Positions 1 through 64,000 of a DNA stretch of 64,000 nucleotides are shown here, in pieces (position 1 is the first letter of the stretch; each line of letters opens with the position of its first letter). The notes below the pieces were generated by a model that was not told where the DNA came from, did not search any database, and saw only the letters and a program-made list of their open reading frames with translations. The position numbers were made by a program, and so were the translations under genes. Source of the DNA: Trichomonas vaginalis G3 (taxonomy: Eukaryota > Parabasalia > Trichomonadida > Trichomonadidae); contig NC_067205.1 of assembly GCF_026262505.1 (NCBI RefSeq), positions 434,001-498,000 of the forward strand, in the 5' to 3' direction.

Positions 1-1
1 T

Positions 2-358
2 AACATCAAACTTTTCCTCAATACAATCAAGCATGCTCCATTTATCATTCTTTACACAGTTATTCTTAGCGATAAACAAATTTATACAAACTGTATTTCA
101 TCACTTCGCCTCTCATTTAAGAGCACAAGCTTTAACCCGGACGTATTACTCAACGAATTCGAACTCAGTGAGAACTATGATCAAATTAAAACAGCTTTTA
201 ATATCAATCCAAAAGGAGATTATCTTACATTCGATATATCAAAACAAATACAAATAGAACAAACTCCATACTTCATTTTACCATCATCTATTGAAGAATA
301 CCATAACAGTCACGAATTTCATCTTGAATTCAGTAAAATCAGCGAAATTGACTTATGA
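2..358 (+). CDS. 3' end of an unknown protein (partial, enters from left edge)
   Basis: An open frame without a start codon runs from the window edge to a TGA at 356-358, giving the last 118 residues of a protein. It ends in ...SKISEIDL. I recognise no domain. Support that it is a real gene end comes from a TTGTTTGT at 388-395, about 30 bases after the stop, the same motif seen after many other host genes here. It also shows TGA acting as a host stop codon. A shorter ORF in another frame over the same bases looks like a shadow. Confidence 0.5.
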   Translation, partial: NIKLFLNTIKHAPFIILYTVILSDKQIYTNCISSLRLSFKSTSFNPDVLLNEFELSENYDQIKTAFNINPKGDYLTFDISKQIQIEQTPYFILPSSIEEYHNSHEFHLEFSKISEIDL

Positions 359-714
359 CATATATATTATCATGAATTTTAAATTCTTTGTTTGTAATAC
401 TGTTCACTAAAATTACCAAATAAAGTGTTTTTTTTAAATAGATTTTGATTTTTTTCTTGGATATCATCGACCATTTGCGGTTTTGATAATGGATAACAAA
501 GGCTTGCCTATCTATCGAAAATTTCTTTTTGATTCACCTTCAATTGGCTACTTTGATAAAAAATTTTACGCAAAAGACCTCAATTTTGCTTCGAATCCAC
601 CAGATTACACTTACCTATTACTGATACATGTAAATCTGAGGTGAAATTATAAACTGGATTATAAGCAAATTTTTGGGGTTTCATTCTTTTTTTTTTTCAT
701 CAAAAAATCTTATT
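359..714. other. intergenic stretch with one 51-codon ORF
   Basis: Between the left-edge gene and the thioredoxin-like gene there is a short ATG-to-TGA frame at 489-644 on the plus strand (51 residues, beginning MDNKGLPIYRKF). It has no recognisable domain and no clear 3' motif, so it may be a gene remnant or chance. A pyrimidine-rich stretch with TCATTC and TCATCA precedes the next gene and may hold its initiator. Confidence 0.3.
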
Positions 715-1821
715 ATGATTCCTTTCATCATTTCCTATGTGATGAAATTGAATCCAGACACAGAATCAAAAATTCTTACTTCTTCATGGCAGGTACCTGT
801 GTTCTTGATTGGTTTTTCACCTTATTGTGGTCATTGCAAAGCTGTATTACCATATTGGGAAAAGTTGAAAGAAAAATACGAAAATGACAAGCATATTTTA
901 ATTTCAGAGCTAAATTGTGTTGACTTTCGCGATATGTGCAGGAATAAATACAAAGTTGGATCTTATCCTTCTTTCAAAGTCATAAAAAGAGGCCAGATAG
1001 AAGGTGTTCATCCAGCTAATCGTAATCTTGAAGGGTTTGATAAGATAGCAACCGAGCTGAGACAACAAAATATGGATGAAATGTGTAATCAAATTGCTTT
1101 TATGCCAAAAGATGTTAGTTATCCTTATTTCATTTATCATACTACAGAAAACATCAAGACAGCATGCAAGTTCATGGAATCTCTAGAGAGAAGAGAATCA
1201 ATCAAACCATTTCGAAAACAAATTTTTACGGATGCCAACGCGACAAATACATATTTCGAAGCTATTTTAAGTCCAAACACAAGTTTAAACATGTCTGGAT
1301 TTGTGGAAACATATAATATTGAAAGTTTCGTTGAAGAATACAAATACAAAAATTTCCAACAGATTCCTTGGGTAGTTGCATTCTCAAGGAAGAGACCAAT
1401 CGCTTTATTAGTTAATTCTACAACACAAGTAGCCCCACAATTTGAGAATTTATCAAATACAAGTCCAAAATATTATTGGATTGCAATAACGAGCAAAGCG
1501 TATAATTCGAACTGTCCAATTGGATATAACATCACTGATAATGATCTTCCTGCTATTTGGTTTTCAAATCCAAAGAAGAATAAAGGAAAATTGTTATTAA
1601 ACGCAACAGTTGAGTCAATTAATGATATATTAGGCAAAGATCCCAAAAATCTACCAGAAATGAAAGCTTTTAAATTTAAAAACGCGTTTGCTCGCTCAAA
1701 AATAGTTTTCAATACAATTGATTACGTTATTTTTGCAGTAATTGGCGTTTCTGTTGCAACGATTTTGTTTGCTATCGGATTTATTATATATGAGCTTCGA
1801 AATTCGCTGAAGATTGAATAA
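715..1821 (+). CDS. PDI-like thioredoxin-domain membrane protein
   Basis: A 368-residue protein with an N-terminal thioredoxin fold whose active site is CGHC at about residues 38-41 (context FSPYCGHCKA), as in protein disulfide isomerases. It ends in one hydrophobic segment (about 337-359) and a short basic tail. It is probably an ER or secretory-pathway membrane oxidoreductase that forms or exchanges disulfides. The open frame extends upstream to a TTG at 673, but the first ATG is at 715, just after a T-rich stretch with TCATCA, so I start there. The hydrophobic N-terminus (MIPFIISYVMKL) may be a weak signal peptide. TTGTTTGT follows the stop at 1828-1835. The middle part has no further CxxC motif, so this is a one-domain PDI-like protein rather than a classical PDI. 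Confidence 0.8.
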   Translation: MIPFIISYVMKLNPDTESKILTSSWQVPVFLIGFSPYCGHCKAVLPYWEKLKEKYENDKHILISELNCVDFRDMCRNKYKVGSYPSFKVIKRGQIEGVHPANRNLEGFDKIATELRQQNMDEMCNQIAFMPKDVSYPYFIYHTTENIKTACKFMESLERRESIKPFRKQIFTDANATNTYFEAILSPNTSLNMSGFVETYNIESFVEEYKYKNFQQIPWVVAFSRKRPIALLVNSTTQVAPQFENLSNTSPKYYWIAITSKAYNSNCPIGYNITDNDLPAIWFSNPKKNKGKLLLNATVESINDILGKDPKNLPEMKAFKFKNAFARSKIVFNTIDYVIFAVIGVSVATILFAIGFIIYELRNSLKIE

Positions 1822-1973
1822 AATATCTTGTTTGTATTTTTTCCATCAAAATACCAATTTATTTTCATGTAAAAAGAAAGATATCTAGCAAGCTAACAAA
1901 TATCCTGTCTCGTAAAAGATTAGGAACTGATATTTGTTGAATCCAAAAAAGCTGTACTTTTTACAAGAAAAAA

Positions 1974-2045
1974 TGGAGATGGGGGGAATCGAACCCCCGG
2001 CCTCAACTATGCTAAAGTCGCACTCTACCACTGAGCCACACCCCC
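1974..2045 (-). tRNA. tRNA-Ala (anticodon AGC)
   Basis: Read on the minus strand, the 72 bases fold as a complete cloverleaf. The 7-bp acceptor has two G-T pairs, the D stem is GCTC/GAGT, and the anticodon stem is CGACT/AGTTG with loop TTAGCAT. A GGGGG/CCCCC T stem encloses TTCGATT. The anticodon is AGC, so alanine. The A box (TGGCTCAGTGG) and B box (GGTTCGATTCC) are intact. A run of T on the minus strand just beyond the 3' end (plus-strand A-run near 1967-1973) fits Pol III termination. No intron and no encoded CCA are seen. Confidence 0.95.
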
Positions 2046-2271
2046 TGACATTAAAACCTTCAGATATTTTATATAAGTTTAATCGATAAAATATTGAAAA
2101 TCATGACCAATTCTTTACTGAAATGGTTTTTTGTTGAAATATCATAAGTACATACCATAAAAATGAATTTTCACACTTCGCTGGATTGAATAAATATTTT
2201 TGGCTGAATGAATTCATATATAAAATTTTTATCTCAAATTTTCAATTCTCTTAGAGATTTGATTACTCTCT

Positions 2272-2280
2272 TCATTTTTC
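2272..2280 (+). promoter_or_regulatory. initiator (Inr) of the alcohol dehydrogenase gene
   Basis: TCATTTTTC lies 16 bases before the ATG at 2296. It matches the trichomonad Inr (TCA+1), where transcription starts at the A. Confidence 0.6.
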
Positions 2281-2295
2281 GCCAAACATTATCTT

Positions 2296-3474
2296 ATGAA
2301 GTGGCTATGGAACAATACAACACGCGTGGGATTCGGTCAACATTGCGTTGAAGAGCACCTCAAGGATTTTGTTAAACCAAAATCTCGTGTTTTAGTAACA
2401 TTCGGTGGCACTTCCATCGATAAGAATGGTGCTCGTGCAGATGTTACTAAGGCTCTTGCAGATTTACAATGTGAAACAAAATGGGAAGGAGGAATTCCAC
2501 CAAATCCAGAATACGATCGACTCATTGAAATCATGAAGGTTGCCAAGGAATTCAAACCAGATTTACTTCTTGCAGTTGGTGGTGGTTCTGTTCTCGATGG
2601 TACAAAGTTCATCTCTCTTGCAATGCATCTAGATGATTCCGTTGATCCATGGGATATTTACATTAAAAACGTCCGACCAGCCACCACAACACCAGTTGGT
2701 GCTATTATGACCATTCCTGCTACAGGATCTGAATGGAATGCCGGTGCCGTTGTTTCAAGAAGAAGCACACAAGAAAAACATGGTGGATTACTTGCTTATC
2801 CATACTTCTCTCTCCTTGATCCACTCTACACAATGACTCTTCCAATCAGACAGCTTAGAAACGGCCTCTATGATGCTATGGCACATTGCATGGACCAAGT
2901 TCTTACACCAGATGTAGTCCCAATGCAAGACAATTTCTTCTACTCAGTCATGAGAGAACTTGTTGATATCTCAGAGCCACTCCTCTCGAAGGATCATTCA
3001 ACACTCGAAATCCACGAGAGACTCATCTGTGCTTGCAGCTTTGCTCTCAACTTCATGTTCTCACTTGGAAAGACTGTTTGCTGAGGCATTCACGGAATTG
3101 CTCACATGCTTACAGTTAAGTGGGGAATTGATCACGGCTCAACATTAGCTATCATTGCTCCTTATCTCTTAGAAGAATTCATCGATGAACGCCAATACAC
3201 TCTTGCACGCGCAGCCGAACGTGTTTTCGATGTTCGTGAAGGCACAGACGCTGAAAAGGCTAAAACTTTCATTGCTAAACTTCGTGAATGGACAGTCAAG
3301 ATTGGCCAATTCACGAAAGTTGCTGATCAAGAAGGCGCTGTTTTAGCCCCAGGTGATGTTGATGTTGTCACGGATATGGTCATGAAGTCTGAAGGTAAAC
3401 CATTTGGCTATCATGATTCAATTACTCGTGAACATGTTCACCATATCCTTGAAGGTGCTTTCAATCAACAATAA
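2296..3474 (+). pseudogene. iron-containing alcohol dehydrogenase (BDH/YqhD-like) with in-frame TGA
   Basis: A 392-codon reading frame of the iron-dependent alcohol dehydrogenase family, closest in appearance to NAD(P)H-dependent butanol dehydrogenases. Visible features are the nucleotide-binding GGGS (about residues 95-98), PATGSE (about 141-146), a conserved D/H pair in YDAMAHCMDQ, and the C-terminal metal-binding histidines in GIHGIAH and GIDHG. The frame is interrupted once, by TGA at 3082-3084. The two halves (to 3084, and from 3085) are in the same frame and join without loss. The stop sits where TGG (Trp) would be a one-base neighbour. Either it is a very recent nonsense mutation, so the product lacks metal ligands, or it is a sequence error. 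TGA is a stop elsewhere in the window, so recoding is unlikely. An Inr lies 16 bases upstream. No TTGTTTGT follows; TAAAG overlaps the stop. Confidence 0.8.
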
Positions 3475-3735
3475 AGTATTATTTCTATTCTATTTTCCAT
3501 ATATTTATGACAAGTTTATTTGATGCACTTGCCCTTGCACATGACTGCCTTTTAGATATCTGATCAATGCAGGCCAAATTTAAATCTTGAAAACCTATTG
3601 AAGTCATATAATTTTTGAAATTTGGGTTATGATATGAATATTTTGAGCCATTGAGCATTAAATAATTGTCTAATGATATTCAACCTAAGTTAGTATTTGA
3701 TTATTTAACCTTCATTGTATCTTTTTTTATATTGT

Positions 3736-5079
3736 ATGCATTTTAAGGTTGATATCGATGATCCTGAACAAGGAATTGATAGTCTAAAACTATCAACTGC
3801 GCTTGAAGATGAACGAAAAGCCTGCCAAGTGAAAATAATTAATGCAATCAACAAAGCTTACGAAAAATTTGATGAAATTATTTTATTTCACGGATATTTA
3901 AATCTTCCTAAATACATCAACTTCCTTGTTCAAGTAAGTGAATCTGAATTTGGACAAGAATACCTCAGGAATAATATAAATGTTGAACAAATTAAATCTT
4001 TAGTAGATATATATAACGAGAAACAAACATACGATGTTATGTATTCAATAGTACACCTATTTGTTAACATATCTTACCTATCTGAAGATGCAACAAAATA
4101 TTTTATAGAAAATGGAGTGCACAACACACTTATTTCAATGAATATACCAAAGGAAATCGAATACTACAAAGACTACTTCCGTTTAATTTATAATTTAACA
4201 TCAGTTGAGCCTGAAATATACGAAGAACAACAAGTCATTATATTATTGAAACAATTAGTAAGAGCAGATGCAATTCGTAAGCAATTTGGACTGAAATCAC
4301 TTACAAATATTTTCAGACAAAAGATTTTTTCAAATTCAACAGTGAATATCTCAGTTTTAGACTTATTACATAAGATTTTACTATCAAACGATGGAACTGT
4401 TAGAGAAACAGTTGCTTGGTTCGTGCATTTCCAGCTAGAAGGTAATGAAGCTCGTTTCTTTTTATCAGATATTTGCCGCTCTCAAATTATGAATGAATTT
4501 GTTGATTCTCTATTCAAATGTGATAATTCTGTTTTAGTTAATATCATTTTAAGTATATTTTCTCGTATTGTTATATTTAATATTGGCGAATATGTCGAAA
4601 AACTGTTTAATTCTGATGTTCTCGAAGCAGCTCTTAATCTTGTGACACATGAGAATGTTGGAGAATACGCTCTGTGTCTTGTCAATAACTTCATGGCCGC
4701 AGATAACAATTATCTTGAATATTGTTTGTCACAAAATTTCCATGCGAATTCTCTTGATGTTTTTGACAATGGAAATGTACGTGTGAAGCAGGAATGCATC
4801 AGAGCATGGCTAATAATTAATGATTTGGGCAATTCTTTGCAAGCTAACACAGTTTTGAATGAATTTGTCATTGAAAAAATAATTGACTTCCTTTCATCTG
4901 ATTCTGAAGAAGATTTCCTTGTTTATGGACTTTCTTTACTCATTAAATTATGTGATAAAGAGCCAAAGTTCGCAGAAATGTTTGATTTATCAGATTTTGA
5001 TAATATTCAGGACCAGGAATCAGAAAAAATACAAGAGTTATATCAAGTTATTGTAGATAGAATGTCACCTGAAGAATAA
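3736..5079 (+). CDS. armadillo/HEAT-like solenoid protein
   Basis: A 447-residue, almost wholly alpha-helical protein with recurring amphipathic helix pairs, for example around LHKILLSNDGTVRETVAWF and VHLFVNISYLSEDATKYF. This resembles the ARM/HEAT solenoids that are numerous in trichomonads and distantly related to importin alpha. I see no importin-beta-binding region and no enzyme motif, so the role is unknown, probably protein binding. The open frame reaches back to a TTG at 3715. The first ATG is 3736, preceded by TCATTGTATC (3712), an Inr-like sequence, so I start there. TTGTTTGT occurs at 5273-5280, about 190 bases after the stop, and could mark a long 3' UTR. Confidence 0.7.
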   Translation: MHFKVDIDDPEQGIDSLKLSTALEDERKACQVKIINAINKAYEKFDEIILFHGYLNLPKYINFLVQVSESEFGQEYLRNNINVEQIKSLVDIYNEKQTYDVMYSIVHLFVNISYLSEDATKYFIENGVHNTLISMNIPKEIEYYKDYFRLIYNLTSVEPEIYEEQQVIILLKQLVRADAIRKQFGLKSLTNIFRQKIFSNSTVNISVLDLLHKILLSNDGTVRETVAWFVHFQLEGNEARFFLSDICRSQIMNEFVDSLFKCDNSVLVNIILSIFSRIVIFNIGEYVEKLFNSDVLEAALNLVTHENVGEYALCLVNNFMAADNNYLEYCLSQNFHANSLDVFDNGNVRVKQECIRAWLIINDLGNSLQANTVLNEFVIEKIIDFLSSDSEEDFLVYGLSLLIKLCDKEPKFAEMFDLSDFDNIQDQESEKIQELYQVIVDRMSPEE

Positions 5080-5435
5080 TCAAATAATTAAGCTACTATT
5101 AAGAATTTCGAATGTCATATCGTATTCGTTTTAATATTTTAGTTTCCCTACGTCAAAATATAATAAGCACTACTAGTATATGCTTGCCGTTCATTATTTA
5201 ATGAAGTATTAGCATTATTTTTTATTCTCAAAATTTGACTAGTAGTTCAAAGTCTCTGCTGCTATATTTTAATTGTTTGTATGAATAAATATTGATTTAA
5301 ATAAGTTTTATGGATAATGCCTCCGGTTTCTGAAAATTTCAATATTTGTCTTCTCTTTTCACTATTGTAATCATTTCTTGAAACTTTCATACTTAGTAGA
5401 TCGTTTTCTAATTGGAGAATTATTCCATTTTTTCA
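5080..5435 (+). other. intergenic; possible long 3' UTR and promoter
   Basis: No ORF of note. It contains TTGTTTGTATGAATAAATA at 5273-5291, resembling the 3'-end signals seen after other genes, and a T-rich stretch before the next start. Confidence 0.35.
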
Positions 5436-7106
5436 ATGAGTTTCAGAGGATTAAATGAAGTTACTGGAATAAGTTTAGGAATGAATAGAAAACCTACACA
5501 GGATATTTCTGTTTCATTAGGATGTGATGATTTAGTTACAATTTTCAAAATAAAACGAGCATTTTTTTCTTCAAATATTACAATCAAATTTTTTCATTAT
5601 GTTATAGGCATGGATCAATCATCAGTTGGCAGTTTTCCAGTATATTTCAATGAATTGATGAGTAAACTCGAAAAAAAGAGTTGGCCACCAACGGCTACTA
5701 ATTATGATATCGAAAAAGGCTCAATAACTATATACAATTCATTCACTAACAATGACATTACTATTGAAATCGAACAAAAAGGAAATTGCAAAGTTTATTC
5801 TTCTCGAGATCCAAAACACCCGTTTACTATTGAAAAAGAGTTTGCGAAACAGTTACAGTTAAGTAGTGCACTAAGGTACTTTAAAGGATACTCATTATTA
5901 TCGCATTATTTATTCGATACTTCATTTTGGAATGATATTTCAGTGTACGTTCTTCAAGAAATTCGATTGACATACGATGATTTCGTATATATAGCCAATA
6001 CACATACTCTTGTGAATGAATTAGAGCTTGCTATCGCTAGAGGATTAATTCAAAGTTTATCCCTTGACCAAATCATTACATTTACAGAACAATTCGATTA
6101 TAAACTACCAAGACTTATGGAAAACTTGCTCAAAATCCTCCATTCTCATGAAAAAGTCATGAAAAAATTTGAAAATGTGATTGTCAAACACTTATCTCGT
6201 TACGCTGATGACATAGAAGCCACATATTACTATGTGAAATACCTTATCAAGGCATGCAATACGAAATCCGCTGAGCAATTCATGCCATTAATGTATTCAA
6301 CGTTTGGACTTCATCCTTTGAGTGCCATTGCATGCGCATTGTATAGTATTGCCAAGGAGAAGACACAGGATGCACTTGCCTTCCTCAATCTCGCAGGATA
6401 TTGCAAGAATTGGCCGCAAAAACCGATGATGAAAACAGAATACGAATTCACAAAACCGAATGAGAGTTTACCGTTTTCGGTTACAGATAATGAAGTATCG
6501 TTTTACAGATCACCTCTGTCAGGGCCATTCTATGAATACTTCGACGCTTTGAATGTTTTATGTTCAAATTGCGGAATTAAGTATTTCTCAAACTCAATCA
6601 AGGATTTTACGAACGAAAAGTATGAAAAATCAAAGGAAATGGTCAGTATATACTATCCTGAGTACCATTTCGAGAAAACTTCCTTTTGTGAAGAATGTGA
6701 ATTATTTGATCCCGGAATTTCTGGGGCTCCTTCAATGCAAGAGTTGTCAGGAGCATCTATAACAAATCTGTTTAGTGAATACTCTAAATATGTGATCAAA
6801 TGCTTCCAATACAGAAATAGTCTCATTTCTTCGACAAGTCCTCACAGATTTAGCTCAAAGGACTTGAAACTTGCTGTACAATTAGGTGATCCCCAACTTT
6901 ATAAAGCTATTTTCAGTGATTTGACAAAATTACAAATTTCTTCCACCGACAAACTCCTAATGTTCAAAGCCCTTGAACTCGGAATTGATAGAAATTGGAA
7001 TGAAGTCATCAATTTGAAGACTTATTCCAATACTCAGCACGAGAAAAACGTAATTGACCAATTGACTCCATTTTTCAGCGGCTTGAAGAATGTCTGCTTA
7101 TGCTAG
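5436..7106 (+). CDS. unknown 556-residue protein with paired CxxC motifs
   Basis: I do not recognise this protein. The N-terminal 170 residues look beta-rich. Around residues 90-190 the text resembles BTB-type proteins of protists (YFKGYSLLSHYLFDTSFW), but I cannot establish a BTB fold. A CSNC and a CEEC about 45 residues apart (near residues 380 and 425) could bind one zinc. There is no signal peptide or membrane segment. The first ATG is 5436; the open frame to 5412 begins with TTG. The gene ends in TAG with TTGTTTGT at 7127-7134. It converges with the coiled-coil gene on the minus strand at 7260. Confidence 0.65.
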   Translation: MSFRGLNEVTGISLGMNRKPTQDISVSLGCDDLVTIFKIKRAFFSSNITIKFFHYVIGMDQSSVGSFPVYFNELMSKLEKKSWPPTATNYDIEKGSITIYNSFTNNDITIEIEQKGNCKVYSSRDPKHPFTIEKEFAKQLQLSSALRYFKGYSLLSHYLFDTSFWNDISVYVLQEIRLTYDDFVYIANTHTLVNELELAIARGLIQSLSLDQIITFTEQFDYKLPRLMENLLKILHSHEKVMKKFENVIVKHLSRYADDIEATYYYVKYLIKACNTKSAEQFMPLMYSTFGLHPLSAIACALYSIAKEKTQDALAFLNLAGYCKNWPQKPMMKTEYEFTKPNESLPFSVTDNEVSFYRSPLSGPFYEYFDALNVLCSNCGIKYFSNSIKDFTNEKYEKSKEMVSIYYPEYHFEKTSFCEECELFDPGISGAPSMQELSGASITNLFSEYSKYVIKCFQYRNSLISSTSPHRFSSKDLKLAVQLGDPQLYKAIFSDLTKLQISSTDKLLMFKALELGIDRNWNEVINLKTYSNTQHEKNVIDQLTPFFSGLKNVCLC

Positions 7107-7259
7107 TTTTTGTTTTATTATTTTTCTTGTTTGTAAATAATACTTTATATTACATATTGATTTCATTTTACTTTTTATACACAAACACATTCCAAAAACA
7201 ATAAACTATTCATACATACATGATTTATATTAACAAACAAAGACAAATATAAAAAGATA

Positions 7260-7988
7260 TTATTTTCTACGATTCTTCTTTTGCTTTGAAGCATGGATAT
7301 TACTTAATTCATCATTCTTTTGAGCTATTTCTGCCTCAAGTTGGGCTTTGCGCTTATTTAGATCTTCTCTTTGAGCTTTAAATTGCGCCATTCTTTTAAG
7401 ATATGCTCTTCGCTCACGTTCTCTTTGTGCTTCCAACTCTTGTTCTTTTTCCTTTAAGGCTTGAAGCAAATTAGGATCTGATGGATCTTGGTTAGCAAAT
7501 TCTGAAATATCATGAGCTTGATGCTTTGAGTCTAAGATCAATCCTTTACGTTTTTCTTCAAGAACTTTTATCTCATTTTGAGCCTGTTGCAGTTCTAATC
7601 GTAGTTTGAGAATGGTTTGCTGATCATCCATAAAATCTGCAGCCGTTGCATGCGTTTGCTGTATTAATTTTTCTTGTTTCTTTGCACTTTCAATGAGGTT
7701 TGCATTTTCAATTTCTAATTCTGCGAGTTGTTTCTTTTTGATTTGAATTCTATCTCTTAATTTGCGCGCGTCATATTTCTTCTGTGTAGCAATTGCATTT
7801 GAGTCACAGCAGCTCTCAATAAGTGAGAGTTTTCCTAACATCATTGCTGCAATTGCTTCCAAATCATTTGTTTGTGTCAAATCGACTTCTTCTATACCTT
7901 CATTCGGTATATTCGCATCGCTAATAATGGCATCAAATAAGGCGTTCATTGACATTATGTTTTGTCGAACATCCTCATCTGTTTCCAT
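7260..7988 (-). CDS. coiled-coil protein
   Basis: A 242-residue protein. After a short acidic head (METDEDVRQN) it is dominated by a long coiled coil from about residue 75 to the end, rich in K, E and Q heptads, with a basic tail (QKKNRRK). No family is recognised; such proteins are often cytoskeletal or scaffold components. TTGTTTGT is present on the coding strand at 7240-7233, just beyond the stop. Its start codon is only 32 bases from that of the LRR gene on the other strand. Confidence 0.7.
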   Translation of the reverse strand: METDEDVRQNIMSMNALFDAIISDANIPNEGIEEVDLTQTNDLEAIAAMMLGKLSLIESCCDSNAIATQKKYDARKLRDRIQIKKKQLAELEIENANLIESAKKQEKLIQQTHATAADFMDDQQTILKLRLELQQAQNEIKVLEEKRKGLILDSKHQAHDISEFANQDPSDPNLLQALKEKEQELEAQRERERRAYLKRMAQFKAQREDLNKRKAQLEAEIAQKNDELSNIHASKQKKNRRK

Positions 7989-8020
7989 TGTTTTTTATAA
8001 AAAATTTTATTTACTAACGA
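7989..8020. promoter_or_regulatory. 32-bp divergent promoter
   Basis: The whole space between two divergent start codons is 32 bases of nearly pure A and T. Both initiators must lie in it or inside the opposite coding region. No clear TCA-type Inr is visible. Confidence 0.45.
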
Positions 8021-8911
8021 ATGGAATCAAAGGGGAAAAACTCGAAAGCAAAAGTTACAAAACCACTTCAAGATTGTGATTTGGACTTGAGCATGAAGAT
8101 GATTTCTTCCTTTGAGGATGTCGTTATTCAAAGAAAAATAAAATTATTAGATTTATCTTGGAATAGATTACACAATTTTGAAAATTTTAGTCCAAGTTCA
8201 AATTTAGAAACGCTTATTGTCGATGGAAATCCTATATTTTCATTTAGAAACTTTCCCAAGAGTAGTCAAATAAAACATTTTTCAGCAATTAACACACCAA
8301 TTTCAATCTTACCACATTTTCGAGAAATATGCTTACTGGTTATTGGATTACAACTCGAGACTATTAACGAAATCGAAGTCACAGATGATGATAGAATCGT
8401 TATTTCCGAGCATGAACTATCTAAGCGCTTTCCTAAGTCAGAAATTACAAATATATCACAATCAATTGCAGATATTTATAGAAAAGGAGAGATTGAACAA
8501 ATTTATTCATTAGAAGACTTAAAATCGCGTCAAGAACAAAAATATCCAATTCCAACATCACTGCTTATTACAAAACTTGCTTCAATCGCTAATCTTAAAG
8601 ATAATGAAATTGATTATTTTTATCAACTCGCGTTCGATGAACAGTTAAGTTTGAATGACATGCTTAACATCCAACAGTCATTAATAAACGAATTTAAGTC
8701 TTCAAATGTAACTATAGTTAAAGAAGTTCTAAAAAATGAAAAAAGCATAAAACAAAAAAGTCGATCTCCTAAATACACAGACAAGAATCCGCATACAGCA
8801 GATGAGATATTGAATTTAATTAAATCATATGTCGGTGAAGAAGATAATAGCGATTTAGATGAAATATTAGATAAACTCAGAGAAAAGTTTACATCAAAAG
8901 AAGATCAATAA
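8021..8911 (+). CDS. leucine-rich-repeat protein
   Basis: A 296-residue protein with about three to four leucine-rich repeats in residues 35-120 (IKLLDLSWNRLHNFENF, NLETLIVDGNPIFSF), of the SDS22/LRRC type that often ends in an LRR cap. The rest is helical and charged. No catalytic domain is seen; protein binding is likely, for example in the axoneme or phosphatase regulation, but that is only a guess. The ATG at 8021 is the first in frame and lies 32 bases from the divergent coiled-coil gene. TTGTTTGT occurs twice after the stop (8924-8931 and about 8957). Confidence 0.75.
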   Translation: MESKGKNSKAKVTKPLQDCDLDLSMKMISSFEDVVIQRKIKLLDLSWNRLHNFENFSPSSNLETLIVDGNPIFSFRNFPKSSQIKHFSAINTPISILPHFREICLLVIGLQLETINEIEVTDDDRIVISEHELSKRFPKSEITNISQSIADIYRKGEIEQIYSLEDLKSRQEQKYPIPTSLLITKLASIANLKDNEIDYFYQLAFDEQLSLNDMLNIQQSLINEFKSSNVTIVKEVLKNEKSIKQKSRSPKYTDKNPHTADEILNLIKSYVGEEDNSDLDEILDKLREKFTSKEDQ

Positions 8912-9040
8912 CATGCATAATTTTTGTTTGTTTGAAAATAAATAGAGTAATTTGTTTTGTTTGTAAAAATATAAGCATTTCATAATATAAAACGAAAGAT
9001 AATATTTATAAAAACATACAAACAAACAATAATATCATGA

Positions 9041-10879
9041 TTAATCAACAAAAACTGGTTCGGAAAGTCTCGCTGGCATTGGTGATTTCTCAACACCAAG
9101 TGAATCTTCCATTTGCTGCTTGTAAATTGCTATCTTGATCTGAAATTCAATGACTGCTTTCTTCACGTCAGCGACATCATAGTTCTTCATCATTTTCTCA
9201 AAGATAGAAAGTTTTCCTAATAATTGATCAAGGAAATTTGCTTCGCACCAATAGAACATCAATAATTCCAATATCTTGGAAGCGAAAGCAACTCTTTCAT
9301 CATCAAATCCGCGTGTTGAAATATGTTCCCATCTTTCACCAACTGTCTTAACTCCTTTCATTACTTTTGCTGCACATTCATTGTAAGACTTGAGATGATT
9401 TTGGTTATTTAAATAAACATTTCTCATGTCTTCTCTTGTATCCAAGAAAATATTGTTAACATTGGCCAATTTCTCTTTGAGAGAGTTGATGTCTTCAAGT
9501 GCTGGGCTGTTGTTCTTTTGGCTCAATGCTTTGATTTCTGTTCCTAATTTAATGAGTTCCTTTAATCCTCTGGAAACTTCACACTTTGTACCGTAAAATG
9601 AAGCAATACTTTCATAAGCTTCATCAAGAGGAATGTCTTTCTTTGCTAATTCCTCTGCAAACTCAAGTTTCCTCATTAATTTCTTATATTCGACATGGTA
9701 CTTCTTGCCAAGCTGCTGTGGATCTTCTGTTTGCTTGGAATTGTCTAATAATTGGTTTGATAATTTGATTTCTTTGTTCAGGATCTCAATGGAGTAAACA
9801 AGGTGCATTCCAAATGATGCACAGAAGCCTCCCATGTTGAATTCAAGAGATTCAATCAATCTTGTGTTCTTGTTGTAGTACTTGAGTTTGAGAGTATTAA
9901 GATCAAAGTGAATTTCAGTAAGATTGGCGAAAAGAATCTTTCCTGCCATCTTTTCACCTTGCTCATCATAGAATGTAAGACCGTAAGGATCAATTGTGGC
10001 TGCTTTCTTTGCTGGAAGAATTGGATACTTTGTAATGCCAAAGTTGTGTAATTTGCGGGCAATCTTAACAAAGCTCTTTAATACAGAGAAGAGATCTTTG
10101 TTCTTGACAGTTTTGGCTGCTTCAAGAACATCGGTATTGAGCTGATAAGAGAAATGGTATCTCTTTGGAATATGGTTGTTAAGATCGAATGTGCCTAACT
10201 CAAAGTTCTCACTATCTGTTGCATAAGCATCGTAGACAGCTAAGAGGATTAAGTCACTTTATGGAATGTCAAGTTCTTCGTGTTCAAAGATGTAGCTTCT
10301 GCAATCGGAATACATCAACCAAGCAGAATCAACGTTTGTCATAAGATGTGGTGGGAAAATCCAAAGGTATCTTTTGAGGACAAGACGATCAAATGCAAGT
10401 GTGCAGTTGAATAGAGGCTTTCTTGGGTCAAGAGGTCTTGGGTTTTCGGGATCTTCAAGGGAGAAAAGGGTGTAGTAGTCTTTTAAGGAAGCAACTTCCT
10501 TATCGAAAAACTTACCGACAATTTTTGATATTTTTGAGGTAATGTCAATTGTTAATTCAATCTCTGCCTTTGGTGCAACAATTTTAGAGTTAATGTAGCG
10601 ATCTTGTAATTGAATCTTCTTGGATTTTATATCGAAGTTTTTCAATTGGCCATCCTTTGGCATAAATGAGATAGAGTTGTCCTTTACATTAATAAATATT
10701 GGAATTCTGTTTTGGTTATGCTCTAGGTTCATTGCTTCTTCTGCAATGCTGATGATTTCTTGTTCACAGGCGTCTTCAGGATATGATATTTCCATTCCGC
10801 CCTGTCCATTGAGTCTCATTTGGGTGTAAATGGAATAGTATTTAATTGGTTTTGATGGATCAATAAGTCTTGATTGCAT
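9041..10879 (-). pseudogene. unknown 612-codon gene interrupted by an in-frame TAA
   Basis: Two open stretches on the minus strand, 10879 to 10259 (206 residues) and 10258 to 9041 (about 405 codons), are in the same frame and separated only by a TAA at 10261-10259. The second half is open for about 100 codons before its first ATG, at 9949. That is what one gene with a nonsense codon would look like. The N-terminal part looks alpha/beta; the C-terminal 300 residues are helical with coiled-coil character. I recognise no family. A TTGTTTGT on the coding strand (9029-9022) follows the final stop, so the 3' end belongs to a real gene. Alternatives are two adjacent genes, the second lacking an ATG, or a sequence error. 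Confidence 0.6.
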
Positions 10880-12310
10880 TTAGATAATTGATTTTGAAAA
10901 GTCTTGATTTTAAAATTTTCAATTTTGATTGATTTTAACAATTCTAAACGATCACATAATTTTATTTGTTTGTTGGGATTGTCATTCAGTGTACATAAAA
11001 ATTTAAAAATCCGTAAAAATGTTTTTTATGAGAGGTAGACCATTATCCAATTGAAAACTACTTTCTTTCAATTTAACTTTTAGCATATTTTTATTTAACA
11101 CATTTATCTAATTCCAAATAAACGAGGACCAACTTTCAATTCAAAATATTCAATTTATCCTAATTGAGAGGTAATTTAGTCATCTTGGAATCGTAGATTT
11201 CTTTTTTATATTTTATTATTCTATAAGTTTGTGGGATTATACTTTGTCGGTATTTCAATGTTCGCGAATTACTCTGTAAAAAAACATTGATTGAAACGCC
11301 AATCAAATCATTTATTTTCTCGATATATTGAAAAATAACATTGTACACTACATACCGGATCTAAATGTCGAAATTTATTCATTCTGTTGATTGGATTTCA
11401 AAACATTTTTTGACAATCAACGAGTAACAGGTAAATAACTGGTTTTGAACCTGCAGCTACATAGATGCTTTTAAAATTTTTATTAACCAGAAATAATTAT
11501 TTTCAGCAATTAATATTTTATTCATCAAACAGGCCAATCATGTGGAAATATATTTCATTTCGAGAATGCAACTCTATTTCCCTCCTCCTTTTTATATAAT
11601 TAGAAACCAATTATCAAATATCTCGTATTTCAAAATATTTTCATATCAATATCGAGGATAATATATCATAAATGAATTATTTCTGTCTTTTAAAGACATT
11701 AGGACATGTTAATATATAGACTCGCACACAGACTTTCGTATTGATTTTGACATATATTTAGTTAAGGAAAATATCTAGGGGGATTGCATGTTAATCAGGA
11801 TAAAATATACAAACGAGGAGGTTTTATTGAGTTAAAACAATAATAAATTTTGAACCAAAATATGTTTTGCATTTAATCAATACAGCTTATTTGATTGTTC
11901 TTTTTGTGTATAGAATTTAACATATCACACATAGATGCTTTCAGAGAAAGATACTATGCAAATCCAGTAGTATTAGAGATCATATACCTTGATGATATTG
12001 ATGTTCAAGTTCTAAAAGTAAAATAAAAGAATCTCAACAGCGGATGCCAGTTATAACTCTAAGATTTTTGTTAAAATTTCATCTTTTCTAGATTTTTATA
12101 ATATCATTCCATCGATAATTACAATAGTTAATGCGTTTTTCTTCTAAAGATGAAATATTGTAATTTCTAAAGTTTGAACAAAATCTCATCCGTTGGGCGT
12201 AAGATATTCCAGTTTTATTTTATTCCAATGTACAACCAGGTGAGGAATCTATATCTAGCTCAGCGTCTATTATCGATTTTATACTTTTTTTCGTGGATCG
12301 GCGGTTTGTG
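10880..12310. other. gene-free AT-rich stretch (1.4 kb)
   Basis: No supported gene. The only ORFs are short and have no family resemblance. ATAGATGCTTT occurs near 11461 and again near 11931, a weak short direct repeat. The right end is the promoter region of the Rab gene. Confidence 0.5.
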
Positions 12311-12319
12311 TCATTTTTC
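12311..12319 (+). promoter_or_regulatory. initiator (Inr) of the Rab gene
   Basis: TCATTTTTC ends 4 bases before the ATG at 12324. This fixes the start: the 50 in-frame codons upstream are not part of the protein. Confidence 0.7.
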
Positions 12320-12323
12320 ATCA

Positions 12324-12908
12324 ATGAGTGGAAACTTCAAGTTCATTGTTATCGGCTCAAGTGGTGTTGGTAAGACAGCTATCTTAAAGCGTCTTGTTGA
12401 CGACATCTTCACAGGCGAATCACAGTCAACCATCGGCGTAGAATTTATCGCTACAACAATCGAGGTTGATGGACAACCAGTCAAGCTTCAGATTTGGGAT
12501 ACCGCTGGTCAGGAACGCTTCAGATCAATTGCCAAGGCATATTTCCGCAGCGCTGTCGGCGTTCTCCTTGTTTTCGACCTCACAGATAGAAAGTCATTCG
12601 AAGACCTTAACCAATGGCTCAATGACGTTCACTCTCTTTGCGATCCAAACGCTGTTGTCACATTAATCGGCAACAAGTCCGATCTCCACACATCCCGTGC
12701 TATCACACAGTCAGAGGCTGAAGCATTTGCTCAAATGCACCAACTTACATATCTCGAAACATCAGCTCTTGGTGGCGATAATGTTCAAGAGGCCTTCCAG
12801 AGGACAGCTGCTTCTGTCTATCGCAATAACTCTAATCGTAAGGATGACCATAATAAGGCCGTCAAGCCAAACCTTGCTGATGAAAAGAAGAAATCATCCT
12901 GCTGTTAA
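12324..12908 (+). CDS. Rab-family small GTPase
   Basis: A 194-residue Rab GTPase with all nucleotide-binding motifs: P-loop GSSGVGKT (residues 11-18), the switch I threonine in STIGVEF, DTAGQERF in switch II, GNKSD, and ETSAL. It ends in two cysteines (SSCC) for geranylgeranylation, so it should cycle on membranes and direct vesicle traffic. The sequence is of the general Rab1/4/11/14 type; I do not assign a subfamily. The open frame extends upstream to 12174, but the Inr at 12311-12319 and the standard length show that the ATG at 12324 is the start. No TTGTTTGT follows; AATAAAATCAATAAA after the stop is the likely 3' signal. Confidence 0.95.
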   Translation: MSGNFKFIVIGSSGVGKTAILKRLVDDIFTGESQSTIGVEFIATTIEVDGQPVKLQIWDTAGQERFRSIAKAYFRSAVGVLLVFDLTDRKSFEDLNQWLNDVHSLCDPNAVVTLIGNKSDLHTSRAITQSEAEAFAQMHQLTYLETSALGGDNVQEAFQRTAASVYRNNSNRKDDHNKAVKPNLADEKKKSSCC

Positions 12909-13316
12909 AACCGCGATTTTTTTGAAAAATAAAATCAATAAACTTTCCTGAAATTATTTACGATATCTATGATAAAATACCTTAACTTATTAAAACACTC
13001 TTTCAAAATAACCAATTAGTTTAAAATCTTCCGATCATATTTTTTATATTTCTTTTTTTTATTCAAGACATCATATTAATGAGTTTATTTCCTTCATTAA
13101 TTTGAGCTACTGGTATTACACAATAGCAAAATGTCCAGAATTATGGGCAAATTTAAATAATATTTTGATAACTTATAAATTCGAGATGTAACATACTTTA
13201 AAAAGTGAGGTTCTTCCCAAAACATGAATTATCCAAATATAAAATTTTCAAAGAATTTTATCAACCAAAAAAAGATTTAGAATTGCAATGTATATCGAAT
13301 AAATTTGTACCATGAT
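12909..13316. other. intergenic between convergent genes
   Basis: About 400 bases between the ends of the Rab and DnaJ genes, AT-rich. No gene and no repeat are seen. Confidence 0.5.
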
Positions 13317-14213
13317 TTAGTCAGCCTGGAATGATTTGACAAGCTCCTTCCAAATGTTATCAGAGCGGTTCATTGGCCATTCTACATTGAATTCAACATA
13401 TAAGTTGCCCTTTCCGCTGATTGTATTGTGAAGGTCATCCCAAATTGGGATACCTTCGTTTGGAATGCAAATCTTATAACCTGGAGAAGCAATATCTGTC
13501 AAATGCATTGGAAGAATGCGACCATCCATAAGCATAACCTTGAAATCTGTACCTACAAGGGCATCAACAAGGGTAATATTCTGTACGTAAACGAGATCGT
13601 GACCAAATCTCTTATATAATTGATGTGGTTGTGTTGTGATTGTAACAATAGCATCAGCTGGTTCAGAATTCTTCTGATCAGCATGTCCTAACTTTGGAAA
13701 TACAATGCGTGTTCCGTCAATCATACCTGGGTGAATTCTGCAGGCTAATTGAACTTCTTCTGTCTTTCCGTCAGCAATACGACGAACACCTGTAGCCATT
13801 CTTGTATGTCCAAAGACAAAGTCTTGGAGTGGAACAGCTAATTCGAGTTCCAAATTCTCGTTTGGAATTGGTTGTTCTGGCTTTGTAAGACGAGCGAATT
13901 CAGTTGCGTTATGAGAAGGAAGAAGGTAATCGTATGGATTGGATGAACCAAAGAAGTTGAAGAAAACTTTCTGTGGATCAGATGGTTTCCAGCTGATATC
14001 TTCAAGACCTTTGTATCCGAACTGGTCATAAGCAGCACGGAGCTTTGGATCACTTAAGATTTCGTAGGCTTCACTATATTCTGCAAATAAACGTGGAGCT
14101 TCATCTGCATCACTGTGATCTGGATGATACTTGATTGCATATTTACGATACCCAGCATTAATTTCAGCACGGGTAGCGTTTGGGTTGAGCCCAAGAAGTG
14201 TGTATGGATTCAT
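13317..14213 (-). CDS. type II (DNAJB-like) DnaJ/Hsp40 co-chaperone
   Basis: A 298-residue Hsp40. The J domain fills residues 1-66 with the essential HPD at 30-32 (KYHPDH), followed by a short linker and the two beta-barrel substrate-binding domains (about 115-290, ending GNLYVEFNVEWP). The CxxCxGxG zinc region of type I DnaJ is absent, so it belongs to the DNAJB group. It should stimulate a cytosolic Hsp70 and deliver clients to it. The promoter side (14214-14240) contains AACGGTTG read on the plus strand, a Myb-type YAACNG site that also occurs before the gene at 57617. Confidence 0.93.
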   Translation of the reverse strand: MNPYTLLGLNPNATRAEINAGYRKYAIKYHPDHSDADEAPRLFAEYSEAYEILSDPKLRAAYDQFGYKGLEDISWKPSDPQKVFFNFFGSSNPYDYLLPSHNATEFARLTKPEQPIPNENLELELAVPLQDFVFGHTRMATGVRRIADGKTEEVQLACRIHPGMIDGTRIVFPKLGHADQKNSEPADAIVTITTQPHQLYKRFGHDLVYVQNITLVDALVGTDFKVMLMDGRILPMHLTDIASPGYKICIPNEGIPIWDDLHNTISGKGNLYVEFNVEWPMNRSDNIWKELVKSFQAD

Positions 14214-14433
14214 CTAAAATAACGGTTGTTTCTACTAACGTATTATTTCTCTATTTTTAGTTTGAAAACCAATACTCATGCTTATTATATCTATTCAAAA
14301 CGTTTTATCATCGAAAATTCGAATTTTGAATATAATTTTCATTTCAAATTTTATCATCTTTAGATTTCGTCTTAGACATATATGTGTTTGTACTCTATAA
14401 TCATTTAAGAAGCACTATCTAACACATTCATTA

Positions 14434-14442
14434 TCATTTTTC
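14434..14442 (+). promoter_or_regulatory. initiator (Inr) of the solenoid gene
   Basis: TCATTTTTC, 11 bases before the ATG at 14454. Confidence 0.65.
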
Positions 14443-14453
14443 TTGGAGGGTCA

Positions 14454-15875
14454 ATGAAACCATCTTGGAATCTAGGGACATCATCAAAATTTTCCTGGTC
14501 TACTGAAGAAAAATCACCCGATGATCAATATTGGATTGAACTTAATGCACTTCTTAATACTCTTCAAACAAATTTAGAAGAGAAAGTTAATCCTCTTGAT
14601 ACAATTATAAAAATTCACGAATCACTAAAGTCTAATACAAATATCCTTCCAAAAATATCTACAAATATACAAAATAACAATACTTTAGATGTATTAATCA
14701 CTGCTTTTGAAAATTTTTCTGACGAAGAGATCAAAACTCGTTCATTGAAATCAATAACATTAATACTTAACTGCTGCCAAGGTACTGCAGAATTGTTCGT
14801 TACGAAATGCAATGTATTAGAATTATTAATTCCTTACTTTGATATTTCATCGCCATTGTTTCCTCCTGCATGCGTTGCAATGCAAAATATCTTAATGGTT
14901 CCTGATTTTATCCAACAAAAAATGACCCCTGAAATTTTCAATGTTTTTTGGAATGATATCCAAGTAATATCAAAGAACTCTCATCAATTATTAGAAAATG
15001 ACATACTTGCAAAAGCTTCGTGCATATTACTTCAAATTTTCAATCTTTGTGTGCAAAATTTACCAAATGAAATTGTAATCGAGCAAGCAAAGAATTATAT
15101 ACCAATTATATTGAATTTTATGACTGATAATGTCTTCCAGCTCTTTCGTCCATGCTTATTACTCATCAGAAAAATACAATCAAAAATTAATTTCAAAATT
15201 ATAGAAGAATATGAATTAAATGACTTGTTGTTCTCAATTCTACTCAATCCAAATTTATATAGTGTCTATGATATAGTAATTAACCTTATGATTGCTGATT
15301 TTCCGTTCAAAATTGATTTCGAAAAAGTTCCAATTGAAAGATTGATTGAAATACTTCAAGGAAACGAAAAACCAGATGAGATTTCCAGAGAAAAACAAGA
15401 TTCCATTTCATTTTTAATTGTTTTGTTGTTCCAAACATTTTTCTCTGAATCAAATTCTTATCCATTAATTATTACATCCCCTGACGTCATCAAAATCATT
15501 ATAGAGTTCGCACAGAATACAAATGCAAAGTACTGCGTTGGCTGCACAGAATTCTTCCTCAGTATTCTTTCAAAAATTTCTGCAGAAGATATCATTAATT
15601 ATTTAGAAGATTTCCCTGAAATTTCAGAATTAATAGTAAATTGCTTGGAATATGATAATCCTGACGCTCAGAAACTAATCCAATACGTTTATACGTTCTT
15701 AAAACATATAACTGATATGGGAGCAACAGATCATGAAACAATTGCAGATTTAATTGCTCAAATGCAGGATCCAATATCAGAATTGTGCGATAGCGAAGAA
15801 GGAAAGACCAGGGCTTATGCTGCAACAGTTTTGAAATATTATTATCCAGATGTGTTTGATTCAAAGTACATATAA
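14454..15875 (+). CDS. armadillo-like solenoid protein
   Basis: A 473-residue helical protein with ARM-like helix triplets (LDVLITAFENFSDEEI, VLELLIPYFDIS, FFLSILSKISAEDIINYL). It resembles the importin-alpha-like proteins common in trichomonads, and like the protein at 3736 it lacks an obvious importin-beta-binding segment. It is probably a binding scaffold; its partner is unknown. An Inr precedes the ATG. It has no TTGTTTGT after the stop. Confidence 0.75.
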   Translation: MKPSWNLGTSSKFSWSTEEKSPDDQYWIELNALLNTLQTNLEEKVNPLDTIIKIHESLKSNTNILPKISTNIQNNNTLDVLITAFENFSDEEIKTRSLKSITLILNCCQGTAELFVTKCNVLELLIPYFDISSPLFPPACVAMQNILMVPDFIQQKMTPEIFNVFWNDIQVISKNSHQLLENDILAKASCILLQIFNLCVQNLPNEIVIEQAKNYIPIILNFMTDNVFQLFRPCLLLIRKIQSKINFKIIEEYELNDLLFSILLNPNLYSVYDIVINLMIADFPFKIDFEKVPIERLIEILQGNEKPDEISREKQDSISFLIVLLFQTFFSESNSYPLIITSPDVIKIIIEFAQNTNAKYCVGCTEFFLSILSKISAEDIINYLEDFPEISELIVNCLEYDNPDAQKLIQYVYTFLKHITDMGATDHETIADLIAQMQDPISELCDSEEGKTRAYAATVLKYYYPDVFDSKYI

Positions 15876-16110
15876 GAGGAAATTTATATACAAAATACCA
15901 AAGCATAGTAATTGCTTTCATAATATATCTTGATAACCAATTTATTTTTATTTTTTTTTGTTAGTTCATAAACGAATTGTTTTTATATTACTATAAGAAA
16001 CTATTGAAGTTTTTACTCAAAATGATCAATGGGATCCAATGAATTGTAAATGATCTCATATAATTTTTTTTTTAATTTGATGAAAGGACAAAATAGTGCT
16101 GACAATTATT

Positions 16111-17130
16111 TTACTGTGTAAAAGTAAACTCACTTTCAACTGCGAAATGATCAGATAAGAAACCGTATGGTTGGTTTTGAACTCTCATTTCATTAACTTT
16201 TGATTTGTACTCAACTTTGAGTGGAGATTGTTCTTTTTCGAATAAGAAAATGTAGTCAATTGACTGAACAGTCTTCTGGAAATAAGGTTCAGTTAATGTG
16301 ACATCTTCCATGTTTCCAAATGTGATTGGATGCTCGCCATAGTCCTTAAGGAGGGTATCAACTGATTCGTAGTTTGGAATTGTGAAATGCTTGAGGAGAT
16401 TTAAGTATTCATCTCCGAAACGGGCATTGACGTTTAAGTCGCCAACAACAATGGCCGGATAACCATCTGTAACCTTTTGAGCCATTAATGCACTTAATTC
16501 ATCAAATTGGGACTGGCGAACTTTCACATCAACATCAGTTGGATCTTTTCCGTATTGGTAAGAGGCTTGAAGATGTGTACTGAACAAATGGACATGGTTC
16601 TTCTCATCAAGTTGGATTTTAGCATAAAGTGCTCCTTTGGCAGCAAAAGCATCAAATCCGCAGCCTGCTGTGTATCTGACGCAGTCTGATTCGAGTATTG
16701 GGAATTTGGATATAATTACAAGACCACTATCGATAACTTGATGATTCAAGAGAGGTGGAAGCTTTGATGTTAAAACGTATTTGAAACCGAGAGCATTAGC
16801 AGCTTCTATAAAGTTCTTAGAAATATCAGATCCGAATTGAAAACCTTCTTGAAGACAAACAACATCGTATTCGGAAATTCTTTCTAATAAAATTTTAGAT
16901 CTATCTCTCATATATTCTTCTTTGAAAAGATGGAGTAATTGTGGTCTCCAAAATGCATTGAAATCTAATATTTTGAGCTTCTTTGTTTGGAAATCGGCCT
17001 GACGTCCATCAGCGATTTGTTTGTATTGCTTTGCAGTTTTTGAAAGAACTCTCTTTAGAACGCACATGAGAGTTCCAAGTACTCCAATTGGAACTCCGAC
17101 GCCAAAAGTAAGGATAGACTTGAAATTCAT
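16111..17130 (-). CDS. endonuclease/exonuclease/phosphatase-family protein, neutral-sphingomyelinase-like
   Basis: A 339-residue protein with one N-terminal hydrophobic segment (about 7-26) and a metal-dependent EEP catalytic domain. The motifs in order are DFNAFW (Asn, about 57-62), CLQEG (catalytic Glu, about 95), STHLQ, GDLNVN (Asp/Asn pair, about residue 225), and SDHF near the C-terminus (about 326-329, catalytic Asp-His). This order matches the DNase I-like fold used by neutral sphingomyelinases and inositol phosphatases. The membrane anchor and overall look favour a phosphodiesterase acting on lipids, such as sphingomyelinase. Substrate choice cannot be proved from sequence. Confidence 0.85.
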   Translation of the reverse strand: MNFKSILTFGVGVPIGVLGTLMCVLKRVLSKTAKQYKQIADGRQADFQTKKLKILDFNAFWRPQLLHLFKEEYMRDRSKILLERISEYDVVCLQEGFQFGSDISKNFIEAANALGFKYVLTSKLPPLLNHQVIDSGLVIISKFPILESDCVRYTAGCGFDAFAAKGALYAKIQLDEKNHVHLFSTHLQASYQYGKDPTDVDVKVRQSQFDELSALMAQKVTDGYPAIVVGDLNVNARFGDEYLNLLKHFTIPNYESVDTLLKDYGEHPITFGNMEDVTLTEPYFQKTVQSIDYIFLFEKEQSPLKVEYKSKVNEMRVQNQPYGFLSDHFAVESEFTFTQ

Positions 17131-17288
17131 CAGTTTGATTGGGTTTCAATGGGCTCCTTCAATTCGTTCGAATTCTTCTCAAAAAATAACTTTAAATCGA
17201 ACATGTCTGTCATTTAGTTTGTAATAAATAATTCGCAAAATTAGCCCCTTTGACGATAATTTTATTGTTGAATGTTTACATAATTATT

Positions 17289-17301
17289 GGCGCGTAGCGC
17301 C
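17289..17301. repeat. GC-rich perfect hairpin upstream of a small gene
   Basis: GGCGC-GTA-GCGCC, a 5-bp perfect inverted repeat in otherwise AT-rich DNA, ends 10 bases before the ATG at 17312. It may lie in the 5' UTR or act as a protein-binding site. Confidence 0.5.
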
Positions 17302-17311
17302 GACATAATTA

Positions 17312-17980
17312 ATGAAAAGCAAATCTTCAAGTCCAAATAGAAAATCACGTCCAAAATCAATTTTAAGTCCTAGTAAACAAGCCAACAAGCCTAATGATCA
17401 ATACAATGGCAATGAATCAACAGAATTAGATCCTAACGAGCTTGAAGTTAGCGAAAAAACACAACCAATTCAGTTTAACAATGATACAACAAAGAAATAT
17501 AAGAAACCAAGAAAATTGGCAACATCATATCAAGGAAAACAAAGTAATAAAATTGATCAACCAAATTTACAAGAGAATTTCGCGCAAACTAATCCATCAT
17601 CATTTCTTGAATCACTAACTGATTCAACTGAAATACTTTCAGATATTGAAGATCCTTTCTCTCCTTTGAAACTTGTTCAATGCACACAAACAGAATCATC
17701 TCTAACTCATGCACCACTTTCAATCGAAACAAATCTATTTGGAGAGCGAATTGATCCAACATATAATAGAAAATTCACAATCAATAAAGTTTCAAATTAT
17801 TTTGTGCAGCCTAGAGCATCTAAAGAAAATGAAACTCAATTTGAAGAACCATTTAAGGGATACTACATCCGTAGCGTAGAAATACCACCATTTGATTCTA
17901 AAGAACAAATCGATTATTACGATTACAATAAAATGAATACAGCTATTAGAAATGAAAGAAAACTTGTAGAAATATCATAA
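17312..17980 (+). CDS. unknown low-complexity protein
   Basis: A 222-residue protein with a basic, Ser/Lys/Pro-rich head (MKSKSSSPNRKSRPKSILSP) and mostly disordered, Asn- and Gln-rich text. The last 70 residues look more ordered (NYFVQPRASKENETQFEEPF). No domain is recognised. A short spacer with a GC-rich hairpin precedes the ATG. Confidence 0.6.
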   Translation: MKSKSSSPNRKSRPKSILSPSKQANKPNDQYNGNESTELDPNELEVSEKTQPIQFNNDTTKKYKKPRKLATSYQGKQSNKIDQPNLQENFAQTNPSSFLESLTDSTEILSDIEDPFSPLKLVQCTQTESSLTHAPLSIETNLFGERIDPTYNRKFTINKVSNYFVQPRASKENETQFEEPFKGYYIRSVEIPPFDSKEQIDYYDYNKMNTAIRNERKLVEIS

Positions 17981-18106
17981 TTTTAATATCGTTTTCATTA
18001 AATTCCGACAAAAACAAGCTGTTATTCGCTCGAAATAGAAATTATTATCCTCTAAATGCCGCGATATAAGATTTGATATTTCAATTACTATCTGCAACAC
18101 ATGAAA

Positions 18107-18462
18107 TATCAAAGATTCTATAATTCAACAATTTACTCTAGCTTTTGATTATGAGGAGACTCATGATACCATTAATATTTTCTTACATGAACATCTTTCT
18201 GCAAAATACATTGATGCTGAAAAATATTTAGCTGCATCAGGAATACTTACATAATACAGCGAACTTCCAGTTTCTCCACTTCCATTTGGATTCTGAATTG
18301 GTGAATATCTCAGTCATTGATCAGCACAAGATCATTTATGACTGCCATTTTGAAAGTGAAAAAGTAATTTTAACAAAGTTCGCAGTCGAGAACAACTTCG
18401 AAAATGAAGTAATTTACTTTGAATCATTGACTGGAGATAACCAAATTTGTCAGTTAAACTGA
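18107..18462 (+). pseudogene. possible gene relic (two ATG-less open stretches)
   Basis: Two successive open stretches on the plus strand, 18107-18254 and 18262-18462, give protein-like text (HEHLSAKYIDAEKYLAASG, then DQHKIIYDCHFESEKVILTK) but neither has an ATG. They lie in a gene-poor region and could be the remains of one gene with a frameshift at about 18255. The family is unknown. Confidence 0.3.
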
Positions 18463-19135
18463 AGATTTCTTCGGTCAGGTTTTTTCGTGTTAAACTCTTG
18501 AAGAACTGTTCCATCGTTCAGTTCTACATTGAAGAGTCGACAAATCAGACATTATCTGCTGGTTTTGTTTGAATAGGAAGAATTTCAAAGAAGACTAAAA
18601 AAAGGATAATTTATCATTACAGAGCAAAGTTTCATATAAGTCACAGAAAAATCAAGTTCGGGTTATTCATACGTTCCTAGAGAAAAAGTTAGAGTTTTCA
18701 AAATAGGAATATCTCACACGAACTTTTTATCTGCTATTTAAACATTGTTTGAATAAATATTAGCATATAATAATAATTGATGATTTTTTGAAACTTTCCT
18801 TTTTAAAACCAATCTGAGATAGCAATACAACCATGGTATACATTAGAAATGTTTCTCGTATTTTGCACAGCACATTTTCAAGTGCATATTTTATAAAACC
18901 ACTGAAGTAGCAATTTGAATTGAGACTCTGAGTGATAAGAAAATATAAGTTATATCTCATGAAGCTCAACAAAATTGAAGATTTTTTTCTCTCATGCAAT
19001 TTCCATGATTTAAAAGAGAGAAAACGTCAATTTGGAGCATGAGTATCTCAAATAATTATAAGTATAAAGTAGTTCTTCACATCCAACCGACTGGCTCTGA
19101 TTTTTTTTATAAAAAAGTGGTAAATTACATGATTT
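18463..19135. other. gene-free AT-rich stretch
   Basis: No supported coding region between the relic and the TTAA-bounded repeat; short ORFs only. Confidence 0.45.
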
Positions 19136-20239
19136 TTAAGGGTCCACTGTAAGGCCAAATAAGGTCTATCGTCGTCCCAAAAATATTGCTCGAGATGGTG
19201 TTTTACTAAGGCCCAAAACTTAAAAAAACACAAAAAATTTAACTTTACTATTTTGAGATCCTTATCAGATGTGCAACAATTTGATGCAGTATCGCAGTTC
19301 AAATCTGATTTTTTAATGTAGATGTACTCTAACATCCTTTAAAAAATGCAAAATGATATTAATTAAGCTTTTCATTTCTGTATCATACACGAAACAAAAT
19401 CGTTCATTATACTAAAATTTATCAAAGTTTGATTAATGAAAAAATAATATCTAAATTTTTACATTGAATCGGCTATTGATATGGTTAATATTAAATCTTG
19501 TAAAAATTGGCATTATCCAGAATAATACCCACTAAAATACACAATTTTTTTTAAAAAATTTTATCAATTGTTATGGTATATCTTTATGATAATGAATAAA
19601 ATGCTTATTTTTCATAAGTAAATACATAATTTATGCTTAAACACAAAAAATAACACGAAAATTTTTGGCCAACATATCTAAACTAAGGATAATGGTTTGA
19701 ATATATAAACAATAATACTTTGTCCAGGGAATTAAATTTGTGCTATCCAATTGTCAATTCTTTGAATTTTTTTTAAATGCAAGATATCCCGGCATTAGCC
19801 TCAATAAATATATATATTATGCATCATAATATTAGTTTGTAATGGCATTAAAGCGAAATTCCTAATTTCTTCTCAATTAAATTCCTTGAAAAACATTGGA
19901 ATTAATGATTGGAAATAGGTCAAAAAAATTCCTAATATAAAACTTATACTTAAGATAAAATTAAAATTCGAAAATATCTATTTTTCAAAACACGCATCCA
20001 AAAGCGAAAAAATTCGAAAAAATCATGTTCTTATAAAACTCACTGATTTTGCAATTTTTATGAGATTTGAAGTGATAGAATATATTACCATCTTATTGAA
20101 ACATATGCTTCATTGTTGTATTCACATAATATTAATCAGAACACTAGGAAAAGTGGATTTTCGAAAAACGACGATAACGATTATTTGCAAATGGCCTCTC
20201 AATTTTGAGAGACTTTCAATTTTTACAGTGGACCCTTAA
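19136..20239. mobile_element. TTAA-bounded repeat with terminal inverted repeats, no transposase
   Basis: A 1,104-bp segment bounded by inverted copies of TTAAGGGTCCACTGTAA (left from 19136; right, on the opposite strand, ending at 20239). The TTAA or TA at the outer ends may be the target duplication. Inside there is no ORF resembling a transposase. This looks like a non-autonomous DNA transposon. The segment at 55053-56099 has almost the same size and similar ends (TTAAGGGTGCAC), so they probably belong to related families. Tc1/mariner-type (TA) and piggyBac-type (TTAA) origins both remain possible. Confidence 0.6.
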
Positions 20240-20555
20240 AATTCTGTCCAGATCTATATTCATTACTTAAAAATTAAAATCTAAACTGGATAGTTTTTTT
20301 ATCGAAAAACTTCACGCCGATAAACATAATAAAACTTTTCTCGAATAGAATGCATTATACATTTATTCCAAGAAATAATCAATATGAAAAATCACATTCA
20401 ATAATTGTGATGAACATACTTAAAATTTTTGAATTCGAAATCACGGTTAAAACTTTCACTTTTGAGAAATATAAAATTTATTAATGATCAGTTATATTCT
20501 GCCCATCAAATTTATTATAAAATTTGAAATCACATTGAATTTCATAACATTTTTT

Positions 20556-23500
20556 ATGATGATAGTATTTTACTTTCTTTTTTATATTTGAATGGGAATG
20601 CAACCTTGTTGTCAACTGATTTCTCTAATAGCGGAGATACCATGACGATTGTTTCTCAAAATACTTTTGATAATCCTGATTTAGTACAAAATATAATTCA
20701 AAACGGGATAAAAACCATTGTAATATCAGGACCGGACATTACCAATGTTGTGAAAGGAGACTGGGCTTTGGTAATCGAAAAAATATATTTTCGATCCTCA
20801 ATTACGGAAATTCCAGACGCTTTATTTTACAACAGTAAAACAATTCGCGAAGTAGTTTTAGATAAATCTGTAAAGAGAATTCAAACAACTGCATTTGCAC
20901 GTTCTACAATATCAAAAATTAACTTAGAAAACGTTGAATACATTGAAGACAATGCATTTTCAGAATGCGCGAATCTAGAAACGATTAGTGTTAACTACCA
21001 AACTTCATCAGGAGTATTTTCCATGTCAGGATTAACTTCGATCAAGTTTTTGGATAATGCTGTATCTGTTCCTCAAAGAATGTGTATGAATTGTTATAAC
21101 CTAAAAACTGTCAAGCTGAATCCTTCGATTATTGAAATAGAATCCGAGGCCTTTTCAGGGTGCTTTAAGCTAGATACGATCGAATTTAATGGCGCACCAA
21201 TACAGGCTATTAATGATGGGGCATTTATTCAAACATATAATCTTAAAAATTTTGTTATTCAGTCAACAGTCGAAAAAGTTGGTCCCAATGCATTCGAAAA
21301 TTCAGGATTAACAGAAGTTACCATAGAAGATCACAAAGAAATGCTTAATTTAGGTGAAATTTGTTTCAATGGCTGTTCCTACCTTAAAACAATCAAAATT
21401 GGAAAGAACATATCAATAAACAATGCAGAATCAGTGTTTTCTGGTTGCTACGCACTCACAGAAATTGAATTTCAAAATGATATTGAAATGATCGGTACAA
21501 ATTGTTTCATGAATTGCGCTAAACTCAAGACAGTTAAGATCACTGGCATCACCTTCTTATCAGAAAGTTGTTTCTATCGCTGCGTTTCGTTAGAATACAT
21601 AAATCTTTCATCTGCAACATTTTTCGACGATGACTGCTTTGCGTTCTGCTTTAACTTGGATACTGACATTCCTGAAGTCTTTACTGCAAGAGATAATTCT
21701 TTTAAATGGTGTTCAAAGTTAAAGATAAAAGATTTCAATGGTGAATGTTCAGGAAAGTCCACATTCATGTACTGCAATTCTCTAACAGAGATAAACATCA
21801 TTAATAACAAAGTTACAAGTGAATCTACATTCGCTGCATGTGAAAATCTAGAAAAAGTAACAATTTTAAGTGATAAAATAATCATTGGCAAAAATTGTTT
21901 CATGGGATGTTTCAAACTGAAAAAATTAGTTTATTCAGGAGAGATGAGTGCTATTTCATCTAATGCTTTTTATGGTTGTCCAATTGAAGGTGAATTTGTT
22001 TTGAATTTACAAACATTTGGCCTTATTTCACGTTGTGTTGCATTTGCAAAGATCACATCAGTGTATATAAACACTCCACAGTTATTGGATCCATCTTCTT
22101 TCTTTTATAAATGCCAAGATTTGAAAACAATAAGAATTGGTTCAGAAACAACAAGTTTTGCAGGAATATTGTTTGAAGATTGCCAGAATATCGAAAACAT
22201 TGTAATAGAAAGTGGTAATTCCAACTTTGTCTTTGAAAATAATATTTTATATTCAAATGATAAGAAAATCTTATACTTTTACTTGCCAAAGAACACTGCA
22301 ACAGAGTACAATGTTCCTCAATCTGTTGTATCGATATCTCGTGGTTGCTTTAACAATAATAATTATTTAGAAAAAATTACTATTGACCATCAATGTTCAT
22401 TAGGTAAATATATGTTCTTAGAATGCCAGAATTTGCAAAAATTCAATTATAATCCAAAGATTGGCTACTTATCTTTTTATCAAAAAATGTTTTATAATTG
22501 TTTCAACTTAGAAAAGGTTTATTCATCAATTCCTGTAGATGCTGTGGAGGAATATTCATTCTACAACTGTACCAACTTGAAAGAAATTAATTTGGGAACA
22601 GTTATTTCGATCAAAGCTAATTCATTTGAAAATTGTGAGAATCTCGAAGAAGTTGACATTACAAATTGTATAACTATAGGTGTGAGTGCATTCACGAAGT
22701 GTTTGAATCTAAAGAAAGTAACATTTAGCTCAAATTTAGAAACAATTTCAAAATTTTCCTTCAGGTTCACCAATTTAGAGAATGTTGAGTTTCCAAAAGG
22801 ATCTAAGGTTAATGTATATGATGGATCATTCTGTTATATCGATCATATCCATGATTTCAGAGTTAATTCAGACTTTTTCATTATAAGTGAATCCTCTTTA
22901 TGCGGAACCCGAGTAGATAACTTCTATTTCCCTGCAACACTGACAAGATTCCCAGGTGAAGCACTTGCTTCATTGTCAAATCGTCCAAAAGTCAACATTG
23001 ATCCAAATAATCCAAATTTTGTTGTTCAAGACGAAATTGTTTATGAAAAGAACACAGGAACATTTGTTTTCAATATCAATTTCGGTGAAGACGGCGGAAC
23101 AATTGAAATTCCACCATACGTCAGATACATGGAATATGGTTCTGTTGTCACAACTTCTTTCCTTGATATGAATACAGGAAGAATTGTTTCAAGAGGTGCA
23201 ACCACTTTGATTGTTCCTGAAAGCGTTAAAGAGATTGATGAAAATATTATTGTTCTTCCAAATAACATATATCACATGTGTTTCAAAGGAAGATATTTTG
23301 TTGATAACAGTCAATCTTCTGATACAGCAAATCCTTATATTTATGTCACAGAAAATTACAAAATTCCTTATTTTGCAAAACAAATTCCTTTGAGAATTCC
23401 ATGTGGAACAGTAGAATTCAGTAGTTTAAGTTTTAGAAATGTCTTTGGATTGTCTAAGACAGAGATATTCATGATCATTGTCATTCTTTTGGTTTCTTTC

Positions 23501-23623
23501 GCTTTGATATCTTTTATTGCTTACTTCCTTTACAAATATAAGCAGTTATGCAAGAAGAAGAAACAAGAAAAACCAAATGGACTGAAAGGAGTTCCTTATT
23601 CCGATGATGAACCAGACGTCTAA
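20556..23623 (+). CDS. BspA-like leucine-rich-repeat surface protein, one-base frame break at the leader
   Basis: About 1,015 residues. Almost the whole length consists of Treponema/BspA-type leucine-rich repeats of about 23 residues (pattern ..AFSGCFKLDTIEF, ..CFMNCAKLKTVKI). One transmembrane helix follows near the C-terminus (FMIIVILLVSFALISF) and then a 29-residue basic/acidic cytoplasmic tail. This is the large trichomonad BspA-like family, thought to act at the cell surface in adhesion. The main frame is open from 20528 but has no ATG before 20642. A hydrophobic leader starting at the ATG at 20556 (MMIVFYFLF) is one base out of frame, and one more T in the T-run at 20578-20583 would join it. 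TTGTTTGT follows the stop at 23630-23637. Confidence 0.85.
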
Positions 23624-23637
23624 TTCTTATTGTTTGT

Positions 23638-24423
23638 TATTTAATTATTTTGTATTTTTCATTTTAAATGCTAGTGTTTTTACAAAACTATAATTTATCT
23701 TTCACATCAAAGTTATTTATTAATGTCATTGCAGCAAGCTTTAATCAACTTCCATATCAATCATTATGCATCTACAAAATCAACTCATTCAAAAGTCCAT
23801 AGGTAAAATAAGTATACAATGTTTCCAAAAAATTCACTCGTTTTTTTTTTTTTTGCGAAAAAAGACGTGTTCAAAACCTGTCAGTCATTATAGTATCTGG
23901 AATTCAGATCATATAAAGGGGAAAGATGTAGGTTCTCCAGATAGTACACTTAACAATTCCATAAATGAATCGTGCTGATTAAGATTTTTTTCAACGAATA
24001 ATCTCAATTTTCCTAATATTCGTCAGTTCATTGATAACAAAAAGGTGACAAGTTAGATAAATAATGCTAGCATTTATTCTAAGTTTTGGACAAACTTTTT
24101 AGAGTGTCCTATGATGATTAATGATAAATGCAATAGAATTCATAGAATTCATTATCTGCCGATTCAAAAGCAGTTTTACGACCTAATTAGAGAATCAATT
24201 CTAAAATTCCTATGCAATCATATTTTGCAAAAAATATCGTAAAATTTGATTTCAATTGAAAAAAAATTTTTTAGTGATGTATCCCAACTTTATTTTCCTA
24301 CCGAATAAACAAATTCTTAATAAGCCAGAGAAATTATGATTTTTCAAGATGCTCCACATAAAGTTAAAGTTTAGAATTGAATGGATTCAAAAATTGAGAT
24401 TGTTATATAATCTCTCAAATTGA
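23638..24423. other. intergenic stretch without a gene
   Basis: About 790 bases, AT-rich, with a run of T near 23850. No ORF with recognisable content; the right end is the kinase promoter. Confidence 0.45.
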
Positions 24424-25575
24424 ATGTCCCGTTTTCAGCGAATTCTTCCTCCAAAATATTTAAACGGATACCTTTTTGAAGACTTCTTAGGTAAAGGAGC
24501 CTTTTCTTCAGTATACAAAGCAACAAATATTCAAACAAGGCAAAAATTCGCGATTAAAATTTTTCCAAAATCAAATCTTAAAACGATAAAGGATCAAGAA
24601 AGATTCCAACACGAAATCGATAGCATGTCTCTATTCAAATGCGATTACATTGTTAAATTACATGGCTTTTTTTGGGATACAAATAACTTTTATCTTGTTC
24701 TTGATTTATGCGAAGGAGGCGAGTTATACGATTACATCATTGAAAACGATAAGCTTGGTGAGGCAACGGCCGCCTTGGTTTTTAAAGAAATCGCCATCGG
24801 CATATCATATTCTCATTCTTTTGGAGTTGCCCATAGAGATATCAAACCTCAAAATATTTTGATCACAGAATTTCCGAATATTAAAATAACCGATTTTGGC
24901 TTATGTGGCATAATCGAAAGCTCACAATTGATGAACGGTTTTTGCGGGTCACCTACTTATTGTTCTCCAGAATGCTTAACTAGACAGCAGTACGACGGTA
25001 GACTTAGCGATATCTGGTCTATGGGCGTATTGCTTTATACTATGGTTGTTGGTTCACCTCCTTGGAATACGACGTCATCTGCCAACCTTTTAGATCAGAT
25101 ATTTGCAGATAACATTCAATATCCAAGTCACATTTCCAAGCTTTGCAGAAGTTTAATCAGTTCGATGCTTAAGATTAACCCATTCGAAAGAATTACAATG
25201 GATGAAATTATGAATCATCCTTGGCTGAAGATCGCCCATTTCTCGCCAAGTAAAAACGAGAACCTAAATCCCGCACAACCCTTATTTACTATACCAGAAA
25301 AACCTCTTGCTCTTTTAGAACTTGATAGATCTATCTCGTGCAGCTTTAAACTACATTCAGAACACGGAATCGTTCCTCCATTTGGAATTTCAAAGTCAGA
25401 TTCGGCAAGCAACCCTAATCAGATTACTATCACAAAGCCAAACTTACCATGCTTAGCCAGAAACGGCCGACCAAGAAAGAAATGCACTTCTGTCGGACCA
25501 ATGTCAATTCATTCTCATTCAATGCTCGGTATACCACTTATGACTTCACAGCTTAATTGCTTAAAGCCAAAGTAA
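24424..25575 (+). CDS. serine/threonine protein kinase, CAMK/AMPK-like
   Basis: A 383-residue protein with a complete kinase domain at about residues 17-270: glycine loop GKGAFSSV (23-30), the lysine in FAIKIF (about 45), HRDIKPQN (137-144), DFGL (157-160), GSPTYCSPE in place of the usual APE segment (about 175-183), and DIWSMGVLLYTM. This pattern fits the CAMK/SNF1-like kinases that are expanded in trichomonads. The C-terminal 110 residues are Ser/Pro/Asn-rich without a known regulatory domain. All catalytic residues are present, so it should be active. TTGTTTGT occurs twice after the stop (25583 and 25592). Confidence 0.93.
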   Translation: MSRFQRILPPKYLNGYLFEDFLGKGAFSSVYKATNIQTRQKFAIKIFPKSNLKTIKDQERFQHEIDSMSLFKCDYIVKLHGFFWDTNNFYLVLDLCEGGELYDYIIENDKLGEATAALVFKEIAIGISYSHSFGVAHRDIKPQNILITEFPNIKITDFGLCGIIESSQLMNGFCGSPTYCSPECLTRQQYDGRLSDIWSMGVLLYTMVVGSPPWNTTSSANLLDQIFADNIQYPSHISKLCRSLISSMLKINPFERITMDEIMNHPWLKIAHFSPSKNENLNPAQPLFTIPEKPLALLELDRSISCSFKLHSEHGIVPPFGISKSDSASNPNQITITKPNLPCLARNGRPRKKCTSVGPMSIHSHSMLGIPLMTSQLNCLKPK

Positions 25576-25767
25576 CCAGATATTGTTTGTTTTGTTTGTA
25601 TTAAAATTTATGTAATTTTTAATTTTTTTACAACGTTTTTTCATATTCTTATATACTAATACCAACTAAAAAGTTTGATCCCGCTATGGAGATACAGAAT
25701 TAAGAAAATAAATTTCTAATTTGGTAAAGATAGAAAACAAAATTTATTATAAACAAAACAAAAAAGG

Positions 25768-26403
25768 TTAATTTGGTCGAATAACAGGAGGATTTTGCTG
25801 TAAATTAGTCTGCATTGCAGGTTTTGGAGGTATAAGAGATGGATTTAATGTAGCGGTGGCTCTGAGTATTTGTGGTAATATAACTTTAGGTTGAGGTATT
25901 GGTGTGTTTACTGATTGCTTTGTCGAAGTAATTATAGTTACATTTGGTGCAATCGTAACGACGTTTGGCGGAAAGCGCGATTTATCTGTTGATGCAGGAA
26001 CTACGGGTGGTTGTACTAGGTATTTTTGAAAATTAGGCTTGTTTTTGAGATTTTTCCATTTATCACCTATATCTCCAGATCTACGATCATTTTTCAGGAA
26101 TATATCTTTATGGTATTCATATATCTTAGCCCATTTGCCTAATCCAAACTTCTTAATACCATCTTCAATTGCATCTACTTCTTCTTTTGTCCAAGGGATA
26201 CCAGAGCGTTTCTTTTCAGGTTTTGCATTTTCCTGAGTGGTTTGTCCTTTAAAATCCGGAATTTCTGTTTGTTGGATTTCTCCAAGAGCAATTAACTCAG
26301 AAAACCCTTCTAAAATCTCTGTATACTGAACATTACGCCTAAGTAATTGATTTTGAAATTGTTTGATCTCCCCTTCGGTTGGCGTAAATCGGGGAGTTTT
26401 CAT
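25768..26403 (-). CDS. single-repeat (telobox-like) Myb protein
   Basis: A 211-residue protein with one Myb/SANT repeat at about residues 69-123 (GIPWTKEEVDAIEDGIKKFG, then KWAKI, and GDKWKNLKNK in the third helix). The recognition helix resembles the telobox Myb of telomere-binding proteins (VDLKDKWRN type). The C-terminal half is Pro/Ile/Thr-rich and disordered. Telomeric or promoter DNA binding are both possible. The first ATG is at 26403. The stop lies close to the kinase 3' end, so the two genes converge. TTGTTTAT-like sequence (TTTTGTTTTGTTTAT on the coding strand) follows the stop. Confidence 0.8.
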   Translation of the reverse strand: MKTPRFTPTEGEIKQFQNQLLRRNVQYTEILEGFSELIALGEIQQTEIPDFKGQTTQENAKPEKKRSGIPWTKEEVDAIEDGIKKFGLGKWAKIYEYHKDIFLKNDRRSGDIGDKWKNLKNKPNFQKYLVQPPVVPASTDKSRFPPNVVTIAPNVTIITSTKQSVNTPIPQPKVILPQILRATATLNPSLIPPKPAMQTNLQQNPPVIRPN

Positions 26404-26776
26404 CAACTGGATAAAAGTGACATTTCCAGAACTCGAATATTAATAAGCATGAAAATCCTTTCTTCCATGATGCACGTACATAATACACATCAATACACGA
26501 ATATTTTTAACAAGAAACTGCTTTCATAACTGCATATCAGTTTTCGATGTCTATTGATTAATAATTAGGTACATTTTTCTATGCATTTAAATAGACAAAG
26601 CAATTTTTGGGGTAGAATCAATGATATGCGTGCTCAATAGTACCTTTACCACTATGACAAATATATAATTACATGCTATGATTAAAATCCAATTATACTG
26701 AATTAAGACATAAGAAATATGAATAATTTAGTCAACAAACAAAAGATAATTATGATATAATAAGATTAAACTTAAT
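26404..26776. other. intergenic, with a 3' motif of the RasGEF gene
   Basis: No gene. On the minus strand TTGTTTGT at 26742-26735 lies about 35 bases after the RasGEF stop codon. Confidence 0.5.
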
Positions 26777-28219
26777 TTATCTATTATACATGGTTTCTTG
26801 AAGAGCAGAAATCTGCATGAGCTTGACACTATCTAGGAGATCCTTAGAAATGTTGAACAAAATTTTTTGAATCGTTATATCTTCTCTAATTTCATACTTA
26901 ACCTTTTGATACTTTTGGACAGCAGCATATAATTCATATGCTTTTCCTATTGTAGGAATATCGATTTTGTTGTCATTCGTATGAAATTCGTTCATCTCTT
27001 GGAAATATACCCAATCTTTTTGGAAACAGCCGAAGAAAGGAACACATGGAGGATGGCTAATTAATACAGCTTGTCTGTAACCATGGAAATTGTTGTTGAA
27101 ACTGCAAATATTCTTGATTGTTTCAAATTCGCGTTTTGTTTTTGGACCCATGGTTTTCCATGCTTCTTCAATAGTACTCTTGAGCCTTTCGACAGAAGGA
27201 TGCGTAATTCCGCCATAAATCGAAAACATGCCACAAAAATCGTTAACTTTTCTGAGTTCAAATAAGATGCTGACCCACATAGAGTAAACCGTAGCACGAA
27301 CCTTAACTTCTCTTTCGAAAATAACCGAGAAAGCGACGAAATGTGATAAAGTATCGAAATGTTCTTGCAAGAAACTGATTGAAGGAGAATTCTTTGCAGT
27401 CAATTGGCCACCAATGCAGGCAATAACGTCTCTAGGACTTATAGCTCCGAAAATCAAGGAATCTTGTAATGCGATCTGGAGTGCGATCTGCTGAGGATGA
27501 GTCTTTTGAAGAATCGGGAATGTTGATTTAGGACCCAAAATCTTATTATCAGTTGTTTTCAGCATAAGTGAAGTCAAATCATCAACAACTGTTTCATTCA
27601 TAATGGCCATTTGATTACTTAAACTTGTAATCATAATCTTTTCTGCTTCAGAAAGGTGTCCAATTGAAACCATGTTGTAGAAAAGTTGAATTGCATTTAA
27701 TAAAGTCTCGTTGAAATAAAATGGTGCAAGAGACATCCACATGATCAAGAATGTAATGACTCTCTTACGAGTTTGCTCTAGCTCAACAAGTGATGTGACA
27801 TTTGCTAAAGAAGAATTATAATTTGTGAAATAGCGTGCAAATAGGCATGCAAGTAGATATTTTGGTGAGTTAAATAGAGGGAATGTGATAAGGAACTGTG
27901 CTGCAAGATTTTTCCAATTTCCTTCGGATGTAAGAAGAATGACAAGGTGCTCAAAACTTAATTTTTTAACCGTATCGACGTAATCTTTAGTTAATTGAAC
28001 ATCTGGGGGCAAAGTCTTAACAACATTCATAAGCATTTGCTTTTCGATTGGTAATAATGATAATGCATTGCAAAGATGTCCTAAAATTGATCCGGCAGAT
28101 AAATCTAACGGGGGTTCAGCCTCATTGAATATATCATCATCATTGTAATCGAAAGGATCAAGCGCATTGCAAAGCACTTTCATGAATAACGGGGTCTTGT
28201 TATATTCAGTAGTGCACAT
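26777..28219 (-). CDS. RasGEF-domain protein
   Basis: A 480-residue protein. The C-terminal half has the Cdc25/RasGEF layout: LQDSLIFGAISPRDVI, HFDTLSHFVAFSVIFE, FCGMFSIYGGITHPSVERL, and the conserved PPCVPFFGCFQKDWVYFQE, which corresponds to the PCIPYLG...D..F region of RasGEF domains. The N-terminal 180 residues are helical and correspond to a RasGEF N-terminal-like region. It should promote GDP release from a Ras-like GTPase in the cytosol. Very similar proteins of this size are typical of trichomonads. The 3' TTGTTTGT is present. Confidence 0.85.
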   Translation of the reverse strand: MCTTEYNKTPLFMKVLCNALDPFDYNDDDIFNEAEPPLDLSAGSILGHLCNALSLLPIEKQMLMNVVKTLPPDVQLTKDYVDTVKKLSFEHLVILLTSEGNWKNLAAQFLITFPLFNSPKYLLACLFARYFTNYNSSLANVTSLVELEQTRKRVITFLIMWMSLAPFYFNETLLNAIQLFYNMVSIGHLSEAEKIMITSLSNQMAIMNETVVDDLTSLMLKTTDNKILGPKSTFPILQKTHPQQIALQIALQDSLIFGAISPRDVIACIGGQLTAKNSPSISFLQEHFDTLSHFVAFSVIFEREVKVRATVYSMWVSILFELRKVNDFCGMFSIYGGITHPSVERLKSTIEEAWKTMGPKTKREFETIKNICSFNNNFHGYRQAVLISHPPCVPFFGCFQKDWVYFQEMNEFHTNDNKIDIPTIGKAYELYAAVQKYQKVKYEIREDITIQKILFNISKDLLDSVKLMQISALQETMYNR

Positions 28220-28819
28220 AAAAAATAGGACCCAGAACTATTTTATATCGGAATAATTCAATTTTTCAGAATATAAAATTTACAAATATTTACGGGCGAG
28301 TCTATTCTGACAACCAAATACAACAGTTAAGAAATAATTTGTAAATGTAAAAATTGGCGAATTAAATTTAATTCTTATGAATTTTACATCAATGTCATTT
28401 CGAATCACTAATTTCATTGATTCAGCTATTGATTTTATTTTAATGAAGGATGTAAAAGGAGACCACAATGATATTTTTGTCCAAATACACATCTTTTCTC
28501 CTGGGACCACCAAATATCAATCATTTCAAAAGATATTAGATGAGATCAATTAATTCTTAGCATACATTATAATCTTTGCTTGCAACCTATGAATAGCTTT
28601 CAATATTTATCCGATCATGCAAGAATTAGAGTTTAGACTTTAGATGATAATTTTTATTATAACTAGCTTCAGTATATGGCAACCCCAATATTAGAGCTAT
28701 TGATGGCATCAATTTTCCATTTTTTCATTGTTTTTCTGTTTCTTTCACTGTAACCTTCTTGCTCTTGTGAAATTACAATTTGTGTCAAGTAGAAAATAAA
28801 ATTCAGACTTTTACAAAAT
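28220..28819. other. intergenic stretch between divergent genes
   Basis: 600 bases holding the promoters of the RasGEF gene (minus) and the next gene (plus). A short minus-strand ORF at 28280-28513 has no family resemblance, and I do not call it a gene. Confidence 0.4.
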
Positions 28820-29695
28820 ATGAAGAAAGGTCAGCAGCTTGGAGAACTGGATGCCATGTCGCGTTCAAGGACTAAGCGTGTAGCTTTAACTAAAAAAATC
28901 AGATCAGACTATCTAGATGAAATTAGAGACATTGTTCATCAGACTGATTTTTTATTAAAACATACTAATGCACCACCAAGAAGATTACCAGGTTGGCTGT
29001 CATCACCAAAACCAATTGAAAAGATTGTTGTTAAGATCCCCGAAGATCCGGAAGAAAAATACAGGTTTCTGAACACTCCACCCAAATCCCTTACTCCGAA
29101 GCGGCCACTTAAAAAGGTCCACCTAACAAAACGCTTTAATGGCGGCGTTGACGATTACGTTTATACATCAAAAGTCAAACTATCCAAACTTGAAGATGAA
29201 TATCCACAGAAAGATGAGCAATTAACCCCTCAAAAGGACGAATTCGATGAAGAAGAAATGATTCTTAGCCCAGCATCAGAAAATTCTGAAACAGAAAAAA
29301 TTGTAATGGAGAATGCTGAAGAAGAAAAAGCTAATAAGATAGAGGAATTGATTACTGAGAAAATGAATGATACAATGGATGAGCTTATAGAGATTTTCGA
29401 TGAGCCAAAGCCGGCAAGATCAGAATCATTCGAAAATTCTCCTTTAGCATTGAACCACCAAAAGGAAAATTCTCCAGAAGAGGAAGAGAAAATAGAAAAA
29501 CCAACAAATCAAGATAACAAATTCAATACCCCAACAAAATCTGACGAAATCCACGAAGAAGAGGAAGAAATCATACTACCAGGAAGTCCTGATGCATTAA
29601 ATAAAGATATCTTTGCTCAGGAAAGCAGTGATGCCGATTCAGATATTAATTTCGAAGTTGATGCACTTATAGAGAAATATAAGAATATGAATTAA
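28820..29695 (+). CDS. unknown acidic, disordered protein
   Basis: A 291-residue protein. The first 130 residues are basic with a possible helix (DYLDEIRDIVHQTDFLLKHT) and Pro-rich text. The rest is strongly acidic and Glu/Asp/Ser/Pro-rich, and ends in a short helix (INFEVDALIEKYKNMN). No domain is recognised. It could be a chromatin, RNA or cytoskeletal adaptor, but nothing in the sequence decides this. GTGTTTGTTC, similar to the common 3' motif, lies about 45 bases after the stop. Confidence 0.6.
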   Translation: MKKGQQLGELDAMSRSRTKRVALTKKIRSDYLDEIRDIVHQTDFLLKHTNAPPRRLPGWLSSPKPIEKIVVKIPEDPEEKYRFLNTPPKSLTPKRPLKKVHLTKRFNGGVDDYVYTSKVKLSKLEDEYPQKDEQLTPQKDEFDEEEMILSPASENSETEKIVMENAEEEKANKIEELITEKMNDTMDELIEIFDEPKPARSESFENSPLALNHQKENSPEEEEKIEKPTNQDNKFNTPTKSDEIHEEEEEIILPGSPDALNKDIFAQESSDADSDINFEVDALIEKYKNMN

Positions 29696-30797
29696 GTCAA
29701 TTTGTTATTTTTATGTTATTTATTGATGATCCATAAAGTGTTTGTTCTTTCATTTTATTTTTCATAAATTGTGTTATCTATCCACTTTAATCATCTGCTT
29801 TTCATTAGAAGATACGAAAGTGAATTACTCCCAAAGTTGTCTTTTTCTTTGGTATCTATGCCATTGTAATTAAGAAATAATAGTGACTACTTGTTGTTGC
29901 ATGAGCTGCAAAATGGAGAGGAGAATTTCCTGAATTATTTTTCGAATTGATAATTTCATTATAAATAATTTCATGATAGATGAGGCGTTTGGCTATTTTG
30001 AATGTTATCATAAATAGTCATTATAATATAGATGAATAATATACTTCCAGTCTCTATGGTATAACGTTGCAATGTTTTGAACCTGAGGGTCAGCATAGTC
30101 TGTGTTTTTTTTTAGAGATGAAATTGGTATGGAATGGTAAAATGTAAATAAGATAGATTGATACAGCCAAAATATTTTTTATAGAGACGTAATTGGTACG
30201 GAATGGCAGAATAATTATCAGGCTCCTTATTCATGGAATAAGTTCCATTTGTTATTCTTAGAATAGCATTTTTTAGTATGATTTTGTATATAGGCTTTTA
30301 TAATATCCAATGATTGATATGATCTGGTATATTTGTAGTTTTGAAACAGTATGGGTATGTTGTAAGTTTTCCATGATCATCTTGTAAATATTGTTTATTT
30401 CAACTTCATTTTCTCTTTTTATATTGGAATAATTAAGAAAAATTTCTCATGATAGCTTCTGAATTGCCCCACACATCATCATATATATCTTTTGCGTGTC
30501 TTGTTGATTTAACATTAGCAAAAATAGACTTGTAGCATGATATCATATTTTTGACATTCAAATATATCAACGATAGTAGTCGTTTGGTCAAATCAGTGAC
30601 TCTGTGCGCCATTTTATCTTTTTTGCAAATCAAATTTAGCACTACGCATAATGTAGTTCAGATATTAAACAATGAGAACTAAATTTATTCGATCGAATAA
30701 TTCTCCACTTTTCTCAATTGAATTAAGGGAGATTGGGACAAAGTTGCAATTCGGCACTTTTTGTAAAAAAAATGGGGTCATACTCATAATGAATAGA
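29696..30797. other. gene-free stretch with a short direct repeat
   Basis: No gene is supported. Two imperfect direct copies of about 30 bp (AGAGATGAAATTGGTATGGA near 30114 and AGAGACGTAATTGGTACGGA near 30183) lie about 70 bases apart. Confidence 0.4.
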
Positions 30798-31166
30798 GAC
30801 TTATAGCCAAGTCTTGATATCATGCAGGGAGAATATACATTGATAAGCAATTATATTTTATAGTAGTAGTATTCAGAAATTCTTACAATTTACAATACAA
30901 TTTTCAAAAATGGATAAAGACTTATAGCCAAGTCTTGATATCATGCAGGGAGAATATACATTGATAAGCAATTATATTTTATAGTAGTAGTATTCAGAAA
31001 TTCTTACAATTTACAATACAATTTTCAAAAATGGATAAAGACTTATAGCCAAGTCTTGATATCATGCAGGGAGAATATACATTGATAAGCAATTATATTT
31101 TATAGTAGTAGTATTCAGAAATTCTTACAATTTACAATACAATTTTCAAAAATGGATAAAGACTTA
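30798..31166. repeat. 121-bp tandem repeat, three full copies
   Basis: Copies start at GACTTATAGCC at 30798, 30919 and 31040, with an exact spacing of 121 bp and almost no differences. A fourth copy starts at 31161 and is cut after GACTTA by the Polinton. The same repeat resumes after the element at 54321 for 34 bases. Each unit contains the short inverted repeat GACTT-ATAGCC-AAGTC. Confidence 0.9.
31162..31166. repeat. target-site duplication (left), ACTTA
   Basis: ACTTA immediately outside the left end of the element, repeated at 54321-54325 outside the right end. The empty site can be read in the neighbouring tandem-repeat units (GACTTATAGCC). Confidence 0.85.
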
Positions 31167-31359
31167 AGTTAGTATGGGTTAGTTGGGTACTGTGGCACTG
31201 CGCACCTACTTACCCATTATATGTGAATTTGACACTTTACGAAACCGCTAACGTATATTTTACAACACAAACGACAACACTAACTTAACCTTAAATATTT
31301 ACAAAGCTGCCAACCACTTCACCCCACTAACGAACTCACTAATGAAAAAATAAACGTTC

Positions 31360-31644
31360 TCATAAATTTTCTTCTATATCTTCATCGTCAATGTTAACTC
31401 TATTGTAGTCATACTTGAAGTCATAAAGTTTCTCAAGTTTTGAAATGCATAGTCTTGTTAACTTACCTTCATCATCATAAGTTTTTATAAAACTACCATG
31501 ACAATCTTTATACACAGTCAATGAAAAGTCAACTGGTCTCGGATGTATTTGAAAGAACATGTTATGCTCAGGAAGGAAGAATAAATGTTTAAATGTATGT
31601 TTGTTATACTGTGGAATTCGAATGAGTTGCTTTTGTTCTGTCAT
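31360..31644 (-). CDS. TIR-encoded 94-residue protein (left copy)
   Basis: A small protein of unknown function lying completely within the left TIR, transcribed toward the element end. It begins MTEQKQLIRIPQYNKHTFKH and ends in an acidic tail (DDEDIEENL). The other TIR carries the same gene at 53843-54127, with only two residues different (QI versus TL near residue 31). No domain is recognised. The stop is TGA. A T-rich promoter-like stretch with TTTTTATTTGGATGTAAATG precedes the ATG, as for other genes of this element. Confidence 0.75.
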   Translation of the reverse strand: MTEQKQLIRIPQYNKHTFKHLFFLPEHNMFFQIHPRPVDFSLTVYKDCHGSFIKTYDDEGKLTRLCISKLEKLYDFKYDYNRVNIDDEDIEENL

Positions 31645-31754
31645 TTACATCCAAATAAAAATTTTCAGTAAAAATAAAAAATAAACTTAAAAATTAATGA
31701 TATCACCACTCCCACACGTATGAAAACATAGCGCAAAAATAAATTTAGGTGAAG

Positions 31755-31770
31755 AGGTGAGATCTCACCT
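31755..31770. repeat. palindrome AGGTGAGATCTCACCT, copy 1
   Basis: Perfect 16-bp palindrome in the left TIR, flanked by TTAGGTGAAG on the left and CTTTTTTCACC on the right. It lies between two minus-strand genes. Confidence 0.9.
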
Positions 31771-31817
31771 CTTTTTTCACCTGTTTTTTCACCCTATTGA
31801 ATTCATTACTTTATAAC

Positions 31818-32318
31818 TCACTTCCTTGGTTTCTTTTTAGTTGCTTTCTTCACGTCTGTCTCCAACTTGACTGTCTTTCTTCTTCGTCCGTAATGATACC
31901 AGTTACTTCCACCAGTCAATGGGTCAAATGGTCTTTCGTAAGGGTTTCCATACATTCCATAAGGTCCGTATGGATAAACTACTGATGGAGGAAGAGTTCC
32001 ATCGACTCTATTTAAATGCATTGTTTCACCTTTCATCTGGTCATTAAAGTCTTTTGCATGTTTTGCAAACTCATCATCCTTTCCTAAAGCATTTTCTGAC
32101 TCAGTCGCAACCAAATTGGATGCTTTATTTATGAGCCCTATTTTATTTAATCTTAACTTCTTTGCAACCCAGCCTCCAATCTTTCCTTTATTTGCATCTA
32201 ATGTCTTCGAAACCCTTCCTCCACTCATTTTATTTACTGCGTCATAAGCTCCAAGTGCTTTTGCTCCAAATGCTAATGCTTTTGTTCCCATTGCGCCTAA
32301 AGCTGCCCAAGCTACCAT
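31818..32318 (-). CDS. putative minor virion protein (Gly/Ala-rich head, basic tail)
   Basis: A 166-residue protein with a hydrophobic Ala/Gly-rich N-terminus (WAALGAMGTKALAFGAKALG), a Pro/Tyr/Gly-rich middle (YPYGPYGMYGNPYERPFD) and a strongly basic C-terminus (KKATKKKPRK). This composition is typical of internal or membrane-active virion proteins in Polintons and adenovirus-like capsids. The assignment is by composition and position only. It stands in a minus-strand cluster with the small 65-residue protein and a minor capsid-like protein, with no space between stop and next start. Confidence 0.6.
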   Translation of the reverse strand: MVAWAALGAMGTKALAFGAKALGAYDAVNKMSGGRVSKTLDANKGKIGGWVAKKLRLNKIGLINKASNLVATESENALGKDDEFAKHAKDFNDQMKGETMHLNRVDGTLPPSVVYPYGPYGMYGNPYERPFDPLTGGSNWYHYGRRRKTVKLETDVKKATKKKPRK

Positions 32319-32516
32319 TTACACCATATTAAAATCATCTCTCTTCAATATTATCTCATAAAAGTTCTCGTTACTGGAGAAAGTCAATGAAACATAAACA
32401 TTCTCATTCATAAACTTCTTTCTTATCTCATCTATTCTCAATAAAATATCTGAACAATTGCTAACATCTTCTACAACAGTTATTTCATCATGAATGACCT
32501 TCAAGAACAAGCTCAT
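32319..32516 (-). CDS. unknown 65-residue Polinton protein
   Basis: A small protein (begins MSLFLKVIHDEITVVEDVSN) encoded directly between the two larger minus-strand genes, each start following the previous stop without space. This arrangement suggests a gene cluster rather than chance. ATATTAAATG precedes it, the usual start context in this element. No domain is recognised. Confidence 0.5.
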   Translation of the reverse strand: MSLFLKVIHDEITVVEDVSNCSDILLRIDEIRKKFMNENVYVSLTFSSNENFYEIILKRDDFNMV

Positions 32517-33398
32517 TTAATATGCAATTAAAATCATCTCAATAATGAGTCCATCCTTTCCATCTTTAGGTAGCACAACATCTTTCATTGAAGAAGGTTC
32601 GACAAGTCTTATGTTAAACTTACTGACAAAGTTTGTTATACTATAATGCTTCGGTGGCGAATACATGTAGTTTGAAAGACATAATATAGATTCTTCAGCA
32701 AATTCACTTATACTGGATTTTATAACAATGTTTTCACGAGACCAAATACCACCAATTGACAATCTTGTAAGCAATCCTGCTGAACCTTCAACTGTAAACG
32801 TCGATGGTAACATTCCACGAAGGTCATCTATTGACATCTTTGAGTCACTGAATTTAAAGATTTTCTTAAAGCAATCGTCATTATCTAACCATGCAATAGC
32901 TTTGAAGTTTTCATTCGAATATACATCTGCTTCATTAAATGTAAAACCTGACTTCTTTGCAGAGATGACTTTAAAATCTATTGAGTTTGTTTCAAAATTA
33001 TATACTATGGTAACTTCTGAAGGTAATGGATGTCCTTCCACAGTCAGTTGTTCTCTCACTACCATTTGAAGCTTTGTGTTAAAAACTTTCATGTCATCTC
33101 CTGTATCTAAGTTCACATACACAGCAACAGGAAAACTATCTTGCTTCTTTGTTTCATCATTATATCTCAAAACATTAAAGTTCTTCAATAATATTGTTCT
33201 TCCTGCTGGAATACTTCGAACCTGTCTGATTTCAATAGCTTTCTCACCTCCTACATACTCTACCCAGTGCCTTGGATATTCATAAGTATACTGACTTTCT
33301 TGAATTTTGGTTGGTTTCATCATAACGTGTTCATAGTATATCTTTATACTCTTGTCAGTTAGACTCGGTGCTATGTTCTGAATATTTCTGACTTGCAT
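32517..33398 (-). CDS. minor capsid-like structural protein A
   Basis: A 293-residue beta-rich protein. The upstream in-frame codons to 33485 overlap the ATPase gene, so I start at the ATG at 33398, which has the element's usual ATTTTATC...TTAAAAATG context. It is related to the protein at 49700-50557. Both have a P-x-x-W-x(4)-GEK-like block near the N-terminus and a C-terminal block of the form G-IW-R, then P-KYY/HYS-I/LT-F, then VLP-D-KD-L-IE. Together with the genomic position next to the packaging ATPase, this suggests a virion component such as a minor capsid or penton-associated protein. It is divergent from the ATPase gene with 16 bases between the start codons. Confidence 0.6.
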   Translation of the reverse strand: MQVRNIQNIAPSLTDKSIKIYYEHVMMKPTKIQESQYTYEYPRHWVEYVGGEKAIEIRQVRSIPAGRTILLKNFNVLRYNDETKKQDSFPVAVYVNLDTGDDMKVFNTKLQMVVREQLTVEGHPLPSEVTIVYNFETNSIDFKVISAKKSGFTFNEADVYSNENFKAIAWLDNDDCFKKIFKFSDSKMSIDDLRGMLPSTFTVEGSAGLLTRLSIGGIWSRENIVIKSSISEFAEESILCLSNYMYSPPKHYSITNFVSKFNIRLVEPSSMKDVVLPKDGKDGLIIEMILIAY

Positions 33399-33414
33399 TT
33401 TTAATGGAGATAAA

Positions 33415-34302
33415 ATGAAGCATTTAATACATGACGTAGATGAAGACATGAATGAAACTACAGACAAACTTAACTCTTCTCTCATTCTTCCTTTCAGTAA
33501 GGACTATGAGTTCTGTTCAAATGGCGTTTATTTCTATTGTGGAAAGATGGGTTCAGGTAAGACATTTAATTTAATTCGTCATATACTCATAACAGAGCGT
33601 TTAGGAAACGACTCTTACTATGACCAAATCATTATATCAGCAACTTCAGACTCTATGGACTCAACAGCGAAAACATTTATGTCAAAAGTTCAAGCCTCTG
33701 TCGTTAAAGTTCCAGACAGTGAACTCATTGAATTTCTTCAACGTTACATTCAACGTAAGAGGAAATATTATGCCATCGTTGAATTTATACAGTCAGGAAT
33801 GCAAAAGACTTCTGAGGAGATGGAAAGAATTATTGACAAACACCACTTACGTCAGTACTCAGGAGTTTACGATATGAAACGACTTACAAACTACATTCTA
33901 TCAAAACTTTCAAAATACCCCTTCAAAAAATATCCTTCAAATACTTTGTTAGTTTGCGACGACTTCGCCGGAAAAGGTTTAGTGTCAAAACCAGACTCAC
34001 CATTAGCGAACATCATTACTAAAGTCAGACATTACCATTTAACTGTAGCAATACTTATGCAAACATGGCGTTTCCTTGCTTTAAACATAAAACGTCTCAT
34101 AACTGACTTCGTTATCTTTCAAGGTTTCTCACGTTATGATATTGAACTCATTTGGAAACAGTCAGGTATAACATTACCTTTTGAAGAAATTTGGGAAGCA
34201 TATAAGTCTCTCATCTCTCCTCGTTCATACCTTGAGATTCATATCATGACTAATACCATTAAAGTCAAAAATATTCCATGGGAACGACCAACATTGTTTT
34301 AA
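33415..34302 (+). CDS. A32-like genome-packaging ATPase (FtsK/HerA type)
   Basis: A 295-residue P-loop ATPase with Walker A CGKMGSGKT (about residues 42-50), Walker B TLLVCDDFAG (about 177-186), and a following polar motif in VAILMQTWRFL. This is the A32-like packaging ATPase found in Polintons, virophages and large DNA viruses, which would pump DNA into the capsid. All motifs are intact and the length is normal for the family. The start is the ATG at 33415, 16 bases from the divergent start of structural protein A. The stop overlaps by 4 bases with that of the convergent gene at 34299. Confidence 0.9.
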   Translation: MKHLIHDVDEDMNETTDKLNSSLILPFSKDYEFCSNGVYFYCGKMGSGKTFNLIRHILITERLGNDSYYDQIIISATSDSMDSTAKTFMSKVQASVVKVPDSELIEFLQRYIQRKRKYYAIVEFIQSGMQKTSEEMERIIDKHHLRQYSGVYDMKRLTNYILSKLSKYPFKKYPSNTLLVCDDFAGKGLVSKPDSPLANIITKVRHYHLTVAILMQTWRFLALNIKRLITDFVIFQGFSRYDIELIWKQSGITLPFEEIWEAYKSLISPRSYLEIHIMTNTIKVKNIPWERPTLF

Positions 34303-34691
34303 AGCTTAACCTTCAATTGACTGATGGTAAACAAATTCCATGCATCTCTGTCGCCATTTCTGTTAATATTTTTGCTGTCATTCATATCATCCACTTCTCC
34401 ATCCGTTAGCTTTTGAGGATATGTGTTAGAATAGCTGTTCTTAAATGAAGGCTTTTCACCTTTGAGAGCATAAACTCTATAACTTTCTGCATACTTTATG
34501 TTTGAACCTCCTGAGCCATCATTGACATAAATTTTTATAGGCTTCCACCCTTTGTTCATGTTCCTGCTTCTTCCCTTAGCTCTTTTGTTCAGGAGTTCTA
34601 CATCTTTATACACAGCTCCTGTCTCAGTGAATTCAACAATATTTTCATTCGTTAGCTTTACATTCAAACCCTTGTCGAGTATATTGTTCAT
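34299..34691 (-). CDS. unknown Polinton protein
   Basis: About 130 residues starting MNNILDKGLNVKLTNENIVE. The open frame continues upstream to 34817 but that part overlaps the divergent plus-strand gene, so I use the ATG at 34691 (34700 is the alternative). It has a basic stretch (LNKRAKGRSRNMNKGWKP) and an Asn/Asp-rich C-terminal half. No domain is recognised. It may be a small virion protein. Confidence 0.5.
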   Translation of the reverse strand: MNNILDKGLNVKLTNENIVEFTETGAVYKDVELLNKRAKGRSRNMNKGWKPIKIYVNDGSGGSNIKYAESYRVYALKGEKPSFKNSYSNTYPQKLTDGEVDDMNDSKNINRNGDRDAWNLFTISQLKVKL

Positions 34692-34725
34692 TTCATACAT
34701 ATAAAAGGTTTTTATTCTATATGAA

Positions 34726-35340
34726 ATGAGAAGCAAATCCATCTTAGCTGGTGCCGTTAATGTTCCAATTGAACCAACATCAAATGTTGACTCACGAACG
34801 ACAAACAATATTGTCATAAAGAACTATAGTTCAGAGTGTTTGAAAGAACCAGAACCAGAGCTGAAATCCGTGAATTTAAACACAGCTTCAAACGCTAACG
34901 CTACATCAGATGTTAAGTTAGAGTATCCACCACTGGACCAAATTCTTTCAAGAGAAGCCAACGACAACCCTTACATAAATGTTCAAACAAATCCTTCAGA
35001 TAACGTAGACCATTACCTTCTTCAGTTATACCAAACAATTTTACTCAAAGACGATAAGAAGCTTTTGACAAATCTTATAAGCAAGAACCAAATAATTCTA
35101 ACAAAGGAGGACCTTGAAAATGTTATCTCACGAATAACAGGAAAGCAATGTGTCATTGACTATCTCGACCCTGAAATCGAATGCTGTGGTCAAACGCCAC
35201 CATTCATGAAAATAGGTAACATCCGCATCATTGAAACACCAGGAACTACAGGAGTTGAGTTTAAGTATAAATATTCGAACGAGTATACAAAACTTTCAAC
35301 AGAATATAAACTTTGCTTGAAATATGTTTTAGTAAATTAA
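34726..35340 (+). CDS. unknown Polinton protein
   Basis: A 204-residue protein with a polar, low-complexity first half (NLNTASNANATSDVKLEYPP) and a more ordered second half containing a Cys-Cys (DPEIECCGQTPPFMKIG). No domain is recognised. It is preceded by TTTTTATTCTATATGAAATG, the element's promoter-like pattern. Its stop overlaps the stop of the minus-strand gene at 35337. Confidence 0.55.
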   Translation: MRSKSILAGAVNVPIEPTSNVDSRTTNNIVIKNYSSECLKEPEPELKSVNLNTASNANATSDVKLEYPPLDQILSREANDNPYINVQTNPSDNVDHYLLQLYQTILLKDDKKLLTNLISKNQIILTKEDLENVISRITGKQCVIDYLDPEIECCGQTPPFMKIGNIRIIETPGTTGVEFKYKYSNEYTKLSTEYKLCLKYVLVN

Positions 35341-35606
35341 AGCAATTTGTAATATCTATCCAAAACTTCTTCAACAGTATCGAACTCATCTTCATAATGC
35401 AAACCTAATCTTATTGACTTGGTGCAGTTTTCACTAACACAATATAGCGCTTTGCGCTCGGCGCCTTTGACGCCTTTTTCTGTTCTCTTGACTGACATAA
35501 CTAACTCATTTGTTTCATCAAACAGCAACAACCAAAGTTCATGACCTAATACATAACATTCATACTTTATATTTTTAGCTCTGAGTTCTCTTGTAAGCTG
35601 TTGCAT
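35337..35606 (-). CDS. unknown 89-residue Polinton protein
   Basis: A small protein (YVLGHELWLLLFDETNELVM in the middle, acidic C-terminus EFDTVEEVLDRYYKLL). It overlaps the 3' end of the next minus-strand gene by 40 bases in another frame. A GC-rich hairpin (AGCGCTTTGCGCT near 35444) lies inside the gene. No family is recognised. Confidence 0.5.
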   Translation of the reverse strand: MQQLTRELRAKNIKYECYVLGHELWLLLFDETNELVMSVKRTEKGVKGAERKALYCVSENCTKSIRLGLHYEDEFDTVEEVLDRYYKLL

Positions 35607-36343
35607 TTAATATTTTCTAAAAAGTCAACTTCAACAGTCATTCGCACTGGTGCCTTCAGTTCTACAGGCTCGCCTTGAAAGTCAACAAGTCTGAATTGCA
35701 TGTCTTTCAAATTATGAGGACTAATGCGAATCCATTTACCTAAATGAGTTGCTATGACAGGAACGTTTGGAATGAACATTGAATTGACTGCATAACAGAA
35801 AGATTTATATTCTACTGAACCTTTACTATTAACTCCTGAAATACCTGTGACATTAGCTATTTTAGACTCAATGTACAAACAATTACCATAACATACGTAT
35901 GGAACAGATTTCATCTCAATCGTTTTGTCAACACTTTTCAAAGGAAATGTCATATGGTATGCTCCCAGAAGCAATTGAACTCTATGACTCATTCGTGTTA
36001 TCTTAAACTCCTTCACATAACTGAACTTCAAAACTCCTGCAATAAGTTTAACATTCATTAAGTTTTCTTCGTTATCCTTGTTTATTGTAGTATTTATGAG
36101 AGCATTTAACACTCCAGCTAATGTTTCCATCTTATATTCTACATTATTGTGAAATCTTATTTCGTGCTTCTTTCCATCTATTTCAAACTCCATGAAATCT
36201 GTTTCATCTGTTATGACAAAAGTTGCGATAGTATTGAAGTCAACAACTCTGAAAGCAAGTGCTTCATTCTGTAGACCTAAGTTTGTTTGAAGCTTTACTA
36301 TTCCGTATTCGTTTGGGTCTGTACTTTGCAAATAGAACAACAT
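35567..36343 (-). CDS. penton/minor capsid candidate
   Basis: A 258-residue beta-rich protein. The C-terminal text (FRLVDFQGEPVELKAPVRMT VEV) resembles the last strands of the small structural proteins of Polintons and adintovirus-like elements, where a line such as f-lvD--G-pv-L---v-v-l closes a jelly-roll. This suggests a penton-type single jelly-roll protein, inferred from pattern only. It starts at 36343 and is divergent from the collagen-like gene, with 17 bases between the start codons. Confidence 0.5.
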   Translation of the reverse strand: MLFYLQSTDPNEYGIVKLQTNLGLQNEALAFRVVDFNTIATFVITDETDFMEFEIDGKKHEIRFHNNVEYKMETLAGVLNALINTTINKDNEENLMNVKLIAGVLKFSYVKEFKITRMSHRVQLLLGAYHMTFPLKSVDKTIEMKSVPYVCYGNCLYIESKIANVTGISGVNSKGSVEYKSFCYAVNSMFIPNVPVIATHLGKWIRISPHNLKDMQFRLVDFQGEPVELKAPVRMTVEVDFLENIKCNSLQENSELKI

Positions 36344-36360
36344 TTTATTCTCATTAAAAT

Positions 36361-37020
36361 ATGACTATTGCTGCATATGCGTATGAAACAAATGAAGCAA
36401 GAAGAGCACATGAACTAGTAAACGAAAACTCAACTTTAACCATTGAAGGCAATGATTTAGTCATTGACGATGGAAAAACTAAAAAAGTCATTGATTTCGA
36501 TACTTTTAACACTTATGACCCATTCATTACAACAAGCAAGGTTCCTATCATAAATGATGGAACGGTGCAATATATAAATTCTACAGTAGATGCCTCATTA
36601 GTGAAAGTATTAAGTGTTCTCATTGAATTGTTAAAGAGCTTTCGATTTGACGACAACATTAAATGCCTAAAGAATTTAGTCATGAATGAGAAACAAATTC
36701 TTGGCGTTGCTGGTAGCAGTAATGATGTACACCTTATGACATTAGAATATTATAACGAACATAAAGATGAACTGAAAGGAGAGAAGGGTGACACCGGACC
36801 TCAAGGACCTCAAGGAATACAAGGAATACAAGGAATACAAGGAATACAAGGACCTCAAGGCGAAAACGGTTTGGATGGAAAGGATGGAAAGGATGGAAAA
36901 ACTGCTAAATCATGGATATGGGACCTTATAAATACTGGTTTAACAGCTGCTTCATATGGAGTTCTTCAATACCAAATCGGAAAGATATGGGCGGTACTTG
37001 GTGGAAGAAGTTTTAAATGA
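36361..37020 (+). CDS. collagen-like fibre protein (may be the 5' part of the next gene)
   Basis: A 219-residue protein. After about 140 residues it has a collagen-like Gly-X-Y stretch (KGDTGPQGPQGIQGIQG...) of about 13 triplets, coded by an almost perfect GGAATACAA repeat, then a hydrophobic segment (DLINTGLTAASYGVLQYQIG). It overlaps the next ORF by 65 bases in another frame. Where they overlap, the helical text of the next ORF would follow smoothly after the hydrophobic segment, so one original gene of about 1,026 codons with a single-base frameshift near 36990-37015 is likely. Collagen-like stalks are common in phage and giant-virus fibres. Confidence 0.7.
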   Translation: MTIAAYAYETNEARRAHELVNENSTLTIEGNDLVIDDGKTKKVIDFDTFNTYDPFITTSKVPIINDGTVQYINSTVDASLVKVLSVLIELLKSFRFDDNIKCLKNLVMNEKQILGVAGSSNDVHLMTLEYYNEHKDELKGEKGDTGPQGPQGIQGIQGIQGIQGPQGENGLDGKDGKDGKTAKSWIWDLINTGLTAASYGVLQYQIGKIWAVLGGRSFK

Positions 37021-39439
37021 CGTTAAAAATGCTTTGAACTTCATTTCAAATGGTTCGGATACTATTAAAACTTTATCTGGTTGGATGCAAGAAACAAGGA
37101 GTCAAATAGATACTGTAAGACGTATAGCAAACAATGCACGTACGGGATTGGATACTTTACGACAAGCACAAAATACACTAAAGGAAGCAAATGATATTCT
37201 TGGCTCAGTATCAGACATGCATGAAGATTGGCTTAAAGGTATTGACAAATCTTTAAAAAATCACAGTCAGTCTATTGCTGACTACAAGAAAAGTATAGAT
37301 TTTTTACATAGTGCTATGGACGTACATGATGGAAGCATAAGGAACTTACTTAATGCTAACAATAACTTACCAGGAACTATTAAAGCATTTATAAAGTCCT
37401 TTGTAAAACCTGGTGCTCTAACATTTAGGTCTTTGAGAGCAAGAGCATTGAAGTCAAGAGATGCAGAAACTCCAACAGAAGGAACTGAAACAACAGAAAC
37501 TCCAGAAGAACCACCAAAACCAACAGCTAATGAAATATTGTTCGAATATTTTCCAAGGTACTCTGTTCTCATTGCATACATTCAAGAAATACTTAAGAGA
37601 GCAGACTTGACTTTAGGAGATGATGAAAGTTCTGTATATCTTTCGTTCCAGTTTCAAATAGCAGAACTTTTGAGACAGATATGCTTAATGTATGACAACA
37701 TCTCTGATTTCACAAGATATGATGACGACCATGACCCCGAACACGGTGAAGAAGAAGTTTTACAAACATCCATTAAGACAGGAAAGGTTTTAACTCAAAG
37801 TCTCATTATTGACACCAAAGATGGCGAAGTGGACGTTCTTCAAGAGCTGAAGAAAAATACTTCTTCGGGAGGTGGTGGTAGGCATGAACTTGAAATAAAT
37901 GAGATAGAAGAGAAATTAGCCGAAAAAGCAGATAAAGAACATAAACACAATATCTCCGATATAAATGAACTTCAAGCTACATTAAATAGTAAAACAGATA
38001 AAAATGAACTTGACGCAATGAACAAAGTTTTGAAATCTCATAAACACAACATCTCCGATATAAATGAACTTCAAGCTACATTAAATAGTAAAGCGGACAA
38101 GAACCATGTTCATTATATAACTTCAGACGAACAGATTATAACGGACTACCATGGATATTTAACACGAAGTGATGAAGCGAAGACAAAAAATGTTAATGAA
38201 AGAAGATATAAATACATTCGTGCTAAAGGTTATGACATAAGCTGTACTGTACAGTATGATGTAGCTAAAGCACCAGAAGCATTTGGTTATACCGGTGAAA
38301 TTTATGCCTCTACTTTCAATGTTAACGGTGTATTAGTTGAACCAAGATTTACTTTGAGAGTTAAGTCAAAAATAACGTTTGAAGATGCTATTAAAAGTAA
38401 AGCTGACAAAGATGAACTCGAAGCAACGAACAAAGTTTTGAAATCTCATAAACACAACATCTCCGATATAAATGAACTTCAAGCTACATTAGACAGTAAA
38501 GCTGACAAGAACCATACACATAAATCCTTCACTACTGTTAGAGCAGACGACATAATATTGAACTTTGACCTTGGTTCAAGTGCACCATTAGAAAATCCAA
38601 GTACAAGCGTAAAAGATACTCTTAACAGTTTAGATAAGAGTTGCAGGAACATTGAAAGTCATGCCAGAAACTTTGAAGCACATGAACTACCAACAATGTT
38701 AGATAAGAAAGCAGATAAAACTTATGTGGATGCAGAACTAACAAAGAAATTTTCGAAACCAGATACAATGACATTTACAACAGAAATTATAAATGGTGAA
38801 CCAGCAACTCCATTTGAATTTGTTAGAGGTCTTCAACCAGATACTTTTGAATTTTTCTTGGATAATTCTATTGAACTAACATTACATTATAAAAGTGGAA
38901 CAAATGCAACATTTCATCCGGGAGATACATTCCAAATGGTATTTAATGACATAAGTTCTTTAGAATATGTTTATAGAGTTATGAGCATATATGATTTAAT
39001 ATATCCTATAGGAGCTGTTTATACGTCTATGAATCCAATAAATCCAAACACTTTATTTGGTGGTAGATGGTATGAAATAGTTGACAGTTTTCCATTCTAC
39101 ACTAATACGCAGTCAATGAAGATGGGAGGTTCAAAGAAAATAGGTATTGAAAACCTTCCTTCACATATGCATAGGTTCAGTGGAAGAACATCTGTGGAAG
39201 GAAACCATTCACATTCAATAACAAAAAGAGGTTATACAAATCTTGCAGCGGGTTCGGATAGACAGGGAATGCATAGATATGATATTTCAACTGACCCAGT
39301 AGATTCAAGCACAGGTATTTTCTGTGGAACTGCAGGAAATCATACACATGTTGTAGCTGGTATTACAGACCCAGCAGGTAATGGAAAAGATTATATGCCT
39401 CCTTATATAACAATGCACGCTTGGATACGAGTTGGTTAA
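36956..39439 (+). CDS. phage-tail-fibre-like protein with gp10-type C-terminal domain
   Basis: An 827-residue fibre-like protein. A helical/coiled-coil N-terminal third is followed by three near-identical blocks with HKHNISDINELQATLNSK (around residues 323, 361 and 495), as in trimeric tail fibres. The C-terminal domain has YPIGAVYTSMNPINPNTLFG, then GGRWYEI, LPSHMHRFSG, NHSHS, GNHTH and a final MPPYITMHAWIRV. This His-rich domain is typical of phage tail-fibre/baseplate gp10-like receptor-binding tips, whose histidines can bind metal. The likely role is a virion spike. The ATG at 36956 lies inside the preceding gene, so the true start may be that of the collagen-like gene. Confidence 0.8.
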   Translation: MEFFNTKSERYGRYLVEEVLNDVKNALNFISNGSDTIKTLSGWMQETRSQIDTVRRIANNARTGLDTLRQAQNTLKEANDILGSVSDMHEDWLKGIDKSLKNHSQSIADYKKSIDFLHSAMDVHDGSIRNLLNANNNLPGTIKAFIKSFVKPGALTFRSLRARALKSRDAETPTEGTETTETPEEPPKPTANEILFEYFPRYSVLIAYIQEILKRADLTLGDDESSVYLSFQFQIAELLRQICLMYDNISDFTRYDDDHDPEHGEEEVLQTSIKTGKVLTQSLIIDTKDGEVDVLQELKKNTSSGGGGRHELEINEIEEKLAEKADKEHKHNISDINELQATLNSKTDKNELDAMNKVLKSHKHNISDINELQATLNSKADKNHVHYITSDEQIITDYHGYLTRSDEAKTKNVNERRYKYIRAKGYDISCTVQYDVAKAPEAFGYTGEIYASTFNVNGVLVEPRFTLRVKSKITFEDAIKSKADKDELEATNKVLKSHKHNISDINELQATLDSKADKNHTHKSFTTVRADDIILNFDLGSSAPLENPSTSVKDTLNSLDKSCRNIESHARNFEAHELPTMLDKKADKTYVDAELTKKFSKPDTMTFTTEIINGEPATPFEFVRGLQPDTFEFFLDNSIELTLHYKSGTNATFHPGDTFQMVFNDISSLEYVYRVMSIYDLIYPIGAVYTSMNPINPNTLFGGRWYEIVDSFPFYTNTQSMKMGGSKKIGIENLPSHMHRFSGRTSVEGNHSHSITKRGYTNLAAGSDRQGMHRYDISTDPVDSSTGIFCGTAGNHTHVVAGITDPAGNGKDYMPPYITMHAWIRVG

Positions 39440-39458
39440 AATCTTTAACTTTACATAA

Positions 39459-40539
39459 ATGAGCTTGAAAGAAGTATTCGAACAACATCCATGGAGGTCA
39501 TTTAAGAAGTTCAATGAAGCTGCAAAGAGTCGGGGATTTACTAACAGAGCTGAAGTGAAAAGGTTCTTTGACAAAAATGTTGTACATCAAACAAAAATAA
39601 ACCCTTACGACTTTTTACCAATTTACTCCAACACTCCTGACGCATACCAATTTGACACTCTCATTCAAAGCAGAAAAGGAGGACATAAACCATTCCTCAT
39701 CTTCATAAATGTTAACACTCGTAAAGCATATGCATATCCAATGAAAAAAAAGAACTCGTGAAGTGTTAAGAGTTTTACAAAAGTTTGTAGCAGAACATAA
39801 CCCAAGTACTTTAACATCAGACCAAGACAGTGCATACCTCAGCAATGAAATCACAGAATTTCTCATTAAGCATAACATAACTCACTACACTACTGAAGAC
39901 CATAACCATAACATACTCGGCATCATAAACCGCTTCATAAGAACGCTCAGAGATTTAAACCAAGAGCGAGACTTTACCGAAGAAACAATGAAACATTTTC
40001 TCGAAGTATATAATTCCTCAACACATTCTACAACAGGACATACACCAAATTCAATGACACAACAACAAGAAGAAAAGTATATACAAAAGAAACGAAGCCA
40101 AACACAAAATATCAGAAATTCAACACAATTTACCCTCATTCCTGGTACAAAAGTTCGTGTAGTTCTTGACGACAAACCGTTGACAAAGAAACGTTTAAGG
40201 TTAAGTCGAAATTATTATATCGTAGACTCTACGCAAGGTAATGGATATCTTATAAAAGCTGCCGACGACTCTATTGCGTTTTATCCTCAACATAAATTAG
40301 TCGAAAGTAGTAATGGCAAACTTGCTGAAACCATTGACGAAGCAAAGCGAGGAGTGGTTATTGAAATACTTGGCTACAACATAAACGATGACACTTATAA
40401 AGTAAGATATGAAGGAGGCGTTGAAGATGTTATACCATCTAAGAACTTGAGAGAGTCGAAGCCAACACATCTGGGACCATTAGAGCGGGAGTACTGGAAA
40501 GACAAAAATATGCCAGAAAGAATAAGAAAATTCTTCTAA
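39459..40539 (+). pseudogene. retroviral-type (DDE) integrase of the Polinton, frameshifted
   Basis: Two open stretches, 39459-39758 and from about 39751 to 40539, make one rve-type integrase of about 360 codons. The first catalytic Asp is in YQFDTLIQ, the second in LTSDQDSAYLS. The third position falls in HNILGIINRFIRTLRD, where the usual Glu of the V-E-R-F pattern reads Asn. A C-terminal SH3/chromo-like region follows (EILGYNINDDTYKVRYEGG). The break is a run of eight A at 39744-39751; seven A would restore the frame. It could be a real indel, a sequencing error or, less likely, programmed frameshifting. The enzyme would insert the element and make the ACTTA duplication. Confidence 0.85.
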
Positions 40540-40585
40540 ACTTTTTCGTTGGATGTAAATCAGACAAAATATATTTTAGGTGAAG

Positions 40586-40601
40586 AGGTGAGATCTCACC
40601 T
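40586..40601. repeat. palindrome AGGTGAGATCTCACCT, copy 2
   Basis: Perfect copy between the integrase and the first KilA-N gene, in the same orientation as copy 1 (TTAGGTGAAG on the left, GTTTTTTCACC on the right). A small hairpin, CCGCTTAGCGG, follows at 40617-40627. Confidence 0.9.
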
Positions 40602-40649
40602 GTTTTTTCACCCTCACCGCTTAGCGGCTCAGATTGCTTTAGCTTTCTC

Positions 40650-40736
40650 GTGAATTTTCATGAATTTCCTTAAGATAGAAAAAATAAAGTTAGTTTTATT
40701 TTTATTTATTTTTTTATTTTGTATGTAAGAACAGAA
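40650..40736 (+). promoter_or_regulatory. T-rich promoter module (copy A)
   Basis: GAATTTTCATGAATTTCCTT, then GAAAAAATAAAGTTAG and a run of TTTTATTTTTATTTATTTTT ending TTTTGTATGTAA before the ATG. Nearly the same module lies at 41492-41576 and, shortened, at 43940-44011, each directly before a gene. Confidence 0.65.
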
Positions 40737-41179
40737 ATGTCAGTCGAAGCAAAAACATTCACGAACAAATCTAATGGTGAAACATTCACAAAAGGCACTT
40801 ATAACGGTATTGAAGTCTTACGTAGAGACAAGGATGGTTACATTAATGCAACAAAGATGGCAAGAGAAGCAGGAAAGTTAAACCATTTAAACAGATTTCT
40901 CAATAGTGCTAAAATGCAGGAAATTCTTGAGTTTTGGTTGAAAGAATACGGTCGAGCCAAAAGTGGCTCAACCTCAAAACAAGCATTTTATGAGCTTACT
41001 AAGGGCGTTATGAATGAATTCAAAGGTATTTACATACATGCTGACCTCGTTCATTTTGTTGCTGAATGGTGCTCTGTAAAGTATGCATTTTATTCAAAGA
41101 TATTATGGACTCCATAGACAAGAAAGTTCATGAGAAGTTAGATGAAGAAGAACTCGAAGATTACAGTGGAGAATGCTAA
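40737..41179 (+). pseudogene. KilA-N domain protein, frameshifted near its end
   Basis: About 127 residues in the first frame, starting MSVEAKTF. They hold a KilA-N DNA-binding domain: GIEVLRRDKDGYINATKMAR, LNRFLNS, then GIYIHADLVHFVAEWCSVKY. Here KilA-N domains of large DNA viruses normally continue with the K-V-x-x-I-(M/L) helix; in this copy the text runs into TGGACTCCATAG. A second frame from about 41098 gives the expected helix (DIMDSIDKKVHEKL) and ends at 41179. So the gene is broken by a small indel. KilA-N proteins are found in phages, poxviruses and mimiviruses and probably regulate transcription or bind viral DNA. Confidence 0.75.
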
Positions 41180-41403
41180 ACCTTTGTTCGAAGAAGAAGT
41201 TGGGAAAATGTGTGAAAAAACAATTAGAACATGAACGTGAGATATGTTATGGTTATAGAGATTCTCCATACGAACTAGACCAATGGGAACAAGAAGATTT
41301 AAAGAGAGAATTTAGAGAATATGAACTCGCTAAGATAGCATTTGAAGCTGCAGAAAAGAAGTTAAAAGTTTGGGGTCGTTTTGTAAAAAAATATTGTGAG
41401 TAA
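41173..41403 (+). CDS. small charged Polinton protein
   Basis: A 76-residue protein, helical and charged, ending ...EKKLKVWGRFVKKYCE. Its last third resembles the small protein at 44943-45086 (YEKFIHWGIVVKYPYED), so a small gene family may exist in the accessory region. The start is uncertain; it overlaps the KilA-N gene end by 7 bases. Confidence 0.45.
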   Translation: MLNLCSKKKLGKCVKKQLEHEREICYGYRDSPYELDQWEQEDLKREFREYELAKIAFEAAEKKLKVWGRFVKKYCE

Positions 41404-41454
41404 ATGAACCATTTATTTTTATTGAATTCACCAAAAAATATAATTTAGGTGAAG

Positions 41455-41470
41455 AGGTGAGATCTCACCT
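41455..41470. repeat. palindrome AGGTGAGATCTCACCT, copy 3
   Basis: Perfect copy, orientation as copies 1 and 2 (TTAGGTGAAG left, GTTTTTTCACC right), between the 76-residue gene and the 321-residue gene. Confidence 0.9.
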
Positions 41471-41491
41471 GTTTTTTCACCTCACTTCTAA

Positions 41492-41576
41492 CCTCTTGAA
41501 TTTTCATGAATTTCCTTAAGACAGAAAAAATAAAGTTAGTTTTATTTTTTTTATTTTTTTATTTTGTATAAAAGAT
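41492..41576 (+). promoter_or_regulatory. T-rich promoter module (copy B)
   Basis: Repeats the module at 40650 almost base for base (TTGAATTTTCATGAATTTCC, GACAGAAAAAATAAAG, T-run, TTTTGTATAAAAGAT), directly before the ATG at 41577. Confidence 0.65.
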
Positions 41577-42542
41577 ATGATTTCAACAATCGGCACAACA
41601 ACAATTCAAGCCGCGAACGGCGGGACTCTGTCCACAACAACAGCACCAAACTCGTTAGTCATGAATCCTACGTCAATGTTAGTAGAGATGAAAAACTTCA
41701 TTCCTTCTTCATATACTTTTGAAACAGAAATCCAGAAGATAAAGCAAGAACTTTTAACAAGTAATTTAGACTGTAGTGCGAAAGATGAAGAAAATGAAGA
41801 ATATCTTTATGAAATGCAGGACATTATTGACCATTTACCCAAATTGCCTGAAATCCAACAACAAAAACTCACTATTCCTGAATTCGACGAAATTGAAGTG
41901 AAACCAACTGACTCAGTAGAAATAAAGAAGTTCATACGTAAAGTAAATTATGAATTCCTTGGTTTTCATTGCAACCATAAGGTTATGGACAAAGATTGCG
42001 ACATGGTATATAAAAACATTTCTGACATATATAAATCTGAGGAGTTTAAGACTTACGATAACTTTGTTTCATTAGTTGCAAAATGTGTTTGGGAAATAAG
42101 AGATAAAGATAGAAGAGGCAAAGTATGGAACGAACAAATAAGACCCGCTATGTTTGAGATGAAGAAAACCATTGACGCCTTAGTTGTTTTAGCTGGTTTT
42201 ATTTCAATGTATAACGCAAAAATGAACCCGCAATGTTCTAAATGTAAGGCAGCAATTAGGAAATATAACTACTCAGTCAAAGAGATAGAAAGAATGAGAA
42301 ACGACTATGCAGACTTAAAGAAAGAAGCAGAAAAGCCAGCAGAAGATAAAATGAACATGTTAGAATTTCTGAACAAAAACTATCCAACAGCAGAAGATTT
42401 CCTTCTATCTGACGTCAAGAAGAAGTATAAAGAGACTTTCGGTATTGTTAAAACTTTTGACATACTGACAGAAGAAATAGAAGCTACGAAATTGTTTAGG
42501 ATTTCAAATATACATCGTACAATTCATGTAAAACGCTTGTGA
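41577..42542 (+). CDS. unknown 321-residue Polinton protein
   Basis: A helical, charged protein with a Thr/Ser-rich head (STIGTTTIQAANGGTLSTTT) and a Cys pair (NPQCSKCKAAIRKY) near residue 215. Other cysteines are scattered. No family is recognised. It is flanked by copies 3 and 4 of the palindrome in opposite orientation, as if the gene were a cassette. Confidence 0.6.
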   Translation: MISTIGTTTIQAANGGTLSTTTAPNSLVMNPTSMLVEMKNFIPSSYTFETEIQKIKQELLTSNLDCSAKDEENEEYLYEMQDIIDHLPKLPEIQQQKLTIPEFDEIEVKPTDSVEIKKFIRKVNYEFLGFHCNHKVMDKDCDMVYKNISDIYKSEEFKTYDNFVSLVAKCVWEIRDKDRRGKVWNEQIRPAMFEMKKTIDALVVLAGFISMYNAKMNPQCSKCKAAIRKYNYSVKEIERMRNDYADLKKEAEKPAEDKMNMLEFLNKNYPTAEDFLLSDVKKKYKETFGIVKTFDILTEEIEATKLFRISNIHRTIHVKRL

Positions 42543-42574
42543 AAAAACTGGGGTGAAAAAAGAGGTGAAAAAAC

Positions 42575-42590
42575 AGGTGAGATCTCACCT
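42575..42590. repeat. palindrome AGGTGAGATCTCACCT, copy 4
   Basis: Perfect copy in the opposite orientation (GGTGAAAAAAC left, CTTCACCTAA right). The right side runs straight into TTATTTTTGCTTTAATTAAA and the ATG at 42623. Confidence 0.9.
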
Positions 42591-42622
42591 CTTCACCTAA
42601 ACATTATTTTTGCTTTAATTAA

Positions 42623-43072
42623 ATGCTTTCCGGAAACGTCGATGAAAATCATATGGACAAATTATATGAAAAAATTAATAATGATTACCCCTCATTAACC
42701 AGGGAAATGACGGATTCTATAGTTCGTAAATTCGATGAAATACAGGATATGTGGTTCGACAGATTCGACATGAACGATAAGGAAAAGAGAAAGAACGATA
42801 ACAATTTACTTACTAAAAGAATCCTAAAATCTAAAATAGGTGAAGCTTCAACATTTAACACAGTACATAACTTTTACACCGCTGTTTATATTTTCAATAA
42901 TTTATTTAACGATGAACGAGAAAGAAAAAGTATGTTTAACGGAAGAAATGAATATGATTTTATCCTTTGTGCTGTTCGGGATGTTGACATGAAACTAAAG
43001 AAAATATTCTTATTACAAGATGACACGGTTGAAGATGAAGTCAATGAGTTTTTAAATCGTGATTTTAAATGA
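42623..43072 (+). CDS. unknown 149-residue Polinton protein
   Basis: A helical, charged protein (begins MLSGNVDENHMDKLYEKINN). No domain is recognised. It stands between palindrome copies 4 and 5, which have the same orientation. TTATTTTTG precedes the start by about 15 bases. Confidence 0.55.
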   Translation: MLSGNVDENHMDKLYEKINNDYPSLTREMTDSIVRKFDEIQDMWFDRFDMNDKEKRKNDNNLLTKRILKSKIGEASTFNTVHNFYTAVYIFNNLFNDERERKSMFNGRNEYDFILCAVRDVDMKLKKIFLLQDDTVEDEVNEFLNRDFK

Positions 43073-43137
43073 AATTGATGAAGTTATGACCGAATGTTAT
43101 AAAAAGTTCAAGGGGTGAAAAAACTGGGTGAAAAAAC

Positions 43138-43153
43138 AGGTGAGATCTCACCT
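43138..43153. repeat. palindrome AGGTGAGATCTCACCT, copy 5
   Basis: Perfect copy, orientation as copy 4, followed by CTTCACCTAAATTATATTTT and then a non-coding stretch rather than a plus-strand gene. Confidence 0.9.
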
Positions 43154-43272
43154 CTTCACCTAAATTATATTTTTGTTCAAAGCTTCCACGAGAGAAAAGA
43201 TTCCTCATTCGCTAAGGATTCCAAAAATGAAAAAATCATTGATTTCGGCTGAGAAAAAACAGCAAAACCCTT

Positions 43273-43345
43273 CTTCCACGGGAACAAAGAAATAAAGAAG
43301 AAATAAAGAAGAAATAAAGTAAATTTTTATTTATTCCCGTGGAAG
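43273..43345. repeat. 12-bp perfect inverted repeat around an AAGAAATAAAG array
   Basis: CTTCCACGGGAA (43273-43284) and TTCCCGTGGAAG (43334-43345) are perfectly inverted, with about 50 bases between them that include a short tandem repeat of AAATAAAGAAG. As RNA it would form a stable stem. Confidence 0.7.
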
Positions 43346-43410
43346 ATAGAGCACTTTTATGACACTTTTTATTCACGACAAACAAGACAAACAAAGAAAA
43401 TAAGAAAATA

Positions 43411-43484
43411 CGGCGCTGTCGCGGTTCGAACCACAGACTCTGACCCCTCCATAACACCACCTTAGACCACTGTGCTACGTAGCC
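43411..43484 (-). other. tRNA-like sequence with A and B boxes (degenerate)
   Basis: On the minus strand a 74-base stretch has a perfect A box (TAGCACAGTGGTCTA) and a B box (GGTTCGAACC) at normal tRNA spacing, and GGC at the 5' side facing GCC at the 3' side. The acceptor, anticodon and T stems do not pair properly, so it is not a working tRNA. A TTTT follows at once on the minus strand. It may be a tRNA-derived relic or a Pol III promoter inside the Polinton. A minus-strand ORF across it is probably spurious. Confidence 0.4.
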
Positions 43485-43525
43485 TGTCGACATAAGATTT
43501 TATAAATTGCATATTTGACGTAAAT

Positions 43526-43901
43526 TTATTTCCATCTAGCTTCCCACCGCATAAGATATTCATACGTGTTTGTAAGACATTCATTAAAATTCTTTTCTAT
43601 TGCATCTAATCTTGCGTTATTTTTTTCAATAGCTTGTCTGTATTCTTCATCATCTCCAGCAGTGTTTGGGTCTTCACGTTTAAAATATTCATTGTTAACC
43701 AATTTTTTATCTACAAATTTTATTAGTGTTTGATTCACTTCGTTATGATAACGGTCATATTCTTTCAATACGTAAGTGAAGACAAAATCGTACCGTACCT
43801 TCAATCTTAAAGCTTAAAGAACTTTCAACACAGTTTTGAGGGTCTGTCAGTGCGTCAATGAGATAGTATTCGAAGTCAGTCAATAATCTTTTTAAAGTCA
43901 T
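43526..43901 (-). pseudogene. unknown Polinton protein, frameshifted
   Basis: The minus-strand frame to 43804 (92 residues, helical and acidic, ending RWEARWK) has no ATG, its first codon being TTG. A second frame from an ATG at 43901 gives about 38 residues (MTLKRLLTDFEYYLIDAL) that run into it near 43795. So the gene probably covers both, with one small indel. No family is recognised. Confidence 0.45.
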
Positions 43902-44011
43902 TTCATACAGGATAAAATTTAATGTTGTGAAGAAATAGTGTTTATCTCAGAAAAAATAACGCTAATTTTATTTTTATTTATTTTTTTATTTTGTATGTAA
44001 AGACAGTAGTA

Positions 44012-44829
44012 ATGACAACATCAGAGAACACAACAACTGCTATAGTTCATGAAGCCATAAATGAAGAATATGAGTACATACAGTTTAACAAACAACTCCG
44101 TCTCATTCGTTCGGTCAAAGACGATATGTACCAAATGCAAAGTATTTTGACAGCATGTTTGCTCCAGACACAAACACGCAGACGACTGGTTCAGAAACCA
44201 AAGCACACAAGAACTTTTGAGTGAAATTTCTCTAGACCGACCTTTTCCGGCCATGCATAAAACACATGAAAATCGTAAAAATTTGCCAATAAATTTAAGA
44301 GGTTGGTATGTACATAGACTTCTTGTAAATGCTGTTGCAATGTGGGCTTCTCCTCGTTATGCATGGCATGTTTACAGACTTCTTGACGAAATTCATAGAC
44401 AAGAACGTGAAGAGCTAGAGAAACAAGCTTGAATCCAAAGACAAAAGCATACAGAAAAGAATACCACGTTCGGTACCAAAAGGAAAGGAAAAGAACTATA
44501 AGTATATGATTTATACTGAAGAGATGGAAAATGAAGAAGACAGAGATATGGTTATGTTGCATTTAGTTAGAAGAAACAACAAGAGCTTTTACGACCTTGC
44601 TAAGATTTACAAATCTGACAGAAATTGGTTCTATCGCGAAAACTTACCGATTTCAATGACCCCAAATGAAGATGTGAAACAAATAGTTCAAGATACGTTA
44701 CCTCAAACACACTATAATATTAAAGGTTGTACAATTCTTACCTTCAAAGAAGACTTACCGCTACTGAAAGAAAAAATAACAGAGAGTATTTCGATAACTT
44801 CAAAGAGGAAGAATGAAAATCTAAGCTAA
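44012..44829 (+). pseudogene. KilA-N/Bro-like protein broken into three frames
   Basis: Three successive open stretches, 44012-44224, about 44217-44432 and about 44433-44829, lie in three different frames and fit one gene of about 270 codons. The middle piece has GWYVHRLLVNAVAMWASPRY, the pattern of the C-terminal half of KilA-N/antirepressor domains (x-YVHxxL-x-AMWxSPxYA). The last piece begins in RIPRSVPKGKEKNYKYMIY and resembles the C-terminal domain that follows KilA-N in some large-virus proteins. Frame changes are near 44215 and 44430. A T-rich promoter module precedes it. Confidence 0.55.
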
Positions 44830-44869
44830 TTTTATTTTTTTTATAAAATTTTATCTCATATGAAAGAAC

Positions 44870-45086
44870 ATGAATTTAGAATATTCGGAACTCATGACAG
44901 AAGAGGAGAACGAAACAGCATGTAAAAGATTATGCAAAATTTATGAAGACATACAAAGCATTTAAACAATATCTAAATGCTTCTAAAGATTATGCAAAAT
45001 TTCTGAAGGTATATAAAGCTTATGAAAAAGCGTATGAAAAGTTTATACATTGGGGAATTGTTGTAAAATATCCATATGAAGACTAA
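44870..45086 (+). pseudogene. small Polinton gene, two frames with an internal duplication
   Basis: An ORF at 44870-44965 (31 residues) and another at 44943-45086 (47 residues) overlap. Around them AAAGATTATGCAAAATTT occurs twice, about 60 bases apart. The second ORF ends YEKFIHWGIVVKYPYED, similar to the end of the protein at 41173-41403. It is probably one small gene disturbed by a duplication or indel. Confidence 0.35.
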
Positions 45087-45103
45087 CCAAAATATATTTT
45101 TGC

Positions 45104-45576
45104 TTAAATAGCTTCAGGGTCAATTTCTTCAACCATTTCACTTCCTTCGTCAATGTCAATTGAAGCTTCTTCAACCTTTGGTAAGAATTTCTGTATAACA
45201 TCTTTGTTCGTTATTGTCTTCAGAGATGAAGGATAATATTTCACATTTGTTTCACCTTCTTATATTCTTTCTGTTCGGAAAGATTCATAGCAATACTGAA
45301 GAAGTCAATGTTAGAGTTCTTTATAACAGTATAATGAGTATCTTTGACATTCACGAAGAAACTCTTTTGTTTCAAAACTACTGCTAACTCTTGTGAAGTA
45401 TAACGTTTGCGGTCAATGACGATAGCTAATGGTCTGACATACTGACCAAACTTAGATTCTTTCACAAACTTCTTGTTAAAGATAACATTAACGTTTGAAG
45501 CACCATTGAACTCATTCTTGATGGCATTAGCGAGAGCATTGTATGAAAAGAACTTGCAATCTTGCATGTGTTTCAT
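45104..45576 (-). pseudogene. unknown Polinton protein, frameshifted near its end
   Basis: The first 111 residues (begin MKHMQDCKFFSYNALANAI) run from the ATG at 45576 to a stop at 45241. A second minus-strand frame from about 45250 continues with protein-like acidic text (NKDVIQKFLPKVEEASIDID) to a TAA at 45104. One small indel near 45245 would join them. It is preceded by ATATTTTTATTATAATG, the element's promoter-like context. No family is recognised. Confidence 0.5.
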
Positions 45577-45909
45577 TATAATAAAAATATTAAATTATTT
45601 TGAAAAATAACTTAAAAAAAATCTAATCTAATTTTTTCAAAAATATTTTTTTTATTTCCTACTAAAGATGTATCGGAAGTTGTCTAAGTTAGAACACTCG
45701 GAAATAAAAAACTTCTTACAGAAGCTAACTAGATGTTGCAAAGCATTACGCAACAAACAAAAAGCACTCGCTGACTTCATTAAAGACTATAATGGTGCAA
45801 TAAGTTATGATAGAATTCATGATTCATTAATAACAAAACTTTCCTTTAAATGACGTTGCTATTGACTTATATCATAGACGTTCAATACCTCATGAAGTAA
45901 GAAGAAGAA

Positions 45910-46140
45910 ATGTTTGACATAACAAATGCAAACGTTGGTCATACTCGTAAAGCTCTTTCACATGATGTTCGTCAAGAAATGTTTGACATAACAAATGCAA
46001 ACGTTGGTCATACTCGTAAAGCTCTTTCAATGATGTTCGTCAAGAATGTTTGACATAACAAATGCAAACGTTGGTCATACTCGTAAAGCTCTTTCACATG
46101 ATGTTCGTCAAGAAGATGTTTGACATAACAAATGCAAACG
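45910..46140 (+). repeat. four-copy 69-bp tandem repeat in the polymerase gene
   Basis: Units start at ATGTTTGACATAAC at 45910, 45979, 46046 and 46116, with spacings 69, 67 and 70. The first unit is in phase (23 codons). The later units carry single-base losses or gains at their junctions, so no single frame passes through. Confidence 0.85.
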
Positions 46141-46919
46141 TTGGTGAAACAAGAAGAAGAGACGACACACTGAAACAACAGAGAAGAGAGATGTTTAGAG
46201 CGCTATAGAACAAGTTCGCAAAGCTAACGATGTCATTCGTTCCATTGACGACAAACCAAAAGAAGGTGAGAGATGGTTAAAGAAAGATGAAGAGAATAGG
46301 AAGAGAAATGTGAAGTCAGGCAATAGACTCATTGACTTTAACATCGAAGCTTTAGATGAACCAAACAGAGACTACTTACACAAAACATTTCGGTAAGGTT
46401 TTCATGAGACTCTTAGAGAAAATTAAAATAAACTCACAACAGAGATGGATGGTATGTTATAAACTTGGTGGAAAGTATGAATGTTCTACGTTAAACCTCA
46501 ATAATATTGGAACACATTACTACATCAGCTCTTGAAGGAGAACTTTATATCAGAGATAGAAGCAAATGCTGCAGGTATTGTTGAAAATGCACTATGACTT
46601 CTTCTTGACAAACATAAAGAATCTTACCGAAATAAAGATGTATGATTTAACAGAATATGAAGGCTTAACGATGTCAGATGTAAAGAAAGGCAAACCAAAA
46701 AAGAGACCATATAGAGATGAAAGCACACTGACAAATGACCAGAAAGCCATTTTGGAAGCTCTTAAGCAAACAGGAAACCCAGCACTTATAGAAAGCTTTT
46801 GGAAAGATAATGGTGAAAAGAAGTTTTATAAGAAGAGAAGCGGTCAGTTCTGGAAGTATCTTTGCACATTACCTATAAATCTTGAACGCTACCAAATCTT
46901 CAATGAACTGAACAAAAGA

Positions 46920-47220
46920 ACTGCAACACTTATGACAGAAGACAATTGTTTCGTTTATGCTTGCATTCAGGCTGGAGTAGATGGAGAGACTATTGACCAC
47001 ATGAGAGAAGTCATTCGTGTTAGAGACTTTCCTCAAAGTAAAGTACAAGAAATTTCTGACGCAACAGGTATAGCATTTAATGTTACCATTGGTTATTTCA
47101 ATGACTCAAGACATAATGAAATAAAGAGATACATACCAAAAGAATGTGAAACTGTTCGAACTATTGACTTACTTCTTGTTGAAGACCACTACATGCTAAA
47201 CGAAAGATTACCAATGACAA
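46920..47220 (+). other. OTU-like cysteine-protease-type domain within the polymerase gene
   Basis: Around the Cys codon at 46947-46949 the protein reads TEDNCFVYACIQAG, like the DGNCLFRA loop of OTU proteases. About 80 residues later IDLLLVEDHYML (His codon 47187-47189) resembles the closing H-Y strand. The spacing and order fit an OTU-type fold, but this is a pattern match by eye. Confidence 0.4.
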
Positions 47221-49615
47221 CATATTTCATTCGCAACTATATAGAAATTCTCAAAGCTTGTGGTGGAATGAACATTGAGAACAGATGAAATATATTACAA
47301 AGAGAGAGAATAAATATGTAGTTCGTTATGATAGAACAACACCGTATGGATGTTATGAAAACATTGTGGGAGTGCAAATATTTCGAACCTATTTCTTATG
47401 GAGAACTTTTCACATATACGACTGACTTATATAAACAGAACCTTGCACCATTTAAAGATTTGACATATGCTCCAAAGTATTGTGTACAACTGAAGAAGAA
47501 AGCAGAGTCAAAAGAAGTAAATAAAAATAAGTGCAAGTTCATTCCTGAGCACGTTTTCTTTGCTGACTTTGAGTGTAGTACAGATGGCTTTCATAAAGCT
47601 TTTAACATATGTTACGACAATGAAGATGGTTCAGTGAGTGAAAGCATTTGGGGTCAGAACTGTGCAACAGAATTTTTGGAACGACTTCCTGACAAGAGTT
47701 TAATATATTTCCATAACCTCAGTTATGATATAAACTTCATCTTAAGACACATGACAGAAGTGAAAGGAACTCCCATCATTAAAGGTTCACGAACAATGCA
47801 AATAACTGGCTTATATAAAGGAAGGGCAATTATTATAAAAGACTCTTACAGTGTTATAAATAAGAAGCTTAAACTATTTCCTGCTATGTTTAACTTACAA
47901 ACAGGACCGAAAGAAGTATTTCCATATAACTACTACAGCAGTGTTTTGTTAGCAAATGACAACAGAACTGGTGTCATTTCTGAAGCATGTAAGTTTCCGG
48001 ATGCAGATACGTTCATGAAGAACATAGATTCCATCAAAGGTTGCAGAATAGATGAGAACCACTTCGACTTAGAAAAGTATAGCACATTTTATTGCAAACA
48101 AGATGTAAGAATTTTAAGAGAAGGTTTTGTTAAGTTCCGCAATGACATATTGAAAGAATTTGATTTAAACGTTTATGACTACGTTAGTATTTGTTCTATT
48201 GCTAACAAATTGTTTGAGAACAGAGTGTACTTCCCGAATGGAAATTTATATGACCTCTCAAATAAACCAAGAGAATTTATTTCGAGATGTATTCAAGGTG
48301 GAAGATGTATGTTGTCAGATAACATTAAACAAAAGAGCGAAAAGAAACTCATTGCTGATTTCGACGCTGTTTCATTATATCCATCCGCTATAGCAAGACT
48401 TTATACTTTAGAAGGTATTCCAAAGGTTATGAAGAAAGAAATGTTAAGCACAGAGTATCTCATGAGACATTTATTTGATGACGACCAAAAGGAACCCATT
48501 GGTGAAAAGTTTATGTCTGGCTTCTTTGTTCTCATTAAGATAACAGAGATTGGAATACATAGACACTTTCCTTTAATAGTTTGTGACCCTGAACTAAATC
48601 CAGAACTTAATGTTCCCAGAAGTTCAAACACTTGCTGTTTAATGTATGTTGACCATATAACATTACAAGACCTCATAAAATATCAAGGTGTCAAATGTGA
48701 AGTGTTGCAAGGATACTATTACGATGGAAACAGAGATATTAGAATAAGAGATGAAGTAAAGAAGTTGTTTGAGTTAAGGTTAAAGTATAAGAAAGAAGGA
48801 AATCCTTTGCAAGAAAATATAAAGCTCATTCTGAACAGTATTTATGGCAAAACTATTCTATCTCCTATTGAGTCAAAAATAACCATAGTAAATGACAAAG
48901 ATGCTATAAGATATGCCATCAGAAACTACAACCATATAGTGAAGTTCGAAGGTTTGGATGGTTCAGATAAAACTATTTTCAAGCTAACGAAAAGTATTTG
49001 CAGACACTTTAACTTCTGTCCACTTGGTGTTAACATTCTGTCTATGTCGAAGAGAATAATGTGTGAAGTATTCTGTACTGCTGAGGACTTAGGAATGGAC
49101 ATCTTTTATAGCGATACCGACAGTATGCATCTCTACAATGAAGATATCCCTCGTTTAGCTGAAGAGTTTGAGAAACGTTATGGAAGAGTTCTCATTGGTA
49201 AAAACCTTGGTCAATTTCATAGCGACTTTGCAGAAATCAACACCTGGAAAACAAAGTTTAGCATACAAGTCAATATTTTGTGGAAAGAAGACTTACATAG
49301 ACTTACTCACGAATGATTTAAATGAAGTTGCATTTCACTGCAGAATGAAAGGCGTGAAGCAAGATGTTATTGCTTTAACCGCTAATGAAATGTTTCCTGA
49401 CTCTGTTCAGTGTTTCTATGATGAAGATAAAGGTTTAATGGTTCCGCAAGGAAAATTTGACAAAGACTCTGAGTTCAGTGTTATGAAGTTATATAAAGCA
49501 CTTTATGACGGTCAAGAGATTGGATTTGACTTATGTAAGTCTTCTACCTTGCTTTGCTGAAAAGTTTAACTTTTCTATTCAGACTAAAACAAGCTTTATT
49601 CGTAAGTTGAAGTTC

Positions 49616-49700
49616 TGAGGTCATTTATTTTTGTCAGCAATGAGGTCATTCGTGATAAAAATAAGCCGCTAGCGGCAAGGGCGAAGCCCATGAGGTCATT
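49616..49700. terminator. convergent 3' region with two hairpins and a triple repeat
   Basis: Between the convergent ends of polymerase and minor capsid B lie three copies of TGAGGTCATT (49616, 49641, 49691), a perfect 12-bp palindrome GCCGCTAGCGGC (49665-49676) and a GGGC-GAA-GCCC hairpin (49679-49689). These GC-rich hairpins in AT-rich DNA may separate the two transcripts. Confidence 0.5.
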
Positions 49701-50557
49701 TACAATACTGCGATGGTAGAGTTTAAGAGTTGTGCTTCAATGTAGAGACAGTCCTTATGGTCTGGAGGTAGCAAAACAGGTGCTTTATGGTCATGAGTGG
49801 AGAACATGTCTATCCAAAACTCACGATTGAAGCCAGTAAGCTTGTAATACTTAGGATTTGGCAGTGGTGAAGTTCTTGTATGACCAATGAACTCATTTTC
49901 AACTCCCTTACTTAAGTTTGAATATAATATAGCTTGCTTTCTATCCCAAATGCCAGGTGTTACAATCTTTGAAAATTCATTTTTCCTCGGAAGCATTGCA
50001 TAATAATTGAAAACATTTTTGAAGTCATCATTTGGTTCAGAGATTTGAAATCTTATACGTAATGGATTTTTTTTCTTTTTAGCTACTTCATTGAATGGTG
50101 AGAATACAATGAATTGACAGTCATGAGTTCCATCTTCATTTTCATTAAATTCATAATGAAAGTCTATAAGTTGTGGCCGACTACCTTCTTCCTTCAGTTG
50201 TGCAAGAAACTCACGTAAAGGCTGTAAAGTTTGTACTTCAATGTTGAACTTTTTCTCGAACATCTCATTAAATGAAATCATACATTGCAACAATGTTGTA
50301 TCGTCTTTAAAGTATTTGTATATGTGAATGTTTTGGGCGCTTAAAGACTGTTCGTCATTTTCTATCTCGACTTGAAGTATAAAGTCAACCTTTCTGAAAG
50401 CACGTGTTATATACATAGATGTTATGCCAATGTACTTCTCTTCATTTATGTTCACAATCCAGTCTGTTGGAAACTTAAACGTTACTCTGTTCCCCTTTAT
50501 TTTGACGTCAGGGTTTTCACTACTGAACGCAACAGATAAAGGTATTTGTCTATACAT
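49700..50557 (-). CDS. minor capsid-like structural protein B
   Basis: A 285-residue beta-rich protein, intact, related to protein A at 32517-33398 (shared blocks FKFPTDWIVNINEEKYIGIT near the N-terminus; GIWDRKQAILYSNLS and PKYYKLTGF and VLLPPDHKDCLYIEAQLL near the C-terminus). It lies beside the major capsid cluster, which fits a virion role such as minor capsid or cement protein. It is preceded on its strand by ATTTTTATCCGAATTAAATG, nearly the same promoter-like sequence as before the major capsid gene. Confidence 0.65.
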   Translation of the reverse strand: MYRQIPLSVAFSSENPDVKIKGNRVTFKFPTDWIVNINEEKYIGITSMYITRAFRKVDFILQVEIENDEQSLSAQNIHIYKYFKDDTTLLQCMISFNEMFEKKFNIEVQTLQPLREFLAQLKEEGSRPQLIDFHYEFNENEDGTHDCQFIVFSPFNEVAKKKKNPLRIRFQISEPNDDFKNVFNYYAMLPRKNEFSKIVTPGIWDRKQAILYSNLSKGVENEFIGHTRTSPLPNPKYYKLTGFNREFWIDMFSTHDHKAPVLLPPDHKDCLYIEAQLLNSTIAVL

Positions 50558-50581
50558 TTAATTCGGATAAAAATAAACCAT

Positions 50582-50842
50582 TTACTCTTTCTTTGCTTCA
50601 GCTTCTTTAGCTTTTGCTTCAGCTTCTTCTCTAGCTTTCTTCGCCAGCAAACGTGGGTTCTTTTGTCTTCCAGCAGCTAATGCAGCAAGTTGTTTTTCAC
50701 TAAGTTTTCTCTTTGGTCTCTCTGGCTTTTGTTCTTGTTTTTGTTCCTTCAGTTCGGATAAAATTTGCTCACGAATTTCTTTCTTCAATGCTTCAACATC
50801 TATGACCCCTTGGGTCTTGTCCGTAGGGCTTGTCTGAGTCAT
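50582..50842 (-). CDS. small charged helical Polinton protein
   Basis: About 86 residues, rich in Lys, Glu, Gln and Ala (LKKEIREQILSELKEQKQEQ; later AREEAEAKAKEAEAKKE). A basic central part (RPKRKLSEKQLAALAAGRQK) suggests DNA or capsid-interior binding. The open frame continues to 50863, but the ATG at 50842 has the usual TTTTTTATC...CAAATG context. No family is recognised. Confidence 0.55.
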   Translation of the reverse strand: MTQTSPTDKTQGVIDVEALKKEIREQILSELKEQKQEQKPERPKRKLSEKQLAALAAGRQKNPRLLAKKAREEAEAKAKEAEAKKE

Positions 50843-50887
50843 TTGACTGCAGATAAAAAACAAAATTAAAACTTTAACCGATGTAAA

Positions 50888-51319
50888 ATGAGCTTGTCAA
50901 AATCAGAGCGAGAGTCTATTATATTAAATGACGCCAGAGGAATACAACATCCTTTCTATTACGTAAGTCAGAGTAAAGATGGTAAAATATACGTAAGAAA
51001 AAGAAAGGTTCCATTAGCGAATGCAGAAAGCGACAACATTAAGGTGTATGGCAAGGGTGAAGTCCCGAAGCCCATTAAGCCTTCTATTCAAACTGAAAAG
51101 TCAATAGAACAAGAAGAAAAGAAGCCAGATGTACTTTCAATAACGAACCAAGAGCTTATTGCAAAGTTTGTGAATTTCATTGAAAAACAAACCGAGTCAA
51201 AGAACCCTGACCCGCCAGTGAAAGAAGTTGAGACAAAAGAGAATGTACAGTTCATTGAAAATGTCAAGAAACAACTTCCACCACGAATGCCAAGAAGAAG
51301 AGTGAGAATAATGAAGTAA
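50888..51319 (+). CDS. unknown Polinton protein with an FYY...KDG module
   Basis: A 143-residue protein with a short module near the N-terminus (HPFYYVSQSKDGKIYVRKRK), an acidic/Pro-rich middle and an Arg-rich tail (PPRMPRRRVRIMK). The module resembles one in the small protein at 53441-53677 (GFYIHTMKDGRVQFRKIKQP). The gene sits directly upstream of the major capsid gene, so a virion role is plausible. Confidence 0.55.
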   Translation: MSLSKSERESIILNDARGIQHPFYYVSQSKDGKIYVRKRKVPLANAESDNIKVYGKGEVPKPIKPSIQTEKSIEQEEKKPDVLSITNQELIAKFVNFIEKQTESKNPDPPVKEVETKENVQFIENVKKQLPPRMPRRRVRIMK

Positions 51320-51346
51320 ATAGATATTTTTATCCGAAGTAAATAC

Positions 51347-52921
51347 ATGCAGAACGAACAGTTAAACGAATTTACTCCAGCAGAGCATATTCATCAGATT
51401 CGCTCATATTTCGATATCATAGACAATGCAGTTCAAATTGGTGACACTAATAGAAAATATTCTGACGCAAAGATTCCATCACAACCTGGAACTGCTAAAG
51501 ATAACACATGGGTAACATTCAATCTCTCACCTCCTGGTGAAAATATGTTGGACCTTTACAATACATTCATTACGTATAAAATGGAAGGTCAATTTATTGT
51601 AGATAAAGAAATTGGTTCAGGTTCCAATAAAACAAACCCACCAGGATTTTGGATTGGTTTCGATGACGCTTTCTATGCAGTTGCTGGATATCAAATCCTT
51701 GCAAATGGTCGTATCGTATATTCTCAAGACAACGCAAGAGAAGAAGCATATATAACTTCAAACTCACAAACTACCGAACAAATAAAGAAAGTAGATGTTT
51801 TCTCAAAGACTCGACATGAAGATGTATGGAGTCATTCGGGAACATGCAGAACAGGACAAATTGTTAGTGGTCCAATTACAGCAGGAAAATCATTTGATTT
51901 TAAGCTTCGTTTAAGAATTCCTGTTAGAAGATTCCTTCCATTAGAAGCTATTCGATTTATTCCAGCTTTTGCAGGAAACATTCAGCTTAAAGTAAAGTTC
52001 AGTAGCGACGCCTTACAATGCACATCTATATCTGTAAATGATATCATTGCTTTCAATCCAACTCTTAAAGTTGCATTTGCTTCAGATTCAAATCCACCGA
52101 CAAATAAATTTGTTCCATGGAATGAACCATTCACTATGATAACGAAGGCAGTAGAAGCTAGTGGAACAGTTACTATTACAACTGTAACCCAGCAACTATT
52201 TCGAACAAAGATGGATTTTAATGAATGTTTCATTCATCCAAAGTCATTCTCTTTAGACCCTAACATTTATACAGAACTTGTAGAACATTATACAAACGAG
52301 GCTTTATGTTTTCCTGTTAAAGTTATGGATTGGATTCCTATGGACGGTTCATTCTCAAAGAATACAGATAGTTCAAGTGCAACATTTACAGCAGCTTATA
52401 CGCCTATTAATGTTAAAAGTATTTGGGCACTATTTAGAAAGAAAGACAACTATTATGTTAATTTTGAGAACCCTAAGTTTAAATATCTTCAGCTTTCCAT
52501 GGGAGCTTATGGAAATATGCCTGCAGAACCTGAAAAATCATATGGACCTGTATTTTATGAAATGGTTGCGAACGCTTGCAATACAAACAATGATATGATA
52601 GGATTTAATGAAGATGTTATGAGGTCATTGGTGGATGATGGTAGTGTGGAACATAAATGGGATAGTTATGACAACACACATTTCTTATGTGGTTTTCCAA
52701 CAGAAGTGGACTTTTGCTTCCAGCAAGGTCAAACATCTACTGCTCCAATAACATACAAATTGTCTGTTAAAGGACCTATTGAACTAGCAACTGAAAATGT
52801 ACCAAAGCCACTTATTGGATTTATGAGGGATTGTTGCTTTGCCATTCAGGTGCGTGCTAATGGAATCCCCATAATAAGATTAGATGACTATAACTTAGCT
52901 ACGGACGACAGTGAGGAATAA
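51347..52921 (+). CDS. major capsid protein (double jelly-roll type)
   Basis: A 524-residue, intact, beta-rich protein with the look of Polinton/virophage major capsid proteins: an N-terminal arm (MQNEQLNEFTPAEHIHQIRS), TWVTFNLSPPGENMLDLYNT, and PVRRFLPLEAIRFIPAFAGN in the first jelly roll; LNMxP-like lengths and FLCGFPTEVDFCFQQGQT, then CCFAIQVRANGIPIIRLDDY at the end. The position in the capsid cluster supports it. It should form the hexagonal capsid lattice. The upstream TATTTTTATCCGAAGTAAAT matches the promoter-like sequence of minor capsid B. Confidence 0.85.
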   Translation: MQNEQLNEFTPAEHIHQIRSYFDIIDNAVQIGDTNRKYSDAKIPSQPGTAKDNTWVTFNLSPPGENMLDLYNTFITYKMEGQFIVDKEIGSGSNKTNPPGFWIGFDDAFYAVAGYQILANGRIVYSQDNAREEAYITSNSQTTEQIKKVDVFSKTRHEDVWSHSGTCRTGQIVSGPITAGKSFDFKLRLRIPVRRFLPLEAIRFIPAFAGNIQLKVKFSSDALQCTSISVNDIIAFNPTLKVAFASDSNPPTNKFVPWNEPFTMITKAVEASGTVTITTVTQQLFRTKMDFNECFIHPKSFSLDPNIYTELVEHYTNEALCFPVKVMDWIPMDGSFSKNTDSSSATFTAAYTPINVKSIWALFRKKDNYYVNFENPKFKYLQLSMGAYGNMPAEPEKSYGPVFYEMVANACNTNNDMIGFNEDVMRSLVDDGSVEHKWDSYDNTHFLCGFPTEVDFCFQQGQTSTAPITYKLSVKGPIELATENVPKPLIGFMRDCCFAIQVRANGIPIIRLDDYNLATDDSEE

Positions 52922-52951
52922 AGGATGAACGTTTATTTTTAAAGCTTATAA

Positions 52952-53392
52952 ATGAGTTCTTCATCAAGCTCTCGTGAACCTTCACCATCTATGAAACAAA
53001 CTTTACCAAACGATTATGGAGCACCTATTGAATATTTCTTACGAGCTGCACAATGGCAAAGAGCAGTTTCACCAAGGTTAGGTGTTCCACCAGCTCCTGT
53101 CAAAAATAGCATTTGGTCAAGTCCTTATATAAGATATGGTCTCCCACTAGGTTTGCTAGCTACAGCAGGAGCAGTTATGATGTTGAAAAGAAATAAAGCA
53201 AATGTTGTAAATAATACTGAAGTAGCTGAAGTTAAACAAACTCCGACACCTTCACAAGCAAAACCTTCAATGACTCCTGAACCTATGGAAGTACAAACTC
53301 CTGTTCAAAAGTCAACTCCTAAACCGACTCCAACATTTAAACCAGAACCTACTCCTCAAATAAATCGTAAAACTCCTGCGTTTCCTTACTGA
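52952..53392 (+). CDS. single-pass membrane protein with Pro/Thr-rich tail
   Basis: A 146-residue protein: a Ser-rich head (SSSSSSREPSPS), one hydrophobic helix at about residues 67-84 (YGLPLGLLATAGAVMML), and a Pro/Thr-rich tail (TPKPTPTFKPEPTP). Downstream of the capsid gene, it may be a virion-associated membrane protein. No family is recognised. Confidence 0.6.
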   Translation: MSSSSSSREPSPSMKQTLPNDYGAPIEYFLRAAQWQRAVSPRLGVPPAPVKNSIWSSPYIRYGLPLGLLATAGAVMMLKRNKANVVNNTEVAEVKQTPTPSQAKPSMTPEPMEVQTPVQKSTPKPTPTFKPEPTPQINRKTPAFPY

Positions 53393-53440
53393 AAAAATAA
53401 CGTTATTTTTATTTAATATTAAAATTTTTATTTGATTGAA

Positions 53441-53677
53441 ATGACAAATAAAGTCACTGAAGCAATGAAACAAAAGTTTTTGGTAGAATACATTAAATCA
53501 GGAACTATTCCGGAAGGTTTTTACATTCATACTATGAAGGATGGTAGAGTTCAGTTTAGAAAGATAAAGCAACCATTAGATAAAGAAGGTATATTAAGGA
53601 AGATTAAACTTCATGAGGACAACATTGCTGAACTTAGGAAGAAGTTAGAAGAGTTGGAGAAAGGAAGAGAGTTATAA
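53441..53677 (+). CDS. small Polinton protein with KDG module and coiled coil
   Basis: A 78-residue protein (begins MTNKVTEAMKQKFLVEY). The module GFYIHTMKDGRVQFRKIKQP is shared with the protein at 50888, and a short coiled coil ends it (NIAELRKKLEELEKGREL). The open frame reaches back to a TTG at 53432; the ATG is at 53441. The stop lies at the inner edge of the right TIR. Confidence 0.55.
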   Translation: MTNKVTEAMKQKFLVEYIKSGTIPEGFYIHTMKDGRVQFRKIKQPLDKEGILRKIKLHEDNIAELRKKLEELEKGREL

Positions 53678-53717
53678 AGTAATGAATTCAATAGGGTGAA
53701 AAAACAGGTGAAAAAAG

Positions 53718-53733
53718 AGGTGAGATCTCACCG
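53718..53733. repeat. palindrome copy 6 (last base changed)
   Basis: AGGTGAGATCTCACCG: like the left-TIR copy except for the last base, so one arm is imperfect. Orientation is that of copies 4 and 5. Confidence 0.85.
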
Positions 53734-53842
53734 CTTCACCTAAATTTATTTTTGCGCTATGTTTCATACGTGTGGGAGTGGTGATATCATTAATTTTTAA
53801 GTTTATTTTTTATTTTTACTGAAAATTTTTATTTGGATGTAA

Positions 53843-54127
53843 ATGACAGAACAAAAGCAACTCATTCGAATTCCACAGTATAACAAACATACATTTAAAC
53901 ATTTATTCTTCCTTCCTGAGCATAACATGTTCTTTACACTTCATCCTAGACCAGTTGACTTTTCATTGACTGTGTATAAAGATTGTCATGGTAGTTTTAT
54001 AAAAACTTATGATGATGAAGGTAAGTTAACAAGACTATGCATTTCAAAACTTGAGAAACTTTATGACTTCAAGTATGACTACAATAGAGTTAACATTGAC
54101 GATGAAGATATAGAAGAAAATTTATGA
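53843..54127 (+). CDS. TIR-encoded 94-residue protein (right copy)
   Basis: Second copy of the TIR gene at 31360-31644, transcribed toward the right end. It is identical except for two adjacent residues (TL instead of QI near residue 31). Function unknown; it has an acidic C-terminus. The promoter-like TTTTTATTTGGATGTAAATG stands directly before it. Confidence 0.75.
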   Translation: MTEQKQLIRIPQYNKHTFKHLFFLPEHNMFFTLHPRPVDFSLTVYKDCHGSFIKTYDDEGKLTRLCISKLEKLYDFKYDYNRVNIDDEDIEENL

Positions 54128-54320
54128 GAACGTTTATTTTTTCATTAGTGAGTTCGTTAGTGGGGTGAAGTGGTTGGCAGCTTTGTAAATATTTAAGGTT
54201 AAGTTAGTGTTGTCGTTTGTGTTGTAAAATATACGTTAGCGGTTTCGTAAAGTGTCAAATTCACATATAATGGGTAAGTAGGTGCGCAGTGCCACAGTAC
54301 CCAACTAACCCATACTAACT

Positions 54321-54354
54321 ACTTATAGCCAAGTCTTGATATCATGCAGGGAGA
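54321..54354. repeat. right target duplication and continuation of the tandem repeat
   Basis: ACTTA (54321-54325) repeats the bases left of the element. ACTTATAGCCAAGTCTTGAT and the next 14 bases match the 121-bp unit; then the match ends at CTCTCT, so the tandem array stops here. Confidence 0.85.
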
Positions 54355-54563
54355 CTCTCTACAAATACAAAAATTGATTATCATAAGGAAATACAAATTT
54401 ATCAATTTTCATGTGAAAATTACATAAATTTGTTCTCCAATAAATAGCAATAATACTTTGAATGTTATATTAAGTAATATAGCTTCAGGTAAATAAGCTT
54501 ACACTTCAAAAATATACTGTTTATTCATTAATTTTTAAAAAAGTCCAAATTATCTAATCTTGC

Positions 54564-54859
54564 TTACTCTTCCTTTAAACTTCTTTGTGCCAAATTTAAT
54601 ATTGCCTTCAAAGATGGAATAAGGACATTAGGTTCAATCCTTCGGCTTTCGACAATTTCCAAAATGTGTTGAATTAATTTCAAACATTCATCGTGTTTTG
54701 AAGCTCTTTGCTCAACAATCTGATTACCTGCCCTTGTAAGAATTCTTACTGCTCTATCTTCATTCAAAACATTAGCGACTTGAACCTTAATAATCGCATT
54801 TGGAATCACAACAGTGATGAGAGTTATGACGATATAAAAAAATATTTTATTATACTCAT
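54564..54859 (-). pseudogene. small membrane-anchored or secreted protein, leader out of frame
   Basis: A minus-strand frame of 81 residues ending AQRSLKEE has no ATG. Going upstream, the frame stays open through hydrophobic text (FFYIVITLITVVIPNA). An ATG at 54859 (MSIIKYFF) is in another frame by one base. One more T in the T-run (plus-strand A-run at 54837-54843) would join them into a protein of about 98 residues with a typical N-terminal hydrophobic segment. This may be an assembly error or a decayed gene. No family is recognised. Confidence 0.4.
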
Positions 54860-55052
54860 TCGAAATTAAAAATAATAAAATTTATATATATTAATTTCAT
54901 TAAATCAAGGTTAAAAATCTCACCGGAAAAATAACCTCAGTGTGATAAATTTATCACCGGAAAAATTTACAATAAGGTTAATACCGAAAATATCGAAAAA
55001 TCAACATTTAAGGTTAATTTAAGAGTATGCACTTTTGTCACCTACTCTTGAA
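54860..55052. other. intergenic with a short repeated word
   Basis: CACCGGAAAAAT occurs at about 54923 and 54955. No gene is seen. Confidence 0.4.
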
Positions 55053-56099
55053 TTAAGGGTGCACACGAGAGGATCATGTAAACTTCAGAATTTAGAACCT
55101 TATTTTTAGGCATTATCTTGGCTACCTATTTTAGGCTCGAAAAGCAAAAAATATCAAAAAATACAACTTGAGTCCATTATGACCCTTTCATGGAGGTAGT
55201 TTTTATCCGCTAGTATTTTCCCTTTGAATCTCTTTACAATTCGAAATCAAATTCAAAACTCAGTAGAAGAAAGGAAGAATCGACTTACTACGGTTGTAAT
55301 ACGAATAAATACATATATTTAATTATTTTTATTTACATAATAATTGTTTGAAGCTCATATTCCATCAAATCTTTAAATAAAAACATTAAAATGTTGAAAA
55401 TGTTCATATATTTTAATAGGGTTTTGGCACTTTATTGAGGAATTACTACATACATAGTCGAACTGAACTTGATATTTTGAAATTTAAATTATTTATCAAA
55501 ATTAAAATTTAACTTGAAATTTATAATTATTTAGTCATATTTTGCATAATTCTAAGTAGATTTTGTAAAAAATCAAGAAAGAAAAATTTTAACGTGCTTT
55601 ATTTTTTCTTTTTTATAATAATACATATTATTATATAATTAACATATTCATAATGTTTCACCCTTTCAAAAATATAATCCTCCTCTCAAATAAACGTACA
55701 TACGGGTGGCCTCTTTTTTCAAAAAATTAAAATTTGAAATTTTGGGCTCAAATATTAGAGATTTTTTCAACCTTCAACGATATATGTTGTCTATATCATA
55801 CCTCCTTTCTTTTTGATACTTAACATTGTTCCTAAATCTTAGCCGTTAAGGCTGTTCTGAAAATATTTTTTTTTCGAAAAAATTCGAAAAAAATTCTTAA
55901 AATTCAAAAATCTCTTAATTCCTGAGGATTTTGGAAAAAAGTTTTTACATGAACATGTGTATATTATATGAAGTATATTGATAAGGTAAAAATCAAATTT
56001 TATTGCATATTCATCGAGAAAATAAACTAACGAATCCCTCAAAATTGAGAGGGTAATCCTCCTCCTCTCAAATAAACGTACATTCGGGTGCACCCTTAA
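55053..56099. mobile_element. TTAA-bounded repeat with inverted ends, no transposase
   Basis: A 1,047-bp segment bounded by TTAAGGGTGCAC (55053) and its inverse GTGCACCCTTAA (ends 56099). Inside, CCTCCTCTCAAATAAACGTA with CAT[AT]CGGGTG occurs twice in direct orientation (about 55680 and 56059). It contains no transposase-like ORF. It resembles the 1,104-bp segment at 19136-20239 in size and ends, so both are probably non-autonomous DNA transposons of related families. Confidence 0.55.
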
Positions 56100-56441
56100 A
56101 GGTTGTAAAACTAAGATTCCCAATTCCGATTTGCTTCTAATTTTGTGGATATGGTCATTAGATGATTCTAAAACAAATGGATGATATTTTTTTCGAATCT
56201 GTCTGCTGAGTTTTGAGATCTTGAAAAACGCATTCAATTTAATTTTAGAATTAATCAGCAAATTATTCTGATTTTAACAAATTCTATATGGTCGCTAATT
56301 GAAGTTTATTCTCAAAATTATTGAATAAAATGCTTTTACATTCATATAATCGCTATTAATGTTATATCAATATTTTTCATGTTTCATCGAAAAATTTATC
56401 GGTTGTTTTTCTGTGCAAAAAAGTCACTTTTATTCAAAGTC
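56100..56441. other. intergenic, promoter side of the adaptin-like gene
   Basis: No gene. A T-rich stretch with TCATGTTTC and TCACTTT precedes the ATG at 56442. An in-frame ATG at 56379 would add 21 residues. Confidence 0.4.
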
Positions 56442-57350
56442 ATGGGCGAAAAAATTGTAGCTGAAGAATGCAACTTAACTTGTTCAGAATATAAGGACTT
56501 TGTTTTTGCACAGTTAGAGTCCAATTCAAGTCAATTTGCACATGACAATATTGAAAATTATAAGATGGTCATTGAAAAACTTTCAAATAATCAAATTTTA
56601 GCAGAACCAGCAACAAAGGCAGCAATGCTAAGGGTTCTTAAACTCTTCATGAACGAAGTAGAATCAATTGGAATCACTGATCAGATGAAAATCATAATTT
56701 TCCAAAACTCTGATGTTGAAATTAGTTATGATACAAGAATTAATGGTAAGTATTCCATGATAACATTTTATATCAAAAACAAATCTTCCAATCCCATTAA
56801 TAATCTACAGGTCAACTTTGAAGACATACCTGAGATAAAAGTTTTCTCTCAAAAGACAAACCGCTCTGTTCAGGCAGGTGAAGAGCAGAAAATAGAGTTC
56901 GCTTTACTCATGGTTAAGCCACTTTTCTCTAAAATCAGAGTTAATTTTGAAGGAGATAACCTTAGTGAATATCTCACATTACCTATATCAATCGGTGACT
57001 TTTCAACAATCATGAAAATGGACTTCGATACTTTCATCAAGAAATGGAATCTGATCAGCAATTCCAAATATAACTCACAGATTGATATCCCATCTCCAAA
57101 TCATTCTGCGCCAAATATTGCAGGATTGCTAAATTCTGCTTCTTCTGGACCAGGATCAGTAATGAAACTCGAAAATGGAACATACTTTGCTGCATTGGAT
57201 GTAGAAGTCAATAATACATCATGCGGAACTCTAATAAGAATGTTCCAGGAAAGAAATGGAAATATTAAATTCCAAGTTAGATCTTGCGACCCAGAAGTTG
57301 CAGAGATGTTCACACATGCAGTTAACACATACTGCAACCTTGATAATTAA
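56442..57350 (+). CDS. alpha-adaptin appendage-like protein (short, no trunk)
   Basis: A 302-residue protein that looks like only the C-terminal part of an AP-2 alpha-adaptin. Residues 1-85 include a helix pair typical of the trunk end (ATKAAMLRVLKLFMNEVE). Residues 85-190 are a beta-sandwich like the ear (MITFYIKNKSSNPINNLQ). The rest matches the platform subdomain (LPISIGDFSTIMKMDFDTFI, KKWNLI). Full alpha-adaptins have 900 or more residues, so this is a truncated copy or a free-standing appendage protein. It may still bind endocytic accessory proteins in the cytosol. The ATG at 56442 is chosen; 56379 is an alternative. Confidence 0.65.
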   Translation: MGEKIVAEECNLTCSEYKDFVFAQLESNSSQFAHDNIENYKMVIEKLSNNQILAEPATKAAMLRVLKLFMNEVESIGITDQMKIIIFQNSDVEISYDTRINGKYSMITFYIKNKSSNPINNLQVNFEDIPEIKVFSQKTNRSVQAGEEQKIEFALLMVKPLFSKIRVNFEGDNLSEYLTLPISIGDFSTIMKMDFDTFIKKWNLISNSKYNSQIDIPSPNHSAPNIAGLLNSASSGPGSVMKLENGTYFAALDVEVNNTSCGTLIRMFQERNGNIKFQVRSCDPEVAEMFTHAVNTYCNLDN

Positions 57351-57616
57351 ATTTGTTTTTTACTCTTACAGATTATCAAAAAAATTATAGTGATTTGTAA
57401 CCTTTAATGTTATTAACTATTATAGATTTTTAGAATTAAATATCTTTTACTATATTATCCATTGATTTTTCTTATTTTTGATCAAATTTTTATTTGAAAT
57501 TTTGCCAAATAATGAGTTTGGGCCAGTTTTTGGTTGCAAAATTGCGCTATCCTATGAGTTGATAATAGATTAATATTTCATTTAGGGAAATTAAAATAAC
57601 GGTTGCAATTTTATAT
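57351..57616. other. intergenic with a Myb-type site
   Basis: AATAACGGTTG at about 57595 lies about 12-20 bases before the next ATG. The same word occurs in the DnaJ promoter (14219). It fits the YAACNG core bound by Myb factors. Confidence 0.4.
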
Positions 57617-57937
57617 ATGAAAGGGAATTATGATCAAATACGACAGATTCCAAAAATTGCAGGAACAGTCGAAATTAAATGTACAGTTAATATGACAACA
57701 GCTCAAAATCTACCAGATAAACCTCTCACACCATTTGAAATCGCAGATTTTATAAATTGTTATTCGCCTAACCAAGAAGTTGAAGAAAGAGAATTGCCTT
57801 CTGACGAAGAACATCAATTAGAAGTTAAACACTGGGAACAGATTTGCAATATGGAAGATCAACGTATTAGTGATGCTGAAAAACTATATCAGCAAGAGCT
57901 TGATAGGCTTCTACGTGAATGTCCACAAAAGCTCTAA
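57617..57937 (+). CDS. unknown 106-residue protein
   Basis: A small acidic protein (begins MKGNYDQIRQIPKIAGTVEI) with a helical C-terminal half (NMEDQRISDAEKLYQQELDR). No domain is recognised. The start, a Myb-type site just upstream, and TTGTTTGT right after the stop (57940-57947) support a real gene. Confidence 0.65.
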   Translation: MKGNYDQIRQIPKIAGTVEIKCTVNMTTAQNLPDKPLTPFEIADFINCYSPNQEVEERELPSDEEHQLEVKHWEQICNMEDQRISDAEKLYQQELDRLLRECPQKL

Positions 57938-57947
57938 TTTTGTTTGT

Positions 57948-58671
57948 AAACTATTACTTTCTTTTTGAAAATTATAACCACTTGGAAATTTATATATCTA
58001 GAATTATAATATGATATAAGGAATACACAATTGCTATTACATATATATTTTAGAAGTAATATTATACAATGAGTTTTGTTAACAAACGTTTACTCTGTAA
58101 TATTTTGGGATATTTTTTTTGTAAAAAGTTTGACAATTATAGGTAACTACATCACACATCTGACAAAAATGATAATTAAAGCAGTTATTTTTGTATACAT
58201 TTAGATTTTGTCATTTGAGTGAATAATATAATGAAGAGATAGGTATAAAATAGGAGAGCCCAATCAACATCATAGATCTAGAATCGACTGGAACTAAAAA
58301 CAGGTCGCCATTATAAAGATAAATAATGCTGACAATATATTCTCAACAGTTAATACGAAATATGATCCAAATTTCTTAAATTGCTGACGGTGTTTCGGTA
58401 TTCCAAATCTGAGCCGATTTCTTGTTTGATTGTACAAGAATCACGAAATAACTCGGAAATTAGGTTCCAACCGAAAATCAAATTGAAAATATTTCAGAAG
58501 TATCACAAATTTCTGCCAACAATTTGGATTTGAATATCTTATCTTTACAAAATTGATAACCCAATACTGCCATATCGGAAGCTTATTGTTTATCTATTAA
58601 GTACTATTATATTTATCAAAAAAATTTGTAATGATTTGAAATCTAAAAAATTACAATTTAGGTTTATTAAA
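57948..58671. other. gene-free stretch between convergent genes
   Basis: About 720 bases, AT-rich. No ORF with recognisable content. Confidence 0.45.
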
Positions 58672-59583
58672 CTAGTTGCCTTGTTGTTGGAAGTTTATAA
58701 GGAAGTTATCCAACTCGTTCGATTTGGGCTGCTCGACAGCATTTAATGCCATACCTTGTTGATCGTTCATGGGAACCATAACCTGACCTTGTACTTGAGG
58801 TTGCTGATAAACGTATGTATGAATAACCTGAATAACAGGCATAGAGTATCTGTGCTGGAACTGCATATTTGCAATCTTTGGCTGCTGCAATTGAAGGGCG
58901 CCAGAATCCATAGCACGATTTTGCATCATTGATGGGAATGCAACGTGATATGATTCCTGGTTTGGTGAATTTTCTTTACTTATCTGAGAATAACGGTAAC
59001 GGCATTGAACATCTGAGCGATTACCCATAAATTCTGCTATCTTTGTCCATGAATGATCTCCAAAGCGGGCAACTAAGTTAAGAAGTAATTGATCTTCATT
59101 CTGTTCCCAAGTTTCTTTACAAATTCTTGGATTCAAGCAACGTGTCCAACGTTGAGTACACTGTGCACGACTGCGATTATTACCGACAAATTTTGAAATG
59201 AGGGCCCAATTATCAATTCCGAATCGATAAATAGCTGCAAGTAATCGATTATCTTCATAGGTTGACCATTTCTGCATTTTACGGCGATTCTTTCCGTCAG
59301 GATCATCTGGAAGTTCTTGGCTCTTTATTGGTTGATCTGGAATTTCAATTACATCACGAATTTTATCAATTGCAGTTGAGCTTCCTGTTATTTTTATAAA
59401 CCTATCGCGTGCTGTATCATATGTAATCCTTTTCTGAATGTAATCTTTCATAATAGCGATCAAGTCATTTCGGGCTTCAATGTTAATTCCTGGCACCTGA
59501 CGATCTATTAGAGGAATACTATATTCGAAGAGTGGTTTTTCTGTAAATGGTGCTAAACTGGACTCGAAATGAACATGCGCCAT
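58672..59583 (-). CDS. R2R3-type Myb transcription factor
   Basis: A 303-residue protein with two Myb repeats: R2 at about residues 106-151 (KWSTYEDNRLLAAIYRFG, NWALI, QCTQRWTRCLNP) and R3 at about 157-203 (TWEQNEDQLLLNLVARFG, SWTKIAEF, DVQCRYRYSQ). All helix-capping tryptophans and the third-helix pattern are present, so it should bind a YAACNG-like site. The C-terminal third is Gln/Met-rich (VHTYVYQQPQVQGQVMVPMN) and may activate transcription. Trichomonads use many Myb factors, for example for iron-responsive adhesin-gene control. The gene ends in TAG. Confidence 0.93.
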   Translation of the reverse strand: MAHVHFESSLAPFTEKPLFEYSIPLIDRQVPGINIEARNDLIAIMKDYIQKRITYDTARDRFIKITGSSTAIDKIRDVIEIPDQPIKSQELPDDPDGKNRRKMQKWSTYEDNRLLAAIYRFGIDNWALISKFVGNNRSRAQCTQRWTRCLNPRICKETWEQNEDQLLLNLVARFGDHSWTKIAEFMGNRSDVQCRYRYSQISKENSPNQESYHVAFPSMMQNRAMDSGALQLQQPKIANMQFQHRYSMPVIQVIHTYVYQQPQVQGQVMVPMNDQQGMALNAVEQPKSNELDNFLINFQQQGN

Positions 59584-60164
59584 ATTAAATTAACAACAAA
59601 CTTCTAAAAAAAATTGAGAGGAAATTTACCCTCCATTTCGCAACTAATATTATTTAGCCGTGCATATTCCATGAGTTAATTTTGTATCCTCAGAAATTTA
59701 TGGCGGGAAAATGGAATTCAAAAAATTCTTATCGTTTAAATTATAACGCTATTGAAACAATTAGTATTTACATTTTAATTTTGTTGTTGTCACTTTTGTG
59801 ATTTACGATTTCTAACAGATTTCGAAAATGTTATATAGGAGGTTTTAATTTTCGTTCGTTAGGGACTTATCGATTAGTGACACAATGTTAGCGTATGAAA
59901 TTTAATCATCACGCTTTTGAAAATCAAAATTGATCAATTGTAAAGAAAGAACAAACAACATTGTTATACCCTCAGTTATATGGAATACTGAATGTAATAA
60001 TCTTCTTAATTAGCTATAATTCGTAACCTTTAATTTGATCAAACATTTTTCTGCTAATATTCGAATGATTATGCTGAATAACCTTCGAATAAAGTATTTG
60101 ATTACGGATTTAAGTGGTTAAATAATCTTTTTGTTGATAGAAAACTACAAACAGAATTTTTTTA
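59584..60164. other. intergenic stretch
   Basis: Promoter of the Myb gene and 3' end of the palmitoyltransferase gene; no ORF of note. CTGTTTGTAGTTTTC on the minus strand near 60150 resembles the common 3' motif and lies just after the palmitoyltransferase stop. Confidence 0.4.
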
Positions 60165-60971
60165 TTAATTATCTTGAAACATTTCATCAATATCAGATCT
60201 ACCAGACCATGTAAATCCAGATATTGATGGTCTTGTCGGTAAAACCCAAAATAATATGTTCTTTCCGAATATCTCTTCAAAATTATGCCTTTTCCCGTTA
60301 TCGAAACGAGTTGTATCAATTCCTCCTATCTGTTCCAAAGTTGTAACATTTAAACACACCATTGGAACGTAAGAGCAGGCAAATAAAAATATGAATATGA
60401 TAAAAAGTAAATCTATCATAAATAACATAGCAGCTGCCTTTTGCTCTATTAATTTGAGCATTTTCGCTGCTATAAATAGGTAAACTCCCAAATTCAATAA
60501 TAATAAACTTGAATAAAAACAAAATAGCATAAAAGCTTTCATATTGTATAATGCAATACAGTTTCCTATCAGAGAACAATGATGATCAAATCTAAAATAG
60601 CATTGGTTACAAATTCGACAATGATGAGTACGTTCTGGTTTTGGCAAATTACATTTAAGACATCGCTCGAAGTCATCAAATTCTGGTGGTAGATACGGAA
60701 GAGTTTCTTTCTTGATTCCAAAATCTAGTAAAGCACTTTCAACTGAGCCAGCATCAATCCATGAACTAACAATATAAGACCAAAGCCAAAGAACTGATAA
60801 GATAACCCAAATCGGAAATATTATTTTAAAAACATGCTTTGTTTCTTCTGATTTTTGATAAAGTGGAATGAAAAAGCAAATATTGATGAATACTTGAACA
60901 CCTATAAAAATCAATCCTAGTACGATTCTTGAGAAAATGTTTTCTGCTGTGAGAGCTGCAACTCTCACCAT
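60165..60971 (-). CDS. DHHC-type protein palmitoyltransferase
   Basis: A 268-residue membrane protein. Two N-terminal helices (about 12-34 and 48-70) precede the cysteine-rich domain (CLKCNLPKPERTHHC, RICNQC) with the catalytic DHHCSLIGNC at about 129-138; two more helices follow. This is the standard four-helix zDHHC layout with the DHHC loop facing the cytosol. It attaches palmitate to cysteines of target proteins, usually at Golgi or plasma membrane. The frame opens at 60977 with TTG, but the first ATG is at 60971. All zinc-binding and catalytic residues are seen. Confidence 0.93.
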   Translation of the reverse strand: MVRVAALTAENIFSRIVLGLIFIGVQVFINICFFIPLYQKSEETKHVFKIIFPIWVILSVLWLWSYIVSSWIDAGSVESALLDFGIKKETLPYLPPEFDDFERCLKCNLPKPERTHHCRICNQCYFRFDHHCSLIGNCIALYNMKAFMLFCFYSSLLLLNLGVYLFIAAKMLKLIEQKAAAMLFMIDLLFIIFIFLFACSYVPMVCLNVTTLEQIGGIDTTRFDNGKRHNFEEIFGKNILFWVLPTRPSISGFTWSGRSDIDEMFQDN

Positions 60972-61320
60972 TCCCAAAAAATCTTATTTGAAAAATTTTC
61001 TGCCATAAATTCAATTTCTCCATTTGGCAAATTTGTTAATAATGCATCAGGCAATTAGAAATCGATATTGGCAAATTTGCCAAATTTTTCAAAGAAACTC
61101 AAAATGAAAACTTCGACATAAAATAATGATATTTGAACCTTAGGATTAATACGAAATGAAAAACATTTATAAGACTATTTATCTGTTAAGTATGGTGATA
61201 ATTTTATATTTAAATCAAAATCATATTCGTAAATAAAATGAAACTTTAAAAATGTATTCAATATTTTATTAACCGAAATCAAAACAAAATATATTATAGA
61301 ATAAAACGCATAGGAGAAGA
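60972..61320. other. intergenic stretch
   Basis: About 350 AT-rich bases between the palmitoyltransferase start and the end of the next minus-strand gene. GGCAAATTTG recurs (61025 and 61070), a weak short direct repeat. No gene. Confidence 0.4.
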
Positions 61321-63984
61321 TTAATGAAGATCCTTGATCATTTCATTGATGAAGTTATCAAGTTCTTTTGGTGTTGCATCACTCTGGTCAAGTACAGCGT
61401 AGAAGATAGAAAATGGTCTCTTCTTTGCATCTAAAACCATTTCAAGAGATTTCTTTCCTGAATTTTTGAAGCAAGAAGACAAAATATCAACAGTAGATTT
61501 CTGTCTCTTCAATATCGAAACAGCTGCATAGAAAGAGTCAAAGAATCTCTTGCAAATAGGCACCCAAACAGATACATCAGGTGATTCAGACTTCACGTGT
61601 TTCAATGAGAAAAGAGCTGCTTGTTCAGCAACGTTATATGTAATGGAAGAAGTGAATTGCCTCAAATAAGGAGGGAAGAGACACAAACCTTGCTCGACAT
61701 CTTTAATCTTCTGGCAAACAGAGAAGCAAAGATCTACAACAGGTAAAGGAACATACTGTAAATCGAAACATGGCTGTATAAGATCCAAAATCTTTTTGTT
61801 TTCAGGGAAACTCGATCTGAACAAACTCAAACAACTCTTAAAGAATGGAACATACAAAGTGGAATAACACGATTGAGGAGTAGTGGTGGCCATTGCAACA
61901 AACTGATTGAATAGTTCAACAGTAGCTTCTCTCGTTGGTTTCTTTGATAAATGTTGAATCAATAAAAGTGATAATTCTTTTGCTTCCATAAACGACAAAT
62001 TCTTCTTTGCTTTCATGATGTAATCAATCAAGTTTTGAGGTAATGTGATGGCATTTCCTTCAGTAGTTCTTCTGAGGTATTGGAGAACATGCAAATACAT
62101 CGAGTTCTGTGAATAATACAAGAGTTGTGAAATGAATTTCACATTTGTCAAATTTTGTCCGTTAATTTCTAATAAAAGTAATCCACCAAATGTTGATTGA
62201 TTTCCAACGGCATTTGACATCTTTATGAAGTCATCAGCACCGCTTTCATCACCTTGAACACGATGGCAGACAATGGAAACCAATGCAAGAATCCAAACTT
62301 GGCAAGTGTTGTCAAATTCTGGTTTTTCATCCAACAAAAAGTGACGAATTTCAGCATGAGCAGTTTTAATTAGAGCTTTTTCTTTCCTGTCGTTTAGACA
62401 TGCTGCCAAGAGATGGAGTGCTATTGGTCTCTTCTTTCTAGAGTTCCTTGTAATGTCCAAAATATGGCGGATTATTGCTGTGACCTTCGATTTCATCAAT
62501 GGGAAAATCCAAAACAGATTTTTGAGTTGTGTTGATGACCATTTTTCAATTGGTTCTAGTTTACTGTTGAAATATTGAGGATCAAACTTGATTAATGCAG
62601 TGGCATTCCTTCTTGTTGATCTCGTTGAATTGATTACGAACTCAACGAAATCATCAGAAGTGATGCTTTTGATGTAATCAAGAGCGAAATCAGGCAAACT
62701 ATTGATTGTTTGGTATTTCATTGATAAAATGGCCAAAATCATGTACAAATATCTGCTGTTCTCGAAGATCTTGTTAGTTAAAAGCTTTTCAACAGGGTAA
62801 TAGTACTTGTTGAATGTCATCACTCTGAGGACAGCCAAAACAGCTCTTCCATCTTTCTTTCTCAAAGCGAATTCAAGGAATTTTTCAAGTAAATTATTCG
62901 GTAACAAAGCTCTTGAATAATTACAAGTGTGGACAATAATTGGAAGAGAAAGAACATAATCAGGGATTTCTAGTTTAAGAGCTATAAACGGTGTCAATGT
63001 TGGAAGGTATTTTCTGACATCAGAACTGTCAGGAATTGTCAAAGAATTGAATTCTTTTTCGTCAAAAGCGAAATCTTGGCTTTCGTCAATTGACATGTCT
63101 TCGCTTTCTTCTACATCGATTTGAGCTCTTTTAACTGTATCCAAAGCTTCGGGATGCTCATTGATAATTGGCATGTTTACAGGTGTATCATTATTATTTT
63201 CCAATTGCGTTCTAATGAGATATCTTTCGTTTTCTATACAGATTTTTTCAGCTTGCAAATCACTGATCAAATAATCGTATTTTTTGAGGAAATTTCTGAC
63301 AGTTCTTATTGTGACGAAATCCAAATCTTTCATGGCCAAAATGAACTTCCTGATATCTCTTGCGATATCATCGACTTCGACAAAGTCATCGAGATTCATT
63401 TCCAATCGTTTAGAAGCCATTTCAATGACAGTAATAATTCCAAGTTTCTGACGCTTTGTTCTCACGTATTTTATGCACTCTTTTATGAACTCTTCGAATG
63501 CAATTTTGTCGGCGGACTGGTTATCAAGTAAAACAGTTGCCAATCTAATGCACTCATCAGTGAAAAGTGGACATAAAATAGTGGCAAAATTCGTCAAAAG
63601 TACCAAGTCACTTTTATCTACAGGCATTTCACCCCATTGCACTTTTGACAAGAAAATAAGAGCTGTCAGAGAAGTAGACATAACTTGTCTGTGTCCATGT
63701 TCTGGGTGCTGTGTAATATCACTGTCAACTTTCCTTAGCGGAATGTCATTCTTTATAATTGCCTTAGAAAGAGGACTTGTCAAAGGAAATTCCATTTTGT
63801 AGCCTGTGAATTGTTCGTATTGTGAAACAATGACACCTAACGCGTATCTAGTGAAATACATCGTGTTCTCGATATTCTTCATGTTGCTCGAGAAAACAGC
63901 AAGGATATAGAAAATTCCTTCTAAAACCTTTGGACTGAAATTGAATATACTCATCGCTTCACTAACCATCGTTGCAATGTGCAT
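61321..63984 (-). CDS. large alpha-solenoid protein, possibly incomplete at the right edge
   Basis: An 887-residue helical protein with HEAT-like helix pairs through its length (LALVSIVCHRVQGDESG, ELSLLLIQHLSKKPTREATV). There is one acidic, disordered insert at about 285-320 (VEESEDMSIDESQDFAFDE). I do not recognise the family; a large scaffold or transport-type protein is likely. The ATG at 63984 is the first inside the window, but the frame stays open to the edge (WTLSF before it), so the true start may lie outside. AT-rich sequence with weak TTTTGTTTT follows the stop. Confidence 0.65.
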   Translation of the reverse strand: MHIATMVSEAMSIFNFSPKVLEGIFYILAVFSSNMKNIENTMYFTRYALGVIVSQYEQFTGYKMEFPLTSPLSKAIIKNDIPLRKVDSDITQHPEHGHRQVMSTSLTALIFLSKVQWGEMPVDKSDLVLLTNFATILCPLFTDECIRLATVLLDNQSADKIAFEEFIKECIKYVRTKRQKLGIITVIEMASKRLEMNLDDFVEVDDIARDIRKFILAMKDLDFVTIRTVRNFLKKYDYLISDLQAEKICIENERYLIRTQLENNNDTPVNMPIINEHPEALDTVKRAQIDVEESEDMSIDESQDFAFDEKEFNSLTIPDSSDVRKYLPTLTPFIALKLEIPDYVLSLPIIVHTCNYSRALLPNNLLEKFLEFALRKKDGRAVLAVLRVMTFNKYYYPVEKLLTNKIFENSRYLYMILAILSMKYQTINSLPDFALDYIKSITSDDFVEFVINSTRSTRRNATALIKFDPQYFNSKLEPIEKWSSTQLKNLFWIFPLMKSKVTAIIRHILDITRNSRKKRPIALHLLAACLNDRKEKALIKTAHAEIRHFLLDEKPEFDNTCQVWILALVSIVCHRVQGDESGADDFIKMSNAVGNQSTFGGLLLLEINGQNLTNVKFISQLLYYSQNSMYLHVLQYLRRTTEGNAITLPQNLIDYIMKAKKNLSFMEAKELSLLLIQHLSKKPTREATVELFNQFVAMATTTPQSCYSTLYVPFFKSCLSLFRSSFPENKKILDLIQPCFDLQYVPLPVVDLCFSVCQKIKDVEQGLCLFPPYLRQFTSSITYNVAEQAALFSLKHVKSESPDVSVWVPICKRFFDSFYAAVSILKRQKSTVDILSSCFKNSGKKSLEMVLDAKKRPFSIFYAVLDQSDATPKELDNFINEMIKDLH

Positions 63985-64000
63985 GAAAGATAATGTCCAG

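Follow-up and report, generated by a model that had tools for sequence, protein, structure and literature searches.

The window and its palindromic site

The stretch of DNA analysed here (the window, 64,000 nucleotides of Trichomonas vaginalis G3) contains a Polinton/Maverick element (Table 1). The element ends in long terminal inverted repeats (TIRs, ~31167-31827 and 53661-54320) flanked by a short target duplication (ACTTA, 5 bp, at 31162-31166 and 54321-54325). A protein-primed type B polymerase, an A32-type ATPase and an rve integrase complete the features that define this class, with the rve match coming from a related copy (L010); the integrase copy in the window is split, as is the KilA-N frame. 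The ORF at 51347-52921, whose size fits a double-jelly-roll major capsid protein, and the 149-aa ORF had no Pfam match. According to the sections of PMC7845603 consulted, Mavericks account for ~5,000 copies and 73 Mb of the T. vaginalis genome.

Table 1. Features of the Polinton in the window (positions count from the first nucleotide of the window)
Feature	Position	Strand	Remarks
Polinton/Maverick element	31167..54320		Inverted repeat arms, termini, target duplication, A32-type ATPase, type B DNA polymerase
Site 1, version A, core 31755-31770	31735..31793	-	Left TIR, I side inward
Site 2, version A, core 40586-40601	40566..40613	-	Between integrase and KilA-N
KilA-N cassette	40602..41454		Flanked by sites 2 and 3 in direct repeat; Pfam KilA-N 7.2e-20
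Site 3, version A, core 41455-41470	41434..41481	-	Upstream of DUF3839
DUF3839 gene (PF12943)	41577..42542	+	Pfam 5.2e-157; central gene, proposed cognate protein
DUF3839 codons 309-316, type A here	42501..42524	+	Eight type-specific positions (alignment columns 310-317)
Site 4, version A, core 42575-42590	42552..42610	+	Directly 3' of DUF3839
Cassette with 149-aa ORF (42623-43072)	42591..43137		Flanked by sites 4 and 5 in direct repeat
Site 5, version A, core 43138-43153	43113..43173	+	Sequence match and flanks
Site 6, version A, core 53718-53733, last base changed	53695..53753	+	Right TIR, I side inward

As a previous sequence-only reading had described, the 16-mer AGGTGAGATCTCACCT occurs exactly at 31755, 40586, 41455, 42575 and 43138 and with one mismatch at 53718. 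At up to three mismatches, the window held these six matches and none further, against a shuffled expectation of 0.22, and none of 100 shuffles gave six. All six cores lay between genes, outside ORFs of at least 120 aa; the flanks were asymmetric and copies 1-3 ran opposite to copies 4-6, again as claimed. Copies 1 and 6 lie within the TIRs, so these two are mirror images by descent. Across the T. vaginalis G3 genome, 2180 exact copies were counted.

Site versions and hybrid cores

The 16-mer forms the core of an asymmetric site of ~60 bp, where it stands between an I side and an A side. The I side is made of 12-bp iterons (usually two or three), the core of two inverted half-sites around AGATCT, and the A side of one further half-site and an A/T linker. 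Every one of the 159 distinct exact-core sites classified had one I side and one A side; a degenerate core outside this set (L003:1670) had A-side-like sequence on both flanks. Three site versions were distinguished by their half-sites: A (AGGTGA), B (AGGTTA) and C (TGTTA).

Hybrid cores were found in 17 of the 159 classified sites and were partly clustered (four in L029, two in L030). Genome-wide, A/B hybrid cores numbered 232, compared with 16 cores carrying the two other bases at the same position, and one form of A/C hybrid core was present in 50 copies. The hybrid counts among the classified sites and the 232 to 16 ratio place exchange at the shared AGATCT centre. The A half of the core agreed with the adjoining A-side half-site in 158/159 sites (16/17 among hybrids). 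Agreement was lower on the I side: the iteron next to the core corresponded to the core half in only 121/159, and 26 of the 38 disagreements were C cores with B-type iterons. When the flanks of 174 sites were grouped, 26 families were obtained on the I side and 33 on the A side; these were joined in 70 different combinations, and one I-flank family had 15 A-flank partners. These joins were uneven, with A1 found at 36 of 55 I1 sites and A2 at 27 of 43 I2 sites. Homogenisation of sites within an array was considered but is not claimed, as its signal was strong with the M5 tandem array and weak without it (0.375 vs 0.228, reached by 90 of 2000 shuffles).

These counts bear on an alternative in which a regulator encoded by the element (DUF3839 or a KilA-N protein) uses the sites as operators, and cassettes are swapped incidentally, when the many similar copies undergo homologous recombination or template switching. 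Iterons combined with a palindrome are a typical layout for regulator binding, two KilA-N genes lie near arrays, and the nearly equal mean identity of DUF3839 bodies within and between types indicates that homologous recombination is frequent. In addition, the 39 sites found 5' of DUF3839 genes lie ~93-142 bp upstream of the start. However, between versions that share little but AGATCT there are 17 core hybrids, against a single mismatch between the A half and its A-side half-site in 159 sites. The invariable pairing of one I side with one A side, and the presence of sites directly 3' of genes, for example just past the DUF3839 stop codon, also argue against operators as the full explanation, which we consider unlikely.

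The sequence-only reading had named confinement of the 16-mer to Polintons as a check on the cassette idea. Such confinement holds for the window (6/6) and was only partly seen elsewhere. Paired A-type TIRs make up 8.5% of the first 2.98 Mb of contig C1 and enclosed 21 of the 48 non-TIR A sites listed there, but 0/28 B sites and 6/39 C sites. Families with other ends may be the hosts of B and C sites.

Gain, loss and polarity of cassettes

Cassettes lie between directly repeated sites, with one I end and one A end. At one and the same junction, different Polintons were empty, carried KilA-N, or carried a spacer plus T5orf172. The KilA-N cassette is present in the window copy, L007 and L023 and missing from L010; the 149-aa gene of the window copy is missing at the same junction of L012; and the spacer of L010 is missing from L001 and L024. 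Changes in presence or absence between Polinton copies thus fall at the sites, the placement that the sequence-only reading had named as support for the cassette idea. Among the functions suggested earlier (operators, insulators or recombination points), which are upheld in part, it is the recombination point that gains support, since gene content differs at the sites and hybrid cores put exchange at their centre; an operator function is possible as an extra role, given the position of the sites 5' of DUF3839.

Polarity was kept in all 50 full-length pairs of recurring direct cassettes, of which 20 were in opposite raw direction and 19 within one chain. Of 461 matches found when direct cassettes were compared, 33 showed reversed polarity; 29 of these were no longer than 119 bp, and the remaining four, of 685-722 bp, each involved the T5orf172-gene segment. 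Apart from that segment, the cassettes show the specific bounding site and fixed polarity expected of integron cassettes.

Two cassette arrays face outward from the central DUF3839 gene, which in the window lies between sites 3 and 4, whose I sides point toward it. Inverted I sides of this kind, and runs of sites that point first < and then >, could also be produced if the sites were terminal repeats of small transposons nested in Polintons, with DUF3839 as transposase. We consider this highly improbable, as a 2-6 bp target-site duplication was found in 0 of 14 DUF3839 units tested, and a cut-and-paste transposon around DUF3839 was rejected on this basis. Moreover, the sites around other cassettes are in direct rather than inverted orientation, and those cassettes keep their polarity; the same site also occurs inside Polinton TIRs.

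DUF3839 and its C-terminal types

We surveyed sites around DUF3839 genes that had been chosen by protein homology alone. A site followed 59 of 60 such copies and preceded 39 of 40. In a comparison of 119 typed members among 120 listed relatives, near-fixed differences between types were confined to alignment columns 310-317. Among 10 sampled genes (seven A, two C and one B), synonymous divergence of the body was 0.29, within and between types alike, with a dN/dS of ~0.1; in the tail it was 0.08 within types and 0.82 between them.

Of 58 genes, 56 had a tail type that matched their 3' core half. For the 5' core half, 1 kb off, the match held in 31 of 39 genes; permutation gave a mean of 15.5, and none of 20000 shuffles reached 31. 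Four of the eight exceptions combined a B tail with an A site. The link to the 3' site is partly physical because only ~30 bp separate it from the tail, and the 17 type C rows that share identical printed downstream sequence are near-clones. Body and tail are also not fully independent: a gene shares its tail type with its nearest body relative at a frequency of 0.657, where 0.345 would be expected, and small differences between types occur in columns 181-200. Shared ancestry may account for part of the tail-site covariation in this way, and we lowered both our estimate of DNA binding and our overall confidence for that reason. From these patterns, the palindromic site appears to be recognised by its neighbouring protein, DUF3839.

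The covariation is also relevant to a cassette-borne nuclease (T5orf172 or HNH) that would cut the core and promote homing-like copying, leaving DUF3839 as only a binding partner or passenger. One cassette family does encode T5orf172 (6.2e-08), HNH_3 (3.9e-11) lies beside an array, and a cut in AGATCT would give compatible ends. However, the T5orf172 family was present in 4/10 and the HNH family in 1/10 mapped DUF3839 loci, some of them only 3 kb, and it is DUF3839 with which the sites covary; a nuclease of this kind seems very unlikely. KilA-N is a less likely cognate protein than DUF3839, its cassette family occurring in 3/10 and a second KilA-N family in 5/10 of these loci. Adenine methylation at GATC was dropped because, according to the portion of PMC12695648 consulted, 6mA in T. 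vaginalis prefers WATW and TAT and is not enriched in transposable elements.

In homology searches, DUF3839 matched only PF12943 in Pfam, with no recombinase signature. No phage-integrase match was obtained in the 29 protein entries scanned, DUF3839 included; the sole integrase was rve, and no tyrosine recombinase integrase of the integron kind was found beside the array among these entries. Against PDB sequences, the best match of the DUF3839 profile reached only E 0.26, and the C-terminus matched LicT weakly (E 0.018). There was no match in NCBIfam, the PHROG matches were of unknown function only (best E 0.0035), and a scan of IMG/VR confirmed no relatives. A full-length structure model was unusable (pLDDT 37), and a single-sequence model of the C-terminal 70 residues was uninformative (pTM 0.32).

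A proposed cassette system and its relation to known systems

The site anatomy, the modular joins, the presence and absence of cassettes, the hybrid cores and the covariation between DUF3839 C-terminus and half-site were read from the sequence, and they incline us, on balance, to see the palindrome as the central part of a recombination (joining) site, with such sites delimiting the interchangeable cassettes of T. vaginalis Polintons. Exchange would take place within the AGATCT centre, each product uniting I and A halves from two different sites, in an integron-like system with DUF3839 as its putative cognate protein. It is quite likely that DUF3839 binds half-sites via its C-terminus, and nearly as likely that exchange is driven by an enzyme at the core rather than by ordinary homologous recombination. 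A catalytic role, in which DUF3839 itself cuts or joins, is putative and more doubtful. More tentatively still, DUF3839 might be a new site-specific recombinase family running a two-sided integron-like platform in a eukaryotic DNA-virus-like element, where an eight-residue C-terminal module, with at least three specificities evolved together with the half-sites, would set site choice.

If true, the system would explain the turnover of Maverick accessory genes and give DUF3839 a first function, and the three natural site/tail pairs provide a ready-made test of protein-DNA specificity. Only 25 of 38,656 transposable-element ORFs exceeded the mRNA threshold in the consulted part of PMC7845603, so the system may be largely silent. 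Within open-licence papers, we found no description of dedicated gene-cassette exchange in a eukaryotic virus-like element.

The host element is a Polinton/Maverick transposon with rve integrase, type B polymerase, A32 ATPase, TIRs and short target duplication, and the open-licence texts and excerpts consulted contained no cassette or site-exchange system for such elements. Polinton-like viruses and virophages with tyrosine recombinases are related elements in which, according to the sections consulted (PMC4642659, PMC12220804), recombination occurs at an attachment site adjoining the recombinase gene; theirs is whole-element integration, whereas the Trichomonas exchange concerns sub-element cassettes within an rve-integrase Polinton. 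Inversion was not seen, as the orientation of DUF3839 relative to the integrase was constant in the seven loci holding both. Bacterial shufflons and invertible segments similarly have short repeated recombination sites between swappable segments, but the Trichomonas Polintons gain and lose whole genes. Half-sites at 12-bp spacing around a palindrome also resemble the iteron or operator arrays that occur with plasmid and viral regulators, from which the Trichomonas sites differ in their hybrid cores and cassette exchange at the centre.

A close parallel is the bacterial integron (IntI, attI, attC), in which a dedicated gene likewise accompanies mix-and-match arrays, and cassettes of fixed polarity lie between asymmetric sites in direct repeat. 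The extra direct repeats that adjoin the Trichomonas core on one side are reminiscent of attI. The Trichomonas system differs from integrons in that arrays flank the central gene on either side, spacers without a gene occur among the cassettes, the host is a eukaryotic virus-like transposon, DUF3839 lacks a tyrosine recombinase match, and three site versions track an eight-residue DUF3839 tail.

Palindromic sites and their host Polinton

All six palindromes that a sequence-only reading had placed in the window were recovered at their positions, against 0.22 expected by chance. Copies 1 and 6 fall within the inverted repeats of the window's Polinton (W), and 2180 exact copies were counted genome-wide. 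Read in a single orientation, a site runs from 12-bp iterons (RGGTGAAAAAAS or similar; the I side) through the core AGGTGA-GATC-TCACCT to an A side comprising an extra half-site, CTTCACCTAAA, and an A/T linker that terminates in a T run. Versions B (core AGGTTAGATCTAACCT, 1772 exact copies) and C (core TGTTAGATCTAACA, 2989 exact copies) also carry an altered extra half-site and partly altered iterons. For classification, we used only cores whose halves matched A, B or C exactly and excluded 24 sites near stretch ends, leaving 204 sites, 159 of them with distinct contexts. Each of these 159 has exactly one I side and one A side; outside this set, a degenerate core in locus L003 is flanked at both ends by A-side-like sequence. 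At many sites, the A-side T run is directly followed by another short palindrome, of the GCTGAATTCAGC or GGTGAATTCACC type.

W looks decayed, its frames for integrase, KilA-N and DNA polymerase each being broken into several ORFs; the central gene, DUF3839 (PF12943), is open. The left target flank contains a repeat spaced at 121 bp, the first copy of which retains uninterrupted target sequence.

Positions of the features described in the text
Feature	Sequence	Position	Details
Polinton	window	31167-54320	inverted repeats ~0.66 kb; ACTTA target duplication
Broken frames of the Polinton	window	39500-49600	
Left target flank	window	31000-31166	
Palindromic Polinton-like element (L018-L020)	C1	2942201-2961100	~18.7 kb
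T5orf172 gene	L010	6581-7192	
HNH_3 endonuclease gene	L019	6367-7071	
Degenerate core	L003	1670	

Gene content and cassette polarity

The proposal that genes are gained and lost at the sites was supported by differences in content (KilA-N, a 149-aa gene, a spacer) at the same junction between Polinton copies. At the integrase-DUF3839 junction, W and loci L007, L010, L012 and L023 share the integrase-side flank and, over the stretch compared, the start of the DUF3839-side flank, from which L010 departs after ~25 bases. KilA-N is present at this junction in W, L007 and L023, a spacer and a T5orf172-family gene in L012, and a single site with nothing between in L010. L001 and L024 were left out of this comparison, as their junction differs and is rearranged. 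On the 3' side of DUF3839, sites 4 and 5 of W enclose the 149-aa gene; L012 lacks it and directly joins the flank that comes after site 5 in W. A spacer found here in L010 is absent from L001 and L024. Cassette or array-side genes encode a T5orf172 (GIY-YIG-like) protein in L010 and an HNH_3 endonuclease in L019.

'<' sites come before '>' sites in 18 site chains; this order occurs more than once in chain M3, which covers several elements, and the short locus L027 has '>' sites only. Cassettes are the segments between like-oriented sites (direct cassettes). Where direct cassettes matched over their full length, all 50 pairs kept I-to-A polarity; the raw direction was opposite in 20 pairs, and 19 fell within one chain. 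Among all 461 direct-cassette matches, full-length or not, 33 had reversed polarity: 29 measured 119 bp or less, and the four long ones (685-722 bp) all concern the T5orf172-gene segment, for example in L010 versus L012. Flank families formed 70 distinct joins among 174 sites, unevenly distributed. The inverted-repeat site looks like a fixed combination, since its I flank is paired with A-side family A5 in 8/10 cases and the other two carry variants of that inverted repeat.

The Polinton-like element of L018-L020 is one large palindrome, with three blocks (~8.2 kb in all) matching their mirror at 96-99% and a central site array; no DUF3839 ORF was found in it, and it looks like a snap-back or defective genome. 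In L013-L014, a Polinton right end (capsid-side genes and TIR site) is tandemly repeated in 2.8-kb units.

Hybrid cores and the putative exchange point

Pairing the I half with the A half of the 159 cores gave AA 67, CC 40, BB 35, CB 6, CA 5, AC 4 and BC 2, that is, 17 hybrids spread over 13 loci (four in L029, two in L030). The A half matched the neighbouring A-side half-site in 158/159 sites, including 16 of the 17 hybrids, which points to an exchange inside the core, between its two halves. Agreement is looser on the I side: the core half matched the nearest iteron in only 121/159, and 26 of the 38 mismatched sites are C cores carrying B-type iterons. Genome-wide, the A/B hybrid core has 232 copies, and 50 were counted for a single form of the A/C hybrid, compared with 16 for the same A word bearing either of the two remaining bases at the A/B position, 9 of them in a single 14-kb cluster; hybrids are also clustered in places, so these counts do not represent independent events.

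DUF3839 tails and site versions

A search for DUF3839 genes with protein P0020 gave at least 127 genomic matches, a set biased toward type C by this query. About every second match was taken, with homology as the sole criterion, yielding 60 genes (3' ends for 60, 5' ends for 40); a site was present 3' in 59/60 and 5' in 39/40. Among the best 120 of 329 protein relatives, 119 could be typed by their C-terminal tails (A 28, B 50, C 41; 1 unassigned). In these listed relatives, body identity is almost equal within and between types (widest gap 0.804 versus 0.756, columns 181-200), whereas columns 301-320 show 0.963 versus 0.698, and near-fixed differences are limited to columns 310-317. Tail type is not independent of the body: it is shared with the closest body relative in 0.657, versus 0.345 expected. 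In ten equal-length genes (7 A, 2 C, 1 B), synonymous divergence of the body was 0.29 both within and between types, with dN/dS ~0.1, and that of the tail was 0.08 within versus 0.82 between types. These values indicate a constrained body that recombines across types and a tail that behaves like a divergent three-way module. In public records, some DUF3839 proteins (P0013, P0022, P0027 and others) bear the name 'organellar and viral DNA polymerase type B', which seems to be an error.

The 3' core half matched the tail type in 56/58 genes, a set that excludes a gene lacking the site and another whose core half is altered, and includes 17 near-clonal type C rows; this link is partly physical. 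The 5' core half, ~1 kb away, matched in 31/39, versus 15.5 by permutation (C 19/22, B 8/12, A 4/5). The exceptions are real: an A site lies upstream of a B tail in four genes, and in L030 an A site adjoins a B tail. Shared ancestry may lie behind part of the 5' link, but we think that protein-site matching would explain it better, because average body divergence is equal within and between types.

Association with Polintons

The A-type inverted-repeat marker TTCACCTAAATTTATTTTTGTGCTATG has 982 copies. Along the initial 2.98 Mb of contig C1, it forms 12 inward-facing pairs with spacings of 17.6-26 kb. These pairs cover 8.5% of that stretch and hold 21/48 of the listed non-TIR A sites, 0/28 B and 6/39 C. 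In the 22 kb on the inward side of any marker (16.5% of the stretch), the counts were A 32/48, B 9/28 and C 6/39, and in the outward control (24.5%) A 8/48, B 5/28 and C 14/39. In L001-L024, loci chosen for holding sites and counted without the overlapping L004, 45/67 sites had an ORF family of W in their own locus no more than 5 kb away, a figure unchanged when the DUF3839 and KilA-N families were removed; 18 of the remaining 22 sites lie in L018-L019, between A-type repeats. Together, these counts tie A sites strongly to Polintons; B and C may belong to families with other ends. Confinement to Polintons held for all six sites of the window and was partly shown elsewhere.

Mechanism

In the simplest account, cassettes bounded by sites would be joined through exchange at AGATCT, and DUF3839 would recognise the half-sites. 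DUF3839 may also be the enzyme of this exchange; family, structure and sequence comparisons gave no match supporting catalysis by it. The main rival is a regulator combined with homologous recombination. Present-day activity of the cassette system is doubtful, as only 25 of 38,656 TE ORFs are reported to exceed the mRNA threshold of one study (PMC7845603). We found no description of this site, of DUF3839 function or of Polinton cassettes in the mainly open-licence papers searched (including PMC12695648, PMC12220804, PMC4642659 and PMC7845603). Integration by tyrosine recombinase has been described for whole Polinton-like viruses (PMC12220804, PMC4642659).
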